A DNA stretch of 40,676 nucleotides, taken from positions 1 to 40,676 of the IMG/VR virus record IMGVR_UViG_3300022888_000017; one strand, given 5' to 3'. Of the stretch, positions 1-40,676 are shown one piece after another; the stretch's first letter is position 1, and each line of letters begins with the position of its first letter. The notes below the pieces were generated by a model. The model searched no databases and was not told the DNA's origin. It saw nothing but the letters and a program-made list of their open reading frames with translations. A program made the translations under genes and the position numbers. This stretch comes from a virus.

Positions 1-2
1 TC

Positions 3-173
3 GCCACACTTGGGAGTGATTTCACAGCTCCTGTCAATTATAGTACAGCCTTAGTAGGCCCCGTTACTATTCCTAATGTAACAGTAAATGGCAATTTAAA
101 TGTAATGACCTCACTGAATGTTACAGGGAATGTGTCCATTGCTACCACCGGCAGTTTAAATATAATAGGATAA
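3..173 (+). CDS. C-terminal end of a virion/fibre-like protein (partial)
   Basis: An open frame enters from the left edge and ends at TAA 171-173, giving about 56 residues. The visible tail is rich in Asn, Val, Thr and Gly with short beta-strand repeats (NVTVNGNLNVMTSLNVTGNV), as in phage fibre shafts and baseplate-wedge-attached fibres. The next fibre gene starts 8 bases downstream. The rest of the protein lies outside the window, so its identity cannot be fixed; the call rests on composition and on its place at the head of a fibre array. Confidence 0.6.
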   Translation, partial: ATLGSDFTAPVNYSTALVGPVTIPNVTVNGNLNVMTSLNVTGNVSIATTGSLNIIG

Positions 174-181
174 ATAGTAGT

Positions 182-1249
182 ATGGGCGACATAACAATAA
201 ATGGAAAAAATGTAATAACTCAGTCAGGATCAGCTGAACCAGTATTGGCAAGCAATGTCACTGGTGGAGCGGGGTTAACTTTACAATACACAAATGCTAC
301 TTTTACTACTCCAACAATAGATTCGATAAAACTCACTCCCGGCACTGCTCCCGTCTCTCCAGCAGAAGGTCAGTTGTACTATAATGATGCTGATAATGTA
401 GTTAAAGTTTATAATGGGTCTACTTGGGATCAACTGAGTAACAAATTCTCAGCTACAGGTGGCACAGAATCAACGTACTCATCAGGTGGTGTTAATTACA
501 AAGTACATACATTTACCACATCAGGTACATTTACTGCTGATTCAGTAGGTGTTGTTGATGTTCTTGTAGTTGCCGGTGGTGGCGGAGGTGGTTGGGGAAC
601 CCATGGTGGAGCAGGCGGTGGAGCAGGCGGTATGCGAGTTACCGCAGGACATTCACTTACTGGTCAATCATATACAGTCACTATTGGTGCTGGTGGGGCA
701 AGCGCTACAGGCTCCGGCGACAGAGGTAATAATGGTGCAAATTCCGTATTTGGTTCAATCACATCACTAGGGGGTGGAGGTGCTGGTGTTTATGGTAGCC
801 TTAGAAATGGTCTCTCTGGTGGTTCTGGTGGCGGTGGTTCTGAGGCTTATCAAGCAGGCAATAGTGCTGGTGGTGCTGGTACTTCAGGTCAAGGTAATGC
901 TGGGGGAGGTTCAAACCAAACTTTTGGTGGTGGCGGTGGTGGTGGCGCTGGCGCTGCGGGAGCTGCTGCTGTAGCAACTAACATTGGTGGAGCTGGTGGT
1001 GTTGGCTTAACTAATTCTTACTCTGGTTCATCTCTTTACTATGCTGGCGGCGGTGGTGGTAATGGTGACTCTGGCGGTGGAGCTGGTGGTAATGGAGGTG
1101 GAGGTAACTCTGCTGGTAATAATGGTTTTTCAGCTGGTAATGGAGCAGACGGTTCTACAAATCGTGGTGGTGGTGGTGGTGCTTGTGGTGCTTCTGGTTC
1201 TCCGGGTGACGGCGGCTCAGGTATCGTAATCATTCGTTACGTAGTTTAA
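182..1249 (+). CDS. Glycine-rich tail-fibre adhesin
   Basis: A 355-residue fibre-type protein. Residues 1-90 are a linker region with a SNVTGGAGLTLQY motif and an EGQLYYND motif near residue 61 that recurs in the gene at 7260. From about residue 125 almost to the C-terminus it is extremely Gly-rich with runs of GGGGG, and it ends in GIVIIRYVV. Such domains fold as packed polyglycine-II helices in known phage receptor-binding tips (the T2/S16 gp38 type), so the inferred role is host surface recognition at a fibre tip. The MAHYAKV-family gene follows 11 bases later, and the same pairing occurs at 7260/8736. Exact fibre (long, short or accessory) is unknown. Confidence 0.8.
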   Translation: MGDITINGKNVITQSGSAEPVLASNVTGGAGLTLQYTNATFTTPTIDSIKLTPGTAPVSPAEGQLYYNDADNVVKVYNGSTWDQLSNKFSATGGTESTYSSGGVNYKVHTFTTSGTFTADSVGVVDVLVVAGGGGGGWGTHGGAGGGAGGMRVTAGHSLTGQSYTVTIGAGGASATGSGDRGNNGANSVFGSITSLGGGGAGVYGSLRNGLSGGSGGGGSEAYQAGNSAGGAGTSGQGNAGGGSNQTFGGGGGGGAGAAGAAAVATNIGGAGGVGLTNSYSGSSLYYAGGGGGNGDSGGGAGGNGGGGNSAGNNGFSAGNGADGSTNRGGGGGACGASGSPGDGGSGIVIIRYVV

Positions 1250-1260
1250 GGAGAACAAAT

Positions 1261-1608
1261 ATGGCACATTATGCAAAAGTAGAAAACACATTAGTAACAC
1301 AAGTAATAGTTGCAGAAGCTGAGTTTTTTGATACGTTTGTTGATTCAAGTCCTGGCGAGTGGATTCAAACTTCATATAACACACATGGTGGAGTGCATTC
1401 AGAAGGAGAAACACCTTTAAGAAAGAATTATGCTGGAGTAGGATTTACATACGATTCAGTTCGTGACGCTTTCATCGCACCTCAACCTTATCCATCTTGG
1501 ATATTAGTAGAAGATACTTGTCAATGGACAGCACCTGTTGCTTATCCTGATGATGAAAAACAATATTCTTGGAATGAAGAAACAGAAACTTGGGATGAGA
1601 TAGAATAA
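1261..1608 (+). CDS. Small fibre-partner protein, MAHYAKV family
   Basis: A 115-residue protein preceded by AAGGAG. It begins MAHYAKVENTLVTQV and has a conserved core (RKNYAGVGFTYDSVRDAFI, then PYPSWILVEDTCQW) and an acidic Trp-rich end. A paralogue at 8736 shares all these blocks. In my knowledge this family is common in marine T4-like phages next to fibre genes, but its biochemical function is not established. Both copies here follow glycine-rich adhesins directly, so an assembly factor or minor component of that fibre type is a reasonable inference. Its stop overlaps the ATG of the remnant at 1608 (TAATG). Confidence 0.75.
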   Translation: MAHYAKVENTLVTQVIVAEAEFFDTFVDSSPGEWIQTSYNTHGGVHSEGETPLRKNYAGVGFTYDSVRDAFIAPQPYPSWILVEDTCQWTAPVAYPDDEKQYSWNEETETWDEIE

Positions 1609-1661
1609 TGGCAAACTTATTAATTAAACCAACAACAGGATCAGGTATATGCCAAATTTAA
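1608..1661 (+). pseudogene. Remnant of a MANLxIKP-type fibre gene start
   Basis: A 17-codon frame, MANLLIKPTTGSGICQI, starts on the stop of the previous gene (TAATG). Its first eleven residues match the N-termini of the fibre genes at 4743 (MANLVIRPASGTG) and 5762 (MANMIIKPAADGN). It then runs into the start region of the C1q-type fibre gene and stops. The simplest reading is a recombination scar: the 5' end of an old fibre gene was left when a new fibre gene was joined on. It could alternatively act as a short translation-coupling leader. Confidence 0.65.
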
Positions 1662-2341
1662 AATTAGGAGGAATTACCGCACTTTCAGAATCGGGTGGAG
1701 TAGTAACTCTCCCTGCTGAAGTTATTGGTGGAACGGGTTTAACTACTACTAGTGTAAATGCCGCCAATATAACTGCTGGAGTTTTACCTGCTGATGTTAC
1801 AGGAGGTTCAGGACTTACGAGCCCATTACAAAAGGCTGGTGGTACTATGACTGGTACTATTGCCGGATTTACGAGTACGGGTATTGATGATAATGCTACG
1901 AGTACAGCTATGACTATTGATAATAGTAGTATAGTCACTATGCCTTATCAGCCTGCTTTTGACGTTTCTCGTGGATCTGAAGGTAGTGCTAACTTAACTG
2001 GGATAATATCACACCCTGTTACTTACATAGATAGAGGAAACGACCATAACGGCACTAGGTTTACCGCTCCTGTGACTGGAGTATATCACTTCTATACTTC
2101 TCATATTAAGAACGCTCCTGCTGTAACTGTAAATCGAAGGCGATTTCTGGTAAATGGTGCGGCAGCCTTAAATGGCAGACATCAAAGGCTAGATGAGACC
2201 GCCACTGGTTATAACGGCGCTGGTACATTTAGTATGCTAATAAGCCTCAGTGTCGGCGACTACATTGAAGTAGATCAGTGGGCAGGTGCTTCACATGGCA
2301 GTTGGGAATATGACTACTTTGGTGGCCACCTAGTAGGTTAA
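1649..2341 (+). CDS. Tail-fibre protein with C1q-like C-terminal domain
   Basis: A 230-residue fibre protein. Residues 1-95 carry array-typical linkers (AGVLPADVTGGSGLTSPLQK and an AGGTMTGTI motif). From about residue 104 the sequence looks like a C1q/TNF-like jelly roll: PAFDVSRG, then RFTAPVTGVYHFY, FLVNG, and a LSVGDYIEVDQW strand near the end. C1q-like domains trimerise and bind ligands, so this is probably a trimeric receptor-binding head. The ATG lies inside the remnant at 1608-1661, in another frame, with no strong Shine-Dalgarno of its own, so coupling to the remnant is possible. Confidence 0.78.
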   Translation: MPNLKLGGITALSESGGVVTLPAEVIGGTGLTTTSVNAANITAGVLPADVTGGSGLTSPLQKAGGTMTGTIAGFTSTGIDDNATSTAMTIDNSSIVTMPYQPAFDVSRGSEGSANLTGIISHPVTYIDRGNDHNGTRFTAPVTGVYHFYTSHIKNAPAVTVNRRRFLVNGAAALNGRHQRLDETATGYNGAGTFSMLISLSVGDYIEVDQWAGASHGSWEYDYFGGHLVG

Positions 2342-2361
2342 TTTTAAACAAAGGAGTAATT

Positions 2362-2619
2362 ATGACAACATACACAATAACACTAACAGATGCAGAAACT
2401 AAAGCAATGGAATATGTAGCAGTCTCAGTACAGGATTGGGCAGACAATGCCTTACAAAACAGAGCTAGAATTGCTATGGATGAAATATATGATATAGAAG
2501 TAGCTCGTATGACAGCAGACCCTACAATAACATCTATCCCAGCAGACAAAGAAGCAGTGGTACTAGCAGCAGACATTAAGAGTGTGGCAGTACGAAATGC
2601 AGAAACTGAAGATGAATAA
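2362..2619 (+). CDS. Small fibre-array protein, MTTYTITLTDAE family
   Basis: An 85-residue protein with AAAGGAG upstream of its ATG. It begins TYTITLTDAETKAMEYVAV followed by VQDWADNALQNRARIAMDEI, then an acidic Ala-rich end. Similar small proteins are familiar from marine phage fibre regions but have no assigned function that I know. It occupies the partner position after the C1q fibre. It is probably helical and soluble, with no signal peptide or membrane segment. Treat it as a hypothetical fibre-linked protein. Confidence 0.65.
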   Translation: MTTYTITLTDAETKAMEYVAVSVQDWADNALQNRARIAMDEIYDIEVARMTADPTITSIPADKEAVVLAADIKSVAVRNAETEDE

Positions 2620-2633
2620 AGGATAAAGTATAA

Positions 2634-3323
2634 ATGGGAAATTTGATTATAAAAGGAAAAGGCGGAGCTGGTAATAAACTGATACTACAGGATCAGGCTG
2701 GTGGAGCAGTAATCACTACTGGTGACTCTGGAGCCACTATGGCTAGTAATGTTACTGGTATTCCAGCGGCAGGAGTTACTGGAGTATTACCTGTTGGAGT
2801 TACAGGTGGTTCTGGATTGACTGCACTAGGGACTGTTGCTTCAGGGACTATTGGAAGTGGAGTTACAATGCCTGCTGGTAGTGTAATTCAAACTAAGTTT
2901 GTAAACTCTAATGCCGACATCGGTGTTATTGGTCACGCCTCTCCATGGCATCTTTCTGCACTTGATATTACATTAACAACTAAATCGGCTAGTAGTATAT
3001 TCATCATTGCCGCACAATATTCAGCTGACGATACCAATTCATCCTCATTTGGTGTAGGTATTGGTGTATATGTTACAGGTGCTGCTATTACTGATGAATA
3101 TTGGTTATATCCAGCGGCACATGAAGATTACCAAAGTGGCGGCGGCGATTCATACATGGTAGCAAGACATACTACTGCATTTGCGCCAGGATATGCCGCT
3201 GGAATCACATTCACTATCAGAGTATACGGTAGATTTAATAACAGTAATGGTCAGAGATTTCTTGGTAATGGCGGTCCATACTATGCCCAAAGACATCTGG
3301 TGCAGGAGATACAAAATGTTTAA
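2634..3323 (+). CDS. Tail-fibre protein with variable C-terminal knob
   Basis: A 229-residue protein. The N-terminus (MGNLIIKGKGGAGNKLILQD, then QAGGAV) is related to the genes at 4743 and 5762. Residues 37-80 are the shared linker (SNVTGIPAAGVTGVLPVGVT, GGSGLTALGTVASGT). The knob starts at the GSVIQTKF strand near residue 82 and ends with HLVQEIQNV, an ending shared with other knobs in the array (VQEIAA, IEEIML). A receptor-binding fibre tip is inferred from context. Its last codons overlap the next gene's start. Confidence 0.75.
   Translation: MGNLIIKGKGGAGNKLILQDQAGGAVITTGDSGATMASNVTGIPAAGVTGVLPVGVTGGSGLTALGTVASGTIGSGVTMPAGSVIQTKFVNSNADIGVIGHASPWHLSALDITLTTKSASSIFIIAAQYSADDTNSSSFGVGIGVYVTGAAITDEYWLYPAAHEDYQSGGGDSYMVARHTTAFAPGYAAGITFTIRVYGRFNNSNGQRFLGNGGPYYAQRHLVQEIQNV
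2745..2793 (+). repeat. 49-nt exact direct repeat in fibre linkers (copy 1)
   Basis: The stretch encoding the SNVTGIPAAGVTGVLP linker is identical, base for base, to 4854-4902 in the fibre gene at 4743. Flanking bases differ, including synonymous changes, so the perfect identity looks like recent gene conversion or a kept crossover site. Confidence 0.8.
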
Positions 3324-3624
3324 TCAAAAACAAATAGATAATATTCAATTTACGGTTGTCAGAGATTTATTTCCTACAGGTGAATTTCAAATAATGAATG
3401 ATATTGTAACCTTTATAGATGATAATGTTATGTCGTCTGAAATGTATGATGACAGAAAGGCTGAGATATTGGCTGAGTATGCTGGATTAGAGTACTCACG
3501 TAACCGGAAAGCAGAATATGATGCCTTGAATCAATTTGAGTTGATATCTGATGATGAAGCAAACGGCACAACAACTCACAAAGATGCAATTGCAGCAATT
3601 AAAACTAAATACCCAAAGGTATAA
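3316..3624 (+). CDS. Small fibre-partner protein, KYPK family
   Basis: A 102-residue protein. I chose the ATG at 3316 because GGAG lies just upstream and it overlaps the preceding stop by a few bases, a coupling style used repeatedly here; a longer frame from 3181 would overlap the fibre gene by 140 bases. The N-terminal half is unique. The C-terminal half carries the family block: EYSRNRKAEYDALNQFELIS, NGTTTHKDAIAAIKTKYPKV. Similar tails (YP..DQLD...KYPK) end many small phage proteins encoded beside fibre genes. A fibre assembly or chaperone role is inferred. Confidence 0.7.
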   Translation: MFNQKQIDNIQFTVVRDLFPTGEFQIMNDIVTFIDDNVMSSEMYDDRKAEILAEYAGLEYSRNRKAEYDALNQFELISDDEANGTTTHKDAIAAIKTKYPKV

Positions 3625-3634
3625 ACTATGGCAA
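3594..3634 (+). repeat. 41-nt exact repeat spanning a gene junction (copy 1)
   Basis: The segment covering the last AIKTKYPKV codons, the TAA, and the start of the next fibre gene (ATGGCAA) is identical to 5728-5768. A diverged version sits at 4704-4748. The repeat is placed exactly where a crossover would swap whole fibre cassettes without disturbing either reading frame. Confidence 0.8.
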
Positions 3635-4470
3635 CTATAAAATTAAATAATGTATCTATCGCCACGGAGACTGCAGGCGCTGCTGCTTTGACTGTGCCAT
3701 CCATACAACAAACTGATGCTCAAAATATTTCAGGAACTAAAGCATCACATGAAATGTTTATGGGTAAAACGTTTACTCTTACAGGAGATTTGACGGTTAA
3801 TGATAATCTAGTTTTTGCAAATCTTACTGGGGGTGGAGCAGATATTACCATTACAGATGATGGAAATGGAAGAACAATAACTACAGGTAGTGCGGGTACA
3901 TTAGAAGGTGGTGAATTTTTAGGAACTGTGCCACCAGAAACGGATATAAGCACGATGACATCGGGGGCTATTGCGAGTGCTATTACAAACAATGCAGGAG
4001 TTGCTTCAGGGGCTATAGCAGCTGGGGTTACGTTTCCTGCTGGTCATGTAATTCAAATAGTAAGCTCTCGGCCCGCTAATTATTCTTCTACAACCGCTTA
4101 TAGTAGTGCTAGTTTAGTACCATGTGCTCAACAATCTATTACAACAAAACAGGCCAATTCTTCATTTCTTATTCATTGGAATGCCGAGCATACAAGAAGT
4201 GTTGCTGGTAGAAGTCAATTTTTAATGGCAGATAGCTATACTGCTGGCACATCTAACTATAGTACGGGAAATTATTTCTTTTATTCTCACTATGGGTGGT
4301 ATCACAGTGCTGGTGGTGGAAACTTTATAACTTCTTATTCATATCATGATAAATCCCAAACCCTTGCAGCCGGAGCAAGTATTACATTTTATGTTTTCCT
4401 TGGGCCAATTGGTTCAGCAACAGATGGAGCAAACCATCAAGATATACAAGTACAGGAGATAGCGGCATGA
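3628..4470 (+). CDS. Tail-fibre protein with variable C-terminal knob
   Basis: A 280-residue protein. It begins MATIKLNNVSIATETAGAAA, then has a beta-repeat shaft (TLTGDLTVNDNLVFANLTGG) and a short linker GAIAAGVTFPAGHVIQIVSS that leads into the knob at about residue 135. The C-terminus ends DIQVQEIAA, as in the neighbouring knobs. The unusually Ser/Tyr/His-rich knob (SYSYHDKS region) suggests a surface-binding head. Start and stop overlap neighbours closely: 3 bases after the previous stop and a 4-base ATGA overlap with the next gene. Confidence 0.75.
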   Translation: MATIKLNNVSIATETAGAAALTVPSIQQTDAQNISGTKASHEMFMGKTFTLTGDLTVNDNLVFANLTGGGADITITDDGNGRTITTGSAGTLEGGEFLGTVPPETDISTMTSGAIASAITNNAGVASGAIAAGVTFPAGHVIQIVSSRPANYSSTTAYSSASLVPCAQQSITTKQANSSFLIHWNAEHTRSVAGRSQFLMADSYTAGTSNYSTGNYFFYSHYGWYHSAGGGNFITSYSYHDKSQTLAAGASITFYVFLGPIGSATDGANHQDIQVQEIAA

Positions 4471-4736
4471 GTATTCCACAGGCATTAGAATCATTACGGC
4501 CGGGTGCAGAATGGACGCTTATAGGTGATACCTTAACTTGGTCAGATATAAGTCAAACAGAACCAACTACGGCTGAAATAAATGCGGAGGTAGATCGATT
4601 AGAATATTCCAGAAAACGTAAAGAAGAATATGATGCTTTGAACCAATTTGAAATGCAATATGATGATAAAGCAAATGGTACGACTACATGGGAAGACGCG
4701 ATTGCAGCAATTAAAACGAAATACCCAAAGGGATAA
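4467..4736 (+). CDS. Small fibre-partner protein, KYPK family
   Basis: An 89-residue protein starting at the ATGA overlap with the preceding fibre, with AGGAGAT just upstream. The C-terminal 45 residues repeat the family block: EYSRKRKEEYDALNQFEMQY, then NGTTTWEDAIAAIKTKYPKG. The N-terminal part (ALESLRPGAEWTLIGDTLTW) resembles the one at 10096 (ALLSLEPDSVFVVRGEEIEW), suggesting a two-part protein with a variable first half and a constant tail. A role in folding or attaching the upstream fibre is inferred from invariant gene order only. Confidence 0.7.
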   Translation: MSIPQALESLRPGAEWTLIGDTLTWSDISQTEPTTAEINAEVDRLEYSRKRKEEYDALNQFEMQYDDKANGTTTWEDAIAAIKTKYPKG

Positions 4737-4742
4737 TAAACT

Positions 4743-5468
4743 ATGGCAAATTTAGTAATACGACCAGCATCAGGAACGGGTAACAAAGTAGTAGTACAAG
4801 ATCAGGCAGGTGGGGCAGTCCTGACTACTGCTGATTCTGGGGCAACTATGGCAAGTAATGTTACTGGTATTCCAGCGGCAGGAGTTACTGGAGTATTACC
4901 TGCTGCAGTAACAGGTGGATCAGGATTGACTGCACTAGGGACTGTTGCTTCAGGAACTTTAGGAAGTGGAGTTACTTTTCCATCAGGATGTGTCATTGGT
5001 GGTGCTATGTTAGAAAGGTTTCAGGTCACTAGTTATGTTCAGACAACTTCAACTTCCTTCGTAGATACAGGAATATGGGGGAGTTATACTCCTATAAAAT
5101 CTTCAAGTGTAACACGTTTAAAAATTCATTTTCACGTTGGTTTTTCACAAGCACAAAATTATCTTACTTACCACACGTGTGGAATGGATAGTATTAATTC
5201 AACAACTTACGCCTCTGCTACTAGCTTAGATGATAGTGCTTATAATCACAGAAATATCGCTACTGCTGATAGAACTTATCACAGTACTTGGGATTTTATA
5301 CAAACTACTAGTGGAAGAGTGTCGGCTATTTTCCCGTCCTCTATAACTTCCTACTCTGCTGGTACTCCTTATTATTTCAGACTATATTATAAGACAGCGG
5401 GGGGCATCTTTTATTTTGGTCACATCCACACACAACTAGCCTTTTGGATAGAGGAGATAATGTTATGA
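4743..5468 (+). CDS. Tail-fibre protein with variable C-terminal knob
   Basis: A 241-residue protein beginning MANLVIRPASGTGNKVVVQD with the AGGAVLTTADSGATMASNV linker. The linker to residue 80 is nearly the same as in the gene at 2634. The knob begins at about residue 82 (SGCVIGGAMLERFQVTS) and contains a TSTSFVDTGIWGSYTPIKSS region of the type found in phage tip domains (an aromatic strand followed by 'sitp.s.ssk'). It ends FWIEEIML. It is likely a receptor-binding fibre. Confidence 0.75.
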   Translation: MANLVIRPASGTGNKVVVQDQAGGAVLTTADSGATMASNVTGIPAAGVTGVLPAAVTGGSGLTALGTVASGTLGSGVTFPSGCVIGGAMLERFQVTSYVQTTSTSFVDTGIWGSYTPIKSSSVTRLKIHFHVGFSQAQNYLTYHTCGMDSINSTTYASATSLDDSAYNHRNIATADRTYHSTWDFIQTTSGRVSAIFPSSITSYSAGTPYYFRLYYKTAGGIFYFGHIHTQLAFWIEEIML

Positions 5469-5758
5469 TATTAGATAAATTTCAAGCTATTGTGTCACTA
5501 GTTGGTGGTGGAGTATCACAGATAGCAGATGGGACTATAAATTATCACGATGGACAATCTCAACCAACAGAAGCAGAAATAGATGCCGAAATAATTAGGC
5601 TTCAAGCAGAATGGGACGATCAAGCCTATGCCAGAAAACGGAAAGTAGAATATGATGCCTTGAACCAACTTGAATTGATGTCTGATGATGCTATCAATGG
5701 CACTACAACTCACAAAGACGCAATTGTAGCAATTAAAACTAAATACCCAAAGGTATAA
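5465..5758 (+). CDS. Small fibre-partner protein, KYPK family
   Basis: A 97-residue protein. The start at 5465 makes an ATGA overlap with the upstream stop and has GAGGAG nearby; a start at 5444 is possible but overlaps more. The tail block is present: YARKRKVEYDALNQLELMSD, NGTTTHKDAIVAIKTKYPKV. The first half (MILDKFQAIVSLVGGGVSQI) is unlike other copies. The last codons and stop lie in the 41-nt junction repeat shared with 3594-3634. Confidence 0.7.
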   Translation: MILDKFQAIVSLVGGGVSQIADGTINYHDGQSQPTEAEIDAEIIRLQAEWDDQAYARKRKVEYDALNQLELMSDDAINGTTTHKDAIVAIKTKYPKV

Positions 5759-5761
5759 ACT

Positions 5762-6079
5762 ATGGCAAACATGATAATTAAACCCGCAGCAGACGGTAAT
5801 TTACTTATACAGGATAGGGCGGGGGGTGCTGTTTTGTCAACTAGTACTTCTGGGGCAACTATTGCTAATGTTACACTCTCAGATGATGTCCTTCCTGTGA
5901 CTGATGATACATATGACTTAGGATCAGCAGCAAAGAGATGGCAAAACATTTACACTACTGACTTACATCTTCAAAATGAAAGAGGAAACTGGACAGTTAT
6001 TGAGGAAGAGAACTATCTAACACTAAGAAATAACAAGACTGACAAAGTTTACAAGCTGGTTATGGAGGAAATAGAATAA
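5762..6079 (+). CDS. Short fibre-like structural protein with DLGS...RW and NERG motifs
   Basis: A 105-residue protein. The N-terminus MANMIIKPAADGNLLIQDRA matches the fibre family at 4743. It then has the shaft motif TYDLGSAAKRWQNIYTTDLH, followed by LQNERGNWTVIEEENYLTLR and KTDKVYKLVMEEIE. The latter block is a common ending in marine phage structural proteins, so this is probably a complete short protein and not a truncation, although it lacks a knob. Its TAATG overlaps the next gene, a glycine-rich adhesin, which could be its partner. Confidence 0.65.
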   Translation: MANMIIKPAADGNLLIQDRAGGAVLSTSTSGATIANVTLSDDVLPVTDDTYDLGSAAKRWQNIYTTDLHLQNERGNWTVIEEENYLTLRNNKTDKVYKLVMEEIE

Positions 6080-6945
6080 TGGCACTAATAAGCGCTCAGA
6101 GTTCGGGTACGATTAATACGACTACTAATTATTCTTATACTGGTTCAGACCAGACATTTACTGTTCCGGCTGGTATTACTATAATAAGAGTATATTTGTG
6201 GGGAGCTGGAGCCGGTGCTGGTTATAGCTCCGCGACCCCAGCCAGCAAAGGAGGCGGAGGCGGTTTTACTTTTGGAGATATTAAAGTAACTCCGGCCGAG
6301 ACAATGTGTGTTATGGTTGGTGGAAGAGGAACAAGTGGTTCATCTGCTATGACATATGGTAATGGAGGAGGAGCATCTGGATCTCATAATTCTAGTTCAG
6401 GTGCAGGCCGTTCTGCTATTTTCAGAGGCGGCAATTCAACTACTCTTGCTAACGAATTAGCGACCGCCGGAGGAGGCGGAGGTGGTGGTGAAGGAGGAGA
6501 TGATGGTACAGCCGGAGCAGGAGGCGGTACGACAGGACAACCCGCGTCTTATGATACGTATCGGGTCTCGCATACTTCCGATGTTTATGGTAGTCATCCT
6601 ATAGGTGCCGGTGGAGGAACACAAGAGAGTAAAGGGACTCATACCGGAAATGCTAATGGTGATTTAGGTGGAGATCGATGTCGAGGAGGCCATGGAGCAA
6701 GTACACCCGCTTCCGGCGGAGGCGGTGGAGGTTACTATGGCGGTGCCGATGGAAGACAAGATAAAGGTGGAGGCGGTGGTTCTGGATATACAGGAGGAAT
6801 GATATGGGGTGTAACTGAAATGGGTTACTACGATGTTCCGGCCGGAGCTAAACATCCATTGCATCCCGGAGCTGCAATTGGATGGGGGTCTTCATCTGGT
6901 GGGGCTGGCCACGGATATCATGGCTACGTAGTTGTACAATACTGA
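6079..6945 (+). CDS. Glycine-rich tail-fibre adhesin (short N-terminus)
   Basis: A 288-residue protein with almost no shaft. After the first 25 residues it enters a glycine-rich adhesin domain at QTFTVPAGITIIRVYLWGAG, and it ends HGYHGYVVVQY. The opening strand, GGGGGG runs and terminal VVVQY match the general plan of the adhesins at 182 and 7260, but the sequence is clearly distinct and is paired with an LRDLP-tail partner (6955) instead of a MAHYAKV protein. Lack of a shaft suggests it caps another fibre, perhaps the short one encoded just before it. Confidence 0.75.
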   Translation: MALISAQSSGTINTTTNYSYTGSDQTFTVPAGITIIRVYLWGAGAGAGYSSATPASKGGGGGFTFGDIKVTPAETMCVMVGGRGTSGSSAMTYGNGGGASGSHNSSSGAGRSAIFRGGNSTTLANELATAGGGGGGGEGGDDGTAGAGGGTTGQPASYDTYRVSHTSDVYGSHPIGAGGGTQESKGTHTGNANGDLGGDRCRGGHGASTPASGGGGGGYYGGADGRQDKGGGGGSGYTGGMIWGVTEMGYYDVPAGAKHPLHPGAAIGWGSSSGGAGHGYHGYVVVQY

Positions 6946-6954
6946 AAGGATAAA

Positions 6955-7242
6955 ATGACATTACCATACTTAGAAGGAATGACGCATACAGAAATGAAGG
7001 CCCATTCAGATAATCCTGAATGGAGAGCTAAATCTGATGAATTAGTGAGATATGCTGCTCTCAGAAAAGAAAGGGATCGTCTTCTAGCAGAAACGGATTG
7101 GATGGCCAATTCTGATGTTACACTTTCAGCAGACTGGAAAACATATAGACAAACATTGAGAGATTTGCCCGAAAATTCAACACCTGATTTTGATGAAGAT
7201 GGAAAATTAACAGATGTAACATGGCCCACTAAACCTGAATAA
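6955..7242 (+). CDS. Tail-fibre assembly chaperone-like protein (LRDLP/WPTKP tail)
   Basis: A 95-residue protein with AAAGGA upstream. The C-terminal part has RKERDRLLAETDWMANSDVT, then YRQTLRDLPENSTPDF and a final DVTWPTKPE. This pattern (R..LL..tDW, W..YRq.LRDlP, WP..P) is the hallmark of a widespread phage tail-assembly-chaperone family (the PF16778 type, from memory). A second copy of the tail is at 14601. It probably helps fold or mount the glycine-rich fibre encoded just upstream; not itself expected in the virion. Confidence 0.75.
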   Translation: MTLPYLEGMTHTEMKAHSDNPEWRAKSDELVRYAALRKERDRLLAETDWMANSDVTLSADWKTYRQTLRDLPENSTPDFDEDGKLTDVTWPTKPE

Positions 7243-7259
7243 GTTAAAGGATTAAATAA

Positions 7260-7298
7260 ATGAGTTATATAGGACAAACACTAGGACAAGGCAAAGCA
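7260..7298 (+). repeat. 39-nt exact direct repeat at fibre gene starts (copy 1)
   Basis: The first 39 coding bases are identical to 9177-9215, and further near-identical blocks follow in the region encoding VENGYQVGQL. The two genes then diverge completely after about residue 90, so the shared 5' end looks like a recombination-maintained base domain. Confidence 0.8.
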
Positions 7299-8726
7299 GT
7301 AAGAACCCTGTTTACCGCTTCAGGCGGAGAAACTACGGTTACTGTGGAAAATGGCTATCAAGTCGGGCAACTAGATGTTTTCCTTAATGGAGTAAAGCTA
7401 GTTGAGGGAGAAGATTATACAGCATCGAATGGTACAACTATTACTGGACTTTCTCCCGCTCTTTCCTCAACCGATAAAATAAATTTCATAGCATTAGACA
7501 CGTTCAGTGTAAGTGATAGTGTTCCTGCATCTGGTGGAACATTCACTGGTAATGTGATTGTTCCTACAGCAACGGCATCTGGTCATGCAGTAACAAAAGC
7601 ACAGTTAGATGCTTCAGGAATAGCAGGAGTATCTTCAACAGGTTCTGCAGCAACAGATGAAATAACGATTGTAGGAAATTTAGAAGCACCATCCTTAATA
7701 TTAACTCCACGAACTGCTCCCACAAATCCTGCTCCAGTAGAGGGGCAGCTGTATTATGATACTACTACTAAGGAATTAAAAATTTATAATACTGCATGGG
7801 AAGCACTTCAAAAGAAAGGTGGTGGAGACGGGGGAACAAAAACTTTATCTGGTGGATTTACATTTCATGCATTTACAGGTTCTGGAACATTTTCAGTTAT
7901 TAGTGCTACTTTGAGCTGTGATATTATTGTAGTTGGTGGAGGTGGAGCAGGTAGTATTGACCATGGCGGTGGAGGTGGAGCAGGTGGATTATCATATGTA
8001 ACAGGATATTCATTGAGTCAGGGTAGTTATACTGTAACAATTGGGGCTGGGGGTGTGGCATCAGTAGGTAGTCATGGAAGTGGATCACAGAGTGGTGGTA
8101 CTAGTCGAATGTATCCTGAAGCTGCCCGAGGTGGTACATCTTCTTTCGGTTCCTTAATTTCTTCATATGGAGGTGGTGGTGGTAATGGATGTTGTTCTAT
8201 TATAACTCAAGGTGGGGGGAATATGGGTAGTCAAGGTGGTGCTCTAAGGACTAACACACCAACTGCTATTACTTCAGGATTTATACCTGCTGGTGCAACT
8301 GGTGCAGTTTTGGGCAATCTTACAACTGGTGACACAACTGCAAATGTAGGCGGAGGTGGAGGAGGTGCAGGTGGTGTAGGAGCGGGTAGTACAACTGGAG
8401 TCGGTGGACATGGTGCAAGACCTGTTACTTGGGCTGATGCATGGGGAACAAATACAAGTAATGTTGCTGGTGGTGGATATTTTGCTGGAGGTGGTGGTGG
8501 AGGTTCACATTCTTCAAGCGCTGTAACTCTTAATGCTAGGGGGGGATATGGTGGTGGAGGAGGTTTTGGAACTGTAATGGGAAACAGTAGTACAAATTCA
8601 AACGCGGGTATGTCTGGAATGACAAATACAGGATCAGGAGGAAGTGGTGTAAGTAACTCATATCCAGTCCACACCGCATATTCTGGAGCAGGTGCAGCAG
8701 GAATTGTACTAATAAGATATTCATAA
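7260..8726 (+). CDS. Glycine-rich tail-fibre adhesin with MSYIGQTLGQGKA base
   Basis: A 488-residue fibre. Residues 1-85 form a base domain (MSYIGQTLGQGKAVRTLFTA, VENGYQVGQLDVFLNGVKLV, ALDTFSV) that the gene at 9177 shares. Next come linkers with TFTGNVIVP and EGQLYYDTTTKEL. From about residue 195 to the end lies a glycine-rich adhesin ending GIVLIRYS. The base domain occurs widely in marine phage fibres and probably attaches to the virion; the Gly-rich tip probably binds the host. AAAGGA precedes the ATG. Confidence 0.8.
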   Translation: MSYIGQTLGQGKAVRTLFTASGGETTVTVENGYQVGQLDVFLNGVKLVEGEDYTASNGTTITGLSPALSSTDKINFIALDTFSVSDSVPASGGTFTGNVIVPTATASGHAVTKAQLDASGIAGVSSTGSAATDEITIVGNLEAPSLILTPRTAPTNPAPVEGQLYYDTTTKELKIYNTAWEALQKKGGGDGGTKTLSGGFTFHAFTGSGTFSVISATLSCDIIVVGGGGAGSIDHGGGGGAGGLSYVTGYSLSQGSYTVTIGAGGVASVGSHGSGSQSGGTSRMYPEAARGGTSSFGSLISSYGGGGGNGCCSIITQGGGNMGSQGGALRTNTPTAITSGFIPAGATGAVLGNLTTGDTTANVGGGGGGAGGVGAGSTTGVGGHGARPVTWADAWGTNTSNVAGGGYFAGGGGGGSHSSSAVTLNARGGYGGGGGFGTVMGNSSTNSNAGMSGMTNTGSGGSGVSNSYPVHTAYSGAGAAGIVLIRYS

Positions 8727-8735
8727 GGATTTTAT

Positions 8736-9125
8736 ATGGCAAATTTCGCAAGGATAGATAAAAAAAATATAGTTCAATCAATTCATGTTGTAGATAATGA
8801 AAATCTTCTAAATGAACATGGAATTGAAGAAGAAGATTTCGGAATTGTATATCTAAATAAAATACATGGTGTTGGATTTACTTGGATACAATCAAGCCTT
8901 GATGGAAGTTTTAGAAAGAATTGTGCTGCAATAGGATGTACTTACGATAAAGTACGAGATGCATTTATTCCTATTACACCTTATGATTCATGGGTGTCAT
9001 TAAATGAAGATACTTGTCAATGGGAAGCACCTGTAACAAAATTAGATGATAGCAAAGACTATGAATGGGATGAGACCACAACAACTTGGAATGAGAGAAT
9101 CATGGGTACTGAGGAATGGACATGA
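8736..9125 (+). CDS. Small fibre-partner protein, MAHYAKV family (second copy)
   Basis: A 129-residue paralogue of the protein at 1261. It begins MANFARIDKKNIVQSIHVVD and has FRKNCAAIGCTYDKVRDAFI, PYDSWVSLNEDTCQWEAPV and the acidic YEWDETTTTWNE end. It has an extra central segment (HGIEEEDFGIVYLNKIHG) compared with the first copy. It directly follows a glycine-rich adhesin, repeating the arrangement at 182/1261. Function is not established; an adhesin-specific assembly factor is inferred. Its stop overlaps the ATG of the remnant at 9122. Confidence 0.75.
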   Translation: MANFARIDKKNIVQSIHVVDNENLLNEHGIEEEDFGIVYLNKIHGVGFTWIQSSLDGSFRKNCAAIGCTYDKVRDAFIPITPYDSWVSLNEDTCQWEAPVTKLDDSKDYEWDETTTTWNERIMGTEEWT

Positions 9126-9160
9126 GTCATTTCACAAAAATAGATAACAGCATGGGATAA
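9122..9160 (+). pseudogene. Remnant of a third MAHYAKV-family gene start
   Basis: A 12-codon frame, MSHFTKIDNSMG, overlaps the previous stop (ATGA). It matches the N-terminal signature of the family it follows (MAHYAKVEN, MANFARIDK) and then stops just before a late-promoter box. It reads as the surviving 5' end of a lost third family member. Confidence 0.65.
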
Positions 9161-9165
9161 ATTGG

Positions 9166-9173
9166 TATAAATA
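9166..9173 (+). promoter_or_regulatory. T4-type late promoter box TATAAATA
   Basis: An exact match to the T4 late -10 element recognised through the gene 55 sigma. It ends only 3 bases before the ATG at 9177, so a transcript starting at the usual distance would begin at or within the start codon. Its activity is therefore uncertain. Confidence 0.5.
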
Positions 9174-9176
9174 CTT

Positions 9177-10091
9177 ATGAGTTATATAGGACAAACACTA
9201 GGACAAGGCAAAGCATCACGGAGTAATTTTACTGCTTCAGGTGGAGAAACTGCAGTTACTGTGGAAAATGGCTATCAAGTCGGGCAACTTTCTGTCTATC
9301 TTAATGGTGTAAAATTAGTTGATACAGCTGACTTTGGTGCAACTAATGGTACAACTATTACTGGACTTTCTCCCGCTTTAGTTGCAGGTGATATAATAGA
9401 ATTCGTTGCATTAGATACGTTCAGTATAAGTAGCCAGGACGCGGCAATTGATCTGAAAGCACCACTAGCAAGTCCAGTATTAGTAACACCGAATTTAGGA
9501 ACACCTTCCGCTGGAGTGATGACAAATACCACAGGGATTCCAGCGGCTCAAGTAAGTGGAGTACTACCTGTTGGAGTTACAGGTGGTTCTGGATTGACTG
9601 CACTTGGTACAGTTGCTTCAGGAAACCTGAGTAATACGGCAATAGTTTATCCTGTAGGGCATGTTTTGCAAGTTAGAACAAAACATGTGGATCACGATAA
9701 CCATGTTACTTTAGGCTCAAATGGGACAGCTGTTGCTTTGACTATTTTAGGGGGTATCCATATGCATGATATAACACCTTTAGAATCAACAAGTACGTTA
9801 GTTATTTCCGCAACTATCCACCCTTATGGTAGTGGTGGGGATGTTGTTTATGGTTATGATATTTGGGATACACGAACCAGTGCTTGGTTAGGAAATGACG
9901 CTTGGGGTTCAAGTGGGCTCGGTACGGCAAATGGTTATGGTGCTGCTGGACAAAGTGTACATGCAGTAACTTCTGCTGGTACTACTGCAACTAGAACTTA
10001 TAAAGTAGGAATGACAAAAGGTTCCGTAGGTCTAATGTATGAACACAACGCCGGTTCATTTACAATGACAATATGGGAAATAAAGGCATAA
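9177..10091 (+). CDS. Tail-fibre protein with MSYIGQTLGQGKA base and variable knob
   Basis: A 304-residue protein. Residues 1-85 are the same base domain as in the gene at 7260. The middle carries LVTPNLGTPSAGVMTNTTGI and the PAAQVSGVLPVGVTGGSGLT linker. The knob begins at YPVGHVLQVRTKHVDHDNHV (about residue 160) and ends SFTMTIWEIKA. The start is fixed by near-identity with 7260. The usual AAAGGA is missing here; the upstream bases belong to a remnant and a late box instead. It is probably a receptor-binding fibre. Confidence 0.75.
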   Translation: MSYIGQTLGQGKASRSNFTASGGETAVTVENGYQVGQLSVYLNGVKLVDTADFGATNGTTITGLSPALVAGDIIEFVALDTFSISSQDAAIDLKAPLASPVLVTPNLGTPSAGVMTNTTGIPAAQVSGVLPVGVTGGSGLTALGTVASGNLSNTAIVYPVGHVLQVRTKHVDHDNHVTLGSNGTAVALTILGGIHMHDITPLESTSTLVISATIHPYGSGGDVVYGYDIWDTRTSAWLGNDAWGSSGLGTANGYGAAGQSVHAVTSAGTTATRTYKVGMTKGSVGLMYEHNAGSFTMTIWEIKA

Positions 10092-10095
10092 GAAT

Positions 10096-10413
10096 ATGGA
10101 TGGAAACGAAAATATAGATATTAGTGATGCTCTTCTAAGTTTAGAACCAGATTCAGTTTTTGTTGTTCGTGGGGAAGAAATTGAATGGATAAGTGTAGAG
10201 CTAACTCAACCGACTAAATCTGCAATAGATGCGGAATTAGTTCGTCTTAAAGCAGAATACAAGACACAAGCCTACGCCAGATCCAGGAAAGCAGAATATC
10301 CAGATTGGGATGTCCAGCTTAACAAGATTTATGATGATGGCATTGACAAATGGAAAGCCGAAATGGTTGATCCAATCAAAGCTAAATATCCAAAGATACC
10401 AGTTGTTGATTAG
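10096..10413 (+). CDS. Small fibre-partner protein, KYPK family
   Basis: A 105-residue protein starting 4 bases after the fibre stop. Its tail is the closest of the set to the general phage form: YARSRKAEYPDWDVQLNKIY, then WKAEMVDPIKAKYPKIPVVD. The first half (ALLSLEPDSVFVVRGEEIEW) aligns with the copy at 4467. It closes the transcription unit; two late-promoter boxes follow immediately after its stop. Confidence 0.7.
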   Translation: MDGNENIDISDALLSLEPDSVFVVRGEEIEWISVELTQPTKSAIDAELVRLKAEYKTQAYARSRKAEYPDWDVQLNKIYDDGIDKWKAEMVDPIKAKYPKIPVVD

Positions 10414-10419
10414 AAATTT

Positions 10420-10436
10420 TATAAATAGTATAAATA
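10420..10436 (+). promoter_or_regulatory. Tandem T4-type late promoter boxes
   Basis: Two exact TATAAATA boxes lie at 10420-10427 and 10429-10436, separated by one G, giving a 9-bp spacing. They stand 46 bases before the ATG at 10482, a normal leader length. The same tandem arrangement occurs at 28445-28461. Confidence 0.75.
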
Positions 10437-10481
10437 CTACTATAGCATGTACAACATGAATTCTATAAAGGAACAAACCAA

Positions 10482-10922
10482 ATGTCAAAGAAAATTACAG
10501 AATTATCTCGTCTGAGTGTTGCCGCAAATACAGACGTTTTACTCATCGTTGAAAATCCCACATCTACCCCCACAAATAAATATATCGAAGTTGGTGATTT
10601 AATGGATAATTCCGGAGCTGTTGCTCTTGGAGGTATTGATATTGATGGTGGTACTGATATTGGAGCTGATATTGAGGATGCTGATTTATTAATTGTAGAT
10701 GATGGTGGAGCGGGTACTAATAGAAAAACTACCGCATCAAGAATAAAGACATATGTAGGAGCTACTGCTGGTGGTTTTCCTATTGCAAACTTAGACATTG
10801 ACGGTGGTACTGTTCTCGCAACAGCCGTTAACGATGCTGATCTATTTATTATAGATGACGGTGCTGGTGGAACAAACAGAAAAGTAACAGCAGCAACATT
10901 AAAAGCTTACTTTCACTCGTAA
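10482..10922 (+). CDS. Structural protein with two DADLxIxDDGAGGTNRK repeats
   Basis: A 146-residue protein with AAAGGA upstream. It begins MSKKITELSRLSVAANTDVL, then has two copies of a motif of the form DADLLIVDDGGAGTNRKTTA (around residues 66-85 and 118-137), each followed by a K.Y/aYF segment. Such proteins are common in marine phage fibre and baseplate regions, and the motif looks like a beta-structured module. Position after tandem late promoters suggests it heads the next fibre operon. It could be a fibre adaptor; function is inferred. Confidence 0.65.
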   Translation: MSKKITELSRLSVAANTDVLLIVENPTSTPTNKYIEVGDLMDNSGAVALGGIDIDGGTDIGADIEDADLLIVDDGGAGTNRKTTASRIKTYVGATAGGFPIANLDIDGGTVLATAVNDADLFIIDDGAGGTNRKVTAATLKAYFHS

Positions 10923-10947
10923 TAAAAGAATAGCCTAAAAGGATAAA

Positions 10948-10971
10948 ATGGAAACTAGGGGAATAAACTAA
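10948..10971 (+). other. Seven-residue upstream mini-cistron
   Basis: ATG at 10948 follows a good Shine-Dalgarno (AAAAGGATAAA) and encodes METRGIN before a TAA whose last A is the first base of the next gene's ATG (TAATG). The same ribosome site sequence precedes the gene at 6955. It may be a translation-coupling leader or another remnant of a lost gene start. Confidence 0.4.
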
Positions 10972-12683
10972 TGACAGCAAATGTAGCCTTGACGGACACT
11001 TTTGATCAATGGCGGGTCAAAGATAATGAACTTATTATAATGACTCAGCCAAGTGGAATGAATAATTTTATCAAAGTTCTTGATACGGCTAATTCTACCA
11101 CAAATACCTCTGGTTCTATAATCACCGCAGGTGGATTGGGTGTAGCTAAATCGGTAAATATAGGAGAAAACTTAAAAGTTTGGGGTAATATTATATGTGT
11201 AGGAGATACTACTGTACATGGAAACCTTGTATTTGGTGATGCCACAACAGATATTGTATCTTTTGAAGCTGATATTAATACAGACATAATTCCAAATGCT
11301 ACCCTTCTCTTTAATTTAGGTAATACAACTCAATACTGGGCTAATACCTTTACAGGTCATATTACTGCCGCTCAAAGCGCTACTTCAGGTAAACCAGCTC
11401 TCACTATTGAAGCATTAGATGTTGACCAAATAGCAGTAGACGTAAATGCCTCGACCCAAACGGCTAATGCTGTAGATATTTCTGCTGACGCAATTACTTC
11501 TGGAACAGCATTTAAACTTTCTTGTGGTGCTATCACCTCAGGTGTAATGATGGATCTTGTTAGTGCAGCAACAATTACAGGAACTGGTCTTAATGTCGCA
11601 TTAGATTCATTAACTACTGGTAAAGTTGTGAATATCTCCGCAGATGGACTTACTTCAGGTACAGCACTTTCCATTGATTCTAATTCAGCGGATCCGCAAG
11701 CAAGACATCTAGTAAGTATAATTAATGATAACTCAGCAGCATCTGGTGCAATTCCAATTTATGTACGACAAGATGGTGTTGCCCCCGCGGGAAAATTTGC
11801 TGGAACCACTTCTCTTGTAGTACCAGCCGGTACTGCATCGAATAGAGGTACTGGAGTTCAAGGTGGAATTCGATTCAATACACTGTATAATTATTTTGAA
11901 GGATATACTGGAGCAATTTGGACGCAATTTGGAAGACTAGAAGATGTTGATGAGGATACATGGATACGAGCCGAAACCACTGCTGGAGCAGATAATGATG
12001 ATTTAGTTTTCACTACTGCTGGTACTCAAAGAATGATGATAGACCAAGCTGGTCAGGTAACCATGGACGCACCTGGAACAGCTACAGGTAATCTAGATAT
12101 TCTTTCTCTTACAAATACCATTAATCATGCATCCATGGCTGGAACAGAAACATCTATCTTATGGAATCAATGGTATAATGATGGAACTCCCGCTACAGCA
12201 GATTCAGGTAGAATTTCTGTAGGAACTGAAACCAATTGGACTGCCGCTGTTGGAACACATGATTCTTATATGGCATTTGAAACTTGCTTGAATGGTTACG
12301 TAACAGAACGTATGCGTATTGAAGGTGGGGGAGATGTTGGTATAGGCACAACTAACCCTACAACAGCATTAACCGTAAACGGTACTATTACAGAATTGTC
12401 TTCTAGAACACTTAAGACAAATATTACTAATATGGAACCTATGCTCCCAGCTATTTTACAGATGCAAGGTGTTAAATATGACCGCAAAGACCCAACAAAA
12501 GGTGAAAATGTTTATGGGTTTATCGCAGAAGACGTAGATAAAATTCTTCCTAATTTGGTATCTCATGACAAGGACGGTAATGCTGCTGGTATTCAATATA
12601 CTAAAATGGCCGCCGTTCTCTTAGAAGCTATTAAAGAGCAACAAGTCCAAATAGAAGAATTGAAATCTAAATTATTAAACTAA
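10971..12683 (+). CDS. Tail-fibre protein with C-terminal peptidase-S74 intramolecular chaperone
   Basis: A 570-residue fibre. The N-terminal 110 residues contain GSIITAGGLGVAKSVNIGEN, then come several ITSGTAFKLSCGAITSGVMM-type shaft repeats and a VGIGTTNPTTALTVNG motif near residue 460. The last 95 residues are an S74 domain: ELSSRTLKTNITNMEPML with the expected Ser near 478 and Lys near 482, VYGFIAEDVDKILPNLV, and YTKMAAVLLEAIKEQQ. In characterised fibres and endosialidases this domain trimerises the shaft and cleaves itself off next to the Ser. The mature fibre would therefore lose about the last 93 residues. Confidence 0.85.
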   Translation: MTANVALTDTFDQWRVKDNELIIMTQPSGMNNFIKVLDTANSTTNTSGSIITAGGLGVAKSVNIGENLKVWGNIICVGDTTVHGNLVFGDATTDIVSFEADINTDIIPNATLLFNLGNTTQYWANTFTGHITAAQSATSGKPALTIEALDVDQIAVDVNASTQTANAVDISADAITSGTAFKLSCGAITSGVMMDLVSAATITGTGLNVALDSLTTGKVVNISADGLTSGTALSIDSNSADPQARHLVSIINDNSAASGAIPIYVRQDGVAPAGKFAGTTSLVVPAGTASNRGTGVQGGIRFNTLYNYFEGYTGAIWTQFGRLEDVDEDTWIRAETTAGADNDDLVFTTAGTQRMMIDQAGQVTMDAPGTATGNLDILSLTNTINHASMAGTETSILWNQWYNDGTPATADSGRISVGTETNWTAAVGTHDSYMAFETCLNGYVTERMRIEGGGDVGIGTTNPTTALTVNGTITELSSRTLKTNITNMEPMLPAILQMQGVKYDRKDPTKGENVYGFIAEDVDKILPNLVSHDKDGNAAGIQYTKMAAVLLEAIKEQQVQIEELKSKLLN

Positions 12684-12698
12684 TTTTAGGTTACAATA

Positions 12699-13523
12699 AT
12701 GACAAGAGCTCGATACTTAGCGGATTTCAAACAAGATGATGGCACAGGCTATGCCACTAAATACGCCACAGGATTCTCCCCCCAATTTTCAGGTACACCC
12801 ACAGGTATTAGTGCTTCTCATATAACTACTGGAGTATTACCTGTTGGAGTTACTGGTGGTTCAGGTCTGGATGAGTTAGCAAATGATGTTGAAATTAACA
12901 CCTCTGGAGCAATCACTACTACTGGTGCTTTTACTTCGATAGGCATAGATGATAATTCAAATGCTCTTGCTTTGACCATTGATTCCTCTGGTCATACTAC
13001 TCCGGGTGCTGATAATACACAAGATCTTGGATCTGCCTCAAAAAGATGGGGACCAGTTCATGGTAAATATTTCGCAAGTACTCCTATTTATTCTGGTGCA
13101 GCTACAGGGTTTGCTAGTGGAGCAGCAGCAAACGCTTATCACGATATTACTGTTGCTGACTTCGGTAGCATGGGTGGTGGACAATGTTGGCTGGTCAAAA
13201 TGAGTTGGATGAACCATAATACTACTTATGGTTATACTGTTCAAGCAATGGCAATAATAACTTCGAATGGGCCAAACACACACAATATTCATTATCAGGG
13301 GAACGTACACTGGCAGAGAACGACTCTCGGGGATAATGGGGGAAGTTTTAATGGAATTATATGTACCCATGCTGTTCACACATCTTCAAGTGCTCTGACA
13401 GTTAATATGATGATCTCAGAAGAACAGAATGGTGCAACGTATCCACCTCTTGCCTTACATGTTAAAACAAATGCTGCTCCAACCACTACTCCACAAATAA
13501 GTATATGGCGAATGATAACATAA
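12699..13523 (+). CDS. Tail-fibre protein with variable C-terminal knob
   Basis: A 274-residue protein beginning MTRARYLADFKQDDGTGYAT. Its linker (FSGTPTGISASHITTGVLPV, GVTGGSG) is shared with the genes at 15048 and 16809. A shaft motif NTQDLGSASKRWGPVHGKYF (about residue 108) matches the one at 5762. The remainder is a Gly/His/Met-rich knob ending TTTPQISIWRMIT. Receptor binding is inferred from position and modular structure. Confidence 0.72.
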   Translation: MTRARYLADFKQDDGTGYATKYATGFSPQFSGTPTGISASHITTGVLPVGVTGGSGLDELANDVEINTSGAITTTGAFTSIGIDDNSNALALTIDSSGHTTPGADNTQDLGSASKRWGPVHGKYFASTPIYSGAATGFASGAAANAYHDITVADFGSMGGGQCWLVKMSWMNHNTTYGYTVQAMAIITSNGPNTHNIHYQGNVHWQRTTLGDNGGSFNGIICTHAVHTSSSALTVNMMISEEQNGATYPPLALHVKTNAAPTTTPQISIWRMIT

Positions 13524-13536
13524 CTTAAAAGGTAAT

Positions 13537-13851
13537 ATGACTATAAACAGCATTGATATACAAAATGACAGAATAAGTTTAGTAGTCCATCTTGATGATG
13601 AAGCGGATTTGTTTTTTGAAGTTTCACGTGTGAGCGATGGTTCAGCAAAATGGCAAAGGATACAATCTTGGCTTGATATGGGAAATGAGATATCAGATAG
13701 ACTGGATTATTCTCTGTATTATTCAGACATGAGAAAAAACGAGTATGCCGAACTAAACCAAGATGAAATGCGTTACGATGACTTAAAGAATAATACCAAT
13801 ACTTGGGAACTAGCTATTGATGCTATCAAAGCTAAATATCCAAAACCATAA
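13537..13851 (+). CDS. Small fibre-partner protein, KYPK family
   Basis: A 104-residue protein with AAAAGG upstream. The first half (MTINSIDIQNDRISLVVHLD) is unique and the tail is the family block: YSDMRKNEYAELNQDEMRYD, NNTNTWELAIDAIKAKYPKP. It follows a variable-knob fibre, as the other members do. Fibre assembly is inferred. Confidence 0.7.
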   Translation: MTINSIDIQNDRISLVVHLDDEADLFFEVSRVSDGSAKWQRIQSWLDMGNEISDRLDYSLYYSDMRKNEYAELNQDEMRYDDLKNNTNTWELAIDAIKAKYPKP

Positions 13852-13863
13852 GGTACACACACT

Positions 13864-14592
13864 ATGACTAGAGCAAGAGATAGAGCAAGTGGAGCTAATT
13901 TAACTTCATTAGGTATAACTGCAACTACAGCACAATTGAATAAGATGGCTACTGTAACTGCGAGTGCGGAAGACCTGAATAAAATGGATGGAATGACTTC
14001 AACTAAGACAGAATTACAATTACTGACTGGAAAAACCGCTATCGGACATGTTGATGGAGATAACCCAAATTTTGGGAATATGGTAGGTCAAATCGGAGCT
14101 TTCGGACAATCTACTGCTCCCACAGGTTGGTTAATTTGTGATGGTAGTACTCTAAACGGTGTAGCTGGTGGGTTATATGCAAACCTATGGAGCAAGATTG
14201 GAACTACTTACGGGGGTTCTGGACAAACAAGTTTTTTCTTACCAGATTTACGTGGAGAATTTTGCCGTGGGTTTGATGATGGTCGAGGTATAGATTCTGG
14301 AAGAGCAATAGCATCTACACAAACAGATACACTTAAACAAAGTTGGTATGGTGGTACTCGTTTTCAAGCACATTATCATACTGGTGGTTGGGGTAGTGGA
14401 ATGAAAAACTGGCAGATTAAACATTCTGGTTATCCTAATAATTACGGCGCAGCTGAAACAACAAACGCATTTATTGCTCCTTGGTATCAGATAAGTAATG
14501 GTATTGGTTATAATAGTATGCAACTTAAAGTCGGGGAATCTAGTGAAACAAGAGTACGTAATGTAGCAGTACGATATTGTATTAAATATTAA
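13864..14592 (+). CDS. Tail-collar-domain fibre protein
   Basis: A 242-residue protein. The start MTRARDRASGANLTSLGITA is followed by coiled repeats ATTAQLNKMATVTASAEDLN and STKTELQLLTG. Residues about 80-150 form a phage tail-collar domain: GQIGAFGQSTAPTGWLICDG, YANLWSKIGTTYGGSGQTSF and FLPDLRGEFCRGFDDGRGID. Collar domains occur in T4 gp12 short tail fibres and in many fibre tips. The C-terminal TRVRNVAVRYCIKY ending also fits that family. It may be the gp12-equivalent short fibre, but it is much shorter than T4 gp12, so an accessory fibre is equally possible. Confidence 0.82.
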   Translation: MTRARDRASGANLTSLGITATTAQLNKMATVTASAEDLNKMDGMTSTKTELQLLTGKTAIGHVDGDNPNFGNMVGQIGAFGQSTAPTGWLICDGSTLNGVAGGLYANLWSKIGTTYGGSGQTSFFLPDLRGEFCRGFDDGRGIDSGRAIASTQTDTLKQSWYGGTRFQAHYHTGGWGSGMKNWQIKHSGYPNNYGAAETTNAFIAPWYQISNGIGYNSMQLKVGESSETRVRNVAVRYCIKY

Positions 14593-14600
14593 AGGGAAAA

Positions 14601-15038
14601 ATGAAAGTCTGGAATTCACATAACGCAATGCCAAGAGAACCACAACCCAATCCAGAATTTCCTGGTACATTTTTATATCGGGAAGATGATGTAAAAACAC
14701 CTCCACCTGAATTTGATGTTAATATTTCAATATGTCAATGGAATGGAAGTGTATGGATTATTAGTAATAAACTTGAAACTGAAACGATAAATGGGGTTGA
14801 GGTTGAAGTAGATAGAGATGATAATCCAGCCCCATTAACAGCAATAGAACAGTTATGGGGTGAACGCCAACAAAAATTTCAAGAAATGGAAGTCCATGGG
14901 GCTGGATTACAAGATAGACCGTTTACACAAGCTGAATTAGATTATAGACAAGAACTACGAGATTTACCTGAAAACTCCACACCTTCATTAAATGAAAATG
15001 GAGGACTAATTGGTGTTACTTGGCCCACAAAACCATAA
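14601..15038 (+). CDS. Tail-fibre assembly chaperone-like protein (LRDLP/WPTKP tail)
   Basis: A 145-residue protein with AAAGGG upstream. The N-terminal half (WNSHNAMPREPQPNPEFPGT, FDVNISICQWNGSVWIIS) is proline- and Trp-rich. The C-terminal part carries QAELDYRQELRDLPENSTPS and GVTWPTKP, the same chaperone-family ending as at 6955. It follows the collar-domain fibre. A fold-assisting role for that fibre is inferred from family and neighbour. Confidence 0.75.
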   Translation: MKVWNSHNAMPREPQPNPEFPGTFLYREDDVKTPPPEFDVNISICQWNGSVWIISNKLETETINGVEVEVDRDDNPAPLTAIEQLWGERQQKFQEMEVHGAGLQDRPFTQAELDYRQELRDLPENSTPSLNENGGLIGVTWPTKP

Positions 15039-15047
15039 AGGAATAAC

Positions 15048-15097
15048 ATGAGTAAAGCCCGAAATATGGCGTCATTTAAACGTAGTGACGGTACACT
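15048..15097 (+). repeat. 50-nt exact direct repeat at fibre gene starts (copy 1)
   Basis: The first 50 coding bases are identical to 16809-16858, and a second near-identical block follows in the FSGTPTGISA linker. The genes share this base and differ entirely in their C-terminal heads. Confidence 0.85.
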
Positions 15098-16499
15098 GAA
15101 TTCGGACACCTATGCTAGAAAAGCTTCGCCATCATTTTCAGGTACACCCACAGGTATTAGTGCGACACATATAACTACTGGAGTATTACCTGTTGGGGTA
15201 ACTGGTGGTTCAGGACTTACAGATCCATTACAAAAGACTGGTGGTGCAATGACTGGTGCAATTACCACTAACTCAACTTTTGATGGAGTAGATATTGCTA
15301 CGAGGGATGCCGTCTTGACTTCAACTACAGCTACCGCAGGTGCCGCTCTACCTAAAGCTGGTGGTGCAATGACAGGCAATATTACAAGTGCATCTGATTT
15401 ATCTTTAGATGTAGAAGGTGATATAACTTTAACTGCACTTTCAGATATTATTCATCAATCAACATCTACAAATTCAACAGCAGGACATCATATCTTTAAA
15501 TCTTATAACACAGAAATTATGAGGATTGATGGATTGCAGAATAGAGTAGGCATCGGGGATTCTACACCTAATGATAAGTTGCAAGTTGCAGGTACAATTA
15601 CTTCTCAACACGATATAGGTTCTGATACAGTCTATAACCTATTTTCTGCAAGAAGTTCTCGAACCAATAATGATTATGGTGGTTTAGATAAGCAGTATAT
15701 GCAGATGAACTTTGCGACTCCGGGTCCTAATACTAATGGTGAGAGTAATCAACACGGATATGGTGATTTAAGATTTGCTTTTGTTGATGGCTACGATACT
15801 ACATTTCATGATAGAGTTACATTCCAAGCTAAAGGCAATGTCGGCATCCGGACAGTGGATCCTGATGCTGTTCTTGAGATACGAGGCCAAAACGAAGCCA
15901 CTGGGAGTAGTTCTCATGGTGCCGAAGAACCTATAACAATGATTAGAGGTGCTAATGGGTCTACTGTTCAAGAATGGGTTCATGCTACAAAACACACAAC
16001 TTCCGGATACGTTTCCAACACTACGAATTATTCATGGTATAAACTTTTTTCGCCCGGAGGATATTCTAGTGCGGGAAGCCCAGGATTTTGGGACATTACT
16101 TGTCATATAAGTGGAAATCATGCGACAGCGGGAGCAATTCAAAAGTTTTATCTTTTACAATCGAATAATCACTCAGGCGTTGGCAGTCATGGTGGTGCAA
16201 ATTACTCAGTTTGTAAAAGATATTGTGATATGAATACAGGTGGTGGAGCATATAGTGCTTCAATAACTGCAACTCCATATTATCTTAGTAGTGGTAGTGG
16301 TAACAACAATGCTACATTTTTCTTTAAATGTGTTCATACTGCTAGAGAACCTCAATTTACTTTTTATGCAAAATATATTGGTTGTACTGGATCAACTGCT
16401 GGAGCCTATGAACAGTCTGTATCATTCTTAGGAACTGCAATAAATAATAATCATCAACCGGCTAATATATCTACAGTAGCACTTACCACTTATCATTAA
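15048..16499 (+). CDS. Long tail-fibre protein with VGIG shaft motifs and variable knob
   Basis: A 483-residue fibre starting MSKARNMASFKRSDGTLNSD. It has the FSGTPTGISATHITTGVLPV linker, two KAGGAMTG motifs, and shaft motifs NRVGIGDSTPNDKLQVAGTI and NVGIRTVDPDAVLEIRG that normally lead into fibre ends or S74 domains. No S74 catalytic block is present; instead a unique 190-residue Ser/Gly/Tyr-rich C-terminal domain ends NISTVALTTYH. It is probably a receptor-binding fibre. Confidence 0.75.
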   Translation: MSKARNMASFKRSDGTLNSDTYARKASPSFSGTPTGISATHITTGVLPVGVTGGSGLTDPLQKTGGAMTGAITTNSTFDGVDIATRDAVLTSTTATAGAALPKAGGAMTGNITSASDLSLDVEGDITLTALSDIIHQSTSTNSTAGHHIFKSYNTEIMRIDGLQNRVGIGDSTPNDKLQVAGTITSQHDIGSDTVYNLFSARSSRTNNDYGGLDKQYMQMNFATPGPNTNGESNQHGYGDLRFAFVDGYDTTFHDRVTFQAKGNVGIRTVDPDAVLEIRGQNEATGSSSHGAEEPITMIRGANGSTVQEWVHATKHTTSGYVSNTTNYSWYKLFSPGGYSSAGSPGFWDITCHISGNHATAGAIQKFYLLQSNNHSGVGSHGGANYSVCKRYCDMNTGGGAYSASITATPYYLSSGSGNNNATFFFKCVHTAREPQFTFYAKYIGCTGSTAGAYEQSVSFLGTAINNNHQPANISTVALTTYH

Positions 16500-16509
16500 G
16501 GGCATTCTA

Positions 16510-16743
16510 ATGGAAATTTATATGGAATACAAAAAATCAGATATGTCTATTACTGGTTTTGTTTTTGAAGATAATACACATTATGAAGAAACAGATACAC
16601 ACAATATTTCAACTAACAAGATTGAATGGTTAGAAGAAAAAACAGTTGAAGATATGACCCTGATAAAAACTTATGAGGATGTTATGGATACAATAAATAA
16701 CACACATCAAGTAAGTGAATTAGGGGTAGTAAGTAAACCTTAA
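16510..16743 (+). CDS. Small acidic protein of unknown function
   Basis: A 77-residue acidic protein (MEIYMEYKKSDMSITGFVFE; many Glu, Asp and Thr). It occupies the partner-gene position after a fibre but lacks both the KYPK and LRDLP tails. A remnant encoding a KYPKPE tail lies immediately after its stop in another frame, so this gene may have displaced, or lost, that tail. No signal peptide or membrane segment is visible, and I do not recognise a family. Confidence 0.5.
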   Translation: MEIYMEYKKSDMSITGFVFEDNTHYEETDTHNISTNKIEWLEEKTVEDMTLIKTYEDVMDTINNTHQVSELGVVSKP

Positions 16744-16749
16744 AACACG

Positions 16750-16794
16750 ATGACAGTTCAAGCTATAAAAAATAAATACCCAAAACCTGAATAA
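16750..16794 (+). pseudogene. Remnant of a KYPK-family partner gene 3' end
   Basis: A 14-codon frame, MTVQAIKNKYPKPE, matches the AIKxKYPKP ending of the partner family almost exactly and carries nothing else. It sits between an unrelated small gene and a fibre gene start. A 15-base string around its stop (AAACCTGAATAATAT) recurs at 17960-17974 after the last partner gene. This looks like the leftover 3' end of a replaced gene. Confidence 0.65.
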
Positions 16795-16808
16795 TATAGA
16801 GATAGAGC

Positions 16809-17684
16809 ATGAGTAAAGCCCGAAATATGGCGTCATTTAAACGTAGTGACGGTACACTTGATGACAACATCTATTCTAGAAAAGCTTCGCCATCATTTTC
16901 AGGTACACCCACAGGTATTAGTGCTTCTCATATAACTACTGGAGTACTACCTGTTGGAGTAACAGGAGGGTCTGGATTGACTGCTCTAGGAATAATTGGT
17001 TCTGGTACTTTATCAAGTGGTGTTACAGGTGGATCAGGATTGAACGCATTAAGTGCTTCTAATTTATCTGCTGGAACAGTACCTGATGCTAGGTTTCCTT
17101 CAACTCTACCTGCGGCTAGTGGCGCAAATCTTACCGCTTTACCTGCGGCTAATATTACAGGAGAGCTACCTGTTGGAGTAACAGGAGGGTCTGGATTGAA
17201 TGCATTAAGTACTACCAAATCAGATGTAGGATTAGGTAATGTAGAAAATACTGCATTATCTACATGGAGTGGATCAACTAATTTAGTTACTATCGGCCGA
17301 CTGACTTCCGAGATAAAAACAGCGAATCATGTTTATGGAACTGACTGGTATAATCATGGAAGTGGAGGTGGATCAGACATATATTTAAGAACCCCTATTG
17401 TACATAATGAAAGTAATATGTTTAATATTGAGGTATTATCATATGAATATGGGGGATCTTATGCTGGTTCTTATATGTTTGGTGCATATGCTTATGGTGG
17501 TAGCACTATGATTAGTGTTAGAACTACTACAATACATGGCCGTAGTATTTCCATGGGGGTTACTAATAATAAAATTTGGTGTAGAATAAATGGAGGAGCC
17601 GGATATTATAACCATTATTGTTTTCGCTATCACGGATGGCAAGCTAAAGATAATTCCGGTTTTTCATGGGGGAACTCAGCATGA
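16809..17684 (+). CDS. Tail-fibre protein with variable C-terminal knob
   Basis: A 291-residue protein that starts like 15048 (MSKARNMASFKRSDGTLDDN). The middle is an expanded linker with repeated GELPVGVTGGSGLNALS-type units and a TKSDVGLGNVENTALSTW motif, which is common in phage fibres. The knob from about residue 160 is Tyr/Gly/His-rich and ends DNSGFSWGNSA. It is the last fibre before the neck genes. Confidence 0.75.
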   Translation: MSKARNMASFKRSDGTLDDNIYSRKASPSFSGTPTGISASHITTGVLPVGVTGGSGLTALGIIGSGTLSSGVTGGSGLNALSASNLSAGTVPDARFPSTLPAASGANLTALPAANITGELPVGVTGGSGLNALSTTKSDVGLGNVENTALSTWSGSTNLVTIGRLTSEIKTANHVYGTDWYNHGSGGGSDIYLRTPIVHNESNMFNIEVLSYEYGGSYAGSYMFGAYAYGGSTMISVRTTTIHGRSISMGVTNNKIWCRINGGAGYYNHYCFRYHGWQAKDNSGFSWGNSA

Positions 17685-17947
17685 ATAATCTACCTGAACC
17701 TAATCCAGATATAATTCTAAAAATAGAAGAAGCTAATAAATGGAAAAATGATAGACTGAATACTTATGAATTATGGAATAATCAATTAGATAAACTATGG
17801 CATGATATAGACAATGGAACATTAGATAAAAATGGTGAATGGTATAAAGCAATAAAACAAATAAAAGAAGATAACCCTAAACCGGTTAACTTAGAAGAAT
17901 TACAAGAAGAAATTGAAGAGATGATTACTGCAGAACGGGAAGCTTAA
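17681..17947 (+). CDS. Small fibre-partner protein, diverged KYPK family
   Basis: An 88-residue protein. I chose ATG 17681, which overlaps the previous stop as ATGA; a start 15 bases earlier is possible. It has a diverged form of the partner tail: WKNDRLNTYELWNNQLDKLW followed by WYKAIKQIKEDNPKP, then an added acidic helix (LEELQEEIEEMITAEREA). The NQLDKLW block matches the DQLD core known from phage homologues. It ends the fibre array. Confidence 0.68.
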   Translation: MNNLPEPNPDIILKIEEANKWKNDRLNTYELWNNQLDKLWHDIDNGTLDKNGEWYKAIKQIKEDNPKPVNLEELQEEIEEMITAEREA

Positions 17948-18059
17948 GGTAGCTTCCGGAAACCTGAATAATATTACGTATTATACCCATATAATTTTCC
18001 TATGTTCAATGATTATTGCAATGGTGATTTTACTTGTATCTTTTAGATAATGGTGGTAT
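17948..18059 (+). other. Intergenic segment between fibre array and neck genes
   Basis: The 160 bases to the next gene contain the 15-base repeat at 17960-17974 and a possible 13-codon hydrophobic frame at 18009-18050 (MIIAMVILLVSFR) without a clear ribosome site. I see no terminator hairpin. The stretch leads into a late-promoter box at 18060. Confidence 0.4.
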
Positions 18060-18067
18060 TATAAATA
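18060..18067 (+). promoter_or_regulatory. T4-type late promoter box TATAAATA
   Basis: An exact late box sits 40 bases before the GTG start at 18108, with AAGGAGAA in the leader. It is well placed to drive the neck and terminase operon (18108-23350). Confidence 0.75.
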
Positions 18068-18107
18068 GTTATAGAAATACCAACTAAACTATTACAAGGA
18101 GAATATT

Positions 18108-18449
18108 GTGGCGTTAACCCTCCAAAAACAAACTCTTAATTTTGTGTTAGATCAAGGCTGCACTTTTTCCAAAGTTGTTGTCGCTAAAGATTCAGCATCA
18201 GTAAATGTAGCTATTTCATCTGGTACTGCTACTGCTAAAATGCGACAATCATATCATTCAGCAAATAATATATATAGTTTCACTGCAGGAATTGCGGGAT
18301 CTAATGTAACAATCTCCATGACCTCTACCCAAACTTCAGCTATTCCAGCCGGGAATTATGTATATGATATTGAATATACACAATCAGGTGGAGATATAGA
18401 ACGAGTAGTAGAAGGTCTTATCACAGTTTCGCCGGAGGCAACAAAATAA
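18108..18449 (+). CDS. Small virion protein upstream of gp13
   Basis: A 113-residue protein with a GTG start preceded by AAGGAGAA. Its layout (LNFVLDQGCTFSKVVVAKDS, ATAKMRQSYHS, MTSTQTSAIPAGNYVYDIEY, VEGLITVSPEATK) matches a common phage beta-sandwich protein found near neck or baseplate genes, where it is thought to serve as an adaptor or fibre-attachment component. That role is not proven. Its stop overlaps the next start (TAATG), so it is translated with gp13. Confidence 0.65.
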   Translation: MALTLQKQTLNFVLDQGCTFSKVVVAKDSASVNVAISSGTATAKMRQSYHSANNIYSFTAGIAGSNVTISMTSTQTSAIPAGNYVYDIEYTQSGGDIERVVEGLITVSPEATK

Positions 18450-19462
18450 TGGCACAGCCAACTACTAAAGCAACTTTTAAAGATTATTGTAAACGAAAAC
18501 TTGGATGGCCGGTAGTAGACCTGAATCTAGATGATGATCAAGTGGAAGATTGTATAGACGATGCTTTTCAGTTTTATCAAGAATATCATTATGATGCTAC
18601 AGAAAATGTTTATCTTAAACACCAAGTATCCGCTTCTACTGTTAAATTAGCATCTGCTCCCACTGGTACTTTTACAGCTGGTGAATATATCACTGGTGGA
18701 ACGAGTGGTGTTAGAGCAAAAGTACATGAGTATCATAGTGCTAATACAACATTGAGATTTAAAGACCCAGAAGTTAAATATGGTGGTGATGGGAATACGT
18801 ATTTCAGTAATACTACTACTACGTTTTCAACAAGTGAAACTCTCACAGGAGAAAATTCTAGTGCTACTGCAACAACCCACAGCTCTACACCAGTTGTTAT
18901 AGGTGATTATGATAACAAATATATTGCAATTGCCGAAGCTATTATTGGGGTAAGAAGAGTAATGTCTTTTTCAGATGATGTATCTAATTCTTCTATGTGG
19001 TCAGTTAAATATCAATTTGCTTTGAGTCAAGTTCAAGGTAATTTGGGGGGTATGGATCTAGTAACACATAAACTGAACCAACAACACATGTCATTAATTA
19101 ATGAAATGTTTACAGGTGCGATTTTATTTAGATATAATCGACACGCAGATAAATTACATCTTGATGTTTCGTGGGGAGTAGATGTAGATGTCGATGCTTG
19201 GGTGATTGTTGAATGTGATAAAATTCTTGATCCCGCTACATATTCTGATATTTGGGGTGATATGTTTCTTAAACAATATGCTACATTATTGATAAAGAAA
19301 CAATGGGGTCAAAATTTAATTAAATATGAAGGATTACAACTACCTGGGGGAATTTCTCTTAATGGGCGACAAATGTATGATGATGCAGTTGGTGAAATAC
19401 AAGTAATAGAAGAACAAATGCAATTACGCTATGAACTACCTGTAAATCATATGATGGGATAA
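18449..19462 (+). CDS. gp13: Neck protein gp13
   Basis: A 337-residue protein (T4 gp13 is 309). The N-terminus FKDYCKRKLGWPVVDLNLDD, then DQVEDCIDDAFQFYQEYHYD, and the C-terminal VNHMMG are typical of gp13, the neck protein that completes the head after packaging. Residues about 60-150 hold an inserted Thr/Ser/Gly-rich module (FTAGEYITGGTSGVRAKVHE, FSTSETLTGENSSA) of a kind found in many marine phage structural proteins. The downstream gp14, gp15 and terminase genes confirm the call. Confidence 0.9.
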   Translation: MAQPTTKATFKDYCKRKLGWPVVDLNLDDDQVEDCIDDAFQFYQEYHYDATENVYLKHQVSASTVKLASAPTGTFTAGEYITGGTSGVRAKVHEYHSANTTLRFKDPEVKYGGDGNTYFSNTTTTFSTSETLTGENSSATATTHSSTPVVIGDYDNKYIAIAEAIIGVRRVMSFSDDVSNSSMWSVKYQFALSQVQGNLGGMDLVTHKLNQQHMSLINEMFTGAILFRYNRHADKLHLDVSWGVDVDVDAWVIVECDKILDPATYSDIWGDMFLKQYATLLIKKQWGQNLIKYEGLQLPGGISLNGRQMYDDAVGEIQVIEEQMQLRYELPVNHMMG

Positions 19463-19468
19463 CTCTAC

Positions 19469-20332
19469 ATGGCAACTAACCCCTATTTCAATCATTATGG
19501 AAAAAATACCGCCGATCAACGATTGATAGAAAACTTAATGATTGAATCCATCAAAACTCATGGTATTGATGTATCCTATTGTCCAAGAACTATAGTCGAT
19601 GAAGACATATTAATGGGTGAAGATGGACTTTCTCAATATAATAGTGCCCATACAATTGAAATGTATATCAAAACTATTGATGGTTTTGAAGGTGAGGGTG
19701 ATTTTATATCTAAATTTGGATTACAAATAAAAGATCAAATAACCTTTACAGTAGCGAGACGTAGATGGGCTGAATTGGGATTAACTGGTGACGGTAGAGA
19801 TACTGCTCCAAAAGAGGGAGATTTAATATATTTTCCTATGACTAATGCCCTGTTTCAAGTACTGTTCGTAGAGGATGAATCGATATTTTATCAAACTGGT
19901 GGACTACAAGTTTTCGATCTCTTATGTGAAATGTTTACTTATTCAAATCAAAAACTGAATACTGGTGTAGATGATATTGATAAAATTGAACGACTACAAG
20001 CCTACTCTTTAAATTTTACTATGAATGTTGGAAGTGGGAACTATACTGTAGAAGAAATTGTATATCAAGGAAGTTCTTTGGCGGAGGCAACTGTACAAGG
20101 AGAAGTTGCTAGTTGGAATGCTACAACTAAAATATTAAATCTTATTAATATGACAGGTAATTTTTCAGGAACTTCTAATATTATTGGTAACAGTTCGGGA
20201 GTAAGCTATTCCGTTACTGCATTAGATGCCCAAGATTCTACTTCAGCTTTCGTTGGTGATAATTTAGCAATAGAACAAGAAGCCGATTCTATTATTGATT
20301 TCACTGAAGGTAATCCGTTTGGGAGCTTATAA
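19469..20332 (+). CDS. gp14: Neck protein gp14
   Basis: A 287-residue protein (T4 gp14 is 256). The conserved signature includes LIENLMIESIKTHGIDVSYC, EDILMGEDGLSQYNSAH and EGDLIYFPMTNALFQVLFVE. It forms the neck with gp13. Residues about 190-265 carry an inserted repeat module (VQGEVASWNATTKILNLINM, TGNFSGTSNIIGNSSG) like that in gp13. Its stop overlaps the gp15 start (TAATG). Confidence 0.9.
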   Translation: MATNPYFNHYGKNTADQRLIENLMIESIKTHGIDVSYCPRTIVDEDILMGEDGLSQYNSAHTIEMYIKTIDGFEGEGDFISKFGLQIKDQITFTVARRRWAELGLTGDGRDTAPKEGDLIYFPMTNALFQVLFVEDESIFYQTGGLQVFDLLCEMFTYSNQKLNTGVDDIDKIERLQAYSLNFTMNVGSGNYTVEEIVYQGSSLAEATVQGEVASWNATTKILNLINMTGNFSGTSNIIGNSSGVSYSVTALDAQDSTSAFVGDNLAIEQEADSIIDFTEGNPFGSL

Positions 20333-21273
20333 TGTTAGGAACTACTTATTACCATGAAACTATTAGAAAATATGTTGCAGTTTTTGGAACTCTCTTTAAT
20401 GATATTAATATTCAAAGGAAAAACTCCTCAGATGTAATAATTCAACAAATTAAAGTTCCTATCGCGTATGAAGCTAAAGATAAGATGCTATTACGTGTAA
20501 GAAGGGGTTCCAAGACAGATGAAAGTATTGGAACGAGTTTACCGAGAATGGGATTTGGATTAACTTCTATTCTATATGACCCACTTAGAAAATTAAATAC
20601 GTTGGGTCAAACTTATGCAGCAAATAATGCAACCTCTTCTACTACACTATTAAAGCAGTATAATCCTGTACCTTATAATTTTGAGTTTGAGTTGTCTGCA
20701 ATGGTAGATAATTCAGAAGATGGCGCGCAGATTTTTGAGCAAATCATCCCATTTTTTACACCGGAGTTTACAGTTAGTGTGAACTTGGTTCCTTCCATGA
20801 ATATTAAACCTGATATTACAATAATATTAAATGATGTTTCTATTGAGGATTCTTATGAAGGTGATTTAACTGTAAGAAGAGAAATAATATGGAGCTTAAA
20901 TTTTACATTGAAGGGGTTTATTTATCCAGATGTTAAATCTGGGTCAGTTGTTAAAACGGTTATAGTACATCTACGTACTCCTGCAGAAGTCGGAGAAACA
21001 GAATATATTATTTTAGAAAATAGTACAGATTTTTCAATAAATCATTTAATTTTGGATGCTGACGCAGGTTCCCCAAATGATACTGGTGTAATGAAAATAC
21101 TTAGTGAAGACAGTTATGATTCATCAATGGCAGGAATAAAAACACGAATAACAACTACTCCTGGAGCAGCTGATGTTATAGCAAGTGATGATTTTGGATA
21201 TTCACAAACAGTTGAATATTTTGATGATACTATAGATAATAATCCAACAACTGGATTGGATGTTAATTTATAA
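20332..21273 (+). CDS. gp15: Tail terminator / sheath stabiliser gp15
   Basis: A 313-residue protein (T4 gp15 is 272). The conserved features are TYYHETIRKYVAVFGTLFND, IQQIKVPIAYEAKDKMLLRV, LPRMGFGLTSILYDPLRKLN and VPYNFEFELSAMVDNSEDGA. gp15 forms the ring that terminates the tail and joins it to the neck. The C-terminal 60 residues are extended relative to T4. Order after gp14 is canonical. Confidence 0.9.
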   Translation: MLGTTYYHETIRKYVAVFGTLFNDINIQRKNSSDVIIQQIKVPIAYEAKDKMLLRVRRGSKTDESIGTSLPRMGFGLTSILYDPLRKLNTLGQTYAANNATSSTTLLKQYNPVPYNFEFELSAMVDNSEDGAQIFEQIIPFFTPEFTVSVNLVPSMNIKPDITIILNDVSIEDSYEGDLTVRREIIWSLNFTLKGFIYPDVKSGSVVKTVIVHLRTPAEVGETEYIILENSTDFSINHLILDADAGSPNDTGVMKILSEDSYDSSMAGIKTRITTTPGAADVIASDDFGYSQTVEYFDDTIDNNPTTGLDVNL

Positions 21274-21285
21274 TGATAGGAAAAA

Positions 21286-21726
21286 ATGGAAAACATAATA
21301 GACCAAAGAATAGACGAAATTCTTGAGATTACAAGTCTTGTTCCCACCTCAGAATTAAAGCCTGTACCTGACCAAAGAATCAAACCAAAAACTGATGGTA
21401 AGGATGAAGATACGGATTATGAGTATGCGAGAGAAAATTACTACAACCTCATTGAGAGAAATCAAGATGCCGTAGAAGAAATGTTAGAGATAGCTAAACA
21501 ATCGGAATCTCCTCGTGCATTTGAAGTTGTAGGACAGCTAATCAAAGCAGGGTTAGATGCAAACAAGGAAATGATGGGTCTACATAAGACCAAGAAGGAA
21601 TTGAAAATAGAAAAGGGTGGAACTACGTCATTGGTAAATAATGCAGTGTTTGTGGGGAGTACAGCTGAATTACAAAAAATGTTGAAAATGCACAAAGTTG
21701 AAGAGGAGCCACGTAATGGCATCTGA
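21286..21726 (+). CDS. gp16: Small terminase subunit gp16
   Basis: A 146-residue protein (T4 gp16 is 164). It has an acidic N-terminal half (KDEDTDYEYARENYYNLIER) and central helices (AVEEMLEIAKQSESPRAFEV, VGQLIKAGLDANKEMMGLHK), as expected for the small terminase that oligomerises and stimulates gp17. AGGAAAAA lies upstream. Its end overlaps the start of the large subunit. Confidence 0.85.
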   Translation: MENIIDQRIDEILEITSLVPTSELKPVPDQRIKPKTDGKDEDTDYEYARENYYNLIERNQDAVEEMLEIAKQSESPRAFEVVGQLIKAGLDANKEMMGLHKTKKELKIEKGGTTSLVNNAVFVGSTAELQKMLKMHKVEEEPRNGI

Positions 21727-23350
21727 AAATTACCTCGGGAACCCGAATTTAAAAAACGTTGGTCAGAAAATAGATTGGACGAAGACCACCCTCAAAGAAT
21801 ACATGAAGTGCAAAGAGTCTCCTGAATATTTCATAGAAAATTATGTTCAAATTGTACATTTAGACAAAGGTCTAGTGAAATTTAAGATGTATGATTATCA
21901 AAGAGATATGGTTAGAAAATTTAATGATAATCGTTTTGTAATCTGTAAATTACCTCGACAAACAGGAAAATCAACTACAATTATTTCCTTCCTTCTTCAT
22001 TATATTCTGTTCAATGAAAGTGTTAACGTTGCTATTCTTGCCAACAAGGGTGCAACAGCAAGAGAACTCCTATCTAGATTACAACTTGCATACGAACATC
22101 TACCTAAGTGGTTACAACAAGGCGCAGTTGTATGGAACAAAGGTAATATTGAAATAGAGAATGGGTCTAAAGTTATTGCCTCAGCAACTTCTAGTTCTGC
22201 TGTTCGAGGTAGTTCATTTAATATCATTTTTCTTGATGAGTTTGCTCACGTTCCACAAAACATAGCAGAACAATTTTTCACTTCTGTTTATCCTACAATT
22301 TCTTCTGGTGAATCGACTAAGGTACTTATTGTTTCAACTCCACTTGGACTGAATATGTTCTATAAAATGTGGATAGAAGCAGAAGAAAAAAGAAGTGACT
22401 ATGTACCAATTGCAGTTCATTGGTCAGAGATGCCGGGGAGAGATGCAAAGTGGAAAGAGGAAACAATACGTAATACTTCTGAATTACAGTTCACACAAGA
22501 ATTTGAATGTGAATTTGTCGGGTCAACCTATACATTAATTGCTCCATCAAAACTTAGAACGTTAGTTTTTGTAAATCCAATACACAGTAATAATCATTTG
22601 GATGTATTTCAAGAACCAATAAAAAATCATGTATATGCTTTAGTGGCGGATACTGCTCAAGGAAAAGGTGTAGATTATTCAGCCTTTATTGTATTTGATG
22701 TTACTACTACACCCCATAGACAAGTAGCAAAATTTAAAGATAATACTATTTCACCCCTATTGTACCCCAATGTAATTTACAATGTAGGGAATAAGTATAA
22801 TATGGCTCATGTTTTGATTGAGGTGAATGATATTGGTTCTCAAGTTGCGGATACTCTACACTATGATTTAGAGTATGAAAACATAATGATTGTTACACAG
22901 AGAGGGAGAGCTGGTCAACAAATTGGTGGTGGCTTTACAAAGAACATTCAGTTAGGACTAAGAACGAGTAAACAAATTAAGAGAATTGGTTGTGCAACTC
23001 TAAAAGATATGATAGAACAAGAACAATTGATTATTCCAGATTTTGATACGATTAGTGAACTTACCACATTTGCTCTACGAAATAATACATATCAAGCAGA
23101 AGAAGGTTCTCATGATGATTTGGCGATGTGTTTAGTTATATTTTCGTGGTTGGTGAATCAACGATATTTTAAGGAATTGACAAATATGGATATCAGAAAA
23201 CAGTTGTGGGAAGAACAAATGGAAACTTTAGAACAAGATATGTTGCCGTTTGGAATTATAGATAGTGGATTGGAAGAAGAAACTTTTAAAGATGCTGGTG
23301 GGCAAACCTGGACAGTTGATGATAGTAATAATAGAAGATTATATAATTAA
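21716..23350 (+). CDS. gp17: Large terminase subunit gp17
   Basis: A 544-residue protein (T4 gp17 is 610). I chose ATG 21716 because GAGGAG lies at the right distance; an in-frame ATG 18 bases upstream is less well placed. Motifs: Walker A CKLPRQTGKSTT (about residues 78-88), Walker B NIIFLDEFAHVP (169-180), and nuclease motifs VADTAQGKGVDYSAF, LIEVNDIGSQVADTL and SHDDLAMCLVIF with the acidic residues in place. It packages and cuts concatemeric DNA at the portal. No intron or frameshift is seen. Confidence 0.95.
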   Translation: MASENYLGNPNLKNVGQKIDWTKTTLKEYMKCKESPEYFIENYVQIVHLDKGLVKFKMYDYQRDMVRKFNDNRFVICKLPRQTGKSTTIISFLLHYILFNESVNVAILANKGATARELLSRLQLAYEHLPKWLQQGAVVWNKGNIEIENGSKVIASATSSSAVRGSSFNIIFLDEFAHVPQNIAEQFFTSVYPTISSGESTKVLIVSTPLGLNMFYKMWIEAEEKRSDYVPIAVHWSEMPGRDAKWKEETIRNTSELQFTQEFECEFVGSTYTLIAPSKLRTLVFVNPIHSNNHLDVFQEPIKNHVYALVADTAQGKGVDYSAFIVFDVTTTPHRQVAKFKDNTISPLLYPNVIYNVGNKYNMAHVLIEVNDIGSQVADTLHYDLEYENIMIVTQRGRAGQQIGGGFTKNIQLGLRTSKQIKRIGCATLKDMIEQEQLIIPDFDTISELTTFALRNNTYQAEEGSHDDLAMCLVIFSWLVNQRYFKELTNMDIRKQLWEEQMETLEQDMLPFGIIDSGLEEETFKDAGGQTWTVDDSNNRRLYN

Positions 23351-23826
23351 GTAAAAGGATCTATATCACCAAAGTTAACTTCTGTGGGTGGGTGGTTTAT
23401 TTCTGTTATTAAATCCTCAATTTTATTAAGTAAATCAGGTCTTTCCTTTTTTAATCTAGTCAGAAAACTGATAGAACCTGTGACTAGTTGATCTGGTCGA
23501 ATAGTTAATCTTTTTCCTATTTTTCTTTTATTAGATATTTCAAGGTGTTCGGGATTTACACAAGATGGATTGAAACAAGTTTGGGTTATTACTTCATGAT
23601 CAGCAATTTCACCATGGAGTCCAGTTGAAGGGGAAAACATACCATACATCATTACTGCAAATCTACTAGCAGGCATGGTTCTTCCCATAACGGAAAACAT
23701 TCCATGTCCTGTTTTATTTTTTGCAGCAAGCCAAATGTGACATTTCGTATTTGTCTCAGAGCAATCAACTTTTTTAAGAAATCTTTTTGTTATACTTTTA
23801 CTATCCCAGAATTTAACTTTGTCCAT
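23347..23826 (-). CDS. HNH homing-type endonuclease
   Basis: A 159-residue reverse-strand protein, the only such gene in the window. The Cys/His arrangement is that of a zinc-binding HNH nuclease: CHIWLAAKNKTGHGMF (around residues 29-44), ASRFAVMMYG, ADHEVITQTCFNPSCVNPEH (75-94) and LEISNKRKI. Free-standing HNH genes in T4-like phages usually spread by homing into phages that lack them. Its stop overlaps the terminase stop (shared TTAA). It has its own CATAAATA late boxes upstream on the reverse strand and an AAAAGG ribosome site. The target is unknown. Confidence 0.85.
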   Translation of the reverse strand: MDKVKFWDSKSITKRFLKKVDCSETNTKCHIWLAAKNKTGHGMFSVMGRTMPASRFAVMMYGMFSPSTGLHGEIADHEVITQTCFNPSCVNPEHLEISNKRKIGKRLTIRPDQLVTGSISFLTRLKKERPDLLNKIEDLITEINHPPTEVNFGDIDPFT

Positions 23827-23841
23827 TTTGACCTTTTTGTA

Positions 23842-23849
23842 TATTTATG
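23842..23849 (-). promoter_or_regulatory. Late promoter box CATAAATA for the HNH gene (reverse strand)
   Basis: Read on the reverse strand this is CATAAATA, a functional late-box variant in T4. It lies 16 bases before the HNH start codon, with AAAAGG between. Confidence 0.55.
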
Positions 23850-23859
23850 ATAACACTAA

Positions 23860-23897
23860 CTATTTATGATTTTGAAGAATTGAAAAATCATAAATAG
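23860..23897. promoter_or_regulatory. Perfect inverted repeat carrying divergent late promoter boxes
   Basis: Two 14-base arms (23860-23873 and 23884-23897) are exact reverse complements around a 10-base spacer. Each arm contains CATAAATA on its own strand: at 23889-23896 facing gene 18 and at 23861-23868 facing the HNH gene. The site therefore looks like a bidirectional late promoter. Confidence 0.75.
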
Positions 23898-23952
23898 ATT
23901 CAGATAGTATTATTACTATAATTACAATAAAACTTTATTTAGGAGAGATAAA

Positions 23953-26145
23953 ATGCCTTTTACAATTAGTCCAGGCGTTGTCACCAAAGAAATCGATTTG
24001 ACTACTGTTGTACCTTCAACTTCTATGACCGAAGGCGGAATTGCAGGACCGTTCAATTGGGGACCCGCATATGAAAGAACAATAATATCTAATGAAGCAG
24101 AATTAGCAAGCATCTTTGGTAAACCCACATCAGCTACATATAAAACATTTTTTACGGCTGCAAGTTATCTCGCGTATTCTGCGAATCTTAAAGTGGTTCG
24201 TACACCTAATACAACTGATGCAAAAAATGCGACAATGGACTCAGCCAATACTGTCTATATCGCAAACGATGAAGATTATGAAAATACTTATGATCCAAAT
24301 ATGGGAGGAAGTCAAAGTAGTGATTTCGGTCCTTTCATAGCAAAATATCCAGGAGATCTAGGAAATAGTCTTAGAGTTTCTATGTGTGGTGCAGCTAAAG
24401 CAAACACTAATGCAGATGGTACACTTAATTCAAATACAGATATTACCTTAACAGGTACATCTGCTTGGACAGCGAGTGGTGGAGCATTGGCAGGATCTGG
24501 TACTCTTTATCAAACAGAATTAAGTGTTGGAGATGTTATTTTACTTGGAGCTAAGTATTTAGTACTGAAAACCATTACTAGTAACACTGTAGCAACCGCA
24601 TCAAGTGCATATGAATCTGATATAGTTGATGGATCTACTGTACGTAAAATAAGATCTGGATTCGCAGAACCATCTACTCAAATGATTGGTACTGTAGCCG
24701 TTTCTGCTAATGGTTCTGTTATAACAGGTACAAGTACAGAGTTTTCAACTCAAGTTAGTGTGGGTGATATAATTAAATTAGAAGGTATTTTAGAAGAAAG
24801 AAAAGTTACCGTTGTTAGTAGTGCAACTTCTATGACGGTTGATGCACCATTTGTTTTAGCTGCGGTAGCAAATACATGGTCTCGTACATGGGAATATGCT
24901 AGTTCATTCGATGATCATCCTACTACTACATCTTATGCAGCAAGAAATGGTGGATCAAATGATGAAATGCATATAATAATAGAAGATCAAGACGGAGAAT
25001 TTGCTGGAGCAAACAACACTGTAATTGAAACATATTCAGGAGTTTCAGTTGCAGCAGGTGCTAAGTCAGAAGATGGTCAGAGTAACTATTACAAAGATAG
25101 ACTCAATAGAGGATCATCGTATGTTCGTTGGATGGATCATGCTATAGAAGGAGATGCAGATTCTGCTTATGGAACAACTGCTTGGGGTGGAGCGGCAACA
25201 GGAAAATTTAATGCAAATGGAGCTATTGTTTCTGCAAGTTTAACTGGTGGACATTCTGGATCAGCTTCAACTCCTGGAAATATTCAAATAGGATTGGATG
25301 AATTCAAAAATACAGAAGAAGTAGATGTAACACTTTTAATGACAGCGGATGCAAGTGCGGCTACACAAATTTATGCTATTAATAATATAGCAGAATATCG
25401 TAAAGATTGTGTGGCGTTTGTTTCACCTCCACAAATAGCCGTTGTCAATAACGCGGGATCAGAACTTACGGATGTAATAGCTCATCGTGAATCGATGCCT
25501 AGTTCTTCTTATGCAGTTATGGATTCTGGATGGAAATATATGTATGATAAATATAACGATGTATACAGATATGTTCCATTGAATGGTGATATTGCTGGAT
25601 GTTGTGCATTTACAGATCAAACTCGTGATCCATTTTGGTCTCCTGCTGGTGCAGTGAGAGGTAATATTCGTAATGCTATTAAATTACCTTTTAATCCGAA
25701 TAAAACACAAAGAGATGGACTTTATAAAAAAGGTGTTAATCCTATAGTGGGAATGCCTGGACAAGGAATTCTTCTTTTCGGAGATAAGACACTACTAGCA
25801 AAACCTAGTGCTTTTGATCGTATCAATGTACGAAGATTGTTTATTCTTTTGGAAAAATCAATCGCCAATATGGCAAAATCGTTCTTGTTTGAATTCAACG
25901 ATTCTTTTACACGTTCCAGATTTGTATCTACAGTAGAACCTTTCTTGAGAAATATTAAAGCCCGACAAGGTGTTCAAGATTTTAAGGTTATTTGTGATGG
26001 TTCAAATAATACTAGTGATGTGGTTGAACGTAACGAATTTCGTGGTGATATTTATATAAAACCATCTCGTTCTATTAACTTCATACAGCTTCAATTTGTT
26101 GCTGTAAGATCTGGTGTCGAGTTTAGTGAAATTACAGGCGGCTAA
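23953..26145 (+). CDS. gp18: Tail sheath protein gp18
   Basis: A 730-residue protein (T4 gp18 is 659) with GGAG upstream. The start MPFTISPGVVTKEIDLTTVV, the GGIAGPFNWGPAYERTIISN block and the C-terminal RRLFILLEKSIANMAKSFLF, EFNDSFTRSRFVSTVEPFLR and DIYIKPSRSINFIQLQFVAV are classic contractile-sheath sequence. Residues about 176-312 hold two consecutive inserted modules of the pattern GSGTLYQTELSVGDVILL and TGTSTEFSTQVSVGDIIKLE, likely facing outward. It contracts around the gp19 tube at infection. Confidence 0.93.
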   Translation: MPFTISPGVVTKEIDLTTVVPSTSMTEGGIAGPFNWGPAYERTIISNEAELASIFGKPTSATYKTFFTAASYLAYSANLKVVRTPNTTDAKNATMDSANTVYIANDEDYENTYDPNMGGSQSSDFGPFIAKYPGDLGNSLRVSMCGAAKANTNADGTLNSNTDITLTGTSAWTASGGALAGSGTLYQTELSVGDVILLGAKYLVLKTITSNTVATASSAYESDIVDGSTVRKIRSGFAEPSTQMIGTVAVSANGSVITGTSTEFSTQVSVGDIIKLEGILEERKVTVVSSATSMTVDAPFVLAAVANTWSRTWEYASSFDDHPTTTSYAARNGGSNDEMHIIIEDQDGEFAGANNTVIETYSGVSVAAGAKSEDGQSNYYKDRLNRGSSYVRWMDHAIEGDADSAYGTTAWGGAATGKFNANGAIVSASLTGGHSGSASTPGNIQIGLDEFKNTEEVDVTLLMTADASAATQIYAINNIAEYRKDCVAFVSPPQIAVVNNAGSELTDVIAHRESMPSSSYAVMDSGWKYMYDKYNDVYRYVPLNGDIAGCCAFTDQTRDPFWSPAGAVRGNIRNAIKLPFNPNKTQRDGLYKKGVNPIVGMPGQGILLFGDKTLLAKPSAFDRINVRRLFILLEKSIANMAKSFLFEFNDSFTRSRFVSTVEPFLRNIKARQGVQDFKVICDGSNNTSDVVERNEFRGDIYIKPSRSINFIQLQFVAVRSGVEFSEITGG

Positions 26146-26156
26146 TAAAATAGTCT

Positions 26157-26164
26157 TATAAATA
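26157..26164 (+). promoter_or_regulatory. T4-type late promoter box TATAAATA
   Basis: An exact late box lies 12 bases after the sheath stop and about 95 bases before the tube gene, giving a separate late transcript for gene 19 with an unusually long leader. Confidence 0.7.
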
Positions 26165-26173
26165 ATAATATAG

Positions 26174-26227
26174 ATGGGGGAAGACGGTGGTTTCCGAAGG
26201 GAGTACTTGTAAAAAAGACTTCCCCAT
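26174..26227 (+). ncRNA. Structured 5' leader of the tail tube mRNA
   Basis: ATGGGGGAAG (26174-26183) can pair with CTTCCCCAT (26219-26227), giving a nine-pair stem with one bulged G and a 35-base loop. It lies between the late box and the ribosome site of gene 19. There is no T-run after it, so it is not an ordinary terminator. It could protect the mRNA 5' end or regulate translation of a very abundant protein. Confidence 0.45.
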
Positions 26228-26259
26228 TACATCTTTAATCTAATCATCGGAGAAAAACA

Positions 26260-26826
26260 ATGGCAGTAGATCCAGTATTTAGCCCAACTACTTTTTTATC
26301 TAAACTAGGTGATGGTGGAGCATTACAATCACTTTTTTCTTGTTCTCTTACTAGTGGTGGAGTGAGTACAACGAACATGGGTACAGTTGAATTTCTTTGT
26401 CATGCAACATCTTTTCCAGCTTCAACTATAACCTCTACTCCAATTGCTTATATGGGAAGAGAACTAAACATTCCTGGTAATAGAGCAGCAGAGACTTGGA
26501 CATCTACCATTTATAATGATGAAGGTCATTCAATACGTAATGAGTTAATCGCTTGGATGAACAAGCTTAACGATTTTGAAACTAATACACGTGCCGCGGA
26601 CTATGATGATCCTTCAAAATATGGTGGAGAAATGTCAGTTAGACAATTCTCGAAATCGTCAGAAACAATAACTAATTCTGTGAAGTTTTTTAATATATGG
26701 CCTTCTAGTGTGGCGGAAATTTCTCTTGATTGGGCAACTAGTGAGATTCAAGATTATGAAGTAACTTGGGAATTTTCTCATTGGAATATTGTTTCAGTAC
26801 CCCCAAGTTCAGAAGAAGGACCATAA
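26260..26826 (+). CDS. gp19: Tail tube protein gp19
   Basis: A 188-residue protein (T4 gp19 is 163) with CGGAGAA upstream. Diagnostic segments are VEFLCHATSFPASTITSTPI, YMGRELNIPGNRAAETWTST and HSIRNELIAWMNKLNDFETN, and the C-terminal DWATSEIQDYEVTWEFSHW. It polymerises as hexameric rings to form the inner tube inside the gp18 sheath. Confidence 0.92.
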   Translation: MAVDPVFSPTTFLSKLGDGGALQSLFSCSLTSGGVSTTNMGTVEFLCHATSFPASTITSTPIAYMGRELNIPGNRAAETWTSTIYNDEGHSIRNELIAWMNKLNDFETNTRAADYDDPSKYGGEMSVRQFSKSSETITNSVKFFNIWPSSVAEISLDWATSEIQDYEVTWEFSHWNIVSVPPSSEEGP

Positions 26827-26874
26827 ATTATTTAGAATTTAAAATTACTATAATTAGAAAAAAGAAAAAAATAT

Positions 26875-28440
26875 ATGGCAGTTCAATTATTTGGTTTTAC
26901 TATAGGAAGAGTAGACAAAGACAAAAAAAATAAAAAGTCTTTTGCTCTTCCTGAACCAGAAGACGGCGCAGTTGAAGCTGGACCCACAGGATCAGCATAT
27001 GGTACATATGTAGATCTTGAGGGTGTAGCAAAAAATGAAGAGGAAATGATACGGAAATATCGTGATATGGCGAATTTTCCTGAATGTGATCAAGCAATAG
27101 ATGATGTTATTAATGAAGTAGTCGTCACCAATAGAGAAGAGACACCTGTTAGTCTTAGTCTTGAAAAATCTACTCTATCGGAACCAATAAAAGAACGTAT
27201 ACATAAAGAATTTAAAGAAGTAGTTCGTCTACTTGATTTTAAAAAAGTTGGTTATGAGTTAATCCGAAAATGGTATGTTGATGGTAGATTATATTTTCAT
27301 ATTATTATTGATGAAAAAAACCCCAAACGTGGTATATTAGAACTACGTTCAATAGATCCCTTAAAAATAAAGAAGGTTAGACAGCCTAAATTTACAGAAG
27401 GACCAAGTGGTAAAGAAGTAGATACTAATGAATTTCTAGAGTATTATTTGTTTAATGAATTTGGAATTACAGCCCAAACTGGTGGAGTAACTATGCAAAT
27501 AGCGGCTGATGCTGTTTCGTATGTTCATTCTGGTATATTGGATGTAGATAGAAAAGTTGTATTAGGACATCTTCATAAGGCAATTAAACCATTAAATCAA
27601 CTTAGAATGATTGAGGATGCAGTAGTAATTTACCGTATTTCAAGAGCACCTGAACGAAGAATTTTCTATATTGATGTGGGTAACTTACCAAAAATAAAAG
27701 CAGAACAATATCTTAGTGATATCATGAACAAGTATAAGAATAAACTTGTATATGATTCTCAAACAGGTGATGTCAAAGATGATCGTAAGCATATGAGTAT
27801 GCTTGAAGATTACTGGCTTCCACGTAGAGAAGGTGGTAGAGGAACAGAAATAACTACATTACCGGGCGGGGAAAACTTAGGAGAACTAGCTGATGTTGAA
27901 TATTTCAAATCAAAACTATACAAAGCTCTTAACGTTCCTCCCTCTCGTTTAGAACAAGATTCTGGCTTTATACTAGGACGAGCAGAAGAAATTTCAAGAG
28001 ATGAAGTAAAATTTACACGTTTTGTTGGAAGATTACGTGCAAGATTTCAAATATTATTTGATGATATTCTTGAAAAACAATTACTTCTTACTGGTGTAAT
28101 TTCAGCTCAAGATTGGGAACTTATAAGGGATCAACTAGTTTATGAATGGCAGTCTGATTCACATTTTGCTGAACTAAAAGATGCTCAAATGATGAAAGAA
28201 CGATTAGGTATTTTAGTAACTGATATGGGTTACAGAGATGAAGTTGTTGGTAAATTTTTCTCTCAAGAGTACATTAATAAGAAGGTTCTTAAATTGACTC
28301 AAGCAGAAATAGATGAAATTAAAGATCAGATGGAGAGAGAGAAGGCAGAAGCAGCTCCTCCAGAGGGGGAATCAGAGGATCAATTTTCTGAATTTGACCC
28401 ATCATTAAATAAACCTAACTTGAAAGTAATTAATAGTTAG
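26875..28440 (+). CDS. gp20: Portal vertex protein gp20
   Basis: A 521-residue protein (T4 gp20 is 524). Recognisable portal sequence includes RKYRDMANFPECDQAIDDVI, VGYELIRKWYVDGRLYFHII, KAIKPLNQLRMIEDAVVIYR, SRAPERRIFYIDVGNLPK and MSMLEDYWLPRREGGRG. It forms the twelve-fold portal through which terminase loads DNA and to which the neck binds. The ribosome site is weak (an A-rich AGAAAAAA leader). The C-terminus is charged and variable. Confidence 0.95.
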   Translation: MAVQLFGFTIGRVDKDKKNKKSFALPEPEDGAVEAGPTGSAYGTYVDLEGVAKNEEEMIRKYRDMANFPECDQAIDDVINEVVVTNREETPVSLSLEKSTLSEPIKERIHKEFKEVVRLLDFKKVGYELIRKWYVDGRLYFHIIIDEKNPKRGILELRSIDPLKIKKVRQPKFTEGPSGKEVDTNEFLEYYLFNEFGITAQTGGVTMQIAADAVSYVHSGILDVDRKVVLGHLHKAIKPLNQLRMIEDAVVIYRISRAPERRIFYIDVGNLPKIKAEQYLSDIMNKYKNKLVYDSQTGDVKDDRKHMSMLEDYWLPRREGGRGTEITTLPGGENLGELADVEYFKSKLYKALNVPPSRLEQDSGFILGRAEEISRDEVKFTRFVGRLRARFQILFDDILEKQLLLTGVISAQDWELIRDQLVYEWQSDSHFAELKDAQMMKERLGILVTDMGYRDEVVGKFFSQEYINKKVLKLTQAEIDEIKDQMEREKAEAAPPEGESEDQFSEFDPSLNKPNLKVINS

Positions 28441-28444
28441 AGTT

Positions 28445-28461
28445 TATAAATAGTATAAATA
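28445..28461 (+). promoter_or_regulatory. Tandem T4-type late promoter boxes
   Basis: TATAAATA at 28445-28452 and again at 28454-28461, one G apart, just after the portal stop and 36 bases before gene 67. The same 17-base tandem occurs at 10420-10436. Confidence 0.75.
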
Positions 28462-28497
28462 TAATAGATAAATAAACGTATATAGGAGTTAGTTATT

Positions 28498-28695
28498 ATG
28501 TCCGAAATGTCTGCAGTTGAAAATATTGTAGCGTTATCCGTGAATGGTGATGCAGGAGAAGTAAAATCCGCAATTAACAGTGCGCTCCAGCAGAAGATAC
28601 TGGTAGCATTAGAAGATAAAAGAAAAGATATAGCAAGTACTTTTTTAACCAAAACAGAGGCAGACCCGAAAGGGCCGGAAAGTTCAGGGGAATAA
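28498..28695 (+). CDS. gp67: Prohead core protein gp67-like
   Basis: A 65-residue protein between portal and prohead protease, the T4 gene 67 position, with TAGGAG upstream. The central segment (INSALQQKILVALEDKRKDI followed by ASTFLTKTEA) fits the T4 gp67 pattern (AR...LI.EEK..IA..FL). It lacks the long Asp/Glu tail of T4 gp67; the scaffold gp22 here carries such acidic runs instead. It is likely an internal prohead component degraded by gp21. Identification rests on position and weak similarity. Confidence 0.65.
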   Translation: MSEMSAVENIVALSVNGDAGEVKSAINSALQQKILVALEDKRKDIASTFLTKTEADPKGPESSGE

Positions 28696-28698
28696 TAA

Positions 28699-29415
28699 AT
28701 GGCAGCTGAAACACAAAAATTAGTTGATACCGAAAGAAAAGTAGTTTATAAATTTTATAGTAATGTAGCAGAGACAGATGTCAAGAAAGTAGATGTATCA
28801 ACTCTTAATTGGGCTAAACATACTCTTACTTTATCCGCTCCTTCGACAGAAAACTTTAAAGTTGGTGAAGTAATAACAACCGCCGCTACGGAACATTTTC
28901 TTGTTACTGGATTCACGGCTGGAGCATCTACTGTAGAAGTTGTTGGATGGGACAATACAAACAAAACAGCAACAACTATTCTAACTACTATGTCTAATGG
29001 AGATGCTATTGTTGGTGGAGTATCAGGAACACACACTGAAACCGTTGCAAATAGTGGAAATCTTACAGAATTAGATTACAATGTTTTAGTTACTAAAATA
29101 CAATGGATGACAAACGGAGAAAACGTTAAGATTGAGTGGGACGGATCAAGTACAGAGGCTGTTGTTGCAAGTATTGGTGGTAATGGAGTTCTCAATTTAC
29201 CATCTCAAGAATTTCCAGGAATTGGAAGTAATGCAACCGGTGATACAGGTGGAGTTTTAGGTGATATTCAGTTTTCCACAGTTGGATTTGCTTCGGGTGA
29301 TGATTATACAATTATTATGGAATGTAAAAAACAAGCACCAGGATATGATATTCCTCAATATGAACTAAATACTAGTTTGGGATTCCCAGTTGATTTTGTA
29401 TTAGGCAATAGATAG
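28699..29415 (+). CDS. Putative head-associated virion protein of unknown function
   Basis: A 238-residue beta-rich protein starting 3 bases after gp67. The N-terminus has DTERKVVYKFYSNV and VKKVDVSTLNWAKHTLTLSA, then FKVGEVITTAATEHFLVTG and a C-terminal ILDGSS-like region (NVKIEWDGSSTEAVVASIGG, NGVLNLPSQEFPGIGSNATG) ending in VLGNR. Related N-terminal motifs occur in structural proteins of other marine phages as I recall. T4 has gene 68 here, which this does not resemble. A head decoration or prohead component is a guess from position. Confidence 0.55.
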   Translation: MAAETQKLVDTERKVVYKFYSNVAETDVKKVDVSTLNWAKHTLTLSAPSTENFKVGEVITTAATEHFLVTGFTAGASTVEVVGWDNTNKTATTILTTMSNGDAIVGGVSGTHTETVANSGNLTELDYNVLVTKIQWMTNGENVKIEWDGSSTEAVVASIGGNGVLNLPSQEFPGIGSNATGDTGGVLGDIQFSTVGFASGDDYTIIMECKKQAPGYDIPQYELNTSLGFPVDFVLGNR

Positions 29416-29425
29416 GAGAAAAAAA

Positions 29426-30061
29426 ATGAGACTTATTTGCGAAACACTTGAAGATGTAGAATTTGTATGTGAATCCACTAGTACAGGTGGAAAGAATTAC
29501 TTCATTGAAGGTGTATTTATGCAAGCCAATGTAAAGAATCGCAATGGTAGAATATATCCAAAAGATATATTACAAAAAGAAGCTAAGAGATATGAACAAA
29601 ATTATATCAACCAAAACAGAGCGTTTGGTGAATTAGGACATCCAGAAGGTCCTACTGTTAATCTTGAAAGAGTTTCCCATTTAATACAATCACTAAAAAT
29701 GGAGGGGAACAGTTTTGTCGGTAGAGCAAAGGTTATGGATACTCCTTATGGGAAAATTGTAAAGAATTTAATTGATGAGGGTGCTCGTTTGGGTGTTTCA
29801 TCTAGAGGAATGGGCTCGTTAAAGCCTGCGGGGCGTAATGTTAGTCAAGTACAAGATGATTTTTATCTTGCTACTGCTGCTGATATTGTCGCTGATCCTT
29901 CTGCACCAGCGGCTTTTGTCAATGGTATTATGGAAGGAAGAGAGTGGATATGGGATAATGGATTACTCGATGAGCGAGAAATTACTCGAATTAAACATGA
30001 TATACAGCATAAAAGTATTAATGAAGTTAAGGCTTTTGAAACTTTTATGTCAAAGTTATGA
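29426..30061 (+). CDS. gp21: Prohead core protease gp21
   Basis: A 211-residue protein (T4 gp21 is 212) with AGGAG upstream. The serine-protease core is visible: NGRIYPKDILQKEAKRYEQN, AFGELGHPEGPTVNLERVSH with His near residue 72, and LGVSSRGMGSL with the catalytic Ser near 125. It degrades the core proteins and trims gp23 and other head proteins after assembly. Position before scaffold 22 is canonical. Confidence 0.93.
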   Translation: MRLICETLEDVEFVCESTSTGGKNYFIEGVFMQANVKNRNGRIYPKDILQKEAKRYEQNYINQNRAFGELGHPEGPTVNLERVSHLIQSLKMEGNSFVGRAKVMDTPYGKIVKNLIDEGARLGVSSRGMGSLKPAGRNVSQVQDDFYLATAADIVADPSAPAAFVNGIMEGREWIWDNGLLDEREITRIKHDIQHKSINEVKAFETFMSKL

Positions 30062-30122
30062 ATTTACTAAATATAATTACAAACAACAACAAATGCATAT
30101 AATTAAAGTACAGGAGATTTAA

Positions 30123-31313
30123 ATGTCTGAAGAATTAACAAACCAAGAGTCTGAAGAGATGACGGAGAAAGCACTTTTCGAAAAACGGAAGGTTGCTGCT
30201 GAGCAAGGTTCTTCAGATGATGAAGAAGAAGTAGATGAAGAAGTTGATGGGGAAGAAGAAGACGAAGAAGAAGTTGATGAATCTCAAGATTTCGGAGACC
30301 AAGCGCGTAAATCAGATAAAGGCGCAAAAGAGAAAGAAATTAAGTTACCTGAATCAGTATTACCTAAAACAAAAAATGGTATGCTTAAAGCTGTTTATGA
30401 AGTTCTTAATAAGTTGAAAAAGGATGAATTATCAACGAAATACGAACAAATTCTAACTGCTGCATCTCTCATTGAGTCTGATGACGAAGATGAAGATGAT
30501 GATGAAGAACCAACTACAGAAGCAAAACGTACTAAGGCTGCAGTAACTGCTGAAGACCTTACTATCGATGTTAAAGATGACGTTGCTGCATTGGTAGAAG
30601 GTGAAGATGGACTTACTGAAGCATTCAAATCAAAAGCCTCAATTATCTTTGAAGCTGCTGTACAAGCAAAAGTTATCGAAGAAGTTAACAAAAAACTGAC
30701 AGAACTTGAAAGTGAGCATGTTACAGAGCAAAAGGTAGTTTCTGCTGATTTCCAAAAAGGTCTTACAGAAAAGGTTGATGGTTATCTTACTTATGTCGTA
30801 GAAGAGTGGATGAAAGAAAATGAATTGGCAATCGAAAAAGGAATTCGTTCCGAATTGGTTGAAGATTTCATGTCTGGATTAAGAACTCTTTTCTCAGAAC
30901 ATTACATCGACATTCCTGAAGAGAAAGTGGACATGGTTGACGACTTATTCACAAAAGTTGATGACTTGGAAACTTCTTTAGATGAAGAGATTAATCGTGG
31001 AGTAGAACTCCGAAAAGAATTGGCAGAGTTTCAAAAGAGTGATGTCTTAAAGTCTACAACCAATGATCTAGCTGATACCGATTCAGAGAAAATCGCAAAG
31101 TTAGCAGAAGGCATCGAATATGAAAATGCTGAACAATATACAGAAAAATTAAACGTCTTAAAGGAAAGTTATTTTCCTAAGACTAAATCTACCACATCTG
31201 AAATTAGTGAAACAGATGAAAACCTTCAAGTATCTGAAGAACAGTCTCCAGTAAGGCTTGATGAGAATATGAGTAAATATACTTCAGCGATACGTCGCTA
31301 CAACAACAATTAA
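30123..31313 (+). CDS. gp22: Major prohead scaffold protein gp22
   Basis: A 396-residue protein, longer than T4 gp22 (269). It is highly acidic, helical and coiled. Residues 30-56 and 118-130 are nearly all Asp/Glu. A conserved scaffold block DDVAALVEGEDGLTEAFKSK followed by ASIIFEAAVQAKV lies at about 152-183, with long charged helices after it and a C-terminal RLDENMSKYTSAIRRYNN. It forms the inner core that templates the prohead and is removed by gp21. CAGGAG precedes the start. Confidence 0.9.
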   Translation: MSEELTNQESEEMTEKALFEKRKVAAEQGSSDDEEEVDEEVDGEEEDEEEVDESQDFGDQARKSDKGAKEKEIKLPESVLPKTKNGMLKAVYEVLNKLKKDELSTKYEQILTAASLIESDDEDEDDDEEPTTEAKRTKAAVTAEDLTIDVKDDVAALVEGEDGLTEAFKSKASIIFEAAVQAKVIEEVNKKLTELESEHVTEQKVVSADFQKGLTEKVDGYLTYVVEEWMKENELAIEKGIRSELVEDFMSGLRTLFSEHYIDIPEEKVDMVDDLFTKVDDLETSLDEEINRGVELRKELAEFQKSDVLKSTTNDLADTDSEKIAKLAEGIEYENAEQYTEKLNVLKESYFPKTKSTTSEISETDENLQVSEEQSPVRLDENMSKYTSAIRRYNNN

Positions 31314-31338
31314 TTTTTAATTCTTTTAGGAGAAAAAT

Positions 31339-32625
31339 ATGTATTTATCTGAAGACCTTCAGAAAAAATGGGGTCCGGTTCTTTCACACGAAGACCTTCC
31401 CCCAATTAAAGACAGCTATCGTCGCGCTGTCACTGCAGTTCTTTTGGAAAACCAAGAGACCGCAATGCGTGAACAAACTACACAAGACGGTGGAATGTTT
31501 GGTAATATTCAAGAAGCAGCCCATGCAAACAAGACAGGTGGAAACATCGATTATGTTGATCCCGTTTTGATTTCACTAGTCCGTAGAGCAATGCCTAATC
31601 TTATTGCTTATGATGTTTGTGGTGTTCAACCAATGAACGGTCCTACTGGATTGATTTTTTGTATGAAATCACATTATACCTCACAAGATGGTGCCGAAGC
31701 TGGTCACGATGAAGCTGACACATCCTTTTCTGGTAGTGGGAGTGGACATTCCGCTAACAGTAACCCAGCAGATGCTAGTATGACAACTGGTACTAGTGTA
31801 ACGACAGCAGTTCAAGAAGCTGATGTTACTATTCCAGAGATGGCGTTTGCAATTGACAAAGTAACAGTAACCGCTGGATCACGTGCACTCAAAGCTGAGT
31901 ACACAATGGAATTGGCTCAGGATCTTAAAGCCGTTCACGGTTTGGATGCTGAAACTGAATTGTCAAATATTCTTTCCGGAGAAATTTTGGCTGAGATCAA
32001 CCGTGAAGTTATGAGAACTATCTACACAACTTCTAAGCCTGGTGCACAACACAATGTTGCAACAGCTGGTACTTTTGATCTTGATACTGATTCTAACGGA
32101 CGTTGGTCAGTTGAAAAATTTAAAGGCTTGATGTTCCAAATTGAACGTGAAGCAAATGCAATTGCTAAAGACACACGAAGAGGAAAAGGTAATATTCTTA
32201 TTACTTCCTCAGACGTTGCTTCAGCATTAGCAATGGCGGGACAACTATCTGGTGTTCCAACTGGAAATGATATTCACGGTGATGATACTGGTGCCACAAT
32301 GGTCGGTACTCTTAATGGTCGATACAAAGTTTTTGTTGATCCTTATGCTCCTACTTCTGCAACTAACTTCTTCACTGTTGGTTACAAAGGTTCATCTGCA
32401 TATGACGCGGGACTTTTCTATTGTCCTTACGTTCCGTTGCAAATGGTTCGTGCAGTTGGTGAGAACTCTTTCCAACCAAAGATTGGTTTCAAGACACGTT
32501 ATGGTCTGGTTTCTAATCCTTTTGCCAATGATACAGATGCCACTAATAACGGTGTCGGTACAGGCGCACTTACAGCTAACCTTAACAGGTACTATCGCCA
32601 CGTTATCGTAGCAAACTTGATGTAA
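31339..32625 (+). CDS. gp23: Major capsid protein gp23
   Basis: A 428-residue protein (T4 precursor 521; marine relatives usually somewhat shorter). Signatures: DPVLISLVRRAMPNLIAYDV and CGVQPMNGPTGLIFCMKSHY, KVTVTAGSRALKAEYTMELA, GYKGSSAYDAGLFYCPYVPL and NSFQPKIGFKTRYGLVSNPF. A likely gp21 cleavage site follows GNIQE at residue 59, fitting the I/L-x-E rule. No separate vertex gene 24 follows, as is usual in marine relatives. A strong terminator comes next. Confidence 0.96.
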   Translation: MYLSEDLQKKWGPVLSHEDLPPIKDSYRRAVTAVLLENQETAMREQTTQDGGMFGNIQEAAHANKTGGNIDYVDPVLISLVRRAMPNLIAYDVCGVQPMNGPTGLIFCMKSHYTSQDGAEAGHDEADTSFSGSGSGHSANSNPADASMTTGTSVTTAVQEADVTIPEMAFAIDKVTVTAGSRALKAEYTMELAQDLKAVHGLDAETELSNILSGEILAEINREVMRTIYTTSKPGAQHNVATAGTFDLDTDSNGRWSVEKFKGLMFQIEREANAIAKDTRRGKGNILITSSDVASALAMAGQLSGVPTGNDIHGDDTGATMVGTLNGRYKVFVDPYAPTSATNFFTVGYKGSSAYDAGLFYCPYVPLQMVRAVGENSFQPKIGFKTRYGLVSNPFANDTDATNNGVGTGALTANLNRYYRHVIVANLM

Positions 32626-32650
32626 TCCTTTTTTAAGGAATACAGAGAAC

Positions 32651-32679
32651 GGGGTGGGCTTTTGTCTACCCCTTTTTTT
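32651..32679 (+). terminator. Intrinsic terminator after the capsid gene
   Basis: GGGGTGGGC (32651-32659) pairs over nine positions, with two G-U pairs, with GTCTACCCC (32664-32672), leaving a four-base TTTT loop, and is followed by seven T residues. It ends the head operon 26 bases after the capsid stop. Confidence 0.85.
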
Positions 32680-32724
32680 ACGCCTACTAAATAGTAGAGA
32701 ACACTATAACATCTAAAAGGATAT

Positions 32725-33192
32725 ATGGCATTAAGTACCCAACCAGAAAACATAAATCCCCTAACCGAAGTACAATTTAAATTTGAACTTCAGGCTTTAC
32801 CTAAGACTACATTTTTTGTTCAAACGGTTAATTTACCTGGAATAACATTGTCTGGAATATCCTATGGTCTCCCACAAAGAGAGGGACTTATGTTGCCAGG
32901 TGGTTCAGTAGAATATGAACAATTAATTGTAGGTTTTATAGTTGATGAATATTTAAAAAATTGGCAAGAAGTATTTACATGGATAACTGGTAAACCTGAA
33001 TATACAGATGGTGTATTAACTATATTAAGTAGTTCAATGAATCCTACATTAGAGATTCATTTTGCAAATATGTTCCCTACTAATTTAGCAGAAATACAAT
33101 TTGATACTACAGTAATGGAAACAACAAATTTAATAACACAAATTACTTTTGCTTATAGTGAATATACTATTAAGAATCTATTAAATAATTAA
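32725..33192 (+). CDS. Tail tube-like protein in the gene 3 position
   Basis: A 155-residue protein with AAAAGGA upstream. FFVQTVNLPGITLSGISYGL, MLPGGSVEYEQLIVGFIVDE and YLKNWQEVFTWITG form the tail-tube-type signature shared by T4 gp19-like tube and baseplate-cap proteins. Marine T4-like phages often carry gene 3 (tail completion) between 23 and uvsY, the position seen here. I therefore call it a tail tube/completion protein, but cannot choose between a gp3, a gp54-like tube initiator, or a second tube protein. Confidence 0.65.
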   Translation: MALSTQPENINPLTEVQFKFELQALPKTTFFVQTVNLPGITLSGISYGLPQREGLMLPGGSVEYEQLIVGFIVDEYLKNWQEVFTWITGKPEYTDGVLTILSSSMNPTLEIHFANMFPTNLAEIQFDTTVMETTNLITQITFAYSEYTIKNLLNN

Positions 33193-33201
33193 TAATAAAT
33201 T

Positions 33202-33636
33202 ATGAAATTTGAAGAAATACAAAAATTATGGTCAAGTGATTGTACTATTGATGAAACTGAATTATCTCAAGAAGCAGTAAAAATTCCCCAATTACATAAC
33301 AAGTATTTAATACTATATTCCAATGAAAAATTAAAATTCAAGGATATGAGTTTTATATTTACTAGTCTCCGTAGAAGAAAAAGAGATTATTATAGTGGAA
33401 GAATGACTGAAGAAGAATTAGAAGCTGTGGATTGGGAACCATTTCAATTAAAATTACTCAAAGTAGACATACAAGAATATATAGATTCAGATGAGAATGT
33501 AATAGAATCTAAAAAATTACTTGCAGTACAAGAAGAAAAGGTGAATTATTTAGAAGCTATAGTTCGAAGTCTCACCAATAGAGGATATTTAATTAAAAAT
33601 GCAATTGACTGGAAACGTTTTACAGCAGGGAATTGA
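33202..33636 (+). CDS. uvsY: Recombination mediator UvsY
   Basis: A 144-residue protein (T4 UvsY is 137). The DYYSGRMTEEEL block near residue 55 and the end, NRGYLIKNAIDWKRFTAGN, align with the T4 protein's YYSGRGD and RGFAIKHIQDMRAFEAGK endings. UvsY loads the UvsX recombinase onto gp32-coated single-stranded DNA. UvsX itself is outside the window. The start has little Shine-Dalgarno. It overlaps the next gene by 38 bases. Confidence 0.9.
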   Translation: MKFEEIQKLWSSDCTIDETELSQEAVKIPQLHNKYLILYSNEKLKFKDMSFIFTSLRRRKRDYYSGRMTEEELEAVDWEPFQLKLLKVDIQEYIDSDENVIESKKLLAVQEEKVNYLEAIVRSLTNRGYLIKNAIDWKRFTAGN

Positions 33637-35074
33637 GGATATTAGTATATCTAAGCATGATGAGGTATACTTAAAAATCCATTGTGAACCATCTGTTGCT
33701 CAAGAACTATGTGATTATTTTACGTTCTTTGTTCCTGGATATACGTTTATGCCCTCATATCGTAATAAAATCTGGGATGGTAAAATACGGCTATTCAATA
33801 TTCACACTAGATACCTCTATAGTGGACTTCTTGAATATGTTTTTATATTCGCTGAAAAAAGAAACTATAAGATAATTCCTGATGGGGATTGGTGGAAACC
33901 TCTCAAAATAGAAAAAAATCAAAACTTTATTGATAGTCTCAATCTACCATTTGTTCCTAGAGATTACCAACTAGAGGCGTTTCATCATGCTCTGTCATAC
34001 CAAAAAGCATTATTAGTTTCTCCTACCGCAAGTGGAAAATCTTTAATAATCTATCTAATTGTACGAGCATTGAATGTTAAGACTTTAATAATCGTTCCTA
34101 CCACATCATTAGTATCTCAATTATATACAGATTTTCAACAATACGGGTGGGATTCTGCAAAATTTTGTCATCAAGTTTATGCGGGTCAAGATAAGATATC
34201 AGAGAAGAAAGTTGTTATTTCTACATGGCAATCCATTTATAAACTCCAAAAGAAAAGTTTTGAACCATACGAATTAGTAATTGGAGATGAGGCTCATGGA
34301 TTCAAATCAAAATCTCTTACATCTATTATGACTAAATGTGTAAATGCTAAACATCGAATTGGTACAACAGGAACCTTAGATGGGACACAGACACATAAAT
34401 TAGTGTTGGAGGGTCTATTTGGTAGGGTTTATAAGGTTACAACAACTAAAAAATTAATTGATAGAAAACAATTAGCAGAATTCCGTATAAGTATTATAAT
34501 ATTAAAATATCCTGAAGAAATATGTCAGGCAATGAGAAGAACTAAGTATATGGAAGAGATAGAGTTTTTAGTAGGAGACGCTAAAAGAAATAAATATATA
34601 AAAAATTTGGTATTATCTTTAAAGGGTAATACGTTACTTCTCTTTAGATTAGTGAAAAAACATGGACGTATTTTATACAATATGATAAAGGAGGAAGCAG
34701 ATGACAATAGGAAAATTTATTTTGTACATGGCGGTACAGAAACCGATACAAGAGAGCAAATACGAGCAATTGCTGAAACAGAACACGATGCGATCATCGT
34801 GGCTAGTTATGGGGTATTCAGTACCGGCATCAACATTAGGAATTTGCATAACATTATTTTCGCTAGTCCTTCTAAGTCTAGGGTCAGAAATCTACAATCG
34901 ATAGGTAGAGGACTAAGGATATCAGAAAATAACCAAGAAACCGTTTTATATGATATTAGCGATGATTTCTGTGCAGGAGCTAGAAAGAATTTTGCTTATC
35001 AACATTTTGAAGAAAGACTTAAAATATATGAAGAAGAGAAGTTTCCTTATAAGATTTTTAACGTTTCTCTTTAA
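33599..35074 (+). CDS. uvsW: Recombination helicase UvsW
   Basis: A 491-residue SF2 helicase. The N-terminal region (YTFMPSYRNKIWDGKIRLFN) matches UvsW. Motifs: Walker A SPTASGKSLII (about 141-151), DEAH in VIGDEAHGFKSKSL (230-233), GTTGTLDGTQ (motif III region), and motif VI LQSIGRGLRISE near residue 430. UvsW branch-migrates recombination forks and unwinds R-loops, switching replication mode late in T4 infection. The start lies inside uvsY; a slightly later non-ATG start is conceivable. Confidence 0.92.
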   Translation: MQLTGNVLQQGIEDISISKHDEVYLKIHCEPSVAQELCDYFTFFVPGYTFMPSYRNKIWDGKIRLFNIHTRYLYSGLLEYVFIFAEKRNYKIIPDGDWWKPLKIEKNQNFIDSLNLPFVPRDYQLEAFHHALSYQKALLVSPTASGKSLIIYLIVRALNVKTLIIVPTTSLVSQLYTDFQQYGWDSAKFCHQVYAGQDKISEKKVVISTWQSIYKLQKKSFEPYELVIGDEAHGFKSKSLTSIMTKCVNAKHRIGTTGTLDGTQTHKLVLEGLFGRVYKVTTTKKLIDRKQLAEFRISIIILKYPEEICQAMRRTKYMEEIEFLVGDAKRNKYIKNLVLSLKGNTLLLFRLVKKHGRILYNMIKEEADDNRKIYFVHGGTETDTREQIRAIAETEHDAIIVASYGVFSTGINIRNLHNIIFASPSKSRVRNLQSIGRGLRISENNQETVLYDISDDFCAGARKNFAYQHFEERLKIYEEEKFPYKIFNVSL

Positions 35075-35140
35075 TTTGCTTTTGTTAATGTTTCCGCCCC
35101 AACAGGCTTATTATATCACCCTTTTACCATTTGTCAAGCC

Positions 35141-35168
35141 TTGACTTATTAGAATTCCATGATATAAT
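35141..35168 (+). promoter_or_regulatory. Sigma70-type promoter before gene 55
   Basis: TTGACT (35141-35146) and TATAAT (35163-35168) are separated by 16 bases, upstream of gene 55 in a 135-base gap. It is a strong host-type (early) promoter, so the late sigma would be made before late boxes are used. A 13-base palindrome GTCAAGCCTTGAC (35133-35145) overlaps the -35. Confidence 0.78.
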
Positions 35169-35209
35169 GAATTATAGATTAAAAACAATCATTTATTGGA
35201 GTATATTAT

Positions 35210-35779
35210 ATGGCAAAGCGAAAAAAAGTCGCCAAGGCGCATTATGTAGATAATGCACAATTTTTAGAAGCGATGATAGAGTATAAAAAGGAACTCTCAA
35301 TTACAATTGAAAATAATGAACTTCCACCACAAATTTCAGAATATTTAGGATCTGTATTTCTAAAAATAGCTCAAAGATTATCTTTTAGGCCAAATTTTAT
35401 AAATTATACCTTTAAAAATGATATGATTTCTGATGGGATAGAAAACTGTTTACATTATGTCCATAATTTTAATCCAGAAAAATCAAAGAATCCTTTTGCT
35501 TATTTTACACAAATCATCTTTTATGCCTTTATACGAAGAATTCAAAAAGAGAAAAAGCAATTATATATAAAATATAAAAGTATGCAGAATTATGAGATTT
35601 CTCCTGATTATATGGACTACATGGGAGTGGAAGATGATACGCCCGTAGGAGATTATAGCAAGTCAGATTTTAAGACAATGGTTGATACTTTTGTAGATAA
35701 TTTTGAACAAAGTAAAAAGAAAAAAGCCGTTAAGAAAGATGTTTCTAATTTAGAACTTTTTATGAGAGTTTCTGCATGA
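35210..35779 (+). CDS. gp55: Late-transcription sigma factor gp55
   Basis: A 189-residue protein (T4 gp55 is 185). The conserved core is clear: AHYVDNAQFLEAMIEYKKEL, FINYTFKNDMISDGIENCLH, YVHNFNPEKSKNPFAYFTQI and FYAFIRRIQKEKKQLYIKYK. gp55 replaces sigma70 on host RNA polymerase and recognises TATAAATA boxes, many of which occur in this window. TTGGAG lies upstream. Its last four bases overlap gene 47 (ATGA). Confidence 0.95.
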   Translation: MAKRKKVAKAHYVDNAQFLEAMIEYKKELSITIENNELPPQISEYLGSVFLKIAQRLSFRPNFINYTFKNDMISDGIENCLHYVHNFNPEKSKNPFAYFTQIIFYAFIRRIQKEKKQLYIKYKSMQNYEISPDYMDYMGVEDDTPVGDYSKSDFKTMVDTFVDNFEQSKKKKAVKKDVSNLELFMRVSA

Positions 35780-36846
35780 AGATAGCCCTTATAACAGACA
35801 CGCACTGGGGTGCGCGTGGAGATAGTCCTATTTTTCAAACCTATTTTAAAAAGTTTTATGATAACGTTTTCTTCCCTTATCTTGAAGAACATAATATTAA
35901 GACTTGTATCCATCTTGGTGATGTTGTAGATAGACGAAAATTTATAAACTTCAAGACATTAAGTGATCTACGAACAAATTTTGTTGAGCGATTGTGGAAA
36001 ATGGGAGTAGATACCCACATAATAATTGGAAACCATGATACGTTCTTCAAAAATACTAATGAATTGAACTCTATCGAAGAAATTTTCACAACTACTGAAG
36101 GTGAGGTAGAGCCGTGGATATATTCTTCTCCCAAGGAAGTTGATTTTGGTGGACTTGGTATATTAATGATGCCGTGGATAAATGAAGGTAACTACGGAGA
36201 GTGTATGAAGATGATTCAAAACACTAGTTGTCAAATTTTGATGGGACATTTAGAAGTTCAGGGATTTATAATGCAAGTAGGTCAAACAAATTTTGAAGGG
36301 CTTCAAGCATCTATATTTGAAAAGTTTGATATGGTAATGAGTGGCCATTTTCATCATAAATCAGATAATGGAACAGTTTATTATCTTGGTAATCCGTATG
36401 AAATAACATGGAGTGATTATAAAGACCCTAGGGGGTTCCACATCTTTGATACAGAGACAAGAGAGTTAGAGAGGATACAAAACCCCTATAGAATGTTTAG
36501 AAAGTATTATTATGATGACAGTGATACTACTCTAGAAGAGCTAACCAATATGGATTATAGCGAATATGAAAATACGTATGTAAAGGTTATAATACAAAAA
36601 AAGTCGAACCCCTTTTGGTTTGATACTGTTCTAGATAAATTTTATGCGGTAGATGTAGCGAATTTGGTAGTAGTTGAAGATTTTTCAGATTTATATACAG
36701 AAGAAGATGAGAATATTGATGAGGCTCAAGATACCTTAACTATTTTAAGTAAATATGTTGATACATTAAATGTAGATAATAAAACAGAATTAAATACATT
36801 AATGAGAAATCTATATAATGAAGCATTAACTGTAGAGACAATATAA
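35776..36846 (+). CDS. gp47: Recombination nuclease subunit gp47 (Mre11 type)
   Basis: A 356-residue protein (T4 gp47 is 339). It is a calcineurin-type metallophosphoesterase: ALITDTHWGARGDSPIF (Asp8, His10), CIHLGDVVDRRKFINFKTL (Asp49), IIIGNHDTFFKNT (Asn86-His87) and MVMSGHFHHKSDNGTVYYLG with the metal-binding His residues. It pairs with gp46 for end resection in recombination-dependent replication. A small gene lies between the two partners. Confidence 0.95.
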   Translation: MKIALITDTHWGARGDSPIFQTYFKKFYDNVFFPYLEEHNIKTCIHLGDVVDRRKFINFKTLSDLRTNFVERLWKMGVDTHIIIGNHDTFFKNTNELNSIEEIFTTTEGEVEPWIYSSPKEVDFGGLGILMMPWINEGNYGECMKMIQNTSCQILMGHLEVQGFIMQVGQTNFEGLQASIFEKFDMVMSGHFHHKSDNGTVYYLGNPYEITWSDYKDPRGFHIFDTETRELERIQNPYRMFRKYYYDDSDTTLEELTNMDYSEYENTYVKVIIQKKSNPFWFDTVLDKFYAVDVANLVVVEDFSDLYTEEDENIDEAQDTLTILSKYVDTLNVDNKTELNTLMRNLYNEALTVETI

Positions 36847-36848
36847 CA

Positions 36849-37175
36849 ATGGAAACCTATGCAGAACTACTATTACGAAAGGAGAGAGAAGTTATGACAA
36901 ATTATTCTCAAGATGAAGATGACAGAATAAATGATAGACTTACACGAGCTAAAAGAAATTCGGTCAACTCTGTTAAAATTGGTAAAGATGAAACCCCTTA
37001 CACAGCAGTTGATATAGAAATTTCAGATGATGTTTTTAGAAAAGTTGCCTTTCAGGCACATGAAAGAGATATCACTTTTAATAAGATGGTAGGACTCATA
37101 TTGAAAGCTGAACTACAATCCTCAGAACATAGATTTGAACATCATAATTCACCACAGGTATTGAAAGAATATTGA
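36849..37175 (+). CDS. Small protein between 47 and 46, possible ribbon-helix-helix fold
   Basis: A 108-residue charged protein. The start 2 bases after gp47 has no clear ribosome site, whereas the in-frame ATG at 36894 has GGAGAG about 8 bases upstream and could be the true start (93 residues). The C-terminal part AVDIEISDDVFRKVAFQAHE followed by RDITFNKMVGLILKAEL resembles a ribbon-helix-helix DNA-binding unit (a strand then two helices). Conserved small genes occur at this place in marine T4-like phages. The role is unknown; a regulator is a guess. Confidence 0.6.
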   Translation: METYAELLLRKEREVMTNYSQDEDDRINDRLTRAKRNSVNSVKIGKDETPYTAVDIEISDDVFRKVAFQAHERDITFNKMVGLILKAELQSSEHRFEHHNSPQVLKEY

Positions 37176-37276
37176 TGGAAGAGTCTAGACTGAACCTATA
37201 CTTCTCTGAACGAGAATTGATTAAATCCACTATAGTATTTTGTAATTATTTAGAAGAGAGTAAAATTAAATTTTGA
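37175..37276 (+). CDS. Possible 33-residue protein coupling to gp46
   Basis: ATG at 37175 overlaps the previous stop (TGATG), and the frame runs 33 codons (MEESRLNLYFSERELIKSTI, ending LEESKIKF) to TGA 37274-37276, overlapping the TTG start of gp46 by four bases. The tight overlap on both sides and helical, amphipathic sequence suggest a real short gene and translational coupling. No homologue is known to me. Confidence 0.5.
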   Translation: MEESRLNLYFSERELIKSTIVFCNYLEESKIKF

Positions 37277-38943
37277 TATATTTTAAAACTATTCGTTGGA
37301 AAAATCTGTTAAGTACTGGAAATCAATTCACAGAAATTCAATTAGATAAAAGTTCTACTACATTAATTGTTGGTGACAATGGGTCAGGTAAATCTACAAT
37401 CCTAGACGCATTGTGTTTTGGTCTATTTAATAAACCATTTAGAAAGATCAATAGACCACAATTAATAAATTCTGTTAACGATGGGGGATTACTCGTAGAA
37501 ATAGAATTTGATATTGGGAGTAGGTACTATAAAATTCGTAGAGGGATTAAGAAGAATATCTTTGAGATTTATGTAAATGATAAACGATTAGATCAAGATG
37601 CTAAATCTGTTGACCAACAAGAATACCTTGAAAAAACAGTACTTAAATTAAATTATAAATCATTTACTCAAATAGTTCTATTGGGAACTGCCTCTTTTAC
37701 TCCCTTTATGCAGCTAAAAACTGTAGATCGTAGAAATATTATCGAGGACTTACTTGATATTCAGATTTTTTCTATAATGAATAATTTATTGAAAAATAAA
37801 ATATCTGAAAATAAAGACATAACTACTTCTAATGAAATTAAAAGAGAATTATCTATTGGTAATATTAATACTACTGAAGGTTTGATTGCCGATTTAGAGA
37901 AAACTAAATCAGATCAAATACAAAAAAATAAACGTGATATTAGTGACAATACTGCAGATATTGACCGAATAAATGTAATAGTAAAACAACTAATAGATTC
38001 AATATCAACTGATGATTCACAAAAAAACCTTGATGAATTGACAGGCTTTCAAATGGGTATTGAGCGTAATATGATATCCTTAGAGAATGAAATAGAATTT
38101 TATGAAAAGAACACGGTTTGTTCTACATGTCAGCAAGAACTAGAGGAAGACCATAAGGCTAAGATGATATCAGAGCATCATGGGCGTTTACATGAAAGTG
38201 GAACAGCATTATTAAAGATAGGTAATAAGATCCGTGGATATCAAGCACAATTAGATACAGTTACAAAAGTTCAAACAGAAATTACTACTCATCAAAATCA
38301 AATACAAGCAATTTCTAGTTATATTTTAAAATTAAAACATCAAATTGAGGAGATAGCAGGAAGAGAAGATGATATAGGTACAAGGGTACACAAACTAAAA
38401 GAAATAAAAGAAGAATTAAAATTGTGTATAGAGAAACAAAAAAGTTTATCATCACAGAAGCAGTTATATGAGACCGCATATATTTTATTAAAAGATACTG
38501 GAATTAAGACTCGTATTATTAAGCAGTATCTACCTATAATGAACAAATTGATTAATAAGTATCTATCTTCAATGGAATTTTTTGTATCCTTTAATTTAAA
38601 TGAAAAATTTGAAGAAAAAATAAAATCACGATTTAGAGATGAATTTACATATGATTCATTTAGTGAGGGTGAGAAAATGAGAATTGATCTAGCTCTTCTT
38701 TTTACTTGGCGAACAATTGCTAAAATGAAAAATAGTGTTAATACCAATCTTCTAATTTTAGATGAAGTATTTGATTCTTCGCTAGATGTAAATGGTACTG
38801 AGGAATTTCTAAAAATTTTACATAAATTAACAGGTAAGCAGAATACATTTATTATCAGCCATAAAGGTGATGTACTTTTTGATAAATTCAAAGATGTGAT
38901 TAAATTTGAGAAATATAAGAATTTTTCTAGAGTAAAAAGATAA
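37273..38943 (+). CDS. gp46: Recombination ATPase subunit gp46 (Rad50 type)
   Basis: A 556-residue protein (T4 gp46 is 560). P-loop VGDNGSGKSTILDALCFG (residues 33-50), RRNIIEDLLDIQIFSIMNN, the zinc hook CSTC at 283-286 in the coiled-coil apex, signature FSEGEKMRIDLALLF near 463, and Walker B LLILDEVFDSSLD near 493-505. An in-frame stop at 37267 leaves only the TTG (or the preceding ATT) as start. The upstream short frame probably supplies ribosomes by coupling. It works with gp47 as the T4 Mre11/Rad50. Confidence 0.95.
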   Translation: MIYFKTIRWKNLLSTGNQFTEIQLDKSSTTLIVGDNGSGKSTILDALCFGLFNKPFRKINRPQLINSVNDGGLLVEIEFDIGSRYYKIRRGIKKNIFEIYVNDKRLDQDAKSVDQQEYLEKTVLKLNYKSFTQIVLLGTASFTPFMQLKTVDRRNIIEDLLDIQIFSIMNNLLKNKISENKDITTSNEIKRELSIGNINTTEGLIADLEKTKSDQIQKNKRDISDNTADIDRINVIVKQLIDSISTDDSQKNLDELTGFQMGIERNMISLENEIEFYEKNTVCSTCQQELEEDHKAKMISEHHGRLHESGTALLKIGNKIRGYQAQLDTVTKVQTEITTHQNQIQAISSYILKLKHQIEEIAGREDDIGTRVHKLKEIKEELKLCIEKQKSLSSQKQLYETAYILLKDTGIKTRIIKQYLPIMNKLINKYLSSMEFFVSFNLNEKFEEKIKSRFRDEFTYDSFSEGEKMRIDLALLFTWRTIAKMKNSVNTNLLILDEVFDSSLDVNGTEEFLKILHKLTGKQNTFIISHKGDVLFDKFKDVIKFEKYKNFSRVKR

Positions 38944-38984
38944 ATATTAGATAATATTAGGATCTTTCATAAAGGAAACCACAT

Positions 38985-39203
38985 ATGCACAAAGCAGTAT
39001 TAATTTTAGTGATAATGATATCAACAATATTAGTTGGATGTGAAGCAGTAAGACAAATTCAAACAGGATGTTATGGTTATTGGGAAGACAGCGGTATGAA
39101 GAGAGGAACAAGAGGAACGAGGAAGGATTTCTCGAAACCTTATCGTCAATGTGTAGATACAAATCCACCACATGGAAATATAGAAACAAAACCATACGGT
39201 TAA
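38985..39203 (+). CDS. Small predicted lipoprotein
   Basis: A 72-residue protein with AAAGGA upstream. A signal peptide with a hydrophobic core (AVLILVIMISTILVG) ends in the lipobox ILVGC at Cys19, so signal peptidase II would cleave before it and leave a lipidated Cys. The mature part is short, basic and has two further Cys. Possible roles include inner-membrane or outer-membrane anchoring (superinfection exclusion, lysis control), but none can be proved. Confidence 0.7.
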   Translation: MHKAVLILVIMISTILVGCEAVRQIQTGCYGYWEDSGMKRGTRGTRKDFSKPYRQCVDTNPPHGNIETKPYG

Positions 39204-39242
39204 AATAACAATTTAAATGTAGAAATACGGATTAGAGTAAAG

Positions 39243-39671
39243 ATGTATAAGTCACTAATGTTCGTTATGATAATAATACTTGGTGGATGTACAATAAACA
39301 TGACACCATCACAGGACCAAGTGGAGAAAAAGGTTCCTGTACAAATAGAGATGAAACAAGCTGAACAGGTTACTCATAAGCCTTGGCCACATGACAAAAT
39401 AGAGTATTGGTATGCAAGGTATTTCCATACAATGGCAAATCACCCTACAATTCAGCAAATGTTACAACCACATGAAGTATTTGAAATAGTCAAGTGTACT
39501 ATAAAAAAATACGAAGAAGATCATACTTATGAATGGTTTCTTGAAAATCTTGGAGAGGTAAGGATACTCACACCTGTTAATAATAAGTATGTTTATGATA
39601 TTACAACACTGTGCGCGAATATAACAAAAGCTAAGAATGAAAAACCAGTAGATGTTAGAGATACTATTTAA
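39243..39671 (+). CDS. Predicted lipoprotein
   Basis: A 142-residue protein with a short hydrophobic signal (MYKSLMFVMIIILGGC) and lipobox ILGGC at Cys16. The mature region is soluble, with PHDKIEYWYARYFHTMANHP, VFEIVKCTIKKYEEDHTYEW and two Cys. It follows the first lipoprotein by 39 bases, with GAGTAAAG as a weak ribosome site. I do not recognise the family. It could form a pair with the preceding protein. Confidence 0.7.
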   Translation: MYKSLMFVMIIILGGCTINMTPSQDQVEKKVPVQIEMKQAEQVTHKPWPHDKIEYWYARYFHTMANHPTIQQMLQPHEVFEIVKCTIKKYEEDHTYEWFLENLGEVRILTPVNNKYVYDITTLCANITKAKNEKPVDVRDTI

Positions 39672-39685
39672 AGTAGAGAAAAATA

Positions 39686-39883
39686 ATGCCAATATACGAA
39701 TATCAATGTGACTTATGCAACGGGCTTTGGGAAGAGATTCAAAAGTTTTCTGATGAACCACTTACTGTTTGTAAAAGTTGTGAAAAGGAGGGTGGAGTAC
39801 ATAAACTTGTAGCTGGTAGGATGTCCTTTATTCTCAAAGGTAGCGGGTGGGCAAAAGATAATTATGAAAACTCAGGTCATTAA
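39686..39883 (+). CDS. FmdB-type zinc-ribbon protein
   Basis: A 65-residue protein starting MPIYEYQCDLCNGLWEEIQK with CxxC at residues 8-11 and a second CxxC at 29-32 (VCKSCEKEGG), followed by SFILKGSGWAKDNYE. This matches the FmdB putative regulatory zinc-ribbon family of bacteria and some phages. Metal binding is well supported; function in phages is unknown. It is preceded by a poor ribosome site and 14 bases after the lipoprotein. Confidence 0.82.
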   Translation: MPIYEYQCDLCNGLWEEIQKFSDEPLTVCKSCEKEGGVHKLVAGRMSFILKGSGWAKDNYENSGH

Positions 39884-39884
39884 A

Positions 39885-40103
39885 ATGAGAACGAAAGATT
39901 ATCGTAGACACCAAGAAGAGAAGAAGAAAGCGAAAGTTTTAAAAAGCCACGATACATGGTGGTGGCCAGAAGAACCGCCGTCAGAAAGAATGATAGGAAA
40001 AAAGGCACATACACCAGCAATGTGTAGTTGTCATATGTGTGGAAATCCTCGTAAGTACTGGAAAGAGAAAACGTTCCAAGAAAGAAAAAATGAAAACATT
40101 TAA
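39885..40103 (+). CDS. Small CSCxxCGNPRK-motif protein
   Basis: A 72-residue basic protein. I chose ATG 39885, two bases after the previous stop; a start at 39864 would add seven residues overlapping that gene. Features: TWWWPEEPPSERMIGKKAHT and MCSCHMCGNPRKYWKEKTFQ with Cys at 47, 49 and 52. This Cys-Gly-Asn-Pro-Arg-Lys motif recurs in small phage and bacterial proteins, probably metal binding. Function is unknown. It overlaps the next gene by 14 bases. Confidence 0.68.
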   Translation: MRTKDYRRHQEEKKKAKVLKSHDTWWWPEEPPSERMIGKKAHTPAMCSCHMCGNPRKYWKEKTFQERKNENI

Positions 40104-40362
40104 AGAACACACAGTACTAAATGAAATCAAAATGGGCATCTTCAGAGGAATAGGCGGATTAAAGATTGACGGCCAGAATGTAGATGTTGAAGTTGAATTA
40201 TATGGTGTTGACAATAAACACAACACCTTCCTGACGAGAATTTTAGGAATAGATAAAAAATACTGGAAGACACATCCGATTGGAAAAGAATTAGCAATTC
40301 CTGCAAGGATATTCAGGCGAGGGCCGTGGGTGAGAGTCAAAACACCTAGTGCATTTGGTTGA
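40090..40362 (+). CDS. Small phage protein with MKTFKEH start
   Basis: A 90-residue protein. The ATG at 40090 is preferred because it leaves a small overlap with the previous gene and gives the start MKTFKEHTVLNEIKMGIFRG, typical of many small T4-like phage proteins. A frame start at 40039 would overlap much more. The basic C-terminal PARIFRRGPWVRVKTP suggests nucleic-acid or protein contact. No function is assigned. Confidence 0.65.
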   Translation: MKTFKEHTVLNEIKMGIFRGIGGLKIDGQNVDVEVELYGVDNKHNTFLTRILGIDKKYWKTHPIGKELAIPARIFRRGPWVRVKTPSAFG

Positions 40363-40393
40363 ATAGATGCGAAAATAAATAGTGAATAAACTA

Positions 40394-40422
40394 TTGACTT
40401 CCTGAGCTACTTATGATATAAT
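40394..40422 (+). promoter_or_regulatory. Sigma70-type promoter
   Basis: TTGACT (40394-40399) and TATAAT (40417-40422) with a 17-base spacer, in the gap after the 40090 gene and leading into the truncated last gene. It shares TTGACTT and TATAATG with the promoter before gene 55, so both are likely early phage promoters. Confidence 0.8.
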
Positions 40423-40474
40423 GGTCCATGAAGGATAGGGATTGACCCACTACAAAAAATCAAGATCACAATTT

Positions 40475-40676
40475 ATGAAGCATATAGATAACGTCCAATT
40501 GGGTAGTCCTACTACCCAATTGAAATTAACACTCACCAAAGAGGAATTGAAAATGGTCATTCAGTCAATAGAATGTTTTATTGACCCTAAAAAACCTCGA
40601 TGGGCAAAAGATGAAGCGGAGGATGTTGATATTATTTTGCTTTTAAATAAATTCAAGGATAGATTTTACGGAATAT
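40475..40676 (+). CDS. Small phage protein, truncated at the window edge
   Basis: An open frame from ATG 40475 runs off the end: LKLTLTKEELKMVIQSIECF, then DPKKPRWAKDEAEDVDIILL. The ATG has no ribosome site. Alternatives are an in-frame TTG at 40520 (start LKLTLTKEELK) or ATG 40553, which has GAGGA seven bases upstream. The sequence resembles small uncharacterised marine phage proteins with an LTxEEL start and an LLNKF end. A perfect hairpin lies within this 5' region. Confidence 0.55.
   Translation, partial: MKHIDNVQLGSPTTQLKLTLTKEELKMVIQSIECFIDPKKPRWAKDEAEDVDIILLLNKFKDRFYGI
40496..40522. repeat. Perfect 12-bp inverted repeat (hairpin)
   Basis: CAATTGGGTAGT (40496-40507) and ACTACCCAATTG (40511-40522) are exact complements around a CCT loop. 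No T-run follows. It lies within the first codons from ATG 40475, or in the leader of a gene starting at 40520 or 40553, so it may control translation. Confidence 0.8.

Follow-up and report, generated by a model that had tools for sequence, protein, structure and literature searches.

The window analysed here is IMG/VR record IMGVR_UViG_3300022888_000017, positions 1 to 40,676 (40,676 nucleotides), of which 182-17947 is taken up by a fibre-gene array. An initial annotation described about 15 fibre genes in a row over nearly 18 kb, most with a small gene right behind, and this description holds: the stretch carries 15 fibre-type ORFs (F1-F5, F6a, F6b and F7-F14) and 12 small partner ORFs of 77-145 aa (p1-p8 and p11-p14), all on the + strand. 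The exceptions are F9 and F10, which have no partner of their own, and F6a, which has p6 in common with F6b. The array lies directly upstream of T4-type neck genes; its left end is cut by the end of the contig, so the 18 kb is a minimum and the array may be longer. Partner genes start from 8 bp before to 20 bp after the end of the fibre gene. Six partners are of the phrog_9114 type, two of the phrog_7759 type and two of the PF16778 type, with p2 and p13 outside these.

At the left, F1 (182..1249) has a glycine-rich head (Gly_rich_2, PF21722, E 2.6e-16) and a phrog_7759-type partner (p1, 1261..1608; E 1.2e-32). A scar at 1609..1648 (repeat D13), reading MANLLIKPTTGSG, is the out-of-frame start of another fibre gene. 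F2 (1649..2341) has a C1q-like head below the cut-off (PF00386, 20.5 bits versus 23.7); its partner p2 (2362..2619) belongs to no family. Three knob-headed fibres follow, each with a phrog_9114-type partner: F3 (2634..3323) with p3 (3316..3624, start corrected to 3316; assigned by profile, mosaic against the relative L085), F4 (3628..4470) with p4 (4467..4736; E 1e-15), and F5 (4743..5468) with p5 (5465..5758, start corrected to 5465; E 1.2e-13). F6a (5762..6079) is a short fibre stem whose C-terminal type is found again in L084-L087 and L093; it overlaps by 1 bp F6b (6079..6945), a separate glycine-rich tip of the ALK/LTK type (ALK_LTK_GRD, PF12810, E 6.8e-13), and the two are followed by p6 (6955..7242), a tail assembly chaperone (PF16778, 59.9 bits; cut-off 26.6). 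F7 (7260..8726) is again glycine-rich (Gly_rich_2, PF21722, E 1.3e-10) with a phrog_7759-type partner (p7, 8736..9125; E 7.1e-35). The T4-type late promoter motif TATAAATA (9166..9173) stands ahead of F8 (9177..10091), a knob-headed fibre with a phrog_9114-type partner (p8, 10096..10413; E 1.5e-21).

Two more such motifs (10420..10436) lie ahead of F9 (10482..10922), a short fibre-like backbone gene kept in L082, L084-L088, L090 and L091. F10 (10971..12683) is a backbone fibre with a built-in S74 chaperone (Peptidase_S74, PF13884, E 1e-10). Cassettes then resume with F11 (12699..13523), whose knob head is 64% identical in L082, and p11 (13537..13851; phrog_9114, E 6.5e-6); F12 (13864..14592), with a collar head (Collar, PF07484, E 1.5e-17), and p12 (14601..15038), of tail assembly chaperone type at 22.4 bits, below the PF16778 cut-off of 26.6; and F13 (15048..16499), which has its base in common with F11 and F14, and p13 (16510..16743; phrog_22828, E 5e-4). 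A second scar (16757..16793; repeat D10), reading IQAIKNKYPKPE*, preserves the 3' end of a phrog_9114 partner that has been lost. Knob-headed F14 (16809..17684) and p14 (17681..17947; phrog_9114, E 1.3e-12) close the array. Beyond them lie a fossil (17974..18046), the 3' end of a gene for a membrane protein, which the near-strain L094/L174 has intact; another TATAAATA (18060..18067); the backbone gene X18 (18108..18449; phrog_1084, E 6.5e-19, and the fibre-assembly-like phrog_3304, E 1.3e-12); and the bounding neck and tail genes gp13, gp14 and gp3 (18449..21273; phrog_211, PF11649 and phrog_227), with profile matches placing gp13 at 18449 and gp14 at 19469.

The N-terminal bases and linkers said to be common to these fibres are real at the DNA level, at about 80-95% identity, and between heads of the knob class almost no similarity is detectable. 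Among the named heads, profiles bear out glycine-rich, S74 and collar; only the C1q assignment falls short.

One way to understand such an array is that all cassettes are made together, giving each particle a dozen or more tips that read many receptors at once, with swapping as the usual drift of fibre genes. All the ORFs are intact and co-directional, with bases and ribosome-binding sites (a Shine-Dalgarno match of at least 4 nt in 23 of 27 array genes), and the only TATAAATA copies within the array precede F8 and F9, which points to long transcripts common to several genes. The motif is not enriched overall, and its + strand copies are intergenic in 7 of 7 cases; sigma-70 promoters and terminators are no more frequent than in shuffled sequence. 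A precedent is RaK2, whose long tail fibres comprise nine fibre proteins (PMC10253068). Several fibres, however, have nearly the same base (79% identity between F3 and F5 and 78% between F7 and F8, each over 85 aa), so that one docking site would be contested. We give this reading a little less than an even chance; it is compatible with the explanation preferred below.

Partner genes as putative fibre chaperones

The partners most plausibly act as chaperones in fibre folding. Sequence comparison indicates chaperone homology for the PF16778 type, with p6 above and p12 below the cut-off, and for the phrog_9114 type, which aligns with a PF16778-type profile (hhalign 95.3%, P 2.4e-8) while its members in the window lack a direct Pfam match. 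The XkdW profile (PF09636) matches 10 of 57 phrog_9114 members, p8 itself not among them; the best structural match of the p8 model (pLDDT 91) is XkdW (2hg7, Z 4.5, over the first half). Phrog_7759, p2 and p13 may also have chaperone activity, p2 and p13 being assigned as partners by position only. The p7 model (pLDDT 92) consists largely of beta structure and has a single helix (33-44); part of it fits chain a of Pam3 7ypx (162 residues, the chaperone gp25; residues 3-57) at Z 6.2 and rmsd 1.6, and the Mu fibre-chaperone complex 5yvq_B matches at Z 2.6, these being the only chains among 124 to reach Z 2. The structural links of p7 and p8 come from follow-up comparisons by VIA-align, whose Z values are modest (6.2 and 4.5); Foldseek against the PDB gave no significant match for either. 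BFVD matches to p7 at significant E are uncharacterised phage proteins only, and phrog_7759 matched nothing among Pfam and PDB sequences. Its annotation reads "unknown function". As the p7 model is without the C-terminal helical trimerisation domain, a Tfa-type trait, we do not place phrog_7759 in the Tfa family and propose only that it works in a Tfa-like way. In Pam3, residues 1-55 of gp25 grip the glycine-rich fibre (PMC9608196).

The class of the head is linked to the class of the partner. A glycine-rich ORF lies upstream of the phrog_7759 partner in 74 of 79 dereplicated cases, as against 0/74 for phrog_9114 partners, 1/29 for APC and 70/1482 for other ORFs (74/79 versus 1/103 for other types; Fisher p 1e-43). 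S74 fibres carry their own built-in, removable chaperone, and none of 35 S74 fibre genes has such a partner. The class rule is not perfect, because p6, of the PF16778 type, serves a glycine-rich tip.

An alternative, which we think unlikely, supposes that each partner is no chaperone but a stable component of the virion, serving its fibre as a tip cap or co-receptor. Specificity for the head class would suit such a role; homology to assembly chaperones argues against it, as does the lack of partners beside the self-chaperoned S74 fibres. Known chaperones fall on both sides: those of Mu and Ur-lambda stay attached to the mature virion, according to work cited by PMC9608196, whereas Pam3 gp25 is missing from virions (PMC9608196).

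Cassette exchange among relatives

Relatives do not carry the same genes in a fixed order with normal divergence; units move and vary. Two units located downstream of F10 in the window, F11-p11 and F12-p12, are found upstream of F9 elsewhere: the first in L082, the second in L085/L087, where p12 moves together with the F12 head. The slot from F10 to X18 holds 0 to 4 units, depending on the relative. The backbone (F9, the S74 fibre, X18 and gp13) is kept; cassettes are gained, lost and moved between slots. Even L094/L174, at 96% identity, differs by a whole cassette: F14 matches to about 17030 and differs beyond, with the other break at 17974. The first part of p3 is 98.7% identical to L085, with a sharp fall after; dS is 0.03 in this front half versus 0.80 in gp13 of the same two phages, about 27-fold lower.

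Gain, loss and relocation of cassettes, recombination boundaries and fossils are all evident in the sequence, and the scars and fossils mark past swaps. The swapped unit is the fibre head plus the front half of the chaperone. The pattern of identity across base, head, partner front and partner tail comes from the six knob cassettes in the window; some partner-front similarity (z 6-8) is present in 3 of 15 pairs of these. The F3 head has dN/dS 0.81 (0.47-1.56), against 0.17 for gp13; as this is not above 1, diversifying selection is not claimed.

Bases and chaperone tails fall into paralogue groups, as expected if tandem duplication took place long ago, the copies diverged in the ordinary way and phages now exchange little, and the long shared bases could reflect such duplication instead of present recombination sites. 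Heads within a group are unrelated, however, while bases are up to 79% identical; the dS contrast between p3 and gp13, the relocated cassettes and the fossils also speak against it. It is contradicted for F3-p3, F11, F12 and F14, and may yet apply to F2, F4 and F13, cassettes that have no relatives; as an account of the array it is very improbable. Least probable, by a small step, is a silent archive, most cassettes being unexpressed and acting as donors, through gene conversion or inversion, to a single expressed locus: repeated bases and joints offer the homology, but the heads are not copies of each other, a base, a start and usually a Shine-Dalgarno site are present in each cassette, inverted repeats were not found, and neither was resolvase or reverse transcriptase in this fragment or seven related records, so that on the intact genes and ribosome-binding sites we reject it. 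The proposal of a store of interchangeable cassettes is accordingly supported at the population level, where cassettes are relocated, gained and lost, and unsupported as regards a silent store. An invertible cassette of the Mu/P1 type is rejected as well (0 inverted repeat pairs of at least 24 nt; no DNA invertase/resolvase, PF00239, in this fragment of an incomplete genome), and diversification by reverse transcriptase seems unlikely (no PF00078 in this or seven related records, most of them fragments).

The explanation we favour, with good confidence, is that this is a marine T4-like myophage whose host-recognition cluster takes the form of a tandem array of fibre and chaperone cassettes that are swapped as a block. 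Each cassette would consist of a fibre gene, with conserved base and variable receptor-binding head, then a chaperone that folds and trimerises that head; such plug-in cassettes would be interspersed with a fixed backbone (F9, the self-chaperoned F10, X18 and the neck genes). It is the partner genes that make swapping workable. The two segments that vary, the head of the fibre and the front half of the chaperone, sit side by side on the DNA between conserved stretches: the fibre base at the left; the chaperone tail, the junction and the next fibre base at the right. Recombination in these flanks between co-infecting phages, presumably homologous or homeologous, would replace tip and matching chaperone in one step. 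All cassettes are probably expressed, and the heads may bind different host receptors.

A more specific version, put forward tentatively, makes the array expressed and recombination-ready: fibres with the same base would compete for docking sites, particles would carry differing mixtures of at least 12 tips, chaperones would be head-specific, phrog_7759 would represent a new family of chaperones devoted to glycine-rich adhesins, and the junctions, each formed by a chaperone tail and the following fibre base, would be exchange points at which tip and chaperone pass jointly between unrelated marine phages.

Known systems and host-range evolution

The array is a host-recognition cluster of known kind, in an unusually large, chaperone-matched variant: it adjoins gp13/gp14 and is hypervariable between relatives, with conserved flanks. 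The clusters of pelagimyophages and cyanomyophages, in the accessible part of their description (PMC7029224), are likewise hypervariable fibre-rich islands directly upstream of T4-type neck genes, differing among relatives. That part lists fibre genes, glycosyltransferases and other genes, with no account of fibres paired with chaperones, of partners matched to heads or of boundaries of swaps; it places VrlC at the upstream border, whereas the window's contig begins inside the array, without VrlC. The Melnitz OM43 myophages (MZ577095-98, PMC9004378), whose gp23 is 63% identical to that of the window phage, also alternate fibre and small genes, and their partners include the phrog_7759 and PF16778 types; counted over the three profiled types, there are four partners in the stretch compared and six in the whole record, against ten in the window, and the paper does not discuss the layout. 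In Alteromonas phages V22 and A5, fibre and cognate chaperone move jointly between unrelated phages; there is one pair per phage, with DUF4376 chaperones that resemble S74-type intramolecular chaperones and no tandem array (PMC10579305, PMC7289586). Pam3 gp24-gp25 (PDB 7YPX, PMC9608196) is a single pair, a glycine-rich fibre with a chaperone of its own. The beta-sandwich of gp25 seems similar to the opening part of p7; the helical C-terminal trimerisation domain of gp25 is missing from the p7 model. Klebsiella phage RaK2 has about ten fibre genes per genome, mostly encoding depolymerase spikes and shown jointly on the particle (PMC10253068). In the literature searched, which covered few subscription journals, no direct precedent turned up for arrays of fibre and chaperone genes in cyanophages or pelagiphages.

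The host-recognition regions of marine phages are large and hypervariable, with many genes of no known function. Many of the small genes there, among them phrog_7759 with no match in Pfam, would gain a testable role as fibre chaperones matched to heads, and a rule is offered for pairing a fibre with its chaperone. A tip could be swapped without losing its folding helper because both variable segments lie next to each other, with conserved sequence to either side. This would be a simple route to changing which bacteria a virus can recognise, and the host-range evolution of abundant ocean phages would become readable from sequence.

Layout and setting of the fibre array

Fifteen fibre-type ORFs (F1-F14, with F6 divided into F6a and F6b) and 12 small partner ORFs (p1-p8 and p11-p14), every one on the + strand, occupy 182-17947 of the window, a 40,676-bp viral fragment; this extent is a lower bound, as the contig begins inside the array. 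Each partner starts between -8 and +20 bp relative to the end of its fibre gene. On its right the array is followed by T4-type genes arranged as in T4 (gp13, gp14, gp3, terminase large subunit, sheath); additional ORFs in the window are read, by position and sequence, as small terminase, tube, portal, protease, scaffold and capsid. The window's gp23 is closest to that of Pelagibacter phage HTVC008M (64%), then to OM43 phages Melnitz (63%), and no phage record compared with the window was close at the DNA level; together these mark a new lineage inside the marine T4-like group.

The T4-type late motif, TATAAATA, has seven + strand copies, all of them intergenic in a window with an intergenic share of only 4.9%. 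Inside the array it precedes F8 and F9 only; the next copy precedes the backbone gene X18. Shine-Dalgarno matches are found in 23 of the 27 array genes, and with the motif placement they suggest that the cassettes (fibre gene plus partner) are carried on shared late transcripts rather than lying silent.

Heads are diverse: Gly_rich_2 in F1 and F7, ALK-type glycine-rich in F6b, S74 in F10, Collar in F12 and, at a score below cut-off, C1q-like in F2; there are also knobs with no assigned family. F6a, a short stem, and F6b, a separate tip, overlap by one base, an arrangement recalling T4-like phages in which the gp38 adhesin caps gp37. Bases fall into groups: F3/F5 (79% identity, 85 aa), F7/F8 (78%, 85 aa) and F11/F13/F14 (57-68%, 60-83 aa, for pairs with F11). 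Within F9, a stretch of about 110 bp is duplicated (10638-10903, 72% identity).

G+C is about 0.35-0.48 in the array (1-17000) versus about 0.28-0.40 over 18000-40000; the higher value may stem from glycine codons or reflect foreign origin. An inserted stretch at about residues 64-151 of gp13 (18449-19462) also matches phrog_708 (baseplate wedge family) and phrog_22827, and may be a decoration domain common to several structural genes. Between the terminase and sheath genes, an opposite-strand ORF (23347-23826, -), at the same place in related record L174 (12925-13404), looks by motif like an HNH-type homing endonuclease, with no Pfam match. A second tail-tube-like gene (32725-33192; PF06841 23.3 bits, below cut-off) directly follows the capsid gene.

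Partner families and the heads they follow

Two of the three profiled partner families, phrog_9114 (p3, p4, p5, p8, p11, p14) and phrog_7759 (p1, p7), are annotated 'unknown function'; the third, PF16778, includes p6 (59.9 bits, cut-off 26.6), and p12 scores below its cut-off. In profile-profile comparison phrog_9114 aligns to the PF16778 type (probability 95.3%, P 2.4e-8); XkdW (PF09636) is matched by 10 of 57 phrog_9114 members and is the top structural match (Z 4.5) of the predicted p8 model (pLDDT 91). For phrog_7759 there is no sequence match in Pfam or PDB. Among 124 chains compared with the predicted p7 model (pLDDT 92), just two reach Z 2, each of them a fibre-chaperone entry. The better one, at Z 6.2 (rmsd 1.6 over 55, residues 3-57 of the chain), is 7ypx chain a, from the Pam3 gp24-gp25 complex (PMC9608196); the other is 5yvq_B (Z 2.6). 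Foldseek with the partner models returned nothing significant; therefore, the likeness of the p7 model to fibre chaperones supports, rather than proves, the predicted chaperone role of phrog_7759.

Partners also occur in other phages. Pelagibacter phage Greip (L193, 34.9-kb genome) has a phrog_7759 gene at 421-783, 81% identical in DNA to part of p7 and adjoining a DNA stabilization protein gene. In Prochlorococcus phage P-SSP7 (L198, 1074-3794) a phrog_9114 partner lies between several short tail-fibre genes; small versions of the array thus occur in podoviruses.

Linkage of head to partner was scored on the ORF directly 5' of each partner (312 sequences from the window and fetched loci, dereplicated at 90%), a head counting as glycine-rich with at least 30% G across 60 residues within the last 250. 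Such a stretch is present in 74 of the 79 ORFs preceding phrog_7759 partners, in 0/74 preceding phrog_9114 partners, in 1/29 preceding PF16778-type partners, and in 70 of 1482 other ORFs. A phrog_7759 partner is absent behind many glycine-rich ORFs, so the rule runs one way only: partner class predicts head class, not the reverse. The window holds an exception, as F6b is glycine-rich, yet p6 belongs to PF16778. None of 35 S74 genes is directly followed by any of the three partner types. S74 is an intramolecular chaperone, which external fibre chaperones resemble (PMC10579305); the self-folding fibre is the one without a helper.

Cassette exchange and its boundaries

Relatives with gp13 at about 70-85% identity keep the order F9, F10, X18, gp13, and the cassettes vary. 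F11-p11 lies 3' of F10 in the window and 5' of F9 in L082; F12-p12 lies 3' of F10 in the window and 5' of F9 in L085 and L087. The F10-X18 slot is empty in L003, L082, L084, L090, L091 and others. L085 has one glycine-rich/phrog_7759 unit there, L086-L088 have other genes, and the window has four cassettes. The near-strain L094/L174 is 96% identical to the window over 17974-20684 and 92% over 16793-17031; its fibre has a different head, and beyond that fibre come about 6.5 kb of other genes, among them those for a methyltransferase, a 2OG-oxygenase and a DUF401 membrane protein. Intergenic 17974-18046 of the window is what is left of the DUF401 gene, its 3' end, so the window descends from an L094-like arrangement. 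Other scars are an out-of-frame fibre start (1609-1648) and the end of a lost partner (16757-16793).

Among the six knob cassettes of the window, heads look unrelated (identity 16-26%, z at most 3.1), and so do the front halves of the partners, with z under 3 for 12 of the 15 pairs. Conservation is seen in the bases within a group (up to 79%) and in the partner tails (28-76%). Between phages the pattern is reversed: matching cassettes have head and partner front half in common. For F3-p3 and L085, DNA identity is 98.7% in the partner front half and drops sharply beyond it; dS between the same two phages is 0.03 for the p3 front half and 0.80 for gp13. DNA repeats span partner tail, junction and next fibre base (e.g. 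3502-3647 with 5636-5782, 87%). As read from sequence, the variable parts (tip and partner front) adjoin and the conserved parts lie outside them, so that tip and helper could be replaced together. A single exchange, presumably by homologous recombination, would then swap a fibre tip along with its matching predicted chaperone.

Known systems and what the array adds

Pelagimyophages and cyanomyophages have a hypervariable host recognition cluster at the array's genomic place (PMC7029224); the array shares both location and hypervariability with it. Fibre-chaperone pairs transfer between Alteromonas phages (PMC10579305), and RaK2 has about ten fibre proteins within one adsorption complex (PMC10253068). 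Melnitz has the same alternating layout of fibre and small genes, which the Melnitz paper does not discuss. New here are the size of the array, the rule linking head class to partner class, the proposed chaperone function, as predicted, for phrog_7759, and the matched swap boundaries.
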